This document shows, one piece after another, positions 1-64,000 of a stretch of DNA of 64,000 nucleotides (its first letter is position 1; every line of letters starts with the position of its first letter). The translations under genes and the position numbers were made by a program. Below the pieces are notes generated by a model. It was given only the letters and a program-made list of their open reading frames with translations, searched no databases and was not told the origin of the DNA. This DNA comes from Henricia sp. BOLD:AAB3569 (Eukaryota; Echinodermata; Asteroidea; Spinulosida; Echinasteridae), in NCBI GenBank assembly GCA_037783545.1, contig JBBELK010000003.1:1364001-1428000 (forward strand), read 5' to 3'.

Positions 1-2575
1 GGTTTCAAACAGTATCAACATTTAAAACTAAAAGTCATGCCAAAATATGCGTCAACATTTTTAAAAATATTATTTTCGCTTTGGCGTGCCATAGTATAGA
101 CACAGTAATGACGGATAGCAACCGGTTGTCAAGCCAAGTGAAACCCAATAATTCCTGTGACAAGGTGTGTCTGTCATGCAGATAGGAATTGTCTAATCAT
201 ACACAAAATCATTCAAGCGGAATGCGTATAGGCCTACCCTTAATAAAATATCTGCGTACACCCCACAATATCCCTAACTTTTTGTGAGTAGTTCCTTGGA
301 TCCCTGAGTAGAACAATAAAGCTGCAGCTGGATTTCGACACCGTAAAAGAACGGTTTAAAGCCTATATTCATAGTTCAGCAACCCCCCTAGTTTGATAAT
401 AGCCAGGCTTAGCTAGAACACCAGGAAACCACAACGTATAGATGTAATTATCCGTATATATCCAGCCTCGGGGTAGAGCTACCGAGTTTAGAGGAAAACG
501 GGTCTCTAAATACATGCGCGACTGAAACAATAGTAAAACAGGTGTGCCATCAGTCTGGTTGACAGACCAACAGGTGAGTGAGATGACATGGAGTGATGGG
601 GAGTCCGGAGCTTGACATGTTAGCCTAGCGGTCAAGGACCTCAAGTTCATCACGTGACTTTAGCGATCTTCTTGCTAGGTCAATATTTATGCTCAGCAAA
701 ATATACATCAACGGCAAAAGCATTGAAAAAAAGTCATCGTGTTACAATCTACCGTGGCGTTTATCTGGTTCAACGCCACCTAAGGAATGTGTCAATTAAT
801 TGAAAATTGGACCTCAAAATTCGGAAGAAATAACGATTATATTCTTCTTTTTCGCCCATATTATGACAACAAATATCCGACAGACGCCCCTCTACGGGGC
901 TCCCCCACAAGTGCCAGCCCACACCCCGATATCTCTCACTCAAAGGTCTTGGGTCAGATTCAATGTTCGATCTAACATTCCAAATTAGATTAACAATATA
1001 TAAAAATATAAAAATTATTTCATCGATTTAAAATGTTCATCACCTTTACCTGCATGTATACTGTGATTATACAGGGTGTCTCAAAAAAGTCCAGACTAAA
1101 CGTGGCAACCTCAGAATGAACGTGGGTGTGACTTTATGCTGCACAAAAAATGACATAACTTTTGATTCGCCCAACCGATTTTGATGCAATAAAGACTATT
1201 TTTTATGTAAGCAGATTCCCTATCAGGATCCAGGGAAACCTAGATTCTAAGGTTGCCTGGTTTGGGCTGGACCTTGGAGACACCATGTCCTATTCTAAAA
1301 ATGCTAATAATTCACATTTAGCGCGTACATGTACAACGATTTTATATGGTAACGCACTCAATCATTCCATCCAAAGAATGTTTCTGTCACCGTAAAAACA
1401 ACACTGAGTTAGCCAAGCTTTCATCGGCGGTCAGTGACCGGGAGAATAGTTCCTTGTCAGTCGGATTCAATTTAGGGACTTTGTCAATTTGGGTCAAATA
1501 TTTTCGTCTCGTCCTTTTAACTTGGTGCATTAACATATAGACAAAACGCCTTCCTTAAATATCTCTCAAGATATTAAAATAAACAATCGCCGACTTCTGA
1601 AAGGCAAGAATTTCACTAAAATGTTGAACATGTATACACGATTTCCGTGAGGTTTAAGTGCCCACGGGGCATATTTTCAGGGGCACGAATGCCTCGGAGT
1701 TAAAGCCCCTCGGAGCCAGAAGAGAGGGGTTGAAGGTCTGATTGGAACTACTCCAACTCGGCCCTGGTAATGCGAGCCGCGCCTACCGCGAGACTAGGGG
1801 TGGCAAGCCTCGCTAACTCCTAACGAAGTATGGCAGAACGAAATCAAGCGTTGATTGAAACGCAAAGTGCTTCGTTCTAGACCGAGAGAGAGCAGGTTCA
1901 CAAGGATTGAAAGATTTCAATTCAAAGACGCCAAAGCCAAGTTCAATGAAACATGTTGGTATTTCTTATAGAATGGACTTCATGCTGACTCGAGATCACA
2001 CACTATAAATGATTCCAGGTGTTCTAGCTGAAAGAAGCGTGACCTGAATTGACCTTGTCAAAGTTTGGTTGGTCATGAGATAACCTTTACTCTAGAATTC
2101 CCTTAACGCTGAGAAAACCCACAGACAAGAAGAACGACAATACAGTATTCTTACCCAACCGAATTAGGTGTTATAAATGAGAATAAGAATTTCAAAACCA
2201 AATTTTGCTCGATGTTATAGGTATGTCAGGCTTAATCCACATCCAAAACAAGGATGTTAGTTCGAACTGAAAGGCTCCAAAAATGTACGACTATCAAAAT
2301 TTTCACAGGAATTAATCCCAGGGTTATACTTGATACGGGTCCTGTCCACAACCTTCAACCACTTAATCAAGGGTGAAACTCAATAGCTCTCTGAATTCCA
2401 AAACCAAATTCAATTTTTCTTCTCACATATCTCAAATGATCGGTCCATCATGTCTGATACCAACACAGCTTGTCAAGGTCCGCGGAATTAAACAAATCTG
2501 GCCAATGGAATTATGATAGTAATTTGAGATCTATACCAGTTGCAACAACGAGCAATTTTAGAGTGTCGCTTCTTC

Positions 2576-2933
2576 TTAAAGGAGCGAGTTCAGATTTTTC
2601 CAGAAAATGGATTTCGTTCTAAGTCTAACCTAACAATCATATAAAAAATACCTCCCCAAAATACTATCCATGGGAAGAAAACAGGAAATTTGCAATCTCC
2701 AATTTGGATGTGGAACGAAAAATGTTGGTGTGATCACTGCACTGCTTTATGGAACCGGATAAATTAGTTTACAAAACATTGGTGGTTTTTTGTCGATACC
2801 TTAGAGAATATACGGATTGAGAGCGCGAAATTCAGAATGGTAATGAGAAAAATATGACTAATTATATGGTTTCAAAATCTCAACACCCATGGGAAAATGG
2901 GGGCTCAAAAATGTGATCTGGACACACTCTTAA
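2576..2933 (+). mobile_element. Family B MITE, copy 1
   Basis: Family B is a 340-370 bp non-autonomous element. It is bounded by TTAA and has inverted ends AGGAGCGTGTCCAGA. The interior contains AATGGATTTCGTTCTAACC, CAATCTCCAATTTGGATGTG and CAGAATGGTAATGAGAAAAA. TTAA target duplication suggests piggyBac-like mobilisation, an inference. This copy is nearly full length. About 35 bp of its left flank (from CAACAACGAGC) recurs beside copy 2 in opposite orientation. Confidence 0.85.
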
Positions 2934-3187
2934 CAACGACTTCAGGAAGTGACACAGTCAATTGACAAAGCGAAAATTATACCACATGTACTATATGGCC
3001 GGTTACACCTCAGTACAAAAAGACAAAATATAGGAACCTTTCCGATTTCTGGCTCCAAAGAGGGATTTACCATTTTATTGGTGGTTACATGTAACAAAAG
3101 CAAAGCGTGACTTCTATTGCCAAGTCATTTCACATCGGTTTTCGCATTTCTCTTCAAACTATTTATGAATGCTTTTGGTTGTTGCAG

Positions 3188-3345
3188 GAGGTTACACAAG
3201 GTCGCGAGTTTAGCCTGACGCCCTGCGCGAGGCGCCCCGGGCGGTGTCCGCTTGTCAGCCGGCATTCCTGGCCGAATTACGTGGCTAACATCTACAAGAA
3301 CAGGGAACGGCATTGTGTACCCCGGAAAGAATTCGGGTTGTGTTT
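3188..3345 (+). other. GC-rich orphan segment, open on both strands
   Basis: A block of conspicuously high G+C between AT-rich sequences. It follows TTTTGGTTGTTGCAG, an excellent plus-strand acceptor, and opens with Glu-Val-Thr-Gln-Gly-Arg. A donor is not obvious at the right side. The peptide contains three Cys and many Arg but matches no family I know; the opposite strand is also open. It could be an exon of an unrelated gene nested in intron 4, or chance. No function is proposed. Confidence 0.2.
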
Positions 3346-3448
3346 GTTTATGGTGCTCTTTTCCACCGAAAAATGGTACGAAAAGCCCCAAATGGATCCA
3401 CAAAAACATGAACAGAAAGACAGAACATGACGTCATACATCTTGGATC

Positions 3449-3752
3449 TTAAAGCCCAATACATCATTTGCAGTTACCCAAGAAAAACCCGACTAAAAGT
3501 GTTGATAGCAATGGTAACAAACACCACAGGATTTTTGTTTGTACCTTTGTAGGAAAAATTGGCAACAATTTTTTTTAACATTCATTCAACACACACACAA
3601 AACCATGCATGGATTTTTCAGGTTTTCTGAAGTATTACTGCATCTATGTGGCTGAAATTTCTACAAGGCAGTTTATCAACATTATTCTTTAGTTATGTAA
3701 TGCCGTTGTTCCCGTTTTTAAAAGTTTTCCAATCATGTAATTAGTCTTTAAG
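3449..3752 (-). mobile_element. Family A MITE, copy 1
   Basis: Family A is a 300-370 bp element. In plus orientation it begins near ATGATTGGAAAACTTTTAAA and ends GCAAATGATGTATTGGGG then CTTTAAA. Internal landmarks are ACATAACTAAAGAATAATG, CAGAAAACCTGAAAAATCC, a short central palindrome, and TTGTTACCATTGCTATCAAC. The terminal TTTAAAG and imperfectly inverted ends suggest insertion at TTAA. This copy is in minus orientation with a degenerate centre. Confidence 0.8.
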
Positions 3753-3758
3753 TATGGT

Positions 3759-3908
3759 ATAGACCGTATCGAATAGCCGCCATTTCGTGGGGCAGTTTCT
3801 TTGCTCCTTGAGGACATGCATGGTTGCATATTATAGTGCTTCCATTGTTGAACGGTTTAAGTAACAAAAGGTGCCCCACGAAATGGCGGCTATTCGATAC
3901 GGTCTATT
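3759..3908. mobile_element. Family C MITE, copy 1 (GACCGTATCGAATAGCC ends)
   Basis: About 150 bp with near-perfect inverted ends TAGACCGTATCGAATAGCC followed by GCCATTTCGTGGGGCA. The arms pair over more than 35 bp, around an 80-bp middle. The flanking TA is compatible with Tc1/mariner-type insertion. Three copies in the window. Confidence 0.85.
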
Positions 3909-4430
3909 TACGGTTTATATAATCCTTGGATCGACCACATGAAACAGAACTTGTGGGATCACACCATAAACCGAAAAAAATATATTAGTTGCTTGGGACG
4001 AAAACTACAACTTACAAGCGAGCGTTTTTGAGCAAAATGCACTATGACCTTGAGGGCACTGTCTGCGTAGCTGTGATTGGTCATAAATGGTCACGTGGGT
4101 TCAGCTTGATTGACAGGTCGAAACTATGCATTGGGGCTAATAATGAATGTGCATTATAGGGACACTCTCTCAAGCTTATTCTGAAAATTAAAGACATGTT
4201 ACTAAGTAGACCGACCTCCTTTCCCATTAATTCCCCTGGTCCAAATGACAACGTAATCCCTACGAAGGTCATGACTTATTAACCCTATTCCCATATTCAG
4301 AATGGATTTTAAGCTTGTATACATGATTCGCCGTTGAATGGGAGGGACCGTTAAAAAATGATTGAAAACAGGTGAACGCTGTTACGACGATAAGTATTGA
4401 TCCAAAAATAAATTCGTAAAGAAAAAATAT

Positions 4431-5112
4431 TGATCGGAAAACCTTTAAAAACAGCACTTAATTAAAGAATAATGTTGATAAACCTGCCTTGTAGAAATTT
4501 CAGCCACATAAATATATTTATTTATTTATTTATTCACCACATCCAACAGCGGAAGGACCGCCAATTACAGGAATGGAATCAATTAACATAGATATTCGAA
4601 TAACTATCAACTTCTAAGTTGAATTAGAAACGGCCAGAGACACTGGGGAATCCCTCTTCACGAAAGAATGCTATGGGATCTTTGAAGTGCGTTACCGAAA
4701 CACTGGACCAACGGCTTTACATCCCTTCTGAAGGACGGAGCAAGTGTGATTAAGTGCCTTGCTCAAGAGCACAAGTTCAACAACCCGTCACGGTCCGGAA
4801 TCGAACCCACATTCTAGTACTGGCACAGGAACTTGAGTTCGACGCACCGCATGGCCATAACACCCCACTAAATGCAGTAATACTTCGGAAAACCTGAAAA
4901 ATCCATGCATGGTTTTTGTGTTGAATGAATGGTTAAACAATTGTCTGCAAACGTTTTTTAAAGCACCTTCAGTTGGCAATTTCTCTAGTACACGGAAAAA
5001 AAAAACCATGTGGTGTTTGTTACCGATGCTATCAACAGTTTTAGTCGGATTTTTCTTGTCAACTCGTGAAGTAAAGTTTGGGTAACTGCAAATAATGTAT
5101 TTGGGCTTTAAA
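4431..5112 (+). mobile_element. Family A MITE, copy 2, split by a SINE-like insertion
   Basis: The left part runs to TTTCAGCCACATA at about 4501. The right part resumes with TGCAGTAATACTTCGG at about 4868, the exact continuation seen in intact copies. About 365 bp of unrelated sequence sits between. The right end overlaps the TTTAAAG start of the next element. Confidence 0.8.
4502..4867 (-). repeat. SINE-like repeat inserted in family A copy 2
   Basis: Starts on the left with an ATTT microsatellite (4507-4533), as expected for the 3' tail of a minus-strand SINE. It contains GTGCCTTGCTCAAGAGCAC, the CCTTGCTCAAGGGCAC-type core seen again at 24.93 kb, and a B-box-like GGAATCGAACCC. The split of family A around it dates this insertion after that element. 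Confidence 0.6.
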
Positions 5113-5478
5113 GGCCATTGTATCATTTGCAACGACCCAATTTTGTTTTTCATGAGTTGACAAAAACCTTACTCAAAGTGTTGATAGCAATGGTAACAAA
5201 CACCACATGAATTTATTTTCGTCCAAAATGGTATTTCATGCTGGAAATTGACAACCGAAGGTGGTTTTCTAAAAAATTCCTGTGCACGGGACTTTGTTTT
5301 ACTATTCACTTGTACACAAAATCCATATTTTTTTCAAGGTTTTCTGAAGCACTGATGCATCTAAGTAGCTAAAATTTCTTCAGGCTAGTTTGCCAACATT
5401 CTTCCTTAGATATGTTACACTCTTATTCCACGAATCTGTAAAAGGTTTTATCTTGCAAATGATACATAGGGCCTGTAA
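5107..5478 (-). mobile_element. Family A' MITE (GGCCC variant), copy 1
   Basis: Shares the interior of family A (GTTGATAGCAATGGTAAC, TTTTCTGAAG) but has better inverted ends TTTAAAGGCCATTGTATCATTTGCAA... and ...TTGCAAATGATACATAGGGCC. It lies directly against the end of family A copy 2, sharing its TTTAAAG. Confidence 0.75.
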
Positions 5479-6336
5479 GCATCATCCAAAGCAAAACGAT
5501 CTGCAGAGGCAATTGCGACCAAATGTATTTGAAATTTCACGTGTCGCTGTCTCACTAACATGCACGTGATGTGTCAATATGAAGACTTATATATGACCTA
5601 GAAAAGAATTATATGAGTAGCCTGCATAAGACTGGTTTGGCCCCTACACTATATTGAGACAATGCCTACGCAGTAATTGTGTCGATCATCTAGCGGAACA
5701 TTAGACAATCTAGACAAAGACGAACAATCGAGTTTTATTGTCCGTGTCCGGTTGTTGTTCTAAAGCGTCTTGAAAGATTGCTGACTCCAAATCGATGCAG
5801 TTGATTCTAAAAGAGATCGCTCCTCGCTACGATTGGTCCAACGATAATACAAGATCCTATCGCTAACTTTATACCAATCAGAATTGGTGTTTTCCTATGG
5901 GAAATGGCCAATAAGCGACCAGTTTATCTGAAGGAGCTCTGACAGCCTAGTTTCGTGTCAATGACCCGTGACGTCATGTCGTGTCTACCTGCGCGCCAGC
6001 CATGACAACTTCAAGTTTCTAATGACAGACAAGTATAGAGAATTGGTCTTAGGAGCTCTCTAGGGGTAGAAATCACAGAATAGTTTGGCCCTGATATTCG
6101 GCACTTGCCTAAGGCGTCTTGGAATCTCACGTGGTTAAAATAGCTTCTGAGGAATGTTGGAGGTGGTGTATGGCTTGTTAGAGAGACCCAAATGTGTACA
6201 AACAGTTCTCCCAAAAAAGATAAATGTTTATAACAGCCTAGAGCTAGTTTGAACTTAATAAAAGGCGAAACAAAAATTTAAAGACAGATATTTCAGACAG
6301 ATAAGTCATTCTGATTTCCCTTTAACAACTTTACAA

Positions 6337-6480
6337 TATATCGAATAGCCGCCATTTCGTGGGGCAGTTTCTTTGTTCCTTGAGGACATGCATGGTTGCA
6401 CTTATTGTGCTTCCATTGTTGAACGGTTTAAGTAACAAAAGGTGCCCCACGAAATGGCGGCTATTCAATACGGTCTATAG
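6337..6480. mobile_element. Family C MITE, copy 2
   Basis: Arms ATCGAATAGCCGCCATTTCG and the inverted GGCGGCTATTCAATACGG enclose the same middle as copy 1. The outermost left bases are eroded. Confidence 0.8.
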
Positions 6481-6490
6481 GCGCTCCGAA

Positions 6491-6970
6491 ATCTTCATTT
6501 TCAACACAGAGGTGCAGTTTAAAAGTCCACACACTATACTCTTGTTGCTACGTGGTGCACGCCAATGTCTACCGACTAATAGTCTGGCTGCTATATGCCA
6601 TTCTCTCCCGCGATGCACTGAAAAACGGCCTGGGATATTTTAACCCACTGATAAGGTGAAAACTGCAACTACCCAAATGTTGGATCGTTTCTATACATGT
6701 GTATTTGTTGTAAAGAAACGCAAATTTGGTGAAAGCTACCCAAAATTGGGTTCATTTACACCAAATAAACGACCCAAAAAATTGGATAGTTGCAGTTTTC
6801 ATCCTATCCGTGGGTTAAAATACCCCTGGCGATTTTTCAATGTGAACACGGTACTGATTTTGTACCTCACACCTGCCGCGTGCACCCGATCACATTACGT
6901 AGCAACAAAAATTTAGTGTGGTCATCTGTATACTAAGTGTGCATGTGCAAGGGAGTACGTCAGTGCGTCA
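6491..6970 (+). repeat. Repeat G, copy 1, interrupted by a nested palindromic element
   Basis: Repeat G carries inverted blocks TTGCTACGTGGTGCACGC and GCGTGCACC...AGCAACA about 120 bp apart, plus GCCATTCTCTCC. Four copies are seen (also near 22.0, 31.1 and 60.2 kb). Here positions 6617-6842 are foreign. Confidence 0.7.
6617..6842. mobile_element. Nested palindromic MITE (TTTTAACCCAC ends)
   Basis: About 225 bp with long imperfect arms: CTGAAAAACGGCCTGGGATA, TTTTAACCCACTGATAAGG and AAAACTGCAACTACCCAA on the left are mirrored by TGGATAGTTGCAGTTTTC, CCTATCCGTGGGTTAAAATA and GCGATTTTTCA on the right. It sits inside repeat G. Confidence 0.75.
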
Positions 6971-7604
6971 GACATTATCCATGAGTAAAACGCAAAACAC
7001 GCAAATTAGAACATTAATGTTCTGTAACACAGAGACATAATTATTCATAAAATGGATAAGTGCAAAGTGAAAACGGCAGTTATTTTGTATTTCATTCGAA
7101 TTTATTCCCCAAATTAAAGAGCGCCCTCCTATGGCCGCCATACTTCACAAACCCTAATTAACAACCAGCACTAATTTGATATATCTGCGATCACAACCAA
7201 ACTGCTGCAACAGACATAACTCTTTGTACGGTTCTGCAGACGTACATATTTTGCCGGATGCCAGCTATTAATAATACAATGTAAAGTCGCGAGGGGACAG
7301 GTGGAAGGCACTTGTCACCATTTTACTGAAAGAGAAAAGAGTTCCGACTCGACTGCTCATCTGTGGATGCGCCGCATCCTGCTGTTGTCCCGAAAAACCT
7401 GAAAAGACTTACTGTTAATTTCCGACTTAGTGGCGTCCGACCCTAAGTGACATTAACCAGTCTCATAATATAAAGGTTGTCTTTTGCAGTGAAAGACAGG
7501 ATTATGGGGCAATTTGTTAAGATTCTGGTGTCATTGTTTGATGCTAATTCCTTTTTGTTCCATTGTGTGTAACCCGTATAATGCTTTTCATTTGCGGCGC
7601 CATC

Positions 7605-7922
7605 TTAAAACATGATTGGATGACTGGAAATCGTTTAAAAACAGGAGTAACAGCATTACATAACCAAAGAATAATGTTGATAAACTGCCTTGTAGAAATT
7701 TCAGCAACAGATGCAGTATACCTCAGAAAACCTGAGAATCCATGCATTTTTTGTGTGTTGAAGAAATGGTAAACGAATTGTCTCAAACAATTTTTAAAAA
7801 AACACCTTCAGTTGGCAATTTTTCCCACATTTTACACGAGTAAAAATGTGGTGTTTGTTACCAATGCTATCAACACTTTTAGTCGCGTTTTTGGGTAACT
7901 GCCAATGTATTGGGGTTTTAAA
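7605..7922 (+). mobile_element. Family A MITE, copy 3
   Basis: Full set of landmarks from AAACAGGAGTAACAGCATT to CTGCCAATGTATTGGGGTTT, with a short deletion in the right third. Confidence 0.75.
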
Positions 7923-8753
7923 ATGAGTTAAACGATCGAAAATTGCTTTGAAAATTCAGCGTCAATTTAAAAGACTAAATCCTTATTAAGATACAAGCGA
8001 AGTAAATATTTCCTGGTCAAATGTCGTCGATTTCAAGTTAACCTCTGCCCCGAAAAGAACCGACTACCCCACACCGTCAACGACCCCGAACTTTAGGAAG
8101 TATATTCTCGGGTTATGCTGACAGAGAGCACATACGGTAGCGTTCAATCATTGAGGGGAAGAAGACGATCCCAAGTCAGGAACAACCTAATTTAGCACCT
8201 AGAAATGCCGGGCTTAGAATGAGCAAGTTAACCGCCACGGCAAATCCCTACAGACATCAGATTCAACAATTGCGGCAAGGCAGACGTAGACCTACATGTC
8301 CCGTCGAAAATGACTCATAGGGCTTCTCTAAACTTGGAAACCTAACTGGCAATTTTTCAAGCCTTTGTCCAGATCACAGTCTTCTAAAACTGGGTCACCA
8401 AACTATTAACTGGAGTTCAGACAACCTCCCCCTAATTCACCGAACCATCCAGGCCCAGACCTGAATTTCTGTATAAAAAGGAGCTTTATGCACCGCACAA
8501 CTCTCAAAGAATTCGGTATAACCAGTAATTTTTTCACTTAAAATAAATTGAACCATAGAGGGCGTGCGTTATTGCCCCATAAAACTGAGTGAATACAGTA
8601 GGTCTACTGCTCGACAGAATCGAAGGATCATATTTTTATAGTAATTTTTCCAAAAAGTGGATTATGAGCAAAAATCCTCGTGATTGGTTAGTTGTCAATA
8701 GAACACATACCACATCAGTTCCACTGCAGCTCAGCATACACTTCACCGTGTGT

Positions 8754-9107
8754 TTAAAAAAGCGTGTTCATATCACCATTTTGAGCTCCCCATTTTTCCA
8801 TGGGTGTTGGGATTTTGATACCATATAATTTATCATATTTTTCTCATATACCATTCTGAAATTTCGCACTCTCAATCCGTATATTTTCAAGCATATCGTA
8901 AAAAACCCACCGATGTTTTGTAAACTAATTTATCCGGTTCCATAAAGCAGTGCAGTAATTACACCAACCCTTTTGCATCCACATCCAAATTGGAGATTGC
9001 AAATTTCCTGTTTTCTTGTCATGGCTAGTATTTTGGGGAGGTATTTCATATGATTGTTAGGTTAGAACGAAATCCATTTACTGGAAAAAACTGAAACGCT
9101 CCTTTAA
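8754..9107 (-). mobile_element. Family B MITE, copy 2
   Basis: Minus-orientation copy bounded by TTAA on both sides, ending GAAACGCTCCTTTAA. Just outside (9136-9177) a 42-bp piece of the element interior (GTCATGGATAGCATTTTGGG) is repeated, beyond a 30-bp flank shared with copy 1. Confidence 0.8.
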
Positions 9108-9412
9108 GAAGAAGCGACACTCTAAACTTGCTCGTTGTTTTCTTGTCATGGATAGCATTTTGGGGAGGTATTTTGAGTTTGGTGAGGTATGGCCGTAATC
9201 GATCAGCTCATAAATGGTGAAAAAGATTGGGAAAAAGGGGTTAAAATGTGCGCTGAAGAGAAATCGTGGAAACTCGACTTGTATAATTACGTCGGTAAGG
9301 GCAAAACAAACCTTAATTAACATTCAGTTTCCCCGACGCAAGTTAAATCAACTTCTGATTAACTGCAATCTCCGTTGCGAAATTATTCGAACCGGCCATT
9401 CAACACCGGTTA

Positions 9413-9540
9413 GCTCGGTGGTCGAGTGGTTAAGACGTCTGCCTTGTTTGAAGGAGGTCGTGGGTTCGAGTCTCACCCGAGCACGCTATGAAGTTTTTCA
9501 TAGTGTCTCGGAAAGGCACTGAATATACAGTGTTAATTAA
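9413..9540 (+). repeat. tRNA-derived SINE-like unit
   Basis: The head resembles a tRNA gene: acceptor-like GCTCGG...CCCGAGC, A-box-like GGTCGAGTGGTTAAGAC, B box GGGTTCGAGTC. The anticodon arm does not fold, so it is unlikely to be a working tRNA. A tail follows, CGCTATGAAGTTTTTCATAG then AAGGCACTGAATATAC. The same tail occurs at about 50.98 kb, so this is a dispersed repeat. Confidence 0.6.
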
Positions 9541-10734
9541 CATCGACTTGTATAGTTAAAAGTCCAGTTTGTTAAATGTCATAAAGAGATTCCAATGTAA
9601 ATACAGTGAGATAACAATGCATTAAAAAAAGAACAAAAATCCGATTAGGCCTACATGTGCCTGTATTTTCAATCAAACTGGTGAACTCGGTGTAAATGTG
9701 GGCTACCCATTGTAGAATGGAGTATAATAAATAATCAAGGGCAGCCGGAGCTTGGGGGAAAATCTGACCTAGACACGAACAAACTCTTTGTCCAAAGGGT
9801 GCTTAAATATGTATTTTTATTTCTTTTCTTTTTTTGTAAGAGACGAAGTCTCAAACCCAACAAAACCAAAACCGATTGAAATCATCAATCTTTCCTTTCA
9901 AAAATAAAGAAACTTTGGAACAACGAAAGCAAAAGGGGTGTGTAAGAGGGGAAATAGAGAGAGATTGCCAGCGAAAAAAAAAGAAAGATGTGTTCTGGCG
10001 CCGTCAGTTGCAAAGGCCTGAATGCATTCATTGTGGGAGGTTGAAGTGGGTCACGAGCCAATACAACGGGATTTTCTGAAGTATGAATGATAGATCGATA
10101 TAGCAACCGCTTAAAAAGGCAAGTGGAATATATGACATTGTACCTTGCTTACCATACAATAGATTCCGATGTACATTAGGATTCTTTGTTATGAACAAAA
10201 CTACAGTACCAGGACATTTTTGTGGGTGATAGACTTTCACAATTTCTTGCGTTGCAGTAAAAACTGTACTGTCCCGGCGTTAAGTATTAACACCCCTACT
10301 TCGCTGGTCTCGACACGGTGAATTTGAACGATATACCAATTGTTGGCGAAACTAAAAATGCTAAAGCAAGCGTGTCCGGGATTTTGAATGGACAGTTGGG
10401 CTGCGAAACAAACATGGCCCAGATACGAACAAGGCTCCAGTCAGTTGCAGAACTTCTCTCAGACTCCCCGATTGACAGTATTCAATGAATTGTGACGGCT
10501 CCGCACTTTTATGTAAAGATTTCTTTTAAAATGAGATTACGAATGGGGCATGACTAACACTACAGACGTTTTCAAAAATTAAATGCACCTGGAATATAAG
10601 GCCGCTAAAATGATGATATTAATGTCTATATTGATGGTACGAATGACTATCTTTCGAGACATTGCATCCCTCAAAATATGCGTTTTCGTTTATCCTAAAA
10701 ATACACTTTTGATCCATGTGACATTTTAATAACA

Positions 10735-10950
10735 AAGGAGTTTGTTCATTTTCAAGAAAGTGGATTTCTTTCTAACCTTAAATACCTCCCCAAAATACTA
10801 TCCACGATGGGAAGAAAATTGAAAATTTGCAATCTCCAATTTGGATCTGGAAGCAAAAAGGTTGGTGTAATCACTGCACTGCTTTATGGAACCAGATAAA
10901 TTAGTTTACAAAACATCGGTGGGTTTTTCAACGATATCCTTGAAAATATG
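10735..10950 (+). mobile_element. Family B MITE, copy 3, right part missing
   Basis: Begins AAAGGAGTTTGTTCATTTTC and follows the family as far as ACGATATCCTTGAAAATATG, then stops. The inverted right end is absent. Confidence 0.75.
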
Positions 10951-11321
10951 CATGCAGCACTGACGGTTCAAAGCGACACGATCAGAAATAGCTTTTGTAC
11001 CAGATTATGAATAGGTTAATCTGCTAAAAAAATTAAAAGAATAAAAGAAAAAATCATTACTTTTAAAATCATTTATTTCCGTGAATGATTTTTAAACTGA
11101 TTATTGGTCTTTTTGTTCTGTTTGTATCGATGAACTTATTTATAATCTGGTACAAAGCTATTTTTGACAGAGTCGCTTTGAACCATCGCTGATCAGTCAT
11201 CCATGAAGGTATTCCGGATTTCGAGGTGTCTTAAGAAAGAGGATGCGGTCATGAAACGGACTGTAGTTGCCGTTTTCCAAAATTAGCAATTTATTGGCTA
11301 CAGAATTCTAAGACATCTTAC

Positions 11322-11526
11322 CTCCGGAGAACGCCTCCAAGAAGCGAAGCATTGAGGCATTCTGGAGGAGACAAACGCCTCTGGACCTCGGCAACTGTGA
11401 CCTTGTACTTAGAGGTAGAAGAGAGGAGCGACAGGCGCCCTGGTACGGTACAGAATACATCGTTGGGAGAAGTGACATTGGATACCAGACCATCTTTACC
11501 ATTTTCGTTTTTCTGTCGAATACCAG
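11322..11526 (-). CDS. TFAP2: Transcription factor AP-2, exon 4 (start of DNA-binding region)
   Basis: A 205-nt exon read with two leading bases that complete the split codon from exon 3 (G|CT, Ala), then 67 codons, then AG of an Arg codon. It starts [16 protein letters not shown] and continues [28 protein letters not shown] and [17 protein letters not shown]. This is the nearly invariant AP-2 block at the start of the basic DNA-binding part; vertebrates have FCSVPGR where this has FCTVPGR. The acceptor is GGTTCCCTTTTAG before 11526. The donor is CGGAG|GTAAGATG after 11322, at the same split-Arg position as the vertebrate boundary before AKSKNGG. The next exon (AKSKNGG...SLVEG) was looked for in 1-11300 on the minus strand and not seen. 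Overlapping open frames on both strands are shadows. Confidence 0.97.
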
Positions 11527-11636
11527 CTAAAAGGGAACCAAAACAAAAAAGGAAAAGTTAAGCATTACTGAATGAAAACTGAGTTACTTTTTGCGGTTGT
11601 AAAACTGTACAGGGAAACCTGATGGATGGAGCATAC

Positions 11637-12095
11637 CACTGTGCCTCGTAGTTGGTAAAGCACCTGCCCGGTGGGTCAGAGGTCTTGTGGAAAACCTGGG
11701 AGTATACCACTGTGCCTCATATCTCAGCTGGTAGAGCATCTGTCCGGTGTGTCAAACGTCTTGGGGAAACCGGCGGGAGTATACCACTGTGCCTTATAGC
11801 TCAGCTGGTAGAGCATCTGCCCGGTGTGTCAGAGGTCTTGGGAAAACCTGGGAGTATACCACTGTGCCTCATAGCTCAGCTGGTAGAGCATCTGCCCGAT
11901 GTGTCAGAGGTCTCGGGGAAAACCTGAGGGAGTATACCACTGTTCTCATAGCTCAGCTGGTAAAGCATCTGCCCGATGTGTCAGAGATCTTTGGGGAAAC
12001 CTGAGGGAGTATACCACTGTGCCTTATAGCTCAGCTGGTAGAGCGTCTACCTGGTGAGTCGAGGGTCTCGGGTTCGAATCCCGATGAGATATGAA
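11637..12095 (+). repeat. Array of tRNA-like A-box modules, ending in a module with a B box
   Basis: Six head-to-tail units of about 76 bp, each GTGCCTCATAGCTCAGCTGG then TAGAGCATCTGCCCGGTGTG. The first five contain the A box (TAGCTCAGCTGGTAGAGC) but run into GGGGAAACCTGAGGGAGTAT where a T arm should be. Only the last unit has a B box, GGGTTCGAATCCC near 12070. This looks like a tRNA-headed SINE with a multimerised head. It begins only about 110 bp upstream, in minus-strand terms, of AP-2 exon 4. Confidence 0.8.
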
Positions 12096-13816
12096 AATCT
12101 GTAAGCATCGTGGTCCCATGTACAGCTTGGTGCATCTTATTTGCCGATAAACAGTCAAACTAGTTACCGAGTAATTTCGACGAGAAGACAAATTTGTGTT
12201 GTAACCCATTTTCTATCTGTCGGAGTTCCATGGTTTTTGAGCCATTTGTCACTATGAAATCGACATCATCATTTCTGGAGCAGTTTGAGCAGCATGAACA
12301 AGAGATGTAATTAACACAGACGGGGCTATACTGTTGCCGCACGAGCTTCATCCGATTGTGATGTCAGCTGCGAGTGTCTGGCTTAGAATCCTCAGAACAC
12401 TTCAGAGACTTTAATGAGTCGCTACGTACGGAAGCATGTTTTTGCTAGCGCGAACCGTGTGCGAAACATTGTTTTTCTTGACTGCGCACAACTCCGCGCC
12501 ACTCGGGATCTGAGCGCGTTCCAAGCTGAACATTGATGGGGATATCTCTGTCCAAACTACCGCTTGCAGTGCTTCACCCAGCGGCGTAATGAGCCGTCCT
12601 TTCCCCTGCTTGAATTATTACTTCCATAGCTAGGATTATTATTAATGATAAAGTGATAGTGTTGGCGAAGCCGCCACGGCCTCAGCTCTTTATAATGTGT
12701 CATTACGAAAGGCATTGAGAAGCGATCTGTTTGCATGGTCACAAAGAGAACGTTGGGGACTTCACCCCAGGGAAAGACACAGAATGGAAAACATTCAACA
12801 CAATAGAACAACAAATCTGGGAAGTGAGGGCTTTATAAATATATGGTGCAAAGAACCACAAGACTTGAATCGCCGAAGTCTATTTTCTAGCTTTTTATTT
12901 GCCTACACTAGTGAACTCAGCGCAGGTTATTGTTCAGTTAAGCTGCCCCTTACGGCTACAGGTGTATAGTGAAAGTATGGTTGGAGGTACAGTCACGGCA
13001 AAAAAACAGCTAGCTAGTTTACCCCAAGCATTGCTCTATATCACGTTCATTACAACCAACCAATGCAAGCCCCTAATAATACCTAGCTAGCTTGCGAAGT
13101 TGAGGGGGAGATTGGCCGGGAAAACCAGCCGGCTCGGGAGACATTGAACCCGGCCGAACAACAGAGCGGCGCAGGTGACTCCCGAGTCTTTAACCCAATT
13201 CAAACATGGGCCAATACGCCGTGGGGACGGACACTGAAATCCTAGCTCGGCAAATCCGACGATAGACACGAAATGCAGCGTGCCTAATGTCGTGTTTGAC
13301 CCAAACCAAACCCACACCACTCTCCCAAGTTTGGGCCAGAAACGACTGAAGCAGAAGGCCACACAATAGCGGCATGTGCTTTCTTAAGCCTAGCCTGCTA
13401 TTCAGGTCTTTTCAGTCCCTTTCAGCGCATTCGCCTGACACCCTATAAGGATACATTACAATGTCCGGGGATCAAAGACTTTGCCGACGTTTTGGCAAGC
13501 GAAATCATAGACAGGATTATTAACCCATAAACTTGATCTGGCTAGGAACGAGGTGGATTTATGGCCAAACCCACTGCTGAAATTCACAGACTCATTCCCA
13601 GGATAGTCACCGCCTAGTCAAGCGATCCATATTAGGTGTTAATGGATGACACACAATGTGTCAAAACTACAGCATGGTTCGCGAGCGAGGCGCGAACGAC
13701 ATGTCACAACCAATTTTCGTATAAAGACATGCTCTAATCGGCAATTCCGCCCAATTCTATAATGTTACTGCATTGTATTTACGAGTTACCAACGTAAAGC
13801 ACACTTCCTTCATACA

Positions 13817-14185
13817 TTAAAGCTAGGCCTACATCATTTGCAGTTACCCACAATTTTACTTCACGAGTTGACAAGAGAAACTCGACTGAAAGTGTTGATC
13901 GCAATGGTAACGAACCCACATGATATTTTTCCCGTGCAAAATGGTACCTCGTTGGAGAAATTGGCAACTGAAGGTGTTTATTTTAAGTTGTCTGCAGACA
14001 ACTTTTTTACCATTCGTTCATACACAAAACCATACATGGATTTTTAAGGTTTTCTAAAGTATTACTGCATCTATGTGGCTGAAATGTCTACAAGGCAGTT
14101 TATCAACATTATTCTTTACTTATGTAATGCTGATATTCCTGTTTTGAAAAGTTTTTCAATCATGTAATCTGTCTCAGTTTAAATA
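13817..14185 (-). mobile_element. Family A MITE, copy 4
   Basis: Minus-orientation copy, from TACATCATTTGCAGTTACCC to TTTTTCAATCATGTAATCTG. The centre has a perfect palindrome GTTGTCTGCAGACAAC at 13987-14002. Confidence 0.8.
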
Positions 14186-14972
14186 TTAATGTTCCATTAG
14201 GAAGTTAAAGTACATACACATCACAGGGGACGTATAGGTTTTGAGATAGTACATGTAATAATTGAATGAAAGGGAATATCTCTATGTAAAACAACCGTAC
14301 AAGGTTGTCTATTCTCAGTTAATTATTCTCCTTTTTCAACTTTTAAATAACGACCGTCTTTTTCCCCCAAGTGAATAATTTATAACAGAACGAGGCTTGT
14401 GAGACCTAACCCTATACCTAACGCAATTAGATGATTGTCCATGTAGGCGTGGACATTTGTATGATAGAGGCGCAGTAACCACGGCCTAGCGCGGGTCTGA
14501 GTAAAAAAACTGCCTCGCACCACCCTTTCGCCCTATCTTAATCACTGTAAATTTGATACGGCGGGCAAACTATGGTCTCGTCTGCGTAAAATGGCGGCTT
14601 CGGTGAACCGAGTATATAGGGGCCTACTCGGCCAGGCAGTCACACTTATCTAACATAGGCATGAGGGCCAATCGATGTCTCTTGCAGTCCACGAGTCCGA
14701 GTTTGTTTAAGTCTGCTTAGTCAATGGGCAATGCATTTCGAACGAATTGGGTACCTTTTCAGCCAGGCATGTGCCAAGCAAAAGTGGGTATATTATACAG
14801 GCAATGTGACGCTATTTGCAGTATAACCTGATTCATGTCCGAGTTATATACGGAAACTTGATGTTGGCACGTACTCGGGTTTGCGCATAGCCGCCTATGT
14901 CTCGAAATTGCCAGACATCTTTTCAACTTTAATTCCAGTACCGATTAGCATGCATGAATGGGAGACGTTGAA

Positions 14973-15622
14973 ACACTTGGTGGCAGCAAACAGAAAAGGG
15001 TCCACGGGACTAGTAGACTGGTTCCCAGTCCTCATCCCCTTCGTAAATGAGGACAGGTACACGCCGCCATGTTTGGCATAAATTTCCAGGAATTCCTGGA
15101 GGTTTATGCAAATTCTCGAATGCTCGGTAATGTCCGAATCATGCATATATTTAAACTGGTTCCCTGTCCTCATATTTACTTTCCCTTCGTCGTATATGAG
15201 GACAGGTACACGCCGCCATGTTTGGCATAAATATCCAGGAATTCCTGGAGGTTTATGCAAATTACTCGAATGCTCGGTAATGTCCGAATCATGCATATAT
15301 TTAGACTGGTTCCCTGTCCTCATATTTACTTCCCCTTCGTCGTATATGAGGACAGGTACACGCCGCCATGTTTGGCATAAATATTAAGGAATTCCTGGAG
15401 GTTTATGCAAATTAACGATTGCGAAATTCACTCGTCGTTGAGCTAACTCTAAAAACAGATCATGCATATATATAATACAACGACCATCACGCGTGGTTAT
15501 TGCTCGGCGTGTGCCTGTCTTTATATAGCGGAGAGCAGCGTAGCGCACATGGACAGGGGACCAGTCTAAACAAAAGTGGACTGATCACGTGGGTCCGTTT
15601 AATGTCTGCTGCCACCAAGTGT
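14973..15622. mobile_element. Foldback-like element with internal 150-bp tandem repeat
   Basis: Outer inverted arms ACACTTGGTGGCAGCA (14973-14988) and TGCTGCCACCAAGTGT (15607-15622). The inversion continues inward through GGGTCCACG/CGTGGGTCC-like and AGACTGGTTCCC/GGACCAGTCT blocks. Between the arms lie tandem units of 149-150 bp. No transposase is present. Confidence 0.75.
15016..15415 (+). repeat. Tandem repeat, 149-150 bp unit, about 2.7 copies
   Basis: GAGGACAGGTACACGCCGCC starts at 15049, 15198 and 15348, so the period is 149-150 bp. Units contain the short palindromes CCAGGAATTCCTGG and GAGGACAGG/CCTGTCCTC. Open frames of up to about 140 codons here are produced by the repeat and are not genes. 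Confidence 0.9.
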
Positions 15623-15637
15623 CTAAAAAGTCTCACA

Positions 15638-15965
15638 TTAAAGGAGCTTGTCCAGATTTTTCCAGAAAATGGATTTCGTTCTAACCTAACAATCATAAAA
15701 AATACCTCCCCAAAATACTATCCATAGGAAGATAACGGGAAATTTGCAATCTCCAATTTGGATGTTGAAGCAAAAAGGTTGGTGTAATCACTGCACTGCT
15801 TTATAGAATCAGATAGATTAGTGTGTTTTTTTACGATATCCTTGAAAATATACAAATCGAGAGCGCGAAATTTCAGAATGGTCATGAGAAAAATATGACA
15901 AATGTTATGGTATTAAAATCTCAACACCCATCGGAAAAATTGGGGGTCAAAAACGTGATCTTCAA
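15638..15965 (+). mobile_element. Family B MITE, copy 4
   Basis: Starts TTAAAGGAGCTTGTCCAGAT only about 15 bp from the foldback element. The right end is degenerate after CATCGGAAAAATTGGGGG. Confidence 0.8.
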
Positions 15966-17030
15966 CTTCAAAATCGATCTCTCGTCTTAAACCAAACTGA
16001 ATTTCTGTTATTGATAAAGTATTGAATATTATCAAGTGGTATAAAATAGGTTTAAAAGTGGTAATGTGTGAGTTGTCTCAAAGTGGCGTATCAAATACTA
16101 CACAATTCATCCCATTATGTTTGTAGGAATTATAAGTTTAAAATTATTGGATGGTACTTGGAAAGTATAATGATGAGTGGAATTTACACCCGACTACAGA
16201 GAACATAGCTCATTTATAACACTTCATTGAACTACAAGTAACGCCGCGCCGTTGGAACCAATATTCGCTTGCTCAAACATTGCAGTCGTTTCGGCTGGCG
16301 AAAACCGTAATTATCACCCTACCACAAGCTTGGCCTAAATGGTGGAAAATCGGAAGGAAAATTATATAAATACGAAGTGTTTTCCCCATAGAGTTGCTGG
16401 ACTGGTGAAAAATCTCGAGACGCGCCGACAGTGTGCGACAGGGAGCGTTTTGCACACGCTTCATAAGCGATCAAACATCATAACAACTAATGACAAAAAA
16501 CCCTAGGGGCCCTCCATGAAAAATTACCGTCAATAAAGCGGAAATTTCAGGAAAATAATATAGAAATGGCGGGAGTAGACTGTGGAAGGGCAAAAGCACT
16601 GGGGAAACCAGTGCCTTGAAAATCAGGGAGAATGAAATAGGGCGTGCCAAATTCTTCTGACATATCTGTAAAATAATTACCAGCGAGTGTTTTGAAAAAG
16701 CGAAGCTTTTTTTTCTCGCTTTCGCTGGGTGTTGACTGGTTTGAACTTAGGCGCGGACGGTTTTAATAGATCCATTGAAGCGAAGCTGTGGATTTGTGTG
16801 TTTGTTGAACGAGAGGGGGAAAAGGCTCAATCTAGGCCAGGGGTGCCACTTGATTCTTAATAGATGCTGGCAATAATGTGGTGACCTGAGCGCGGCGAGC
16901 TAGTTCAGCCGCGGTGTTGTTTAGGTAAGCATGGAAGCCCGAGAGGTGAGCGACCGAGCTCAAAGGACACGGTGGCAAGATGACCCCTCAACCGAGTCGA
17001 CCATGTTGCTTTACCGGGACAGCATAAGCG

Positions 17031-17047
17031 AGAGAGAGAGAGAGAGA
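17031..17047 (+). repeat. GA microsatellite
   Basis: Short run of alternating GA followed by an A-rich stretch. Confidence 0.9.
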
Positions 17048-17574
17048 AAAAAAAGCAATTTCCATCATTTGTAATTTCATAATATCATTATTACCTACCG
17101 TTTACTGGTAGTGAACAACGGGTCACCTAAAGTGTGATTAATTTCGAGTCGGAACGAAATTAAATTTTTGATGACAATAGCGTGATAAAAAATCAATGAC
17201 TCGATTGCTCAACTGAGGCGGTGCGATTTGGCTAACATCGTCTGAACAATGGACATGAACTGACGTCTTATTTGATTGCCCACTTTACCACCATCAAACG
17301 CTCTTATCCAAATCTCGTTATTTCGCAGACGATACAAAAGCTTGTGAAAAATGACACCTTCACGTCTAACGTCGTTAGGAATATTTACAAGCGAAAATTT
17401 CATTATCTCTTCCCCTCCCGGTTGCAGAGTTTTACAATGATATTGGCTGCCACTCATTTCTTGACAATTCGGGCTGTCTTTTTCAATCACTTTACATCGG
17501 CTTCAAAAGTTCACGAATGATGCGGTCGTCTGAAGGACGCACATAACGTTTTTGATGCAGATTTTAGAAACAAA

Positions 17575-17850
17575 CTACATGATTGGAAAACTTTTAAAAA
17601 CAGGAACAGTGACATTACATGCAGTAATACTTCAGAAAACCTGAAAAATCCGTGCATGGTTTTTATGTTGAATGAATGGTAAAAATGTTGTCTGCAGACA
17701 ACATTTAAAAAAAAACCACATCCAGTTGGCAATTTCTCCTACAAAAGGTACCATACTCGGGAAAAAAAAAATATATCAACACTTTTAGTCGGGTCTTTAA
17801 CTCGTGAAGTAAAATTTTGGGTAACTGCAAATGATGTATTGGGAGGTTAT
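17575..17850 (+). mobile_element. Family A MITE, copy 5, with internal deletions
   Basis: Starts ATGATTGGAAAACTTTTAAA. It jumps from the ACATTACAT block to GCAGTAATACTTCAG and carries a perfect 24-bp central palindrome at 17683-17706 (half-site AAATGTTGTCTG). Confidence 0.8.
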
Positions 17851-19377
17851 GTTACATAATTACAGAGAAACTCATTTTAAATGGAACATGGAAACTTGAG
17901 TCGGGGTTATGTTAAATTATCATTTGTAGGAGTACGCTACATTCGTGCGCCATGTTGATAACTGAATGGAATGTCTTTTAGTGGTTGCATGTGTCTATAC
18001 GTCTGTACAATGTAGTCGAGTTTCGCGCTTGTACAGTTGACAGGAAAAGACATGGTTGGTTGTCGATTTGTAAGCAAGAGACAGACCAGCCCGAGGCGGC
18101 TTACTCTGCCGTCTGCCACGGTACCTTACACAGTAGATGGACGGGTCTGCATTTTGCCACAGTTACCGTATGTGATGTCTGTGTTAGTGGAGTATCGATA
18201 GCCTTTCTGTGTTATCTGAGGAGATTTGGTCTCTATGTCTCTGTGCCTCCCGCTTTTGGCAGTCAGGGTTATTTCCTGGCTTGTTTTCGACGTGGGATTA
18301 AGACCGTGCAACCCACCCTAGCTGGAGCGGACTAAAGTAAGTCTATCCCAACTCTCGCCACCCGATACCACACCGCAAACAGTCACTCCAAGACGCTTTG
18401 TAAGGCGCACAATGCCCTGGAAATGTATTCAATATTATGAAGGCTATATAGCCCATACCCCGCTCCGGCTGAAAACTGTCGATATATTACGGGCGCGGAA
18501 TTATGAAGGAGTGGTGGTGAAGTTCAACGCCTTGTACGGAAAGTACAGAGTGATGTCATGGCGGCGAATTGGACCCTACAAAGAGCTACCTAATGGAGGG
18601 ACTTGAGACGCTCTACACACGAGCCCCATGCACCACTGATCCTTAATGTCACGCCAGACGACCTGGTTTTAAGCAGCAAGTCCTGGCGAGTAAGCCCCTT
18701 CAATTCTAGTTGCCGACCCTGTGACTTCTTCCTCTAATAGCGGTGCATGTGGAGAGTGATAACCTTGCTGGATGAGACCCACGAGTGTTTGGGGACTTCT
18801 CAATGACTGATCAAACCTACGGGACGTGAGTCGACCCATGTGGGGCAATCTAAACTGCTTAAATCTTCAGTGACATCATTCATTGCCTCAGGGCTATAGA
18901 CTCAAGCAATGTGGCCGCTACCTATGGGCTTGCCCGGCGCAACCACTCGCTCGCTCGCTCGCTCTTTCTGCCCGGTCCAGGTAAACTCGGGGTGACTGTA
19001 CTTAACACCTCTCGTTTAATATTGCCAATTGTTTGCCTGTACCTGGGGACCGTATATTTGTAATTAATTAGAGGGAAATAGCCGTGATATTTTACTGACG
19101 GGCGATCAATGTTTGCGATGAAATTTGATGTTGGTTCAAAGACGTCACGCGTTAATAATCATATGTGTCATGGTAACTAGAAAAATACCTCGTTATTTTG
19201 CATGAAGCAACGGAAATTTAATTTACGTCAAAGAGGTTTATTTTCAAGAAATGAAGTGATGAATTCATTTAGTCTTTTATTTATTGATAAGATTCGCTTT
19301 AAAATTAAAACAGGGTTTACAAAGGGGTTTAAATGCACCGACTAAAAAAGCAGTTTTTAGTCATAGGCCTATATCTA

Positions 19378-19563
19378 TAGTCCTGAAGCATAATGATGTC
19401 ATTAATGACGTCGTCAAGACGTCATTAATGACATCAGACCTGACGTATAACGACGTTTACATGCGCGCGATTCTATGTGACAGTCTCAGGGTACCAGCCG
19501 ACATAAGGCCATAGGAAAGCACGCATGTAAACAAACTGTGGCGCCATTATGTTTCAGGTCTAT
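19378..19563. mobile_element. Short inverted-repeat element with a strong inner hairpin
   Basis: Ends TAGTCCTGAAGCATAATG and CATTATGTTTCAGGTCTA are inverted copies with a few mismatches. Subterminal GTTTACATGCG and CGCATGTAAAC also pair. Inside, 19395-19412 and 19418-19435 are perfect 18-bp inverted arms. Confidence 0.65.
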
Positions 19564-20468
19564 CGTCATGTCAGTTTGCGGTTCGTAACAGGCGCCACCA
19601 ATAGTTTGACGAGGAAAGGTTAATTTTGCAGTGCATCATGGGACACAATCGACACGCAGTTTGGTACACGTCTGATGAAGCATATAACATATTGTACTTA
19701 TTCTCAAGAAAAAGGGCATACTTTTTTTTCTCTCTCTGTGCATCATAACCACTGTAGTTACAGTGCATGCATTAAAGCCCGCCTTATGTTCTATTACCAA
19801 TCTGTTAATAATATCCAGTCTTCGTCTAGGAGACATGTTAAGATCTGCTTGCATTAGAAACCCCACAGAGATGAATATGATATTAGAACAAATATTGGCC
19901 CAACGACGACGATCCTTAGTGCATCTATTGGGGGAGTACCTTCCATAGTACGAATCCTATTGTCCATTCATTCGCAATCACCTTCCGTTGTCAGCTCTAA
20001 CAGAAAAATCCAGCGCCATAGCACCGTTTGAAGCACGTTTTATATGTTATTATGCAAATAAGTTCGGTTCTCTAGGTGGTAATAAATTGTGAAAGGGAAA
20101 ACGGGGATGGTTAGACCTATCGGTTCAATGTTAAAAAGAAGACCCTTTAGGCCTATTCACAAAAAAGGATGCAGTGCTATTCCCATAGGTATAACGGAAA
20201 TACTGCTATGACTACAGTGTTTGCACGAATTTTTGGATATTTGTCAAAATAGGAAGAATGTGCTATTATATGAGAACACTAGTCTATTTATACTCTGGAA
20301 TTTTTTTTTTCTTTTCTTTTTTATATTTTGTAAATTTTTTAACATTTATTTTACGCAAAGGAATTTTCTTTTATTAAGCCGGATATAGGATTTTATTTTT
20401 TACAAATTCACTTTTACCAGTCTTCCATCAGAAGGTTGGTTATGCTTAGGATTTTAAAGATTACATGT

Positions 20469-20676
20469 CAGCGTAAGAAAAAATTCTTCATATCAGGTAA
20501 GAGGAGCGGGTTGTGCCATTTCAGACTTATTTCAAGTCTGATATTGCGTATCACCAAGTATGTACGAGGTGTACTTCTCATAAATTATGAAGTATGCGTG
20601 ATCTGAAACTTGAAATAAGTCTAAAATGGTACAATCTGCCCCTCGTACCTGATATCAGGATTTTTTTCTTACGCTG
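20469..20676. mobile_element. Palindromic MITE (CAGCGTAAGAAAAAA ends)
   Basis: About 208 bp with ends CAGCGTAAGAAAAAAT and ATTTTTTTCTTACGCTG. Arms continue inward as ATATCAGGTA/TACCTGATAT and ACTTATTTCAAGT/ACTTGAAATAAGT. One copy seen. Confidence 0.8.
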
Positions 20677-20684
20677 CCCCCTGC

Positions 20685-21165
20685 ATGATTGGAAAACTTT
20701 TATAGTATAGAGCCTTTGCACGGCGGCCATGACAGGGGGCAGTTACATTGTCACTGTGTGTCAAGCATGAGTAGGTGCTTTGTGGTTCCATTGTCACATC
20801 ATTTAAATAAGAAAACATGCCCCCTGTCATGGCCGCCGGTGCAGAAGCTCTATATATAGGAACAGGAACAACAGCATTACATAACTAAAGAATAATGTTG
20901 ATAAACTGCCTTGTAGAAATCTCAGCCACATAGATGCAGTAATACTTCAGAAAACCTGAAAAATCCATGCATTTTTGTTATTAAAAAACAAAACATCTTT
21001 ACTGCTTTAGTTGGCAATTTCTCCCACAAAGGTACCATTTTACACGGGACAAAAATCATGTGGTGTTTGTTATACCATTGCTATCAACACTTTTAGTCGG
21101 TTTTTTTTGTCAACTCGTGAAGTAAAATTTTAGGTAACTGCAAATAATGTATTGGGGCTGTAAAG
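20685..21165 (+). mobile_element. Family A MITE, copy 6, split by a nested MITE
   Basis: Begins ATGATTGGAAAACTTTTATA, is interrupted at about 20707-20853, and resumes AGGAACAGGAACAACAGCAT. It abuts the A' element at 21162. Confidence 0.8.
20708..20852. mobile_element. MITE (TAGAGC...GGCGGCCATGACAGGG ends) nested in family A
   Basis: About 145 bp, arms TAGAGCCTTTGCACGGCGGC and CATGACAGGGGGCA mirrored by GCCCCCTGTCATGGCCGCC and GCAGAAGCTCTA. It resembles family C in layout but not in sequence. TA at both ends suggests Tc1/mariner-type insertion. Confidence 0.8.
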
Positions 21166-21508
21166 GCCCTATGTATCATTCGCAAGATACAACTTTTTGC
21201 AGATTCGTGGAATAAGAGTGTAACATATCTAAGGAAGAATGTTGGTAAACTAGCCTCAAGAAATTTTAGCTACATAGATGCATCAGTGCCTCAGAAAACC
21301 TTGAAAATGGATTTTGTGTACAAGTGAATGGTAATTTTCTTTAGAAACCCACCTTCGGTTTCCAATTTCCAACATGAAATACCATTTTTGATGGAAATAA
21401 ATTCATGTGGTGTTTGTTACCATTGCTATCAACACTTTGAGTAAGCTTTTTCTTGTCAACTCATGAAAAACAAAATTGGGTCATTGTAAATGATACAATG
21501 GGCCTTTA
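21162..21508 (+). mobile_element. Family A' MITE, copy 2
   Basis: Inverted ends TAAAGGCCCTATGTATCATT and AATGATACAATGGGCCTTTA enclose an A-type interior. Here it lies in the same orientation as the neighbouring A element; copy 1 is in the opposite one. Confidence 0.8.
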
Positions 21509-22025
21509 ATAAATACTTAAAATTCAACATGAGGAGAACAAAATGTATGTGTCAATTTCTGTTTCTGAAATCGTAATGAATTTGCCCTTCTTTTTACGAT
21601 TCCCCACAAAATCAATTATAAGTGAACAATATATCTAGTGTTCAATGTTATCATAATTAAAGAAATGCATGAATATGGATTTATTATTATAATTATTAGC
21701 ACAAAAGGGCAGAAATGTCTCTAAATGCATCAGCGTATACTATCAGAGCCAAAGTGCACATAGGATAGCAAGTGACAGCGCGCAGCATGGGACTTCCTAC
21801 TGTATCAAGCGAGGCGCAATGAACAGCGCACGCCGCGCCTCAACACAACGGACTCGGAAAGCGTACTTCCTCACAGCTGTGGTAAGATTTCAACAGGAAA
21901 GCTTGTTTCTTTATTTGCTTATTCCAACGATTTCTCGAAAATAAAAGCAACTTGTCGGGTTGTTTGCCTCGTCGAATTGACAAATTTGAAATTAGTACTG
22001 ACAGCATCGCTTCAAGATTCTTCGC

Positions 22026-22260
22026 TTTCAAACGGAGGTGGAGTTTAAAAAGTCACATACTACGCTGTTATTGCTACGTGGTGCACGCTATTACCTAGCA
22101 AACAACAGTCCGGTTGCTTTATGCCATTCTCTCCTATACGGTGAACACGATATTGATTCTGTACTTCACACCTGCCGCGTGCACCACATAGCAACAAAAA
22201 ATTAGTCTGGTAAAGTAGATACTAAGTGTGCATGCGAAGTACGTCAATACACCAGATGCT
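22026..22260 (+). repeat. Repeat G, copy 2
   Basis: Uninterrupted copy: TTGCTACGTGGTGCACGC, GCCATTCTCTCCTA, GTACTTCACACCTGCCGCG, GTGCACCACATAGCAAC in order. Confidence 0.7.
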
Positions 22261-22281
22261 ATTCATGAGAACGTGCAATAG

Positions 22282-22510
22282 CCATAGAGTTATATAGAAA
22301 ACTAGAGTGCGCACTCCCAATACATGATGTGCCGATATGGACGCCGCCATTTTGGCTTAACGCTATGGGTGCACGGTTGGCAAAGGGGTGTTGCCCACTT
22401 AGCACGTATAGCGTTAAGCAAACATGGCGCCGCCCACATCGGCACGGTCCACACATGTCCTGACTTGAATAGCCAGTATACACTCTAGTTTTCTATATCT
22501 AACTCTATGG
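22282..22510. mobile_element. Palindromic MITE (CCATAGAGTTATATAGAAAA ends)
   Basis: 229 bp. Ends CCATAGAGTTATATAGAAAA and TTTTCTATATCTAACTCTATGG are inverted, followed by CTAGAGTG/CACTCTAG. The centre has a second pair, GCTTAACGCTAT/ATAGCGTTAAGC. One copy. Confidence 0.8.
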
Positions 22511-23294
22511 CAATAGCCTACGAGTTGTTTGAAGAAAAATGGCTCATTCTATTTAGACCAAAATTCTGATAAGCATGTTACCAAGCCTACGGAATGACTC
22601 ATGCACGGGCACTATACACTCATGACGAAATTGTAACTCGGATATTTTACAGCAATCAATCGTATTGTGTGGTTTCTAACATAAATAAACAAAAATAGCG
22701 TTACACCCCACACACTTCAATTTACCACTGAACCAATTTTAACAACGCTCGAGTAAACATTAAAGAATTCAATATAATTCATCAGAATTTTGCCCGAGTG
22801 CCCCCTGCAAAGATTCTCCGCTTTCATCTAAAAAGCCACAACATTCTCATTCTCAAATCTTCTCAAAAATGAATTGACTTGGCGAGCCACTTGGGTGACA
22901 TGTGTCCAGCAGTTGGAGCGTGAAATCTTGACTGAAAAGCCCCTTGCAAATGCCCGCATGCAACCCGCTGTACTCGCCTTTCAAACACATCAACCGCCCG
23001 CGTTAATGAACGCAAGCCACTATGGTTTTAAGTTCAACTGTTCATGTTATTCATCAGCCCTTTCAGGTTTCCCCTCCCCATTCTCTGGATCGCGTTTTTT
23101 GGAGCGTAAAATCTCCCCAACGAAGGCTTTGCCTATTATTTTGCTCTGGTTAAGCGCAAGCAGGAGTTTTATACTGACGTTACTTAGTATCGGGGACGAT
23201 GAACCCTTAGAAATAGCAAATTGGTTTGGTAAGGACGACATAGAGTACTATAAAAACACCACCCTTTTTATGTTGCTTTGTGTGAACCTTTCCC

Positions 23295-23385
23295 CTGCGC
23301 TTCAGCAATGGACGTTTGAGATTACCAGCGAATGTTCGGACCCAATTACTGTGGCAACTGACGTCACACTTTAGTTGTCTATTGG
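23295..23385 (-). repeat. Repeat I, copy 1
   Basis: Minus-orientation copy of AAAGTGTGACGTCA, TAATTGGGTC, ATTCGCTGGTAATC, AACGTCCATTG, also present near 36.94 and 57.11 kb. It forms the end of a 166-codon open frame that I do not accept as a gene. Confidence 0.65.
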
Positions 23386-23907
23386 CAGTACACATTAGGC
23401 CTAAATTTCACAATTACTATACTACGTGTAAAAAAAAGTCTTGAATAACTTTACCATTTTTCAACGGATTTAAACCAACATTTTACATCTTGATAACAAG
23501 GCCTGACAAATTTCCTAGAGTGAATTTGATCAGTTTTGTCCAAGAGGTTGAGATTTAAACACCATACGAAAACAAACCCCTAAATTTGACAATTTGCCAC
23601 TTTCGACTTGGCATCCGCCATTGTCAAGGAAATTGTCTATGTCTAGTCTGAGGTCCCTTTGCCCCTCTTGGTGAATGATCGAGATGGTTTGCGTAACATT
23701 TTGAGTGATCCCGCCTTTCCTCAGAAGCCTTCGGCTCAGCACACACATTCCACCACCGTCTACAGCGACTGACATTGAAGGAGGCCGAGTCGAAAGTAGC
23801 GAATTCTGAAAATGACTTTTTTTTTCGTATGAAGTTTAAAACTGATGAAAGCCACTCAATAAAATTTGTCAATTTACATGATGTGAAATGTTGGGTTTAA
23901 ATCAGTT

Positions 23908-24212
23908 AAAGCCCAGTACACCATTTGCGGTTACCCCAAATGTTTACTTCACGATATGACAAGAAAGGTCTGACTAAAAATGTTGATAGCAATGGTAACA
24001 AACATTTTATGGTAACATGATTTTATTCCAGTGTAAAATGGTAACCTTTGTGGGGGAAATGGCCAACTGGCCATGCTTGGATTTTTTTCAGGTTTTCTAA
24101 AGTATTACTGCATCTATGTGGCTGAAATTTCTACAAGGCAGTTTATCAACATTATTCTTTAGTTATGTAATGCTGTTGTTCCTGTATTTAAAAGTTTTCT
24201 ATAACCACGTAA
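23908..24212 (-). mobile_element. Family A MITE, copy 7, central part deleted
   Basis: From TTAAAGCCCAGTACACCATT to TTTAAAAGTTTTCTATAACC. The middle, including the palindrome, is missing. Confidence 0.75.
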
Positions 24213-24646
24213 TCTATTTTTGAAGCCGGAAGTCAGAAAAGGAAAACATTTTATTTAAAAATTAGGAAAAGACTTGACTTGTAAAATGTTAACCAGAATA
24301 AAACCATGTTAATTAACTTGAAAAAAAGTAATTCGATTGGTATTTTAAGGACACATTTTTCTTGGTTCTGAAATTTAATAAGGGTGGTGCAAGGCTATAG
24401 TATGACACGCCATATGTATCACAATTCCACATATGGTTCCTTATCAGATAATTCCAGTCGACGGTGTGTTTAAATGAAGTGGCCAGAACAACACAAGCAG
24501 ATCGTGTATCAATGCGGGAATGCACGGAATCTAGAGGAAATCTCACGCGGTGAATTCAAGATAAGAGGAACAAAGAATTATCCCAAATGTAATCGATTAC
24601 AAATGGCAACGAAACTACTTTGAAATCACTCCATATACCACTTCAT

Positions 24647-24799
24647 ATAGACCGTATCGAATAGCCGCCATCTTGTGGGGCAGTTTCTTTGTTCCTTGAC
24701 GACGACATGCACGGTTGCACATATTGTCCTTACATTGTTGAACCGGTTTAAGTAACAAAAGGTGCCCCAGAAGATGGCAGCTATTCGATACGGTCTATA
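24647..24799. mobile_element. Family C MITE, copy 3
   Basis: Arms TAGACCGTATCGAATAGCC and GGCAGCTATTCGATACGG; TA on both sides. The middle matches copies 1 and 2. Confidence 0.85.
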
Positions 24800-24809
24800 C
24801 AGCTCATCT

Positions 24810-25030
24810 CCCTGTGGTGTATACAGCCCTGGCTGCCTATTAGGCGCTCAATGGATAATCAAACACATCAACATTCGCTATCTTCTTATGTATCCATTCC
24901 TGGGTGGAGAGAAGCAATGTGTGGCAAAGTACCTTGCTCAAGGGCACACGCACCATGAACGACCGGACCGGGATTCGGACCCACTACCTTTGGAACTAAC
25001 TCGGTTTTAGACCGTTCCACGGCAGACTGA
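24810..25030 (-). repeat. SINE-like repeat (CCTTGCTCAAGGGCAC core)
   Basis: Shares CCTTGCTCAAGGGCAC and a following B-box-like GGGATTCGGACCC with the repeat at 4.5-4.87 kb. It lies immediately beside family C copy 3. Confidence 0.5.
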
Positions 25031-26120
25031 AGTACAACTCCTTGCCATACTCAAACTGAACATACGCTATACCATATGTGTATGTGTGTGTTGGAATCTG
25101 GTGATACTTATGGTTGAGTGACCCCTGTAGCATCATCCCCTTCCCATATCACCAATCAACCAAGACATTGATAGCTTCAGATCATCACCATCTCTCCAGT
25201 TCCCCACTCAAACTTCCCCCTTTAGACAGCCTAGCACACAACCACAACCTTTTCACGTCAAGTCTTGCAAACTGATCACCATCGCGATACACGCCGTGCC
25301 GTAAAAGCATGGTCGGAAACTGTAGAGCCTACGAGATCATAATCTGCCCATTTTCGCGCGCTTTCTCATAATGAAACGCGGGAAAGTAAGATGGAGATCA
25401 ATTTATGACTCTCTCTTTCCTTGATTGCCAACGTTGTAGTGGGGAGACCCACAGGACGGCTCCCCAGAGACTATCAAACGCATTCCCTCGTACAGGAGAT
25501 ATACGGTGTTCCTTGTGCAAAGTATTAGGGCTTAGCCTTATCTCAAGACCTCGCAACTTCGTTCCCCTTGTAATAACAAGACGTCAGGTAATAAAAATAA
25601 CGATCGGGAAATTAAAGGATGCATGTGAATTACCGAGTAAACAAAAAGTGTAATTATAAGCGCACGAGCTTAATCTCTGCATGGGATATCGTTTTTAGTT
25701 TCGAAATGATATGTTAAAACAAGAGAACTTCATATCGCCGAAACGAGGCAGTTATACGACTAAATGCTGTCACTGGTTTGTACGCTCCATGCAATAGACT
25801 ACTAATACCAGGAGTGGGCTATATAGAAGGTGACATTTTCAGATCAAGCTCATCAAACCATAGTTTGACGACTTAATGTCTACTAACACAGACAAAATGA
25901 AGAATATACGAAATCCAAGGTGCCCCAGCCGAAAATGTTATTAACAAAACAAAAAAATAAAACCCCAAGATGGCCGCCATTTTGGCATCAAGGATAATTT
26001 TGTTGCTATAACTCGGCCATTTTTTTTCATCTTTTAGCCTGGTTATGATGTTTATAGCCATGATTTGGAGGTCAATAAACCCAATCATGACATTCATTAT
26101 GAAAGTAATTTCTTTAAATG

Positions 26121-26434
26121 TCATATGTGACCCGCTCTGCAAAAAAGAGTCACAAGTCGCGCTGGCTAGTATTCTTTTTGCGACCATAAAAAGAAATCTG
26201 TGGCATTTCTATGCTCATTAAAATACCTAAACACAAAAGAAATTCCAGGCGTAACACAGACATTCCAGGGGGAACACAGACATTCCAGGCGGTATCTGGG
26301 CACCGCCAGGAATTTCCATTGTGTTTTGGTATTTTATTGAGCGTGGATTTGCCGCAGATTTCTTTTTATTGTCGCAAAAAGAATACTAACCAGCGCGACT
26401 TGTGACTCTTTTTTGCAGAGCGGGTCACATATGA
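26121..26434. mobile_element. Palindromic MITE (CATATGTGACCCGCTCTGC ends)
   Basis: About 314 bp. Long, nearly perfect arms TCATATGTGACCCGCTCTGC, AAAAAAGAGTCACAAGTCGC, GTATTCTTTTTGCGAC and AAAAAGAAATCTG are mirrored on the right. The loop holds tandem ACACAGACATTCCAGG units. One copy. Confidence 0.85.
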
Positions 26435-26664
26435 TAATTTTATCATTTAATTTCCACACACAAAATACAATTACCGAACATTAGCAACCCATATGCAAAG
26501 ACTAACACATGCATATTGCAACATTAATAATACTAATTTCCAATTGTTAATTCAAAATTCAGAATTGTGAAAAATCCTGTTTTCCCGCAAATGACTGCCA
26601 ACCGTGGCCTCTGCGTTGCATTGATTTCATGGTGTGTGAGGCAATGGTTCTATCTGGCCTCTCC

Positions 26665-26802
26665 AAGTTAAGAGCGGTTACCAGCTTCACTCGTCGTGTT
26701 TGGGGTTCACGACTTAATACGTCCCCTTTGCACTTCGGTGCGAGTTAAGAGCGTTGCTGGTTCCACTCGTCGTGTTTAGGGTTCACGACTTAATACGTCC
26801 CC
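26665..26802 (+). repeat. Two-copy tandem repeat, 77-bp period
   Basis: AGTTAAGAGCG, CACTCGTCGTGTTT, GGGTTCACGACTTAATACG occur twice. Each unit also contains a small inverted pair TCGTCGTG/CACGACT. Confidence 0.75.
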
Positions 26803-26962
26803 CAATCGAACAAAAGGCAGAATTAATTCAATAAACTATTGAAATAACTTAATACGTCACCCACAAAACAATGTAAATTAAAGTCAGATCTAACGAACCA
26901 TTAATGTGATAGAATTAGGCCTATGCATTTTTAAAAGAATGTCTTACTTTTAAGAACAGAGA

Positions 26963-26995
26963 GGGGGAGGGGAGAGGGGGTAGGGGGTAGGGGGC
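26963..26995 (+). promoter_or_regulatory. Strong G-quadruplex-forming motif
   Basis: Five G runs of four or five bases separated by one to three bases (A, AGA, TA, TA). This satisfies the usual four-run, short-loop definition with margin. On the AP-2 coding strand it is a C-rich run inside intron 3, so the G-rich strand is the template. Function unknown. Confidence 0.8.
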
Positions 26996-28044
26996 GTTCA
27001 CATGGACTCATCGTGCAGCATATTAGCAGTGAAGGTAAAAGATCACGTGACCTCAAAGTCAATGATCTCAAAGGTCAATCCCGACCAATCCAAGATGTCC
27101 AATTAAAAACTGTTCTTTTTGTCGGCAAACACAACAAAACCTGACGCATGTAAATGCCACGGATTGAAAGTACGTACATATACATAGCGAGTCATATTAC
27201 TGCGCCAGTACACTGCGCCATAACGCCACATCGCATAATACGCAACCTGATTGCGCGAACCAATCAAACTCGCCTAATTTGAACGGATTGTATTTCGTGT
27301 TCACCCGATATTATTAGTGGGGGTTTTATTTCCAAAACGCAAAGGAACTGGTCGAGAAATTGAAGCCCTGTTCCGCAGTTCCGTGCAAATGGAATAATCG
27401 AGTCTATATTTTGATTTCTGGACACAAAGCGTAATCAAACACACACCGTATTGATGCGCACACAGGGCGGTGCATTCAATAGAACCCACGGTGAATAGCT
27501 GGTTAATATGACACGCGCAGTAACAACAATAGTCAACCAATATTATGATTATATACGCGCCGGTACAAAGAATGATTTGTATGCCGCCAAAGCGTTTAGC
27601 AGCGCGCTATATAGCGACCTGAATAAAGCGAATTTTACCAAACTAATAGACACATGAACCGATGCGGATACTGGCTATTGTCACAAGCGGACGTAAGGTC
27701 CCCAGCAGGCAATTTACCAAATCACAACCAAATAGGTTTCGTCATCCCAATTTAGCAAGAGAAAAACAGCTTTTATAAAGTGTACTGTTCAATTTGGTCG
27801 CATTGTTCAAATGTGCAGGCTTTTCTATTCACACTGAGCTCTTTGGCGCGGACATATTTTGACGCGCATTGCTTTCAGAAAAATAGACGTGGAGGGAATA
27901 GAACGACGCTCTGAAAATCACAGAGTATCAAAAACCTTTCCGACCAAGTTGATTCTGTGGTTTGCAGTGCGTCGTTTCACTCCAAATTCCCCCGGAAAAA
28001 TGGCTTTGCGCGCGTGCAATTGGTTTGTACATGCAGAAGCTGAT

Positions 28045-28290
28045 TTGCCGCTTGTGCGCGGCCGGTCGCGACGCGCAAAACATTCAAATTTGATGAACTT
28101 CGACCGCGGTGCGCTGACCTTTCCAACGCGCAGCCAATGAGGTATCAGAGAAGCCCCAAGTTACCGGGGTCGAATTTTCTATTTTAGAAGATCGGCGATT
28201 GGGACCTCGTGCAATGCGGTTAGCGCAGCGCGGCAGTGTGATTTTTCCGCGATTACATGAATGCCCCTTCCCTGTGAATCCACCTTTATG
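28045..28290 (+). mobile_element. Family H MITE, copy 1, left end eroded
   Basis: Shares GGTCGCGACGCGCAAAAC, CGCGGTGCGCTGACCTTTCC, AACGCGCAGCCAATGAGG and GTGTGATTTTTCCGCGA with the complete copy at 30.1 kb. Unusually GC-rich for the window. Confidence 0.75.
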
Positions 28291-28897
28291 GCGCGCAGTT
28301 AGCGCGGCATAAAATGACGCTCAGTTCAACGTTATGCTGATCTCCATGTACATCAAAACAACACAATGCTTCTAAAGATACTCCTTGTCAATTACATGTA
28401 GCTACGATTTCTGCATGCCTTTCGCGCAAAAGGTGTTTCAACAAATAAACAAACCGCCATACAAAACTGCACATAGGCCTAGTCATTTATTATATTCCCC
28501 AGCCTGAAATATTTGTAGCCTTATATTGCAGACACGAAGCGGACAGGTGATTACTATGGCCCCAAGCTGTACAAAAGATTCACCGGGGCATGCAACCACG
28601 AAGCGGGTCGGATAGGACATTGGCACCCTGGGCAAGTCCAAAGACCTAGATATTTTTTTTTCTTTTTCTGGTAAAGCGGGTTATGATTAATACTTCCAAA
28701 CATCTATAATAAATAAATACTATTGTGCTTGGTTGGTAGATTCAGAATACAGCTAAGTTGGTATACGGACACTACTCGCTAGTTCGTTTCAGTACATGTA
28801 CCAAACATCCGTCCGTACCATAATACACGACGGTTCCCACAACTACATTACAACTCGACTTGAAAACAAATAATACTCTCAACAGATTTTTCTATTT

Positions 28898-29318
28898 TAA
28901 AGGTGGTATACATGACTACCACTGTTAATTAAAAGCCTATGTCGAGAAAACTACCTTGTGGAAATTTCAGCCACAGATGCAGTAATACTTCAGAAAACCT
29001 GAAAAATCAAAATGGGTGTTGAGATTTTGATACCATATCATGTGTCATATTTTTCTCATTACCATTTTGAAATTTCGCGCTCTCAATACACATATTTCCA
29101 AGGATATCGTCAAAAAACCACCAAACTAATTTATCCGGTTAATACATGAAGCAGTGCAGTGATTACACCAACCTTTTTTGCTTCCACATCCAAATTGGAG
29201 ATTGCAAATGTCCCGTTTTCTTCCCATGGATAGTATTTTGGGGAGGTATTTTACATGATTGTTAGGTTAGAACGTAATCCATTTTCTGAAAAAAATCCGA
29301 ACAAGCTCCTTTAAAATG
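28898..29318. mobile_element. Chimera: left half of family F/A fused to right part of family B
   Basis: Up to about 29007 the sequence follows family A/F (TTTAAAGGTGG, TTTCAGCCACAGATGCAG, GAAAACCTGAAAAATC). From 29008 it follows family B in minus orientation (ATGGGTGTTGAGATTTTG...) to the TTAA-flanked right end ACAAGCTCCTTTAA. Confidence 0.75.
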
Positions 29319-29941
29319 AAAATGTATATATATATTTAACCTTTCGTCGTGGAAAGGTCATATTCTTTGCATGCAGCAAATAAAATGTGACACTTTCAAA
29401 TGCTTTTATTCCTTACTTATTTCAAATTTTATATCGAGTTTTGGTTTTATATGTACGTAGACATCCTTTTGTCCCACATTAATACCAGAGACAACGGCAT
29501 TCAAGTAGGTTGTACACGAAATGAACGGACACAGGGGATTTTAAATAAACACCAAAATGACCTGAAAAGTGCAGTAGTTGTTGCCAGGTCCTAAACACTC
29601 GCCTGGCTCAGCCCATCTAGAACCCATCCACAGCGAAGGACAGCGCGAATTGACCATCCATGCATGATCACTAGCTAGCGCTGTACAAGAAGATTAATTT
29701 AATTCAACACGGCGCGGAGTTTGAGAGGAATGGAAGCAGTCACACACGACATGTGATTAGCTTACATGGAGCAGAAAGGGCTTTTAAATAATTAACGAAG
29801 TGTGCTTTGCAATTTACGCCTTATAGTGCGTCGTCAAATAATGACACAATACTGTAGGTGGCTGGCTTGCTCACGAAACGGTGAATATTGTGAATTAATT
29901 TGGTCATGGGAAAAGACCAAGAAAACCTGTGTATAATCCTG

Positions 29942-30594
29942 TTAAAGGAGCATGTGCAGATCACATTTTTTTTTACCATCCCCCATTTTTCCCATGGGTG
30001 TTGAGTTTTTGATACTAAATCTTGTGTCATATTTTCTCATTACCAGCATTTTGAATTCGCGCTCTCAATACGTATATTTTTTCAAGGATATCATAAAAAA
30101 AAACACTTAAGGGGAGTTCACACTATCGCGGAAAAATCACACTGTGCCCTTGGTTTGTACACAAACTGGTTTGCCGCTTGTACGCGGCCTATCGCGACGC
30201 GCAAAACGTTTTGAGCTGGGTCAAAGTTCAAATTTGTTGAACTTTGACCGCGGTGCGCTGACCTTTCCAACGCGCAGCCAATGAGGTATCAGAGAAGCCC
30301 CAAGTTACCAGAGTGGAATTTTCTATTTTGGAATAATCGGCGATTGGGAGCTCATGCAATGCGGTGAGCGCAGCGCGAAAGTGTGATTTTTCCGCGATAG
30401 TGTGTATCCGCCTTTAGGCCTACACTTACATTGAGCAGTACGGTGATTAACCAACCTTTTTGCTTCAACATCCGAATTGGAGATTGCAAAACAATTTTTT
30501 TCTTTCCATGGATATTATTTTGGGGAGGTAATTTATATGATTGTTAAGATAAAACAAAATCCATTTTCTTGAAAATCTGGACACGCTCCTTTAA
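29942..30594 (-). mobile_element. Family B MITE, split by family H
   Basis: TTAAAGGAGCATGTGCAGAT at the left and ATCTGGACACGCTCCTTTAA at the right, with family B interior on both sides of a foreign block at 30113-30419. TTAA flanks both ends. Confidence 0.85.
30113..30419. mobile_element. Family H MITE, complete copy nested in family B
   Basis: Inverted ends CACACTATCGCGGAAAAATC and GATTTTTCCGCGATAGTGTG enclose the GC-rich interior shared with 28.05-28.29 kb. It breaks family B inside the AACACCGATG-type region, so it is younger than that copy. Confidence 0.85.
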
Positions 30595-30713
30595 ATAGTC
30601 CATAGCATACGAAATTTGTGGCATAAAAATTAATAGTGTTGCCAAGCCTACCATTGATGGAATAATTACCATCTGAATTTTGCAATATACTGTTATCTGA
30701 ATTGTTCAATGTA

Positions 30714-30761
30714 ATGGGTCAGTAATTTGTAATGGGTCAGTAATTTGTAATGGGTCAGTCC
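30714..30761 (+). repeat. 18-bp tandem repeat, 2.6 copies
   Basis: Unit AATGGGTCAGTAATTTGT, three near-identical starts. Confidence 0.9.
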
Positions 30762-30780
30762 ACTTTATAAACTGCACGTT

Positions 30781-30924
30781 TGATTTTTGAATATTTAACT
30801 ATTTAATCATCTTGTCGCTAGAGGGCGCTATTTCGTACGATGAAGTCATCACTTATATTTTTGGAAAGCTTGAAGGCCTCTGACACTAACGCCATTGACC
30901 CCATCGTGACCGGAACAGCCATTA
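30781..30924 (+). repeat. Repeat U, copy 1
   Basis: TTTGAATATTTAACTATTTA, CGCTAGAGGGCGCTATTTCG, GGAAAGCTTGAAGGCCTCTG, CCCCATCGTGACCGGAACAG in order; the same order appears at 32680-32822. No inverted ends. Short open frames in both copies (minus strand) share VTMGSM...LVSEAFKLSKNIS but have no other coding evidence. Confidence 0.7.
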
Positions 30925-30994
30925 AGTTTTTACGAGTGTCACAATTAGCACGTTTCTCACAAAAAGCGTCTGGTGTACTGGTGTATTTCCTTTC

Positions 30995-31200
30995 ACATGC
31001 ACACTTAGTGTCCACTTGACCAGACTAAATTTCTGTTGCTATGTGGTGCACGCGGCAGATGTGAAGTACAGAATCAATACTGTGTTCACTGCAAGAGAGA
31101 ATGGCATAAAGCAATAAGACTGTTCGTTGCTAGGCAATGGTGTGTACCACGTAGCAGTAATAGCGTAGTATGTGACTTTCTAAACTACACCATTTGAATG
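30995..31200 (-). repeat. Repeat G, copy 3
   Basis: Minus-orientation copy with TTGCTATGTGGTGCACGC and GTACCACGTAGCA; lies directly before the octamer cluster. Confidence 0.7.
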
Positions 31201-31223
31201 TGAAGAATTCGAGGCGCCAGCCA

Positions 31224-31266
31224 TTATGCAAATGTTATGCAAATGTTATGCAAATGTTATGCAAAA
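31224..31266 (+). promoter_or_regulatory. Cluster of POU octamer motifs at 11-bp spacing
   Basis: TTATGCAAATG repeated, giving three exact ATGCAAAT octamers and a fourth ATGCAAAA, all on the same face at 11-bp steps. ATGCAAAT is the consensus of POU (Oct) homeodomain factors. It lies in AP-2 intron 3, 1.7 kb downstream of exon 3. It may be only an 11-bp microsatellite. Confidence 0.6.
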
Positions 31267-31991
31267 GGATAATTGCACGACACACCAATTCGGATAATTT
31301 TCATACGAAATCATATGTGACAGCGCCTACAGAGGCCTAAGAAGAACTAAAATAAACCACATTCATCAAAGTGTCGCGGTGTTCTAAATTTCAAGCTTGC
31401 GTATCGTGGAGGTTTTTGACCGCTGAAAAATTCATCGTAGACGCGCATGTTCCTTGATGCTCGTCCGGCGAATGGACACGGCAGTCAACCGCTCTCCAAT
31501 CATTCAAGACAGCTCCCAAGTCGACAATTAGGAGCATCATCTTTGATCAGACCAAGCGTCTGTCTATATCGCGTCCATACCCACACGGCTGATCAAGGCA
31601 CACACAGCATACACACGCCACGCGGTGCATATAACCATCATCTCACGCACGGCGCACCTCAATATTCTTGCATTTTCATTTGTAGTATAAACAGCGTAAT
31701 CCTTACAGATGAAACCGGGGCGCTTGAGAATTGAAACCAGAGATGCGACCAATTTCTGGACAGTTGAACAATCAACTGTTTCAGCTTGTATTCTCCCTGA
31801 CAATCGCGCAAAAGGTCCTGAACTTTACACATCTCTGTATCAAAAAGCGATTTTCAATATAAAACTCGGTTGATTCAGACTTAATCCATATCAGTATAAC
31901 TGTTATACCTTTTGCTAATATTTGTTAATAGGTTAAGAAAAAGGTAGTTTATTTTTTTATTTTTTGAATTTTTTCGGAAAGTCTAACCTTG

Positions 31992-32333
31992 TTAAAGGAG
32001 CGTGTTTATATTTTTGCAGCAAATGGATTTCGTTCTAACCTAACAATCATATAAAATACTCCCCTAAAATACAATCCATGGGAAGAAAGCATGCAGGAAA
32101 TTTGCAATCTCCAATTTGGATGTGGAAGCAAAAAGGTTGGTGTACTCACTGCACTGCACTTTATGGAACCGGATAAATTAGTTTACAAAACATCAGTGGT
32201 TTTTCGACGATATCCTTAAAAATATACGGATTGAGAGCGCGAAATTTCAGAATGGTAATGAGAAAAATATGAGAAATGATATGGTATCAAAATATCGAGA
32301 GTTAAAACATGTGATCTAGTCACGCTCCTTTAA
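31992..32333 (+). mobile_element. Family B MITE, complete copy
   Basis: TTAAAGGAGCGTGTTTATAT to CTAGTCACGCTCCTTTAA with exact TTAA on each side and family interior. Confidence 0.9.
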
Positions 32334-32679
32334 CAAACAGGCAGTGTTTTTTGTTTGATAGGGTATTAGTTGGGTTGTTTGTTTGTGTTTGTGATTTTTA
32401 CGGACAGTCGAACTTTGTTAAAGAAAGGTTCTTAGGACTTGGCTGATTACCTTGTTATAACAGGAACCTTGTATTATCAGGAATAAAAGCAAGAAGAACT
32501 AGACATGTGTTCGTTCTTGACAACGAACACGGGGCTGTTCCGGTTCATTGTTATGAATATGTATGGTGGTCGACCTGACCTGTTATCACCGACATTAAGC
32601 TAATTTGCGCAAACATTGCTACAAAAGGTCACTTTAAGACATTTTTATTTCGTCGCGGGGTGAAACGGTTAATTGTTTT

Positions 32680-32822
32680 ATTGATTTTTGAATATTTAAT
32701 TATTTAATTATTTTGTCGCTATAGAGGGCGCTATTTCGTACAATGACGTCATAACTTATATTTTTGGAAAGCTTGAAGGCCTCTGACACTAACACCATTG
32801 ACCCCATCGTGACCGGAACAGT
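32680..32822 (+). repeat. Repeat U, copy 2
   Basis: Second copy of the repeat at 30.78 kb, ending 125 bp from the exon 3 donor of AP-2. Confidence 0.7.
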
Positions 32823-32946
32823 CAACAGAGCTCTGGGACCTAAAATATCCTTGTCTTGAGTAGAATTATCTATTAACAAAGTTTGATTATCGAAGTTTGA
32901 CAGAAATTCTTTTTCTTCCAAACTGAAGCAAAATGTTTAAACTCAC

Positions 32947-33010
32947 CTTTTCTAATGACGGATGAGTGATGGTCACCGTGTATGTAATTTGAACCGTCGT
33001 CGTGGGCTCC
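32947..33010 (-). CDS. TFAP2: Transcription factor AP-2, exon 3 (short linker exon)
   Basis: A 64-nt exon with strong signals: acceptor TTTTGTTTTATGCAG before 33010 and donor AAAAG|GTGAGT after 32947. It starts in phase 0, fitting exon 2, and ends in phase 1, fitting exon 4. It encodes 21 full codons, Gly-Ala-His-Asp-Asp at the start and SSVIRK at the end. SSVIRK corresponds to the QSVIKK/QTVIKK segment that follows the transactivation region in vertebrate AP-2 proteins. In vertebrates, from memory, that segment is the end of the large exon 2, so here an extra intron separates it. It lies about 24.7 kb from exon 2 and 21.4 kb from exon 4. Family evidence is short, but splice sites, phase and location agree. 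Confidence 0.88.
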
Positions 33011-33469
33011 CTGCATAAAACAAAAATATCAAATGCATTTTGTGAAATTCATGTCTAAAGCCGCTAACACTGCATTTCAAACTGATGAAAGACGTGCACC
33101 AAACCTATAACTTTCTATACATCTTGGCACCAATTTGAACATTATGTGCAAGTACTACAAAAGTGTTTTCAACATAAACCATTGTGGACTTTTTTTCCAG
33201 GTCCAGAGCCATTTTTGGCAACATAGATAATATTTTTATGCAAATGCTTCTATATCTTCTCTCAAAATGGAAATAAATAACTTTAACTTCTTCTGATATT
33301 AAGCCCGAAAGGGTATGTAGATAGCCTGACAACATAGCTTTCTATGTCCTCCCTGCACACATTTTATATTAAATGACCTAAAAAGAACAGACACTTGGTG
33401 GGGTATCTTTGTCTGTCTTGTTATATAAGTTACATGGTAACGAACGCAATATATGGTATGGTGCCTAGT

Positions 33470-33575
33470 CACCGTATTGAAATGAAACAACCAAACTTGG
33501 GATGAGAGAAAAATCCTAAGGGCCTTATCGAGATTCGAACCCGAGAGCTCTCTCTGACCCACCGGGCAGTAACAT
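33470..33575 (-). repeat. Single tRNA-headed SINE fragment
   Basis: Contains GAGATTCGAACCCGAGAG (reverse B box), ACCGGGCAG, and the tail AACTTGGGATGAGxGA. The same pieces border the array near 60.95 kb. Confidence 0.6.
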
Positions 33576-33607
33576 GGGAAATCTGCACAGGGAGTTGTCG
33601 AAAGGTA

Positions 33608-33842
33608 CAGTTGAAGTCAGAAGTATAAATGCAACTGTATGCAACCAAGTGTTAAAACTGGTGTGCTTACACTATTTTTGTAACAGTCTTTACTAAAGTC
33701 TTGATTTTGTGGAATTCTTCACGTGCATGCAGTACTTAAAACATAGCTTGCACACCTTGCAATGGTTCGGGTAGTCCTGTTTACCATTTTAGGTGATGAT
33801 GGTATAGTGGTGTACGTGTATTTATACTTCTCACTTCAACTA
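33608..33842. mobile_element. Tc1-like MITE, copy 1 (CAGTTGAAGTC ends)
   Basis: Ends CAGTTGAAGTCAGAAGTATA and TATACTTCTCACTTCAACTA, flanked by TA. The terminal CAGTTGAAGTCGGAAGT is the well-known end of Tc1-type fish and invertebrate transposons. No transposase is present. Confidence 0.85.
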
Positions 33843-34617
33843 TATGTTATCAGACGATCTGTGACTATTCAGTTGAGGCTTAAGTTATCTTCTCAGAACA
33901 GGTTAAAGATATTTCTTCTGTTTTGACAGAACATAAAACCACTTAGGCCTATAGAACAATATTATCATCGATCACAAAGGGGCTCTAGACCCTAGAAAGA
34001 CCCTTTTGCCGTTTCACATTTATTACAGAAGAAAAAACTAATTACTAAACGTTGCTATATAGAGTGACACCTGACGACTCCTGATTAAAAATGGCCGACC
34101 ACTCGACAAAGAAAGTGACAACGAAGAGTATAAGGTGAGGACACACATCCTTCCCACAATCCCCTGCGGCTCCTTGCAGGGGTCCAATCGGAATAAGAAA
34201 GGACGTGAAAGGACCCCGGTGTCATATGATACCCTAGTAGTGAGAGCTCATCTTTCAAGACACGTCTTAAGGTGAAAAGCCGTCTGCCAAAAGCGCTCTC
34301 TTCTGTCTTCGCCTAAAAGCGCGCCAATTTGCGCGCCAAATGCAGGTTTGCACAAATGAAAGTAATCGGGGTCAAAGGTCACCAACGTAATGACGTAATA
34401 TGATTTGCGTTGTACGCATTGTGACAGGTTCTCGTATAGAAATGCACGGTGTTGTGTGTAGTTATAACCACCTCCATGCTATAACTGACCATTAGTCCCT
34501 ACGGCAATGTGCGAACCTGGGTTCGAGGAAATTGAATTAATGTTAGACAGACTGGGAAGAAGGTTGTGCTATTCCACATTCCAATCAGTAGTATAGTTCC
34601 AGCTCTATAATTAACAA

Positions 34618-34935
34618 TCTACTTGTTCAAATTTTCCCAGAAAATGGACTTCGTTCTAACCTAATAATCGTATAAAATACCTCCCCAAAATACTATCCAA
34701 GGCAAGAAAACAGAAAATGTTCAATCTCCATTTTGGATGTGGAAGGAAAATATTGGTGTAGGTAATCACTGCACTGCTTTATGGAAAGGAAAACGAGTTT
34801 ACAAAACATCTGCGTTTTTTTATGATATCCTTGAAAATATACCAGATTAATGGAGCGAAATATATTGAGAGCGCGAAATTTCAGAATGGTAATGAGAAAA
34901 ATATGACAAATAATATGATATCAAAATCTCAATTG
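34618..34935 (+). mobile_element. Family B MITE, ends eroded
   Basis: Interior from CCCAGAAAATGGACTTCG to ATATGATATCAAAATCTC, with a local duplication of the GAGAGCGCGAAATTTCAG region. Confidence 0.75.
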
Positions 34936-35582
34936 TAATTGCCATAGAAAAACGCCCGCTTCGCTCAATTTTGTAACAACTTCTCGGGTACACTTCCAAG
35001 CACCATAAATTTCAATTTATCAACGAGTCGTTTTAGATTTATGATATGTGTGTGTTAAATAAGGAAGTTGTGTTTTTACGAGCTCCGTGTAAGAGTCATA
35101 AATTACACTCACGAGAAGTGGGCGTGTATACGCCGCAGCCACGGCGGTGATACGGGCAATATACGGATGGCAATATCGTGTCTTTTTCAAAAAACATAAA
35201 TCTGACTTTATTTCTCGTTTTGTAAATCGTAACCCAATCAGGTTTACGCATACGGGTAAGACAATCATTTCAGAAGTGAGCAAAATCGTTTACAAGCTTA
35301 GTGGGGAAATATCAGTGACTAAGTTTCTGGAATTGTTTGCTTAGCTAAAGGCCTGTGGTCAATTTCATGGCGCTGTTTAGCACAAAAATTTGCTTAGCAC
35401 AGATTTTATTTGTCTTGTATTGCAAAAATGGGTTGCCAGCCAAAATCGTGAGTGTATTTACTAATATTTTGCTACTGTTTCTAAAAAAATATATCTCTAT
35501 TTGAAATACGTTTTTAGGGACACACTGCAGAACACCAAATAAGGAAAATAGAGTTAAACAAATTGAAAAAAATATCAATCTA

Positions 35583-36283
35583 TAAAGGTATAGAGTACAT
35601 CATTTGCAGTGACCCCAATTTGTTTTTTATGAGTTGACAAGAAAAACCTTACTAAAAGGGTCATTCCACGAGGTTGGGTACAAAAAGTGTGACATACCAG
35701 ATTTTAAATATGAGTAACATTCCAGCCCAGCTACTTTAGTAAGTATATTCATTTCATAAAGAAACACATGTTACACTACAATAGAAGTATTTACATCACA
35801 ATGTAACAAAACTACAGACCTCCAAAATGTACTCGTAGTGTTAAACATATGTGGTGTCCATGTTGCGTAGGTATAAGACAAATATTTCATGATCTGTGAG
35901 AGATTGGTCAGTGAAAACAACATGATTATATTTGGACACCTAGCCATATTCAGTACAACAAATATTTCACCAGATAAATAATTATCCAGTCTTTAAATAA
36001 AAGAACTTGTACCGACGCAACATGGACACCGCTTTTTTGTTTATATACCCAACCTCATGGAATGACCGAAAAGAGCATATAACAATGGTATACCAAACAC
36101 CACATGAATTTATTTCTGTCCAAAATGGTATTTTGTGTGAGAAATTAACAACTGAAGGTAGTTTTCTTTATTTAAAAAACCACCAAAAAAACCCTAAAAA
36201 AACCAGTCTTTTGCAAAAGACTTTTTACCATTCAACTCAACACAAAGGACCTTTGTAAACAGTTTACCAATCATGTACCTTAA
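35583..36283 (-). mobile_element. Family A/A' MITE split by a nested element
   Basis: Left part to ACCTTACTAAAAG (about 35657), right part from AAAAGAGCATATAACAATGG onward with CACCACATGAATTTATTTC and a GGACCTTTGTAAACAG end. Confidence 0.75.
35659..36067. mobile_element. MITE (GGTCATTCCACGAGGTTGGG ends) nested in family A'
   Basis: About 409 bp with ends GGTCATTCCACGAGGTTGGG and CCCAACCTCATGGAATGACC, almost perfectly inverted. AAAAG flanks both sides and is a candidate 5-bp target duplication. Confidence 0.85.
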
Positions 36284-36934
36284 ATAAGTTTAATTTAGAG
36301 CATTCCTTCACTTTCACTCAATTTCAGCTAGATGCAACCTATTGCTCATGAGATTTAGAAAAAGAAAACATTCTCGGGTTCATCTTAACTACATTTGTCA
36401 CAAATCCCAAATGCAGTTTTGGGCGATCTATTTTCTTTGCGTTTCACCTGCTCTCTGGGACCTTACAACGGTGTGCAATTAGTGAATCTCTCCACGCTGG
36501 ACAGGTGCCAAAACATGGCGGTCTGTCACGGCAGAAACCAAACTCAGCTGAAGAATTTTATTTGAAATGATTTGGCTGTAGAACAAATGTCATTTGGGTT
36601 TATATCAAGCCTCTGTATAGGCACTAATGACATTCCCCGTTGGAAACATGACAGGCGTAACAGAAAGATGATCATTTCTCATCGAAATCAATTTTACAAC
36701 CGGGATTTTGGAGCAGAATTTCACAGTGGGAACCGACAATATTGTGAAATGACAACGCAAAATTGCATGGGACAAGGGAGTCCAGACACTATGATCAACT
36801 AACAATGGCAATTGGTCACACACACCATTTTTAATAAAAATGGATTGTGCCCAATTTGCATGGTTAGTTGTTCATAGTGAGAGCCCCTACCGATTCAATA
36901 TACAGCTATATAGGCTATGGTACTGATCATCGTA

Positions 36935-37130
36935 ATAGACTGCCGAAGTGTGACGTCAGTTGCCATACGGTAATTGGGTCTAAACATTCGCTGGTAATCT
37001 GAAACGCCCATTGGCAAAGCGCAGGGAAAGAGTTCACTGGTTTTAGTGTGGACCCAGTATAACCTTGGCAACACACGAAGGGTGACGTTGGCGTGCACTA
37101 CGTAGAAACAACAACATAGTATGTGCAAGG
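36935..37130 (+). repeat. Repeat I copy 2 followed by a repeat G fragment
   Basis: AAGTGTGACGTCAGTTGCC, TAATTGGGTC, ATTCGCTGGTAATC, GCCCATTGGCAAAG; then a minus-strand G fragment CGTGCACTACGTAGAAAC. Confidence 0.65.
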
Positions 37131-37200
37131 ACTTGAGGTTTGATACAAATGTGAACAATGTCCATGAGTTTGGGAAATCTGGATGCAGTGAAAAACAACT

Positions 37201-37274
37201 TGGCTCCACCGGGATTCGAACTACGGACCTTCTGATTAACGTGCAGATACCTTACCAATTGAGCTATGAAGCCA
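37201..37274 (-). pseudogene. tRNA-like sequence, probably a tRNA pseudogene or SINE head
   Basis: Exactly 74 nt with paired ends TGGCTTC/GGAGCCA (one mismatch), A box TAGCTCAATTGG and B box AGTTCGAATCC. The anticodon position reads GTT (Asn), but base 33 is C and the D stem does not close, so a working tRNA is unlikely. Confidence 0.55.
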
Positions 37275-37697
37275 ACTGGTGGTCTCGAATCACGGTATTG
37301 CAGTTGTTCCTCACTGATTAGGATTGGCTATCGCGTGAGCTTAACAAGCCCTACAGAGGGATAAACCCTTCAATGAGATTCAATTTTAGTTTTTAATCTT
37401 TCCTCGCACAATACACGACGTTCCAAGTAACACAATTATATTTCTGTTAGATCACAATAAGCAAATATCATTTTGTCGTCATTAATAGTGTCTAAACAAA
37501 ACCATTTGTCTAGAAGTTTCAGAATGACTTTTATGAGTTAGAGAATTTGAAAATTTTGTCTGACCTTGAAAGAATCGGTAGGCTCCATGTACCAAGGGAC
37601 TGTTCGGATGACGTCAATGCCGCATGCGTGATTTCTCTGAGTATTAAAAATAAACAAGAACGCGCCATCCACTTTAATTATTTCTGGGTTTTGTTTA

Positions 37698-38049
37698 GAC
37701 TCTCAAATAAGTTGTTTAGATTTTTCCAGAAAATGGATTTCGCTCTAACCTAATAATCATACAAAATACCTCCCCCAAAACGGGGAAAAAACGGGGGAAA
37801 AAACAGGAAGTCTGCAATCTCCATTTTGGATGTGGGAAAAAAGGTTGGTGTAATCACTGCCAGTGCTTTATGGAACTAGATAAATTAGTTTACAAAACAT
37901 TGGTGTTTTTTTACGATATCCTTGAAAATATACGGATTGAGAGCGCGAAATTTCAGAATGGTAATGAGAAAAATATGACAAATGATATGGTATCAACAAG
38001 TATGGGGAAAATGGGGGTGAAAGATGTGATCTGGACACGCTCCTTTAAT
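37698..38049 (+). mobile_element. Family B MITE
   Basis: Starts GTTTAGATTTTTCCAGAAAA and ends GATCTGGACACGCTCCTTTA. The left terminal repeat is lost. Confidence 0.8.
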
Positions 38050-38278
38050 GGCCAAAGCCAGAATGAAAATTGTTCTGTTCAAGTTTATGTACTGTTGTTT
38101 TTTGCTTTGAATGATTAGGTATAGCATTAACATGTAGATCTTAAATATCATTAGAATGATTATATTGAACGTGTTTATTTTTGGTGGAAATCATAAAAAT
38201 TTAAGTGAAATCTCTCTTCCAAAATGTTGTCTGAAGTTACCTAAATGTGAGATAAAAGTAACAATGAAAGAAATAAGT

Positions 38279-38297
38279 AAAAAAAAAAAAAAAAAAT
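38279..38297 (+). repeat. Poly-A run
   Basis: Uninterrupted adenine run of about 19 bases; no SINE body recognised upstream. Confidence 0.85.
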
Positions 38298-38617
38298 CAT
38301 ACTGCAAATGTAAAAGCTGGTATTACTGTTTTCACCATCAAACTTTTCGTGGCCGAGTACCAGCGAAATTACAAAACGAAGCCAAATGAACAGAATACAA
38401 CTATATCTATATTTGGCAAATTGAGTTGGAACAATTCAAGTAAAAAGAATATTAATTCAGAAGAATTTAGAAAACGAAAACCCGATTTCGTGACTTTTTA
38501 ATGAGACATTAGTTTTTGAGTTTAACTAATTTCATATACGGCCTAAGATTGTCCCCTCACTCGATAGCTACCTATAATCAAGTGTCATGAAATTATCGGA
38601 ACCAAGGTATTCACAGA

Positions 38618-38976
38618 TTTAAAGGTAGAGTATATATGATTAGTAAACTGTTAAAAACGGCGTTATTTTCACTCGTAATTGAAAGCCCATTATGTCGAGA
38701 AAACACCTTGTTGAAATTTCAGCCACATATAGTAATATTTCAGAAAGCCTGGAAATCCAAGCATGGTTTTTGTGCATGAATGAATGGTAAAACAAGATCG
38801 CCTACAGGCGATCTTTGGAGATTCAAATAGTTTTGTCATTTTTCTCATGAATGGGGGCACTTCAGACGAAATAATTTCACAGGATGATTACTACCAATAC
38901 CGTCTTAATAACAAGTAAGCTTAAAGATAATAATTCAGTCATTTCTTTGGAGTGTATTTACCAAACTGGACCTTTA
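38618..38976 (+). mobile_element. Family F MITE, copy 1
   Basis: Ends TTTAAAGGTAGAGTATATAT and ATTTACCAAACTGGACCTTTAAA. It shares GAAATTTCAGCCACATA and the GTTTTTGTGCATGAATG block with family A, but not the right half. The central palindrome has arms AGATCGCCT and AGGCGATCT (38795-38814). Confidence 0.8.
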
Positions 38977-39766
38977 AACTGGCATTAAATAATATATTTA
39001 ACTAACACTTGGAATATTTGCCAATCTATTGAAGCTAACAAAAATCTGAAGTTCCCGTTTGATCCCAAACAGATGTTGCCATCCAAACCACGCCACCACG
39101 TATCACAACATTTATAGGCCTACACCCCACCAAAAAGATTTGCTTTCCGAATAAAAAATAAATCCACGTTTCCCTTCAGTTGTTTCCGAATCAAATTTAA
39201 ACACTCAAATGTGATCAATTATCGACAATAACTTAAACACGTGTCCGGAAGTTTGAGGAAATATTGAGTCGGAAGTCGTGTCCCTAGACATCTTGATAAT
39301 TTCCAGCACGCTTTGTCAACTGTAGACAGATAGATGTCTCACTCGTCTCCCGACGTTTACCAATTCGATGATGATATAGTCATGGTCTATAATTTTACTA
39401 CAGCAAGATTTTCATACTCAAGAACAATTGCACCAGAACTAAAGATACATGTATTTTTAAAATCGTGCATTTTTGGGTGTTTCAACTAGAATTTTGTTGT
39501 TTCAAATGACTTAAAATAACCATTATCTCTGTAGATTTTAAACAAGTATACACCATACCTTATTTGAGAAGTGCCAATGTTATAAAGTACTATTCAGCAG
39601 GGTCATTAATTGCTTCAGTTAAGATATCAAAGTTACAAATCAGCAAAATTGGTGTTACGCACGAGACATTCTTAATTCGGTTGACGCGAAAAGCTTTATG
39701 CACGGGACACAAAATGTAGGCCTACATTTCTACAACAACAATTCCAGGATGAAATTCTGGTCTTTT

Positions 39767-40038
39767 CACTGCAAAAACTGTGGTGTTAAATTAACACCAG
39801 TGGTGTTGTCTTATATAAGATATTAAGCCTGGTGTTAAATGTTAACACTACAAGTACGTGTTAAAATTTAACACCAGGCTTGGTATCTATCTAAAACACC
39901 CAGTGTGTAAAGAATAAAGCATTTATTCCAAGTGTGGAATTAAAACTAACACCTATGGTGTTAAATTTTAACACCAGGCTTGGTATCGATATAAGACAGC
40001 ATCACGGGTGTTAATTTAACACCACAGTTTTTGCAGTG
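39767..40038. mobile_element. MITE with CACTGCAAAAACTGTGGTG ends, copy 1
   Basis: 272 bp. Ends CACTGCAAAAACTGTGGTG and CACCACAGTTTTTGCAGTG are perfectly inverted. The interior is built from GTGTTAAA/TTTAACAC units. It lies next to a family A fragment. Confidence 0.9.
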
Positions 40039-40046
40039 TACCAGGA

Positions 40047-40300
40047 TAAAAGTGTCGATAGCAATGGTAACAAACACCACATGGTTGTTCCCGTGTAAAA
40101 TGGTACCTTTGTGGGAAAAATTGCCAACTGAAGGTGTTTACATGTTTTTTACCATTCATTCAACACAAAAATATGTATGGATTTTTCAGGTTTTCTGAAG
40201 TATTACTGCATCTATGTGGCTGAAATTTCTACAAGGCAGTTTATCAACATTATTCTCTCGTTATGTAATACTGCTGTTCATGAAAATCGTAAAATAAAAA
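40047..40300 (-). mobile_element. Family A MITE fragment
   Basis: AAAGTGTCGATAGCAATGGT to TGCTGTTCATGAAAATCG; the outer part on the left is absent next to the CACTGCAAAAAC element. Confidence 0.75.
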
Positions 40301-40344
40301 ATTATCTGCAATAAATCAGTGTAACAATAAAATGTAGGCCTATG

Positions 40345-41226
40345 GGGTGTTTTAAAATAAAGTGAAATGTCAAGTTCATGTCCTTTAAAGTTGCACTGCC
40401 CGTGTTTGGGCCGATTTGGGCGTCAAATTTGTTTTTTAAAGTTAAATATGTATTTTTCTAGAATAGAAAAAGTTATCAGCTTTCATTTGGTACCAAGAAC
40501 GTAAAAATCCGTCAAGGATTAATGCCAGTCGATTAAAAACACGAAATGATTAAAAGGCTGGCAGGTCAATTAATCGAGAGGGTTATGACGTAAATGTACA
40601 TGTGCGCGTACATGTGTACATTGTACACATACTATGTACATATGAGCGTACGCGCACATGTACAACATGTGAAGCACGTTTCAAGAAAAAGGCTTGTATC
40701 TCCAATTCCCGACGTCGGAAATTTAAGTTTTTGATATTTTTCGTTACAGAGACACGTAAGCTTTCTAATTTCGTTCGCTTGTGTAAATTAATTTTTTAAA
40801 TCCTTTCACCCAAACACGGGCAATGCAACTTTAACAGGCTGTTTAGCAATAACTGTCAGTTATTTCACAATTTTTTTGAAATAATCTTGTATGTTTGGCT
40901 TTGCCCCCACAAATTTCATTCTAGAAATTTCGTTTTGAAAATAAATGTACATAATGTAGGCCTACTGTCCCATGCATAACACTTTCCGCGTCAACCAGAG
41001 AATGTTATGTGCATAACACAAATGTTGCTGATATGTCACTTTGATATCTATTATCTGAAGAAGAAAAAATGATGACCCTGACGAAAAATACTTAAAAGGT
41101 TGCAACTTCTCAGAAGATTTGGTGTAAATTGGTTTAAAATCTGTAGAGATATGGTTATTTAAAGTCACTTAAATTTTAAAATTCTGGTTGACAGACATTT
41201 CCCGTATATTTTTTAAAACACCCCGT
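40345..41226. mobile_element. Longer inverted-repeat element containing a nested MITE
   Basis: GGGGTGTTTTAAAATAAAGT and GAAATGTCAAG at the left are mirrored by GAAATGTCTGTC and TTTTTTAAAACACCCC at the right. The left arm is directly followed by a complete TTAA element. No transposase is recognised between the ends. Confidence 0.5.
40385..40834. mobile_element. TTAA MITE (AGTTGCACTGCCCGTGTTTG ends)
   Basis: Ends AGTTGCACTGCCCGTGTTTG and CAAACACGGGCAATGCAACT are inverted with one mismatch and flanked by TTAA. A hairpin with arms TGTACATGTGCGCGTAC and GTACGCGCACATGTACA lies near the centre (about 40594-40669). Confidence 0.85.
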
Positions 41227-41697
41227 GTATTTTTAAGTCATTTAACTTATACTTAACAGTCTCACCTAAAAATACTGACGACTTTTGATGAAACAACCAG
41301 CGAATTAGGAGTTTTAAAAAGTGACCAACTTCAAAAGCGATTTTCTCAAAACAAAGATTTAAATCTGCGTTTGCGGATTCGCCACTTCGTGAAAACGCAT
41401 CAGACAAATTTGCATCAATCAATCATCATCAAAAAAATGACCCAGATTTGCTCGGAATAAATGACCTGATAAGCCGGTTAAATCCTACGGTATTTCCCCA
41501 CATAATGTCTCATTGTAAAACAACCCAGTGGGGAGCATAACCCCGGATTTTGCCAGCCGTCAACGGGATAAAACTCAGCAAAATTCCATCAGTTGCCATG
41601 GAAACTAGACAGTATGGATGCCATGCAGAATCGGGAACTATCGGGTTTATCTTTGAATTTTCCCTTCTACGACTTTGGCGCCAAATTAAAGACAAAA

Positions 41698-42062
41698 TAC
41701 ATGATTGGAAAACTTTCAAAAACAGGAACAACAGCATTACATAACTAAAGAATAATGTTTATAAACTGCCTTGTGGAAATTTCAGCCACATAGATGCAGT
41801 AATACTTTAGAAAACCTGAAAAATCAATGCATGGCTTTTGTGTTGAATGAATGGTAAAAAAGTTATCTGCAGACAACTTTTTAAAAAGCACCCTCAGTTG
41901 GCAATTTTTTTCATCACAAACTAAGGTACCATTTTACACGGGAGAAATAAATCATTTTATGTTTGTTACCATTGCTATCAACACTTTTAGTCCACAAGAT
42001 TTTTCTTGTCAACTCGTGAAGTAAAATTTTTGGTAACTGCAAATGATGTATTCGATCTTTTA
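41698..42062 (+). mobile_element. Family A MITE
   Basis: ATGATTGGAAAACTTTCAAA to GCAAATGATGTATTCGATC then TTTTAAA; near-palindromic centre at 41859-41880 with one mismatch. Confidence 0.85.
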
Positions 42063-42796
42063 AACATGCAGAGAATGCATTGGCATAACTATGAAACTCC
42101 GAACGTTTGGACACAAACCTAAAAAAACACATTTAATTCCGTATAATGTGTTATCCATGTCAGTTTTTACTGCATGCATGCACTGCACAGTTTTCTATGG
42201 TGTTATGATTCTATTAACTCTACTCGCGGCCTACATTCAACTCGCGTGACGATGTCATTCCTATGGGACCAGTTCAGAGAAATTCCACTATAAATGACAA
42301 TGGGACTTTGGTTCGTTAGACAGCCTGGTGTAGTAATGACAGACGAAGATCCCTTCCAACTATCGGGGTTAAACCCGGCAAATCCCCCGGACCAACCTCG
42401 CGAGTCGCTGGTCAAAGACCCCTTTTATCCAACACGTTATACGGTGTTCCCAAGCTACGAGTAGCGGCATGTTCGGCTCGTCTCAGACGGGACCCGTCAA
42501 GGGGGGGTTTCTGCTATACTCGCTGTGGCCGCGTAGGTGGCGTAATGTACAAACCAGAGATTGCCAAAGTTCATTTTAGGTTAAATATTTCGAAACGAAA
42601 GTAGGCCTATACTAATGTAGTTCTGCACAATAATATCGGCATGTACATATTGTCGGTACACTCATTCAATTTTGAACAGCTCTTAGCCAGCATGAATGTT
42701 AGTACTGCTTCCAAGTATACTCTGGGTCACAAGCAATGTAAGAGTGTACTTTAATAGGCCTATCTAACAAAAGATTAAAATTGTACTTATACTTGG

Positions 42797-43168
42797 TTTA
42801 AAAACAGATTACATGATTAGAAAACGTTTAAAAACAGAAACAACAGCATTACAGAACTAAAGAATAATGTTGATAAACTGCCTTGTAGAAATGTTAGCCA
42901 CATAGATGCAGTAATTATACTTCAGAAAACCTGAAAAATCCATGCATGTTTTGGTGTTGAATGAATTGTAAAACAAATGTTTGCAGACAATTTTAAACGA
43001 AAAAGCACCTTCAGTTGGAAATTTCTCCCACAAAGGTACCATTTTACACGGGAAAAATCATGTGGTGTTTGTTACCATGGCTATCAACATTTTAAGTCGG
43101 ATTTTTCTTGTCAACTCGTGAAGTAAAATTTGGGGTAACTGCAAATTATGTATTGGGGCTATAAAATC
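42797..43168 (+). mobile_element. Family A MITE
   Basis: Begins GTTTAAAAACAGATTACATG and ends TTATGTATTGGGGCTATAAA. The centre AAATGTTTGCAGACAATTT mixes two palindrome types. Confidence 0.85.
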
Positions 43169-43857
43169 TAAAAAATTATGCCAAAGGTGTTGTTTTGGTG
43201 AATCTACCTAAGGGAAGAAAGTGATCAGTTCTGTTGTTTCAAAAGATAAAATACCGATTGGGCGTAGACAATACAATAATGATGACTCCTTCCTTGGGTC
43301 AAAACAGATTCGCCTCGCTGGCTCGAAAAAAGATGATACTAATTCCAAGAGTGCAAGGCTGTAATGAGACCAATATGCCCTGAACAGACACACCATCAAT
43401 TGTACAAACTCTGTCCTGACATAATGATGTCATAGAGGAAGGGGCGATGGAGGTAGTGTTCTCCCCAGGGGAGGGGGGCAACGGGGGTAATTCCCCTCTG
43501 GTTGGTCTATATACGACCCGGCCCTGTCATGTAGGGGAAGTGGACATCCGTCAATGGGGGTCGAGTTGACATGATTTATTGTCACAATAGTCTAGACATG
43601 TGCACAGCAATAATTACAGACACTGTCATTTTGGCTTATTTTGATTCAGTTTTTGCCTACTCATGTGTCGCTTTAGATCTGAGAAGAAAACGTCGATATA
43701 AGTCGACGACCTTGTCAAAAATCTCTTTTTTCTTTCAAATTCCATGACAATTATTGTAGATTCTAAGCACGCAGACTCTGTGCCAAATCATGATAGGACG
43801 TTTTCCAAACCAACAAATTAAGCACGTTGAAACTACAGTAAGCCACACATTCTTATA

Positions 43858-44210
43858 GGAAAGGAGCTTATTCAGATTTGTGTAAAAAATGAATTTCGTT
43901 CTAACCTAACAATCACGTAAAATACATCCCCAACTATCCATGGAAAACAAAACCAGGAAATTTGCAATCTCCAATTTGGATGTGGAAGCAAAAAGGTTGG
44001 TGTAATCACTGCACTGCTTTATGGAACCAGATAAATTAGTTTACTAAACATCGATTGTTTTTTTACGATATCCTTGAAAATGTACGGATTGAGAGCGAGA
44101 AATTTCAGAATGGTAATGAGAAAAATATGACACATGATATGGTATCAAAATCTCAACACCCATGGGAAAAATGGGGGTCCCAAATGTGATTTGAGCGCGC
44201 TCCTTTAAAA
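43858..44210 (+). mobile_element. Family B MITE
   Basis: GAAAGGAGCTTATTCAGATT to TTGAGCGCGCTCCTTTAAAA; the interior is intact. Confidence 0.85.
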
Positions 44211-44423
44211 CGTTCTACCGTACCATAAACGACCAAACGGTTCGCCTTAACACCTAGCTGACCAAACCGCAAATCGTCTTAATTGTTAAACCGATTAACA
44301 AGTACCACTTTACCGCCTTAACCCATTAACACATTGCAACTGGACATCGGTAAAGGCACCTGCTTTTAATAATCACAATTCAATAAAAATGAATGACCAT
44401 GGAACGCTGAAATTGAGAATTGT

Positions 44424-44778
44424 TTTAAAGGCAAATTATAAGATTGGAAAACGTTTAAAAACAGGAGCAGCATATTTACATAGGCCTACATAAAGAATGC
44501 TGTTGATAAATGCCTTGTAGAAATTTCAGCCATATAGATGCAGTAATACTTCCAAAAACCTGAAAATCCATGCAAGGTTTTTGTATTGAATGAATGGTAA
44601 ATAATGTCTGCAGACATTTTTTAAAAATACCTTCAGTTGGCAATCTCTCCCACAAATGTACCATTTTAAACGGGGAAAAATCATGTGGTGTTTGTTACCA
44701 TTGCTATCAACACTTTTAGTCGGGTTTTTCTTGTCAAGTATTTGGGTAACTGCAAATGATGTATTGGGCTTTTAAATT
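44424..44778 (+). mobile_element. Family A MITE with good terminal inverted repeats
   Basis: Starts TTTTAAAGGCAAATTATAAG and ends GCAAATGATGTATTGGGCTT then TTAAA. Perfect centre AATGTCTGCAGACATT at 44603-44618. Confidence 0.85.
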
Positions 44779-45372
44779 CACGAAAAGTAAATTGACTATA
44801 CTTTTTTAACATAGATGATTGTAGACAAGAGCTTGTTATAAAATTGGTAGTTTTGCACCACATCATGCTGCGCGCCTCGGGGTACCAACCAACAATGGCA
44901 TTGGCGAGGCGACAGTGGCAAATGATTTGTTCGCTGGTACCTTGACGGGATGTAAACCAATATGGCGTCTTGTGGCGGGGTCAGAGGTCAACCTTGACAA
45001 TTTCTTATCATAAACGAAATTAAAATGTAATCTAGAATTTCAGTGGGCCGAGAATTCCCTTTTTATATCAGCATGTAAGAAATTATTGAAGGTTGCCCGT
45101 TGTTTGGAGTTGATTTTCGCAGCGATTGCGAGGTTCCATCCGAGTCTGGTTTCTGTTATGTTAACACCCCACCGCTATGGCCATATTTCTCGCAGCGGGC
45201 ATAGGGAGCTAATTGTGGCACTAATTGTAACCAAAATAAGCCTGCAACCTCATTTTTTTCTAAGTTATATCTGGGGAACCTTGTAAGATAATATGAAGCA
45301 ATAAATACTGAGCGTTTCGAGGTTCTTAAATTTTAGTTTAGCCGTCTTTCTTCCATGGTTTAAGAATTTTAA

Positions 45373-45709
45373 ATAAGCTTATTCAGATTTTTCCAGAAAA
45401 TGGATTTCTAACCTAACAATCATATAAAATACCTCCCCAGAATACTATCCATGGGAAGAAAACAGAAAATGTGCAATCTCCAATTTGGATGTGGAAGCAA
45501 AAAGGTTGGTGTAATCACTGCATTGCTTTATGGAACGGATTAATTAGTTTACAAAACATCGGTGGTTTTTAGACAATATCCTTGGAAATATACCGATTAA
45601 GAGCGCAAAATGTCAGAATGGTAATGAGAAAAATATGACAAATGATACGGTATCAAAATCTCAACACCCATGGAAAAAATGGGGTTAATCTGGGGTTGCT
45701 CCTTTAAAG
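45373..45709 (+). mobile_element. Family B MITE
   Basis: AAATAAGCTTATTCAGATTT to GGGTTGCTCCTTTAA; the right terminus is shortened. Confidence 0.8.
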
Positions 45710-46967
45710 CATAGAGCAAAGTAAACAGAAACACGTATAGGTTGAATTTTTTTTTTTTTTTTCTAAATTGCAAAGGTGTCACTGAAGAATATTGCGTGAA
45801 TAATCTTGTAGCATGAAAATAAGTGATTATCGGTGCTTTTGCCTGAATATACAAAGGTAAAAGCCCAATTGGTCAAAAATACGAATTTACATTATTTTGA
45901 TTAATCCCCGTGTGCTTCGGTATTATGAACGAAATTTTCTGCCACAATACGCGCCAACTGCGATTAAATCTAGCGTCTCGCCATTTTTGCTTTGTTCGTC
46001 TCAGATTTTAAATATACAACTAATTGAACACTTAAGAAAGCACACGGTTAAAAGAGCGACAAATTAGTCACGCTAAGTGGGCATCGTAAGCCATCTTTTA
46101 ACATTTTCAGACAAAGAACGACTTCTACCAGTGGGTTTGATTCCTGTTTTTTAATGGCCGACTCTTTTAATTGAGGGTTGCTGGATAATATTCTCGCCTT
46201 AATGTTTGCTCTTTCAGGCTTGTCAGGGGCCAAACGGCTGCTAAATGCGGGTCTTTCCGTGGTATCTGCCGCGATAGCCTGAGTACACACACTCTCAATC
46301 GCCTAGGGGCTTAAGCCTTCAGGCGGCGCCTTCAACAATGCTCGAATTCACCGAGGGGCGCATGAAACTTGACGGGGAATAAGGCCACTGAATCACCGCT
46401 TCGCGGACTATCAAAATGTAGCTAAATGAAGGGGTTCTCGTATAGATAAACAAACATAGCGCCAAACGCGCCATACCAATTCGCCAAAATTGATTTTTAA
46501 TTGTTCCACAAATCATTTAATGACGGGGAATTTTTCTTCTGTGGTTTTTTTAACATGACCGGGTAATAATTATGCAGTTTTTTCTTCGCCATTATACACC
46601 AGAAGTGTCTCCATAAAGACCTGTATTGATCATCTGGTGAAGGGTTTTGAATGAAGCGGTTAAGAGGTTCGTCCTTGGCTTATAACAAGGATTATCACTC
46701 ATTGTACTGGGGCCAAGCCCCAAACCACCCTCGTCTTTTCTTCACAAATCTTCCTCTTTATAATCGAAACCTCTTGATTGGAATACCGCGTTGGGGTCTT
46801 CCTTTGTTACTGGCTATTTAGACGGGGTTTCGAGGGCAAAAAGATCCAGGCTTTTGGGCTTGCGAAGGCCGCGTCTTTTGAGGACTGACTGTGTCCTGCA
46901 CAAAGACATGAAAACACCGGTCACTTTTTAGCCAAAACTGCTCAGAGTCACCAGGACCATGGAGCTA

Positions 46968-47395
46968 TATCATATATCATCTTTCATATTTCCTCATTAC
47001 CATTCTGAAATTTCGCGCTCCCATACAATCCGTATATTTTCAAGGATATCGTCAAAAAAAACACCGATGTTTTGTAATATAATTTATCTGGTTCCATAAA
47101 GCAGTGCAGTGATTACATGAACCTTTTTGCTTCCACATCCAAATTTGCAAATTTCCTGCTTTCTTTCCATGGATAGTATTTTGGGGAGGTATTTTACATG
47201 ATTGTTAGGTACTTTTGTGGGAGAAATTGCCAACTGAAGGTGATTTAAAAATCGTTTGCAAACATTTGTAACCATTCATTCAACACAAAAATCATCATGG
47301 ATTTTTAAGATTTTCTAAAGTAGGCATATTACTGCATCTATGTGGCTGAAATTTCTACAAGGCAGTTATCAACATTATGCAATGCTGTTGTTCCT
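46968..47395 (-). mobile_element. Chimera: family B fragment joined to family A fragment
   Basis: Family B (minus) from TTTCATATTTCCTCATTACC to ATGATTGTTAGGT, then directly family A (minus) from ACTTTTGTGGGAGAAATTGC to TCAACATTATGCAATGCTG. The joint at about 47208 falls on GGT, shared by both parents. Confidence 0.75.
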
Positions 47396-48680
47396 CAAAA
47401 TCGTAAACAATTTCATCTGATATAACGTCTTTAATGGAAACGTATGACCACACATTCTCCCCAAAATCCTCAGTATACAAATTGGCTTTCACAGCACAGA
47501 GTATAAATTGAGCATGAAACATACAACACTGCGATCTTTCAACAGTGAACACAGGGGGAAAAAGCAAACATACAGATACGAAGTGGGCGTCTACATAGTT
47601 TAAGCCTTAACCTCCAATTGGGGACAAATCTCCTTGTAAATCTTACATCTTAGATGTCCGTGTATGTAGGTTAAACTGCAGGCTACATATTTATACACGT
47701 CTTCAATCCAATATACAAACTCCGAGTCCGGAGATACCCCCTCGCGCGTATACCGTGTTTACTCGGGTAAACACCGGGGCACCGCAACGCGCGTGGACGG
47801 ACTACCGTGTTACGCCCAACGCCTCGATTTATAGTGCAGTGCCCGTACGGCACAACTGCCGAGTAACCAAATGGGCAAACATGATCAACCTACTTAAAAA
47901 GAACCACGACAAAACGATAGACAGGTCCCATCTAGCTCTTTTTGTTGTTGACACTGTCAAGTCTATGAGTCGGATGCGAGCGTGTGTGCACGAGAAGGGA
48001 GGGGGGAGGTTGTCGTGTGATCCTTAGGGGGATATAGGAAAACTAGCGAAGCGTCATGACAATGACTAAGTCTAACAAACGAAGATGGATGAACCCAGCT
48101 TGCAATAGCTTCACGTTGCCGCTGGTTCCCGACGCACAGCTCAATCAAAACACCGCGCAAATTGAAAATACAAGTGTGAATTATGCAGGTGACAAATGGC
48201 GACCGAAATCGTTAGGTCTTTTGGAAGGGAGGAAATACATAACCATGGTGCAACTGGTCGAAATTGTAACCTGTTAATTAATGCAGGAAAATGCCCCATT
48301 TGCAATGAATGGTTCAAAAACACCAGAGGTAACTTACTGAATAAACCAAGTTAAATGCTCAATTCAATTTCATTTTATAAGAAATGCTATTTTATAACCT
48401 CTAAATCGGTGATTTTTTTCCTAATAATTCGGGTTTTTCAAATTCATGTTTGCGAAATTACGGCTCAGTACTTCCCAATGGCGTCTATAAATAAATGAAC
48501 GATAGAATATATTTGCAAACCAATGGGCTAGTTTCGATAAGAATGAAAATCTCAAATTCTCGACTGATAAGCACAACGTTTATAAAGAGAGAGAAAATAT
48601 TTTCCATTTACAATTATCATTTTGCTTTGCAGTGTGGCAATATTCAATCTAGGCCTATGTATTTTATAACTGAGATAGCT

Positions 48681-49022
48681 CCAATACATCATTTGCAAAT
48701 GGAGTATTTACATAACTAAAGAATAATGTTGATAAACTGCCTTGTAGAAATCCCAGCCACATAGATGCAGTAATACTTCAGAAAACCTGAAAATTCATGC
48801 ATGGTTTTTGTGTTGAATGAATGGTCAATAATGCCTGCAGACAATTTTTTAAAAGCACCTTCAGTTGGCAATTTCTCCCACAAAGGTATACCATTTTACA
48901 GGGGGAAAATCGTGTGGTGTTTGTTACCATTGCTATCAACACTTTTAGTCCGGTTTTTTCTTGTCAACTCGTGGAGTAAAATGTTGGGTAACTGCAAAAG
49001 ATGTAGCCTATTGGGGGTTTAA
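48681..49022 (+). mobile_element. Family A MITE with re-arranged left end
   Basis: The left edge reads CCAATACATCATTTGCAAATG, which is the family's right terminus in inverted form. ACATAACTAAAGAATAATG and the usual body follow. Confidence 0.75.
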
Positions 49023-49035
49023 TCCAATTACATAC

Positions 49036-49562
49036 TTTAAAGATAGTATACATGATTGGTAGACTGTTACAAATAGTTTTATCCCCAGTGTGATTGAAGG
49101 TATGCATGATTAAAACCAACCTGAGCAAAAACCAGCTCGTACTTCGTCTAACTTTTGAGAAAACAGTCAAAAAAAAGTTTGCAGTCATTTCGCCACAAAA
49201 CCACTTCGCCCTGAACCATTTCGCCCTGAACCATGGCCTGTGCACGAAGTGGTTTTGGGGCGAAGTGAAATTTGGGTGATGTAGTCTTTGGACGAAGTAG
49301 TTTGGGGCGATATGGCACTCGGGCGAAGTGGTTTGGGGCGAAATGGCACTTGGGCGAAATGGTTTTGGGGCGAATTGAATTTTCGTTTCATGAGACGAAA
49401 ACTAATTGTTTTACACATTTCGCAAAGACTATAGCATTTCAGACAAAACCATTTCAGGGGACGTTTTCTACGGTCATCATGTTTATATTGTGTAAGTTAT
49501 AGGCGTAAATCTGTGAACATTTCTGATTTTTGAGATTCCCAATGATGTATACTGCCTTTAAA
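49036..49562. mobile_element. TTTAAAG-ended element enclosing a minisatellite
   Basis: Ends TTTAAAGATAGTATACATGATTGG and CCAATGATGTATACTGCC followed by TTTAAA are inverted. The inside is unlike family A and is dominated by the tandem repeat at 49190-49390. Confidence 0.7.
49190..49390 (+). repeat. Minisatellite of CGAAGTGGTTTTGGGG / CGAAATGGCACTTGGG units
   Basis: About ten degenerate 15-20 bp units. The first few (CCACTTCGCCCTGAACCATTT) run in the opposite sense to the rest, so the array is inverted around about 49238. Confidence 0.85.
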
Positions 49563-49698
49563 TACCACGTCACAAAGATGGAGACATGTGAGTTGCAAGA
49601 AAAATCTAAACATTTCACATACCTTAGCTTTCAACTTACAACTTTGACCTCTTTGCCTTCGTATTTTGACATTGACGCATTGTGCACTGTTTAAGTGC

Positions 49699-50293
49699 TT
49701 AAAGGAACTTGTCCAGATTTTCCAGAAAATGAATTTCGTTCTAACCTAATAATCATACAATCCTCCTCAAAATACTATCCATGAGGGGGAAAAGGGAAAT
49801 TTTTGTTAAATTTTATTTCGTCTTATTAGCAATGGTAACAAACACCATGAACATTTCTCTTGTAAAATGGCGGGAAAAATTGCCAACTGAATGTGCTTTT
49901 AAAATGTTTGCAAACGATTTGTTTTACCATTTATTCAACACAAATCATGCATGTGTTTTTAAGGTTTTCTGAAGTATTACTGCATCTACAGTTGAAGTCG
50001 GAAGTATAAATACATGTACACCACTACCATCATCACCCAAAATGGTAAACAGGACTACCCAAACCATTGCAAGGTGTACAAGCTATGTTTTTAAGTACTG
50101 CATGCACGTGAGGAATTCCACAAATCAAGAATTTAGTAAAGAATGGTGTAAGCACACCAGTTTTAACACTTGGTTGCATACAGTTGTATTTATACTTCTG
50201 ACTTCAACTGTATGTGGCTGAAATTTCTACAATGCAGTTTATCAACATTATTTTTCAGCTATGTAATGCTGTTGTTCCTGAAATTCGTAAAAT
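49699..50293. mobile_element. Chimera of family B start and family A body, with nested Tc1-like MITE
   Basis: TTAAAGGAACTTGTCCAGAT to ATCCATGAGGGGGAAAAGGG is family B. From about 49800 the sequence is family A in minus orientation (TTAGCAATGGTAACAAACACC...). The family A part is further split at 49989-50210. Confidence 0.8.
49989..50210. mobile_element. Tc1-like MITE, copy 2, with exact TA target duplication
   Basis: Ends CAGTTGAAGTCGGAAGTATA and TATACTTCTGACTTCAACTG, flanked by TA at 49987-49988 and 50211-50212. Intact family A copies read GCATCTATGTGG across this site, so the empty target is visible elsewhere in the window. Confidence 0.92.
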
Positions 50294-50944
50294 ATGTGAT
50301 GTTGATCTAAGAGAAATAGCGAGTCATTCAAATGACAACAAAAATGGCGGCTGTGAAACGGTTGTATATGACGCATCTATTGCTCAGCGTTCTCGCCATG
50401 GCGCTATATCGTCAGCCTTTCAGTGCACGGTGAAAGGTCGTGATTAAATAGACAGTGAGAATCACGGTTAGAATTTATCGTGCCACTAATGAAAGGTGAC
50501 GGTGTGTTTTCACCGAGCGGGACAGATAATGAGCGTGCAGGAATTATCATCGACTCTTAATGTCATTGAGAAACCTGCCCAGATTTAGCTCTGTGCAATT
50601 TGCCTTGATTGCAAGCTATTGAGAACGCATTTGTAATTTTTCTTCGCGATTTGTGTGACTGATTTTAAACAAAATATTATCATAAATCAAGTATCATAAG
50701 GTTTGAGTGGATTATAAATTAAGGAAAGGAATAACCAATATTGAGGATGAAAATTAAGATGGCACGTGCAAAATCAAAAATCGAGGATAGATCTTATGGT
50801 GGTGAGATATTGCACAAACATTTAAAAAGCATGTTTTGCGCCAGCACTACTGCATGGTGTGATTTCACATTTTGCGAATAATTATTAACAAGCAAAATTG
50901 CTAAATTAAAACTCTGAACATCACAGTTTTAATTTAAAGACATG

Positions 50945-51030
50945 CTTATATGAAGGAGGTCGTGGGTTCGAGGGCCGAGCAGGCTATGAAGTTGATCCTC
51001 ATAGTGTCTTGAAGAAGCACTAGGTGCTAA
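50945..51030 (+). repeat. tRNA-derived SINE-like fragment
   Basis: GAAGGAGGTCGTGGGTTCGAG, then GCTATGAAGTTGATCCTCAT and AAGCACTAGGTGCTAAT, matching the T-arm and tail of the unit at 9.4 kb; the 5' half is absent. Confidence 0.6.
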
Positions 51031-51111
51031 TCAAATTACGTCGGGTAGGGTAATAAAAACACCTAATTGATATTAAAGAAATTAGCTGAAACTCGAAATC
51101 AATTTGGTTTC

Positions 51112-51480
51112 TTAAAGGTAGTCTACTTGTTTGGTAATTACCCTCAAAATAAATTTCTGAATTATTATCTTTAAGCTTACTTGTTATTAAGATGGTAATG
51201 GTAGTAATCATCCTGTGAAATTATTTCGTCTGAATTGCCCCCATTCATGAGCAAATTATAAAATTATTTGAATCTCCAAAGATCGCCTGTATAGGCGATC
51301 TTTGGAGCAATTCATTCATGCACAAAAACCGTACTTGGATTTTTCAGGTTTTCTGAAGTATTACTGCATCTATGTGGCTAACATTTCTACAAGGTAGTTT
51401 TCTAGACCTATGCTTTCATTTACCAGTAGAAATCACGCCGTTTTTAACAGTCTACTAAACAAGTATAATACCTTTAAATT
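51112..51480 (-). mobile_element. Family F MITE, copy 2
   Basis: Inverted ends TTAAAGGTAGTCTACTTGTT and AACAAGTATAATACCTTTAA. The centre is a 34-bp hairpin at 51274-51307 with perfect 15-bp arms (CTCCAAAGATCGCCT) and spacer GTAT. Confidence 0.85.
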
Positions 51481-51964
51481 GGCAGTATAAAATCCAGTGT
51501 CTTTATGAAATAAAATGCCAAGATTTCATACCATATCTGGTAAGAAAGATTAATTTCTCGAGGCGATAATTTGTTGCGAAATTTAGGATGTACATGTATT
51601 CTATAATTTAAAATGAATTGACACTTTACAAAATAATGTCTTCATAAAATATTATTCTTAATATTAATTCTTTCTGGTAAGTATTGAAACCAAGCATTCC
51701 TCAAAAGTGCCCATACAAGGCACTGATAGCTCGTAAGCCTGAAGAAACATGTGAAGAGAAGACGATGAAGAAATGCTCAGTTTTATAGAGGTGGGAGAAA
51801 AATGATTGCAACATGACAAGACATTGAAGAAGACCTACATCTAGCTAAATAATTACGGTAAGTATTTTATGTTATAAGACAGGAAATAGTATTCATGGGT
51901 GAGTTTTTACGTTTTGATCTAATCTCTCTATAGTCTATTTATTCAGCATACATTGCTAAATCAG

Positions 51965-52305
51965 TCAGATTGAGCGCAGTGGGGACATCGCCCCGCGCAC
52001 TCGCCCTCTCAGGCACGGCCCAAAGTGCCCCCGTTCGTCACACCGGAACTACCCTCAGTCATTCTCAAGCAACCGTGCGAAGCTGAGACGGTCGATGGAG
52101 AGAGAGAGCTCCCCCGTGCCTGCCTGGACCAGCCCAAGGTGCAACTAGCTGAGACCGGGAACGTGTCTCATTCTCACCAAGCCAAGGCTGGTGATAGAGG
52201 CCGTCCAGATCTGATTTCAGCCCGGTACTACGGCTTGCATCCAGGCCGCTTGGTCACACAGCCTCGGAGAAATTGGGTTCCGGAAATAAAGCTACCTTCG
52301 TGATT
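51965..52305 (+). other. GC-rich block with an open frame, unrecognised
   Basis: GC-rich sequence with a 92-codon plus-strand frame (ATG at 52025) rich in Pro, Arg and Gln, ending PRRNWVPEIKLPS just before AATAAAGC. Composition differs sharply from both sides, so it may be a piece of an old mobile element or a retrocopied transcript. No domain is recognised. Confidence 0.25.
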
Positions 52306-52322
52306 CCACCATGACACATTTT

Positions 52323-52650
52323 TAAAGACAGAATGACTGGAACATTTTTAAAAGCAGGAACAATAGCATCACGTATAACTAAAGAATGATGTCGATAAAC
52401 TGCCTTGTAGACATTTGAGCCACATAGGTTAGATGCAGTAATACTTCAGAAAACCTGAAAAATACATGCATGGTTTTTGTGTGTGAATGATGGGTAAATT
52501 AAAAAAAAACCACCTTCAGTTGGCAATTTCTCCCACAAGGGTACCATTTTACGCGGACAAAAAAATATTTGTTACCATTGCTATCAACACTTTTAGTCAG
52601 ATTTTTTTTCTTGTCAACTTGTGAAGTAAAATTGATGTATCGGTGCTTTA
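52323..52650 (+). mobile_element. Family A MITE
   Basis: GCAGGAACAATAGCATCACG to AATTGATGTATCGGTGC then TTTAA. The central palindrome is replaced by an A run. It starts directly after the GC-rich block. Confidence 0.8.
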
Positions 52651-53535
52651 ACTATCTGATACTTTCGGTAATAATCACGTCCTAGTCTGTCTGTTTACTT
52701 AATGAATTGAGGTCGTGAGTGATTGAACGATATGCATTACACCTTATTCAATTATGCTCTCAAATTTGTTTCTCCATTTTCTTTGAGCGGCACACAAAAA
52801 AAAGTCCCTCAAAGTAACCCAGTTTCCCGAAACGGGATTAAAAATGCTTTTAAGCAAACAAGAAATCATAAAACTCATATGTACATAATCGGCCACGGAT
52901 TGCGTTTTTCTTCCTCTTTCGTTTCTTTATGTCTTTTTTTTCCAGTCCCAAAAAGTAGACCTACCCAAGAAATCTGCTTACTCTGCAAAATGGATGTAGA
53001 CAGTTTGTGGCATTCAGTTTTAAGCACTGTGCTTAGCACAGAATTTATTGGCTTTATTTTGCAAAAATGGATTACCAGCTAAAAATGTATGTGTACTCTC
53101 CTATACTGTTTAGAACACAATCCGACATATACAATTTTGGCTGGTAACCCAGCTTAGCAAATAAATTATGTGCTACAAGCAAATTTGTGTGCTTAAAAGC
53201 ATCAAGAATTTGACCCTATGCAGTTTGTATGTGTCAACACATGCAGTATGTCACATCCTGGTATTATTATGCGTGTCACTATTTCCCTTGTCACGAGCAA
53301 GGTATTTCGAATCATAACCGATTCAGTACACACATGCAGGTACTCTATGCTAAACGATGACGTCATCGGGACGTCACTGTGAAAATGCATCTCTGGCCTT
53401 TGGTGAACTGTTTATGAGCAATTTTGGGTGTTTTTATCTAAAACAAAAGATAGAAAGTTTAAATTAACGTTGTTCTTCAAATGCTACAGGATTAAATGAC
53501 CACACTGATGGGAAAACAATTATTTGTGTTTACGA

Positions 53536-53790
53536 ATTCCATCAGGAACAACAGCATTACATAACTAAAGAATGATGTTGATAAACTGCCTTGTAGAAAT
53601 TTCAGACACATAGATACGCAATAAAAAAAAATCCATGCATGGTTTTTGTGTTGAATGAAAGGTCAAAAATCGTTTGCAAACGAAATTATAAAAACACCTT
53701 CAGTTGGCAATTTCTCCCACAAAGGTGCCATTTTACACGGAAAAAGAATCCTGTGGTGTTTGTTACCATTGCTATCAACACTTTTAGTCG
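53536..53790 (+). mobile_element. Family A MITE, outer ends missing
   Basis: CAGGAACAACAGCATTACAT to AACACTTTTAGTCG. The centre is TCGTTTGCAAACGA (53670-53683), a perfect palindrome of the second type. Confidence 0.8.
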
Positions 53791-55314
53791 CAGAAAACGA
53801 TGCTTTAAATGATTATAATCGATGAAGTGAAACTTAATGATCTGCTTAAACCGCCAAGAAATGTTGCAGCAGATATTTTTGGCGAAGTTTTATGTGAAAT
53901 CTGCTACTCTTCACGGATGAAACGTTTCCGAAATCTGGCCTACTTCGTAGTGAAAAAAAAGGAAGCGAGTTTGTTTAGACTCTTACGCTTAGCACGGCTT
54001 TATAGAAAATGTGATAAAGCAACTGTGACGTAATCAGTTCAAGACAATGGCTTGCTACAGAGCTGACTGATGAGTCTGTGCATCGAGCAAAATCCTTGAT
54101 CTGTCCACGGCACGAGAGGTCTCGTGCAATCGCGCGAGATTATTTACGATCTCGTTGACAGATTCCTGACCATTTACTTGATTTACAGACCTGTTCGTCG
54201 CGGACCATTGCAACAGTTTTTCCTTTCACGTGTGGTTGAAGGATATACAACACAAACGTTGGGCGGTATTCCGTAATATATTCTTTCACTGTAAACGAAT
54301 TTGACTTCGGAGGCGACACCCGAACAGAGAGAGAGGTTGCCTTTGTTGGCGAACTATTTTGAGGTCATTTTGCTTGTGTCAGGAAATTGTTGTCTTTGGA
54401 AACCACGTTTATGAGAAGGTATGAACCTATCGTGCATTGATATAGGGCTATAGTTAGATTCAGAAAATCATAAATCGGGCACAAACGCTTAAGTGGTCAA
54501 CGTTTTGGCCAAGAGTTCTACCCAGACTCTAGTTCAACATACGGGAAGGTTTTAAAATGGTCACCACTTGTATATGGCAATTCCAAAAATTAGGGGTCCA
54601 AAACGTTTGGTGTCCCAGTTATGTACGTCACCTTGTGCATCAAAAATCGCCACTTATGATCACAAATTCTCAGTGGCCTGTGATTATAGGGGACAGCATC
54701 ATATTCTTTAATATTCTGTTCTCCGATTACTGACAAAATATTCGAAACAAAAGACCATAATGGCTCATAATTTGTTCCATGATATTGACTAGGAATTTGG
54801 TGTCCCGGGTTACATACGCCAATGGAAAATGGCTGTAGAACGAGTTCGCAATAACCTGGGTGCCGTATCCACACACAAACATTAAATTTAAGTGGCATTT
54901 GTGGAAATAAAAATAAATATTTTCTGCTGGGAAACCACTTTCAATCACTAAAAATACTTGAAAATCTTTAAAAGCATGTCACATTTTTGGATCCCTAATT
55001 TTGAGAATTACCCCTATAGGCTTACTGTTGGCGTCCTAATGCAACGTACAACCGTGTGTCCATTTAGCATATTTCTAAACTTTGACAGGCATTCTGCACC
55101 TGACTATATTATGATATCGAAATTTGTTATGTGCATTTGAAAAAGAAAACGCGCTACTTCAGAATTTCTGACTATACTCTTGTCTGGAGACGAAAGTTTC
55201 TAATGATGGCTTTCCTGACCCGGTCGTTCATTGACCTCCTCGGAAAATTGATGTCATTAATCATTATTGAGGTCATGCGTGAGGCTGTCGCATTAAAAAT
55301 AAATGTTATTCGAA

Positions 55315-55669
55315 TACGGAGCGTGATCAGATTTTTCTAGAAAATGGATATTGTTTTAACAAAAGAATCATATATAAAATGCCTCCGCAAAATACTATCC
55401 ATGGGAAGAAAACAGGACATATGTAATCTCCAATTTGGATGTGGAAGCAAAAAGGTTGGTGTAATTACTGCACTGCTTTATGGTACCAGATAAATTAGTT
55501 TTACAAAACATGTGGTTTTTTGACGATATCCTTGACAATTTACGGATTGGGAAAGCGGGATTTCAGAATGGTAATGAGAAACTTGACAAATGGTATGATA
55601 TCAAAATCTCAACACCCATGGAAAAAAATGGGGGCCTCAAAAATGTGATCTGGACACGCTCCTTTAAAC
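55315..55669 (+). mobile_element. Family B MITE
   Basis: GGAGCGTGATCAGATTTTTC to GATCTGGACACGCTCCTTTAA; good terminal inverted repeats. Confidence 0.85.
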
Positions 55670-56395
55670 ATGGAGGAAAACATGACATTTAAAAAATAAT
55701 CGAACATTAAGAAGATTCGGAGTTACTTTCATCTTTCATATTTATCATTTATGAATAGACAATTATAATTAACACCTCTGTTTAAATATTATGCCGCGGT
55801 TCGTCCCACGTGATTGACTCGGTATGTAGTATGTTTTTATGATATGCAAGAGGCGTCTGGCAAGTGCATGCATGGTCGATAGCGAACATCACGACTCAGT
55901 TCCGTGTGTCGTGATCAACTAACTACCTGATGAGGCGTGGAATAGACCCCGTACGCTCGGCATAGCTCCGCAGTGGCCGTGTAGACCCTACACGGTACAC
56001 CAAGCGTGCTAGCCCCACGATATGAGAGGACGAAATCGGTAACACGATTTGTCTCGAGACACGCGCACTGCTCATTGCAAAATGCACCGTTTGAGACAAG
56101 TGACAATCGCTTCTAGTTGTCCCGTTTTCCTCAATTTTGACGCCAGAATGCGTCTAAATGAACAAGGACGTTGCAAACAAAAGGGGTTCACACGACTGCC
56201 GCGTACGGATGCTAATCGAGCGTACGGATGCTAAACGAACTGTGTCTTAGTTTTAGCCGGGAAAAAAATATCTCCTGTTTGGCTTTTATGCGCAGTTTCA
56301 GAGATCAATAAAATGCTTTATAGTTTATAAACGTGGATTAAGTTCAAAAGAGCTTTGTATACTCATTGCTTAAAATTATTTAAAAAATTGTACTA

Positions 56396-56618
56396 GGGGC
56401 CGTCTAAAGTTGTCAACATTTTTACAGTTCTACATAGCGTAGTATTTTTCAAGACCCTCCATCCCTCACCCCCCAAATACTACTTATCAAGTTGAACATT
56501 TGTTGTCACTACCATAAAATGTCAACATTTTACAGTGCATGTAAAGTCCTACGCAGCCCTCGATCCCCTTCCTACTCTCTGTAGAACCGTGAAAATGTTG
56601 ACAACTTTGGACAGCCCC
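56396..56618. mobile_element. MITE (GGGGCCGTCTAAAGTTGTC ends)
   Basis: 223 bp. Ends GGGGCCGTCTAAAGTTGTCA then ACATTTTTACAGTTCTACA are mirrored by TGTAGAACCGTGAAAATGTT then GACAACTTTGGACAGCCCC. TA flanks suggest Tc1/mariner-type insertion. One copy. Confidence 0.85.
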
Positions 56619-56989
56619 ATATCTCCAAATGCACTGAATTTATAAATTTATGACCAAGCTATTTGCAAATGCATTCAACATGTTCAAAATATTAACACCT
56701 CGATTTCAACCTTTAGACAACAGATGAAAGTTAGATCTAGCGGATTTACACTGTACAACACTGTATAGTCGGGCATGCATAGGCTATACTGATGACCTTA
56801 ACAGATTTTTGGGTGATTGTTCAAATCCCGGGGCCAAGCGGAGGGGTTAAGGCAACACTTGACCTCATATTTTAACATGAACGTTTTGCCGTGTCGCTTC
56901 ATTGTTCATTTATTAGTCAACGGGTGAAGTTGTTACGTTATAAATTGCTTGATGAAGGTGTACAAATTTAATCAACGGGGAATTACATT

Positions 56990-57035
56990 TTTATTTTATT
57001 TATTTATTTATTTGATTTAATTAATTAATTAATTT
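56990..57035 (+). repeat. ATTT/ATTA microsatellite
   Basis: Run of TTTA repeats passing into TTAA repeats. Confidence 0.85.
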
Positions 57036-57107
57036 TTTTGGAGGGGAGAGTTGCTATTTTTCCTTTTTATATGTACAAGGATAATTTCACTGTAATAGAT
57101 TACTAAA

Positions 57108-57400
57108 GTGTGACGTCATGGTAACTTCACTGCAAAAACTGTGGTGTTAAATTAACACCAGTGGTGTTGTCTTATATAGACACCAAGCCTGGTGTTAAGT
57201 TTTAAGACCTAGGGTGTTACAAATACTGCATTTATTCCAAGTGTGGATTTAAAACTAACACCTATGGTGTTAAATTTTAACACCAGTCTTGGTATCTATA
57301 TAAGACAACACCACTGGTGTTAATTTAACACCACAGTTTTTGCAGTGTTGGTCTAAATATTCGCTGGTAATCTGAAACGTCCATTGGTAAAGCTCAGGGA
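57108..57400 (+). repeat. Repeat I, copy 3, split by a nested MITE
   Basis: AAGTGTGACGTCATGGTAAC before, GGTCTAAATATTCGCTGG and AACGTCCATTGGTAAAG after; the uninterrupted order is visible at 36.94 kb. Confidence 0.7.
57128..57347. mobile_element. MITE with CACTGCAAAAACTGTGGTG ends, copy 2
   Basis: 220 bp, both ends identical to copy 1 at 39.8 kb; TT on each side is a possible 2-bp target duplication. It sits inside repeat I, 265 bp from the donor side of AP-2 exon 2. Confidence 0.9.
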
Positions 57401-57663
57401 GAGTTTTTGTTCACTATAGTAGATGTTTTCACTATAGTAGTCTATTGAATGAACGTTATTTTCAGCCTGAAAACTCATCCTAAATCGTCTGCAATTTCGG
57501 GTTGTCTGTTCTATCTGTCTATAGTGAAATGATTGGTCTAATGTGTAATGATCGAGGTAGGACAAGAATTATCCTGGGAATAGGAAGATAAATTGATTGT
57601 CTAATGTCTAGTCCAGCATGTCAAGAGCGCATCTCTTGACAAAAAAATAAAAATTCATCTTAC

Positions 57664-58140
57664 CGTGGTGTCGTCGACTCCGTGTAGTCCACTTGGGTGG
57701 TGTAACATGGCAAGATCGGTCTGTTCCGGGCCAAGTCCGTGCGGTCCGCCATGGACCAAGACATCGGGCCTTCGCACACCGGAATAATCACGGCTTGGCG
57801 CGAGCTGCATGCCCGGGTGATGCAAGTTCAGATGGTCCGTGTCATCCCGGCCTGATCGGAGCATGTGCTGCGTTCTCTGCTGCGGATGCATGTACTGATG
57901 TTGGGCTTGCGGGTGGATTGGATTCAGATGTGCGTATGGGTCCGTGTTCACATGGGGGTGGTGAAAATCTAACTGGGATTGCGGTTGGGGAATGTTGTAG
58001 GGCGGCGGGAAGTAGGGAGGTTGGAAGTCCGTGGCAGTTGGCGTGTGCGACAGACGAGTCGCCGGGGAAAATGACGATGTGGCCCCGACCGAGGCTGCGC
58101 TGAAGCCTGGTCGGTGGCTCGATAGCAAATCGGATCGTTC
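57664..58140 (-). CDS. TFAP2: Transcription factor AP-2, exon 2 (N-terminal transactivation region)
   Basis: AP-2 proteins are nuclear, sequence-specific activators that bind GC-rich sites as dimers. This 477-nt exon encodes 159 residues in one open frame. Exon residues 38-48 read DFQPPYFPPPY, the PY-motif segment of the AP-2 transactivation region, preceded by LSHTP, also an AP-2 signature. Residues 117-135 contain RDYSGVRRPDVL then HGL, matching the RRDYxSVRRPDVLLH block of vertebrate AP-2 beta and gamma. The rest is rich in His, Pro and Gln. The acceptor is a long pyrimidine tract ending TTTCCACAG just before 58140. The donor is ACG|GTAAGA at 57664. Both ends are phase 0. The exon opens with Glu-Arg, as in the vertebrate exon that starts D/E-R-x-D. 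The family call is near certain; which vertebrate paralogue is closest cannot be judged. The open frame in the opposite strand is a shadow. Confidence 0.96.
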
Positions 58141-58976
58141 CTGTGGAAATAGAACAAGAGGAAAAAGAACATAGTTAGCTCTCACGCTAGGTATAAATGT
58201 AAGAGCAACAATAGCTGTTTCGGCATTGCTAAAACAGCTACTAACATATTCAAATCAAACAGTGCACACCGCCAGATATCTGGCCTAGCGAATTAGCGAA
58301 TCTATAAACACGGTCGGATCAGGCTAAAAGAAAATTCACTCTGCAGATCTTTTCGACGAAGATTTCCTACCGGCTAAAAACGTCTGTCAAATCCGGTGTT
58401 TCATCGCTTGGGAAAAATCATCACATTGATAGGGCAATGCCAAAAAACACAGAAATAGTGTCCAATCTGTAAAATGCAATCAGTAAATGACATGTCATTT
58501 TGCACATGTTAAATTCTTAAACAGCACTTGTTAAAATCCGTACAAGCATCACCGGAACTGTTGTAACAGTTAACATGGAGAACACGGTGTTAGATTTCAC
58601 GAAGTGTAAATACGGGAGTTATCGGACTGTCAAAAAACAGGCTTGACTTTTCTGCGCAAATGCATATAGGTCTAGTTGGGATGAGCACAATATGTGTATA
58701 AACCAATAGATGCGGAATATAGATTGCCCGAAGCCTGTGTGTATGACGTCGTGCGTTTGGTCACAGTGGTCAAATTTGAAGATGTCTAAACAAGAAAGCC
58801 TTTGAAAATTCAGCGTCTTCATTGACATGTAGATCGTGTTGTGAGGGACCTATCCACGGGCAATCCCGGCGGGGCATGGGACTCGCCAGCCCCTACACAT
58901 TCCCGGTACGTGCCCGACAAGCCTGCAAGCAGCGTACGCGGTAATAGATCGCGAGCAGAACTGTCATAAATCTCAC
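58141..58976 (-). other. TFAP2: AP-2 intron 1 (if exon 1 is right)
   Basis: 836 bp from a GTGAGA donor to a TTTCCACAG acceptor. It holds no recognised repeat family and no coding potential that I can support. Being free of transposons in a window full of them, it may contain regulatory sequence, but that is inference. Confidence 0.45.
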
Positions 58977-58985
58977 CTGTGCCAT
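58977..58985 (-). CDS. TFAP2: Candidate first coding exon of AP-2 (Met-Ala-Gln)
   Basis: On the minus strand the sequence TTTTGAATGGCACAG|GTGAGA gives an ATG, two further codons and a strong donor in phase 0, which joins in frame to exon 2 (MAQ|ERSD). A stop codon (TGA) lies immediately upstream of the ATG, so translation from here would start at this Met. AP-2 genes are known to use several very short alternative first exons (MLWKL..., MLVH...SAM), so a three-codon start exon is plausible. I see no homologue of MLWKLTDNIKYEDCE between exon 2 and the right edge; a canonical first exon could lie beyond 64000. The call rests on signal quality and phase only. Confidence 0.45.
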
Positions 58986-59780
58986 TCAAAATGCACCGCA
59001 GCGACTTTTGTCGCTTTCAAGTGTTAGACTAGACTCCCAAACAACTGTGTTGCTCCTAAACCACGTTGTCTCACAGTTTAACGCCGGTCGGCTCGGCTAG
59101 TACGCTAGGTCAACACACTCCAGACTCCTGAGTTCATTAATTCGAGGCAATGGAGAGATGGTATCAGGAGGGAATTCCGTGGATTTGGAGCAGGGTGTTT
59201 GGTGCGCAGCGCACCGGGGTTTTACCCCGCGTGTGCTGTGGTGCGGTGCAATCACACGGAGCTATCCCGGCCGGGTTTTGACGCTGGGTGCCCCCGTTCC
59301 GTAGGCAACGCAGAGCCGCGGTGATAGCTAGCACACAAGGCTAAAAACTCAAGGTGCAAATATAAAAAGCCTCAAGGCTCTCGCTCCACTAAAGATGACA
59401 GAGACGAAGACAAAAACCTCTACACCTCGTGAACACTCCAGAATTTCCAATCCGGGACCTTTTGTGTGACGGACGCATAACAATATGAGTTGTGCCGGAC
59501 GGCGGGAGTCGGCCTTACACAGTGGTTGACACTATATGCCGGTTGTTATGCTTTAGTTGTTGTAACTGCAGGCGTACGGACGTGCGATGTCCCCTGGTTT
59601 ACTCACGGTAAAGTCCTGCCCACTCTAACACACTCTCTGCCGCCTATGGCACTCGGAGCCAAACCGTGCATGAATGAACGTACCTACAGACACATTTTAA
59701 TTAAGTGAGTGTCGCACGCAGTACATCATTTCCAAATCAGTCGCGGTTCGCCATTGGTGGATTTAGCCAGTGGGCTAGTG
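58986..59780 (-). promoter_or_regulatory. TFAP2: CpG-rich, repeat-free region upstream of AP-2; candidate 5' UTR and promoter
   Basis: From about 58.9 to 59.8 kb the base composition changes. CpG dinucleotides are frequent (for example cgccggtcggctcggc, cccgcgtgtgctgtg), and none of the short transposon families that fill the rest of the window occurs. This is where a promoter for a minus-strand gene starting near 58985 would lie. An AT-rich TATA-like string sits near 59361-59370; in minus orientation it reads TTTTTATATTTG, a weak match. No transcription start can be fixed from sequence alone. Another donor-like site near 59603 (CC|GTGAGTAA) would enter exon 2 out of frame. Confidence 0.45.
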
Positions 59781-60207
59781 TAATTATGCGCGCGCGCGGT
59801 CATGTGACGACGGGCGTGCTAGCCAGTCAGGTGACGGCTCATGCAGCGTGTCGTGAATATTCATAAGGTGGGAGGAGCCTGTGATGTTGCCGTTATGTAT
59901 CTCGCGGCGTTTCGCTCAAACGGTGAATGCCTTGTTCTTGAAGGGACACGAAACCGGTGAAATAAGCATTTTCAAAATATAAAACCATTTACCCCGTAAT
60001 AACTTTCAGAAACAGAAAAATTTGACCAAATATCCTAACAATTTCGACAGTTTCTTCGCAAGTGATTGACACTGATTTCCAATTCTTGACCTTATTGCGG
60101 TTACGTTATTTACCAAACGAATTATAATAGTTTCATGGCTTAAAACGTTAACTCGTAAATTAGCCTTTATCGCGTAACATTAGCATAATGGCGGGTACCC
60201 TGAATCC

Positions 60208-60450
60208 TTCATTTTCAAATAGAGGTACAGTTTAGAAAGTCACATACTATGCTGTTGTTGCTACGTGGTGCAAGCCATTGTCTGGCAACCAACAGTCTGG
60301 TTGCTTTATGCCATTCTCTCCTACGGGGAACACGGTATTGATTCTGTACTTCACACCTGCCGCGTGCACCACATAGCAACAATAAATTAGTCTGGTCAAG
60401 TGGATACTACGTGTGCATGTGAAATGAAGTACGTCTGTACACCAGACGTT
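60208..60450 (+). repeat. Repeat G, copy 4
   Basis: CTTCATTTTCAAATAGAGG, TTGCTACGTGGTGCAAGCC, GCCATTCTCTCCTACGG, GCCGCGTGCACCACATAGC in order. Confidence 0.7.
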
Positions 60451-60919
60451 TCTCAAAAGGTTATGTACACATTATGTGAGAACATAGAACTATAACTACA
60501 TGTGACAGACAAGCGAATTCCCAAATTCGCACTGAGAAAATGACTGTTAATTAAGTTATCATCTGGCCTTGTTCGTGTTTGATTCCCAACAAGTCCGACA
60601 TCCGATCCGAAGGAACAACACTCCGACGTCTGGTTCCAATTTGCGGACGGTAATGAGGGGATGGTTTTTACTTTAAGTTCCCCGCAGACTGGGATAGAAT
60701 TAACTATTAGATAACACCGTGATTAACTCGACCTGGCGGGCAGACACGGGGCTAATGAAGGGTGAAAGATCTAAGAATTCCCGGGTAGGATCTCATGGAA
60801 TCACGGTATGCCAAAACTCTCCGTGTAACGGAGAACGTCCAGTGGTCTAAATTCCTTTCTTATCTCGCCTCTTTTATATAAACCACAATTCGACACAGAC
60901 CATGTGCGCAATATATAAT

Positions 60920-61500
60920 CAAACTTGGGATGAGTGATACATCGTAAAGGCCTTATCGGGATTCGAATCCGAGACCTCTGACTCACCGGGCAGATGCTTT
61001 ACCCGTGAGGTACGAGGTCAGTGATATACTCCCTCATGTTTTACCCAAGACATCTGACACACCGGGCAGTTGCTCTACCAGCTGAGCTATGAGGCACAGT
61101 GGTATACTCCCTCAGGTTTCCCCCAAGACCTCTGACACACAGGCAGATGTTCTACCAGCTGAGCTATGAAGCACAGTGGTATACTCCCTCGGGTTTTCCC
61201 CAAGACCTCTGACGCACCCGGCAGATGCTCTACCAGCTAAGCTATGAGGCACAGTGGTACACTCCCTCAGGTTTCCCCCAAGACACACCGGGCAGATGCT
61301 CTACCAGCTGAGCTATGAGGCACAGTGGTATACTCCCTCAGATTTTCCCCAAGACCTCTGACGCACCCGGCAGATGTTCTACCAGCTGAGCTATGAGGCT
61401 TAGTTATATACTCCCTCATGTTTCCCCAAGACCTCTGACACACTGGGCAGATGCTCTACCAGCTGAGCAAAGTGGTATACTCCCTCAGGTTTCCCTCAGA
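60920..61500 (-). repeat. Array of tRNA-like A-box modules, minus orientation
   Basis: About seven units of about 76 bp, each with reverse A box (CTACCAGCTGAGCTATGAGG) and CACAGTGGTATACTCCCTC. Only the leftmost unit, last in reading direction, has a B box (GGGATTCGAATCCGAG near 60960), followed by the tail ATCAAACTTGGGATGAGTGA. Same architecture as the array at 11.6-12.1 kb. Confidence 0.8.
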
Positions 61501-61788
61501 ACCCAGTTTTTTTCTCTCGAATAACATCACACAATGGCCGATTGTTCTCTTCTGAATTAGCCATGGAATTCTCATCATTTTTTCCCTGAAATTTACGACT
61601 TCTAAATCTCTTTAGAATATGTTCTTTGTCTACTATGGTATACGAAACAACATGTTTAGTGTGTGCATGCATGTAAATCATGGAATGCACTGTTATATTT
61701 TGTGGAACTTGCGACATTTCTGTCAAATTACAAAAATGCTTTGATATCGTATGATGACGTCATCATTTGTACAAGTTGTGTACTGATA

Positions 61789-62150
61789 CATTAAGATCAC
61801 ATTTTTGATCCTCCCATTTTTCCCATGGGTGTTGACATTTTGATACCATATCATGTGTCATATTTTTCTCATTACCATTCTGAAATTTCGCGCTCTCAAT
61901 CCGTAAATTTGTAAGGATATCATCAACAAATCACTGATGTTTTGTAAACTAATTTATCCGGTTCCATAAAGCAGTGCAGTAATTACACCAACCTTCTTGC
62001 TTTCACATCCAAATTGGAGATTGCAAATTTCCTGCATGCTTTCTTTCCATGGATTGTATTTTATATATTTTAGGGATGTATTTTACACGATATCATTGTT
62101 AGTTTAGAACGAAATCCATTTTTCTGGAAAAATCTCAACAAGCTCCCTTT
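61789..62150 (-). mobile_element. Family B MITE
   Basis: GATCACATTTTTGATCCTCC to AATCTCAACAAGCTCCCTTTA. A short insertion lies near TTTTATATATTTTAGGGATG. Confidence 0.8.
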
Positions 62151-62479
62151 ATCACTGCACGACTGGCTCCACCATACATATACTCACACCAGACTGCATG
62201 TCAATCATAAAATCGTAAATAATCGCCGAGTCAAATGTTTTAAACACTGGACCCAAACATTTGGCCAAATTGTTCCCAAACGTCCAACTAAATGCCCTGT
62301 TAGAAGGTAATAAATTTGTCACCAGAAGATTAAAAGTGGTCGATTCGTTATTCCGTTAGTAGGCGGAGCTTCTAAACTGAAGGGCCAATCACATACGAGG
62401 CTTGACAAACCTAATTTATAACTCGTTTAGCAAAAGTGATTTAAAGACAAACACGAGATTGTTGTGGTGCTCCGACGGG

Positions 62480-62553
62480 ATGCCCAGATAGCTCAGTTGG
62501 TATAGCAATTGGCCATGTATGCCAAGGACCTGGGTTCGAATCACAGTCGGGGC
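62480..62553 (+). pseudogene. tRNA-like unit, well preserved but odd anticodon loop
   Basis: 74 nt. Acceptor TGCCCAG/CGGGGCA pairs at six of seven positions, A box TAGCTCAGTTGG, anticodon stem TTGGC/GCCAA perfect, T arm CTGGGTTCGAATCACAG. The loop CATGTAT would place TGT (Thr) as anticodon, but base 33 is A instead of the invariant U. Inverted AAACACGAGA (62449-62458) and TCTCGTGTTT (62563-62572) flank it. Confidence 0.5.
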
Positions 62554-62589
62554 ACTGCAATTTTCTCGTGTTTCTAAACTCATCTTTCG

Positions 62590-62940
62590 CTTACATGATT
62601 GGAAAACTTTTAATAACAGGAACAACAGCATTACATAACTAAAGAATAATGTTGATAAACTGCCTTGTAGAAATGTCAGCTACATAGATGCAGTAATACT
62701 TCAGAAAACCTGAAAAATCCATGCATGGTTTTTGTGTTGAATTAATGGTTAAAAAATTGTCTGCAGACAATTCTTTCAAAGCATCTTCAGTTGACAATTT
62801 CTCCCACGAAGGTACCATTTTACACGGGAAAAATCATGTGATGTTTGTTACCATTGCTATCAACACTTTTAGTCGGGGTTTTCTTGTCAACTCGTGAAGT
62901 AAAATTTTGGGTAACTGCAAATGTTGTATGGGGCTTATAT
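62590..62940 (+). mobile_element. Family A MITE, near-consensus copy
   Basis: All landmarks from ATGATTGGAAAACTTTTAAT to GCAAATGTTGTATGGGGCTT. Perfect centre AATTGTCTGCAGACAATT at 62755-62772. Confidence 0.9.
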
Positions 62941-63281
62941 CACAAAGGGGGCCGATTAAATACTATACGGCAAAATCAACAAAGGTCTGTCGAAGGAGGA
63001 TCACTCATTAGACTGTAAGAAGGCATTAAGTGGTATATATTGATTGCAACTTATAGGTCTTTGTCTGCGAATAGTCACAACCTGATAGAGTTTTGGCTCA
63101 GCAGGGGGTCAAAATCCCTCGGCATTTTGACGACTGATAAACCCATGGCCTATCCATGGCATAATGCTGCACGGATTATGGTTTTTAAAGAAGTTAATGA
63201 CTGAAGTGGCATATAGATTAAGTGTTACAATGATTGTCCGTTTTGAAAAAAGAACGTGCGCTCATGAAATCTTCGGATGAG

Positions 63282-63600
63282 CTTAAGTCCCAGTACATCA
63301 TTTGGAGTTACCCAAAATTTTACTTCACAAGTTGACAAGAAAAACCCGACTAAAAGTGTTGATAGCAATGGTAACAAACATCACATGATTTTCCCCGTTT
63401 AAAATGGTACCTTTATGCATGGGAGAAATTGCCAAGTGAAGGTTCGTAAACAAATTGTCTGCAGACGATTTTTTTTAGCATTCATTCAAAACAAAAACCA
63501 TGCATGGATTTTTCAGATTTTCTGAAGTATTACTGCATGTGTCTGAAATTTCTACAAGGCAGTTTATCAACATTATTCTTTAGTTATCTAATGCTTTTTT
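63282..63600 (-). mobile_element. Family A MITE
   Basis: CCCAGTACATCATTTGGAGT to ATTCTTTAGTTATCTAATGC; the centre AATTGTCTGCAGACGATT has one arm changed. Confidence 0.85.
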
Positions 63601-64000
63601 TTTAGTAATTCGTTCAAACTTTAAAAAAGTTTCATGCTGTAAATTATAATGGCTTTTAACAAGGATGAACTCTGAAGCTGCGGCTTTAGCGTGAGAGCCA
63701 CGTCTTACACCGAGTTAACATTCTTATATCTTTTGTCTCCAATCAAAACGATACTCCTTAAGACAGGTCAGAGAAATCCACCTGTCGCATCATTATCTAA
63801 TTAGCGGAATAATGAGATATGGAATTACAGGGCTTTTTCTGTGCCCGAGCGTTAGCAAAGAAAACAGCACCAGCTGCACCGTGTTGACCTGGGAACGTTT
63901 GACCCCGGATTTCGGGGTCAGACCAGTCATACCGCAAGGACGGCGGACTTAAGCTTGGTGAAAAAGGCTTAATTCTGATTGCTAATTCGGTCCCAATGAA

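Follow-up and report, generated by a model that had tools for sequence, protein, structure and literature searches.

MITE families are usually described from their ends, the middle being regarded as filler, and a literature search on central palindromes in MITEs was without result. Among the elements with a TTAA target, those of piggyBac have ends that begin with CCY. The Kolobok/T2-MITEs of Xenopus are also short, non-autonomous elements with TTAA targets; a T2 terminal motif, AGGRR, and full-length Kolobok copies with AG ends have been described (PMC6004289), in an account of T2-MITE in whose main text the word hairpin is absent and no occurrence of palindrome was counted. The bacterial REPINs, for which dependence on a RAYT transposase has been proposed, are short hairpins as whole units, each made of two REP sequences in inverted orientation (PMC3116915). 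Template switching, a mutation process inferred from the histories of RNA genes, has been reported to create and maintain perfect hairpins, together with multi-base compensatory changes (PMC8794818).

We analysed a stretch of 64,000 nucleotides from the sea star Henricia sp. (the window), and sampled the genome (~740 Mb) for further copies of the elements found there. The window carries MITE-like elements of five families (A, A', F, G and H), each with a central palindrome and, where the ends could be read, with TTAA flanks. After the TTAA, the ends begin with AG in A (AGAC and AGCC), F (AGGT) and H (AGAT and AGGC), and thus share the target of piggyBac MITEs but not their CCY. These elements resemble Kolobok/T2-MITEs; they differ in having imperfect terminal repeats and ends that do not always follow AGGRR (PMC6004289). 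The majority ends of family A are TTTAAAG...CTTTAA: judged by eye in the 22 copies with both ends, an exact TTAAAG is found on the left in 10 and TTAA on the right in 16, the rest differing or having decayed. A Pfam search with six open frames of the window (from 46 of at least 90 amino acids) detected no transposase, and an Rfam search returned four tRNA matches and nothing else. Unlike in REPINs (PMC3116915), the hairpin is not the unit itself, but an internal palindrome of 20-34 bp within a longer TTAA element, ~350 bp long in A and F and 527 bp in H. In A, A' and G the centre opens with a run of A, followed by one arm of a stem whose pairs vary; after the tip TGCA come the complementary arm and a run of T. 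F has a longer stem and a TACA tip, and H a CATG tip. The distance from the palindrome axis to the right end is 164-179 bp in the five window copies measured (two of A, and one each of A', F and H).

All of the centres named in the original prediction were found at their positions in the window (13987, 17683, 44603, 62755 and 53670 in family A; 38795 and 51274 for the CGCCT/AGGCG type). The element at 13830-14167 (reverse strand; matched stretch) belongs to class I, outer G-C pair subtype, with the palindrome GTTGTCTGCAGACAAC at 13987-14002; the one at 44425-44775 (forward) retains both ends, with AATGTCTGCAGACATT at 44603-44618 and an axis 186 bp from the left end and 164 bp from the right; and that at 62588-62936 (forward), again class I, has AATTGTCTGCAGACAATT at 62755-62772, with 172 bp from axis to right end. 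A partially deleted copy (17564-17843, forward) keeps a perfect 24-bp palindrome at 17683-17706, and a class II copy (53543-53790, forward; matched stretch) carries TCGTTTGCAAACGA at 53670-53683. Four further family A copies have the one-arm changes that had been described for them: 63284-63601 (reverse; matched stretch), changed in one arm at 63453; 42797-43160 (forward), changed at 42975; 4869-5108 (forward; matched stretch), with the left part replaced and a mixed centre at 4939; and a class II-like fragment at 49827-49988 (reverse) with a decayed arm at 49902. The F element at 38618-38977 (forward) has a CGCCT/AGGCG palindrome from 38796, with the axis at 38805, 187 bp from the left end and 172 bp from the right, and another F centre of this type forms a perfect 34-bp inverted repeat with a 15-pair stem (51274-51307). 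Palindromes other than those of family A are present in A', G, F and H. One A' element (5106-5429, reverse) has a decayed centre at 5278-5292, 179 bp from axis to right end, and another (21209-21492, forward; matched stretch) has lost its palindrome. The G element at 35596-36250 (reverse; left end not delimited) contains an insertion of ~417 bp and the palindrome AGTCTTTTGCAAAAGACT at about 36205-36222, and the H element at 49036-49562 (forward), with 24-nt terminal inverted repeats that are 88% complementary, has its palindrome at 49380-49401, 171 bp from axis to right end.

These central palindromes are not a product of chance. We scanned 320,637 bases, made up of the window and the loci fetched, for exact inverted repeats (loops of 0, 2 or 4; arms at least 11 bases long, each with two or more G/C); the scan returned 23 distinct sequences, 20 of them judged by eye to be centres of these elements, a count that gives no estimate of density because most loci were chosen for holding such elements. 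Folded as DNA hairpins, six centres gave -7.7 to -17.2 kcal/mol, with z from -3.9 to -10.6.

Between the centre types compared, the pairing is preserved while the sequence changes, as the original prediction had it. In an alignment of six centre types chosen by us, the stems differ, yet each of the 54 cells is paired, with both sides changed in six of the nine pairs and the other three pairs invariant. The covariation score is 0.741 versus 0.289 (sd 0.067) for shuffled alignments, and was reached by none of 500 shuffles; controls with slid positions scored 0.067-0.286, with the caveat that, when the structure comes from the sequences themselves, slid versions usually score lower anyway. By one measure, the number of further pair types, the alignment (eight) is level with the mean of the shuffles, of which 331 of 500 were as high. 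Tallied per column in the listed A', F and G copies that fit the centre model we typed, the commonest bases on the two sides of every stem pair are complementary. Paired change was also observed inside family A, at pairs 3, 6 and 8; pair 3 (C-G or T-A) is complementary in 134 of 157 copies versus 85.3 expected.

Inside A', F, G and class II of family A, ongoing paired change was not observed. Family A yielded 191 copies parsed with flanks, reduced to 178 and further to 173 by joining those with similar flanks (presumed alleles), of which 157 have a recognisable dyad and were kept while 16 were dropped; of 255 listed A centres, some 60 were left unfetched and stand outside all counts. For A', F and G we used the first 100 of 497, 107 and 223 matches, respectively, in contig order, keeping presumed alleles separate and dropping those that misfit the typed centre model (32, 49 and 13 of 100). 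Exact anchors bias these samples toward better preserved copies. Taken together, A', F, G and class II of A have 552 changed arm positions, with 18 complementary double changes versus about 23 expected; the fits that accept a centre drop the copies with the most changes, and some paired events are possibly hidden. By set, we obtained 5 versus 5.8 for A' (68 full centres among 100 listed copies), 1 versus 3.2 for F (51 usable among 100), 4 versus 6.5 for G (87 usable among 100) and 8 versus 7.5 for A class II (40 copies). The exception is A class I, with 26 complementary double changes versus 11.7 expected, mostly at pairs with segregating sub-types, and with five CA/TG dinucleotides versus 1.1 expected. 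In the youngest quarter of family A, just 11 of 40 copies keep all eight inner pairs. The copies that had been proposed as intermediates do have one arm changed; as arms change independently in these four sets and some of the changes are CpG transitions, we consider them mostly ordinary one-arm decay.

We considered other properties of the centres as well. In family A, deletions are not concentrated in the centre (those of at least six bases occur at 0.0027 per bp per copy versus 0.0038 in the flanks); losses of this size in spacers, compared with A rather than with their own flanks, are more frequent for A' (0.0080) and F (0.0073) and less so for G (0.0020). Nor is the centre clearly hypermutable in resident copies, the class I mean being 0.132 per site, a value affected by the motif filter, versus a mean flank divergence of 0.111. 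Flip-flop inversion of the palindrome was set aside, as mirror-image mismatches are unequal in number in F and A. Imperfect centres are frequent: among the matches listed, 17 of 87 G copies have C opposite T at one pair and 18 of 51 F copies have A opposite C; TTGTC/GACAT occurs in 8 of 157 A copies, and by eye seven of 100 listed H copies lack part of the left arm. If such centres were amplified as they are, strict perfect pairing would not be required. No subfamily flank markers distinguish mismatched (11) from paired (9) G copies (permutation p 0.74), which leaves room for recurrent mutation.

The original prediction had two candidate causes, selection for a hairpin and template-guided correction of one arm by the other, against a third outcome in which each centre class is a clade of its own. 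The last gave a mixed result. Classes I and II are not clean separate clades on the flank tree, where they require 28 changes (200 shuffles: mean 34.6, sd 1.9, lowest 27), on a tree that resolves little because the flank majorities of the two classes are nearly identical. Columns differing between them at p<0.01 number 15 of 190 in the left flank (1.9 expected) and 3 of 170 in the right (1.7 expected), and class II is older on average (median divergence 0.142 versus 0.101). The near identity of the flank majorities of A-I and A-II weighs against the idea that every family descends from its own palindromic founder and inherited the palindrome whole with its right half, with no paired substitution. 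The same is true of A, A' and G, compared as single copies: their left halves can be aligned at 75-88% and their right halves at 80-87%, and a gapless alignment of their stems shows no differences other than paired substitutions. In favour of such a founder swap, F combines an A-like left half (92-93% identity over 84 bp, comparing one copy each) with a right half of another kind, and the palindrome lies where the two meet. H, too, carries a different palindrome in a different sequence context. As a general account, founder swap seems to us improbable. Still less probable is that the pairing reduces to decay of founder CpGs present in both arms, turning into TG or CA and combining complementarily by chance. 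Part of the apparent pairing is indeed CpG decay: the presumed alleles C3:2036205 and C141:3231674, whose outer flanks match, have TCATC...GATGA and TCGTC...GATGA, so one CpG transition can separate a perfect from an imperfect centre, and in class II the left/right states combine at the expectations of independence (CG/CG 7 versus 6.4, TG/CG 5 versus 6.0, CG/CA 3 versus 3.8, TG/CA 3 versus 3.5). Non-CpG pairs, namely pair 3 and several of those by which A, A', G and F are distinguished, refute it as a full explanation and leave it a partial role.

The main rival, which we regard as rather unlikely, is template-switch (quasi-palindrome) correction, in which one arm would be copied from the other in replication or in repair linked to transposition, restoring complementarity at mismatches in source lineages and leaving a hairpin without function. 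The process is a published one, and the perfect stems and multi-base compensatory changes of RNA genes are like those seen here (PMC8794818). The four paired changes between A-I and A-II, whose flank majorities differ weakly and at few positions, agree with it, as does the class I excess, and a few single copies resemble one-step paired events (the A copies GTCCGCAGGCGGAC and TGGTTTGAAAACCA, and an H tip changed from CATG to CGCG). Nevertheless, where that process was inferred from gene histories (PMC8794818), four of our five copy sets have no paired-change excess. Correction of resident copies is therefore rare in those four sets and template-guided correction unsupported there, with A class I as the exception; template switching would need to act chiefly in source lineages, or during transposition only.

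We favour instead, with a probability of about 0.48, that the copies from which amplification proceeds keep their self-complementarity, through a putative cis-acting centre, and that residents drift. In agreement with this, three of the nine stem pairs differ between one copy each of A and F with similar left flanks, and the axis lies at a similar distance from the right end in both, although their right halves align over 14 bases only. Mainly copies with a self-complementary, or nearly self-complementary, centre would amplify further, and selection on the source lineage would therefore be for dyad symmetry and not for a particular sequence. The simplest cause would be a cis role for the centre, folded perhaps into a hairpin or cruciform, in mobilisation or within the element transcript; resident copies would lie outside that selection and decay arm by arm. 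Hairpin selection as originally predicted thus holds up only as selection on amplifying copies, not on resident ones. The results hint that the fold rather than the letters matters for the spread of the elements. We put forward more tentatively, with the odds against it, the wider proposal of a eukaryotic MITE group with a sequence-free, structure-based putative cis element. Placed ~170 bp from the right end, this central DNA hairpin or cruciform would have to be self-complementary for mobilisation, such that lineages that amplify would covary in the manner of an RNA stem and residents would drift.

Each family numbering hundreds to thousands of copies, these elements offer a test bed for the rate of template-switch hairpin repair, which looks low in four of the five copy sets. 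If our reading is true, a middle that covaries among amplifying lineages, and mostly not among residents, would be a clean example of selection confined to transposing copies, and would suggest a fold of DNA or RNA as a signal for transposition in a eukaryote.

The genome holding the window comprises 740.7 Mb in 2104 contigs, and near-identical copies lie on contigs, C3 and C141 among them, that appear to represent two haplotypes of a single region. The MITE-like elements of family A are about 350 bp long (two copies in the window measure 350 and 348), with a palindromic centre near the element middle. Their majority sequence starts with TTTAAAGACAGATTACATGATTGG and ends with GCAAATGATGTATTGGGGCTTTAA, which points to TTAA targets and imperfect terminal inverted repeats; by eye, 22 copies with both ends found keep an exact TTAAAG at the left in 10 cases and TTAA at the right in 16. 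Xenopus T2-MITEs and Kolobok have TTAA and AG ends, as described in PMC6004289; TTAA is common to them and to family A, and the ends read for A, F and H begin with AG.

Beyond family A, the window contains the families A' (5106-5429 and 21209-21492), G (35596-36250), F (38618-38977 and around 51274) and H (49036-49562). The original prediction held that family A centres change in sequence yet stay palindromic, and each of the centres it named is present at its position. Written as left arm, tip and right arm, the two main centre classes of family A are AAAATTGTC-TGCA-GACAATTTT (class I) and AAAATCGTT-TGCA-AACGATTTT (class II); the others are AAAGTCCCG-TGCA-CGGGACTTT in A', AAAGTCTTT-TGCA-AAAGACTTT in G, AAGATCGCC-TACA-GGCGATCTT in F and TTTTCGTCT-CATG-AGACGAAAA in H. 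In most F copies among the matches listed, the stem extends outward to CTCC/GGAG. The palindrome axis lies 164-179 bp from the right end in five measured window copies (A, 164 and 172; F, 172; H, 171; A', 179), and despite this similar position the right halves of F and A align over 14 bases only.

An insertion of ~417 bp (35661-36079) interrupts the right half of the G element at 35596-36250. A and A' adjoin twice (4869-5429 and 20861-21492), one pair tail to tail and one head to tail, with gaps of ~15 and 50 bp between matched stretches. About a dozen F copies among the matches listed have, by eye, tips of 8-10 bases replacing TACA, many of which alternate purine and pyrimidine (e.g., TGTATACA, TGCATGCA, TACGTACA), and four share, again by eye, a deletion between two GATC repeats. 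Family H, whose window element (49036-49562) has repeated GGGCGAAATGG-like stretches in its interior, is numerous, with 2067 exact anchored matches across the genome, and looks young: by eye, ~54 centres among the first 100 are identical. The window also holds tandem arrays of ~77-bp units at 60987-61427 and at 11613-12092, the latter tRNA-like, with a tRNA-Thr called at 12019-12093, and resembling either an array of tRNA genes or a SINE of tRNA origin. Another interspersed repeat family has eight or nine window copies (including 2569-2911, 15631-15952, 31985-32326, 43851-44184, 45362-45692 and 55306-55642), many with a TTTTTCCAGAAAATGGATTTCGTTCTAACCTAACAATCAT-like stretch.

We observed paired change between centre types. 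In an alignment of six types of our own choosing (A class I, A class II, the A subtype with an outer G-C pair, A', G and F), 54 of 54 cells are paired, and six of the nine pairs are altered on both sides (13 such cells). The covariation score is 0.741, reached by 0 of 500 shuffles (mean 0.289, sd 0.067); slid structures scored 0.067-0.286, a control that a sequence-derived structure tends to outscore. Further pair types numbered eight, equal to the shuffled mean. When bases were counted per column in copies of A', F and G fitted to the typed model, the commonest facing bases were complementary at each stem pair except the F tip, with A opposite C. Predicted single-strand energies of six centres range from -7.7 to -17.2 kcal/mol, and the fold may be a hairpin or a cruciform.

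Within families, the arms mostly decay independently. Complementary double changes, compared with the expectation from column make-up in copies with a full centre among the first 100 matches, numbered 5 versus 5.8 in A' (68 copies; 497 matches), 1 versus 3.2 in F (51; 107) and 4 versus 6.5 in G (87; 223); with A class II (8 versus 7.5; 40 copies), the pooled count is 18 versus ~23 expected, among 552 changed arm positions. In A class I the count is 26 versus 11.7 (94 copies), chiefly at pairs 5, 6 and 8, where the sub-types TCATC/GATGA and GTTGTC/GACAAC segregate, and we read this excess as sub-founders. Closer kinship was not clearly shown in flank tests of the G-C subtype (six copies; p 0.68) or of copies whose right arm carries TG (17; p 0.05), so correction of one arm by the other may also account for it.

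Family A centres came from anchored patterns (59, 96 and 100); 191 copies were parsed with flanks, merging of presumed alleles left 173, and a dyad could be recognised in 157. Among these, complementarity exceeds independence at pair 3 (134 versus 85.3 expected), pair 6 (94 versus 73.4) and pair 8 (124 versus 113.5), and not at the remaining six pairs. Pair 3 divides the family into class I (C-G, n=94), class II (T-A, n=40) and others (n=23). Within the element, class I and class II flank majorities are set apart by a few columns only. At p<0.01, 15 of 190 columns on the left (1.9 expected) and 3 of 170 on the right (1.7 expected) separate the classes, none strongly diagnostic. The class label changes 28 times on the flank tree, where shuffled labels average 34.6 changes (sd 1.9) with a minimum of 27 over 200 shuffles, a weak clustering rather than clades. 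Class II is older on average (median divergence 0.142 versus 0.101).

CpG decay bears on the copies with one arm changed, originally taken as intermediates. A single CpG transition in one arm suffices to switch between perfect and imperfect centres: copies on C3 and C141 with matching outer flanks have TCATC and TCGTC, both facing GATGA. Such decay yields false intermediates. Class II arm states combine as under independence (left/right CG/CG 7 versus 6.4 expected, TG/CG 5 versus 6.0, CG/CA 3 versus 3.8, TG/CA 3 versus 3.5); in class I, CA/TG is in excess (5 versus 1.1). In the G centre GTCTTTT/AAAAGAC, one C is altered in 19 of 87 copies and its mirror G in 24, with C to A and G to T predominating, and independently between arms, possibly a strand-symmetric mutation hot spot.

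Two processes had been proposed, hairpin selection or template-guided arm correction; paired change between types agrees with them, but four of five copy sets lack an excess within. A founder effect without any process is improbable, because stems in the homologous contexts of A, A' and G, where single copies are 75-88% identical in left halves and 80-87% in right halves, differ by paired changes only. Two explanations are left, selection and correction confined to source lineages. Template switching can give rise to paired changes (PMC8794818), and such correction is the less preferred of the two, by a modest margin. Against selection count the frequent imperfect centres: C opposite T in 17 of 87 G copies, A opposite C in 18 of 51 F copies, TTGTC/GACAT in 8 of 157 A copies and, by eye, part of the left arm missing in 7 of the first 100 H matches; all eight inner pairs are intact in only 11 of the 40 youngest-quarter A copies, and a few copies resemble one-step paired events. 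The mismatched G copies may be amplifying sub-founders or recurrent changes; flanks of 11 mismatched and 9 unmismatched copies showed no clear difference (permutation p 0.74). Among open-licence papers listed for palindromes in MITEs, none had a title or abstract opening that described this pattern; REPINs, mobile hairpins with compensatory changes, offer a bacterial precedent (PMC3116915). Since four of the five copy sets bear no sign of correction, we prefer, by that modest margin, selection on source copies, whose self-complementarity would be what is maintained.
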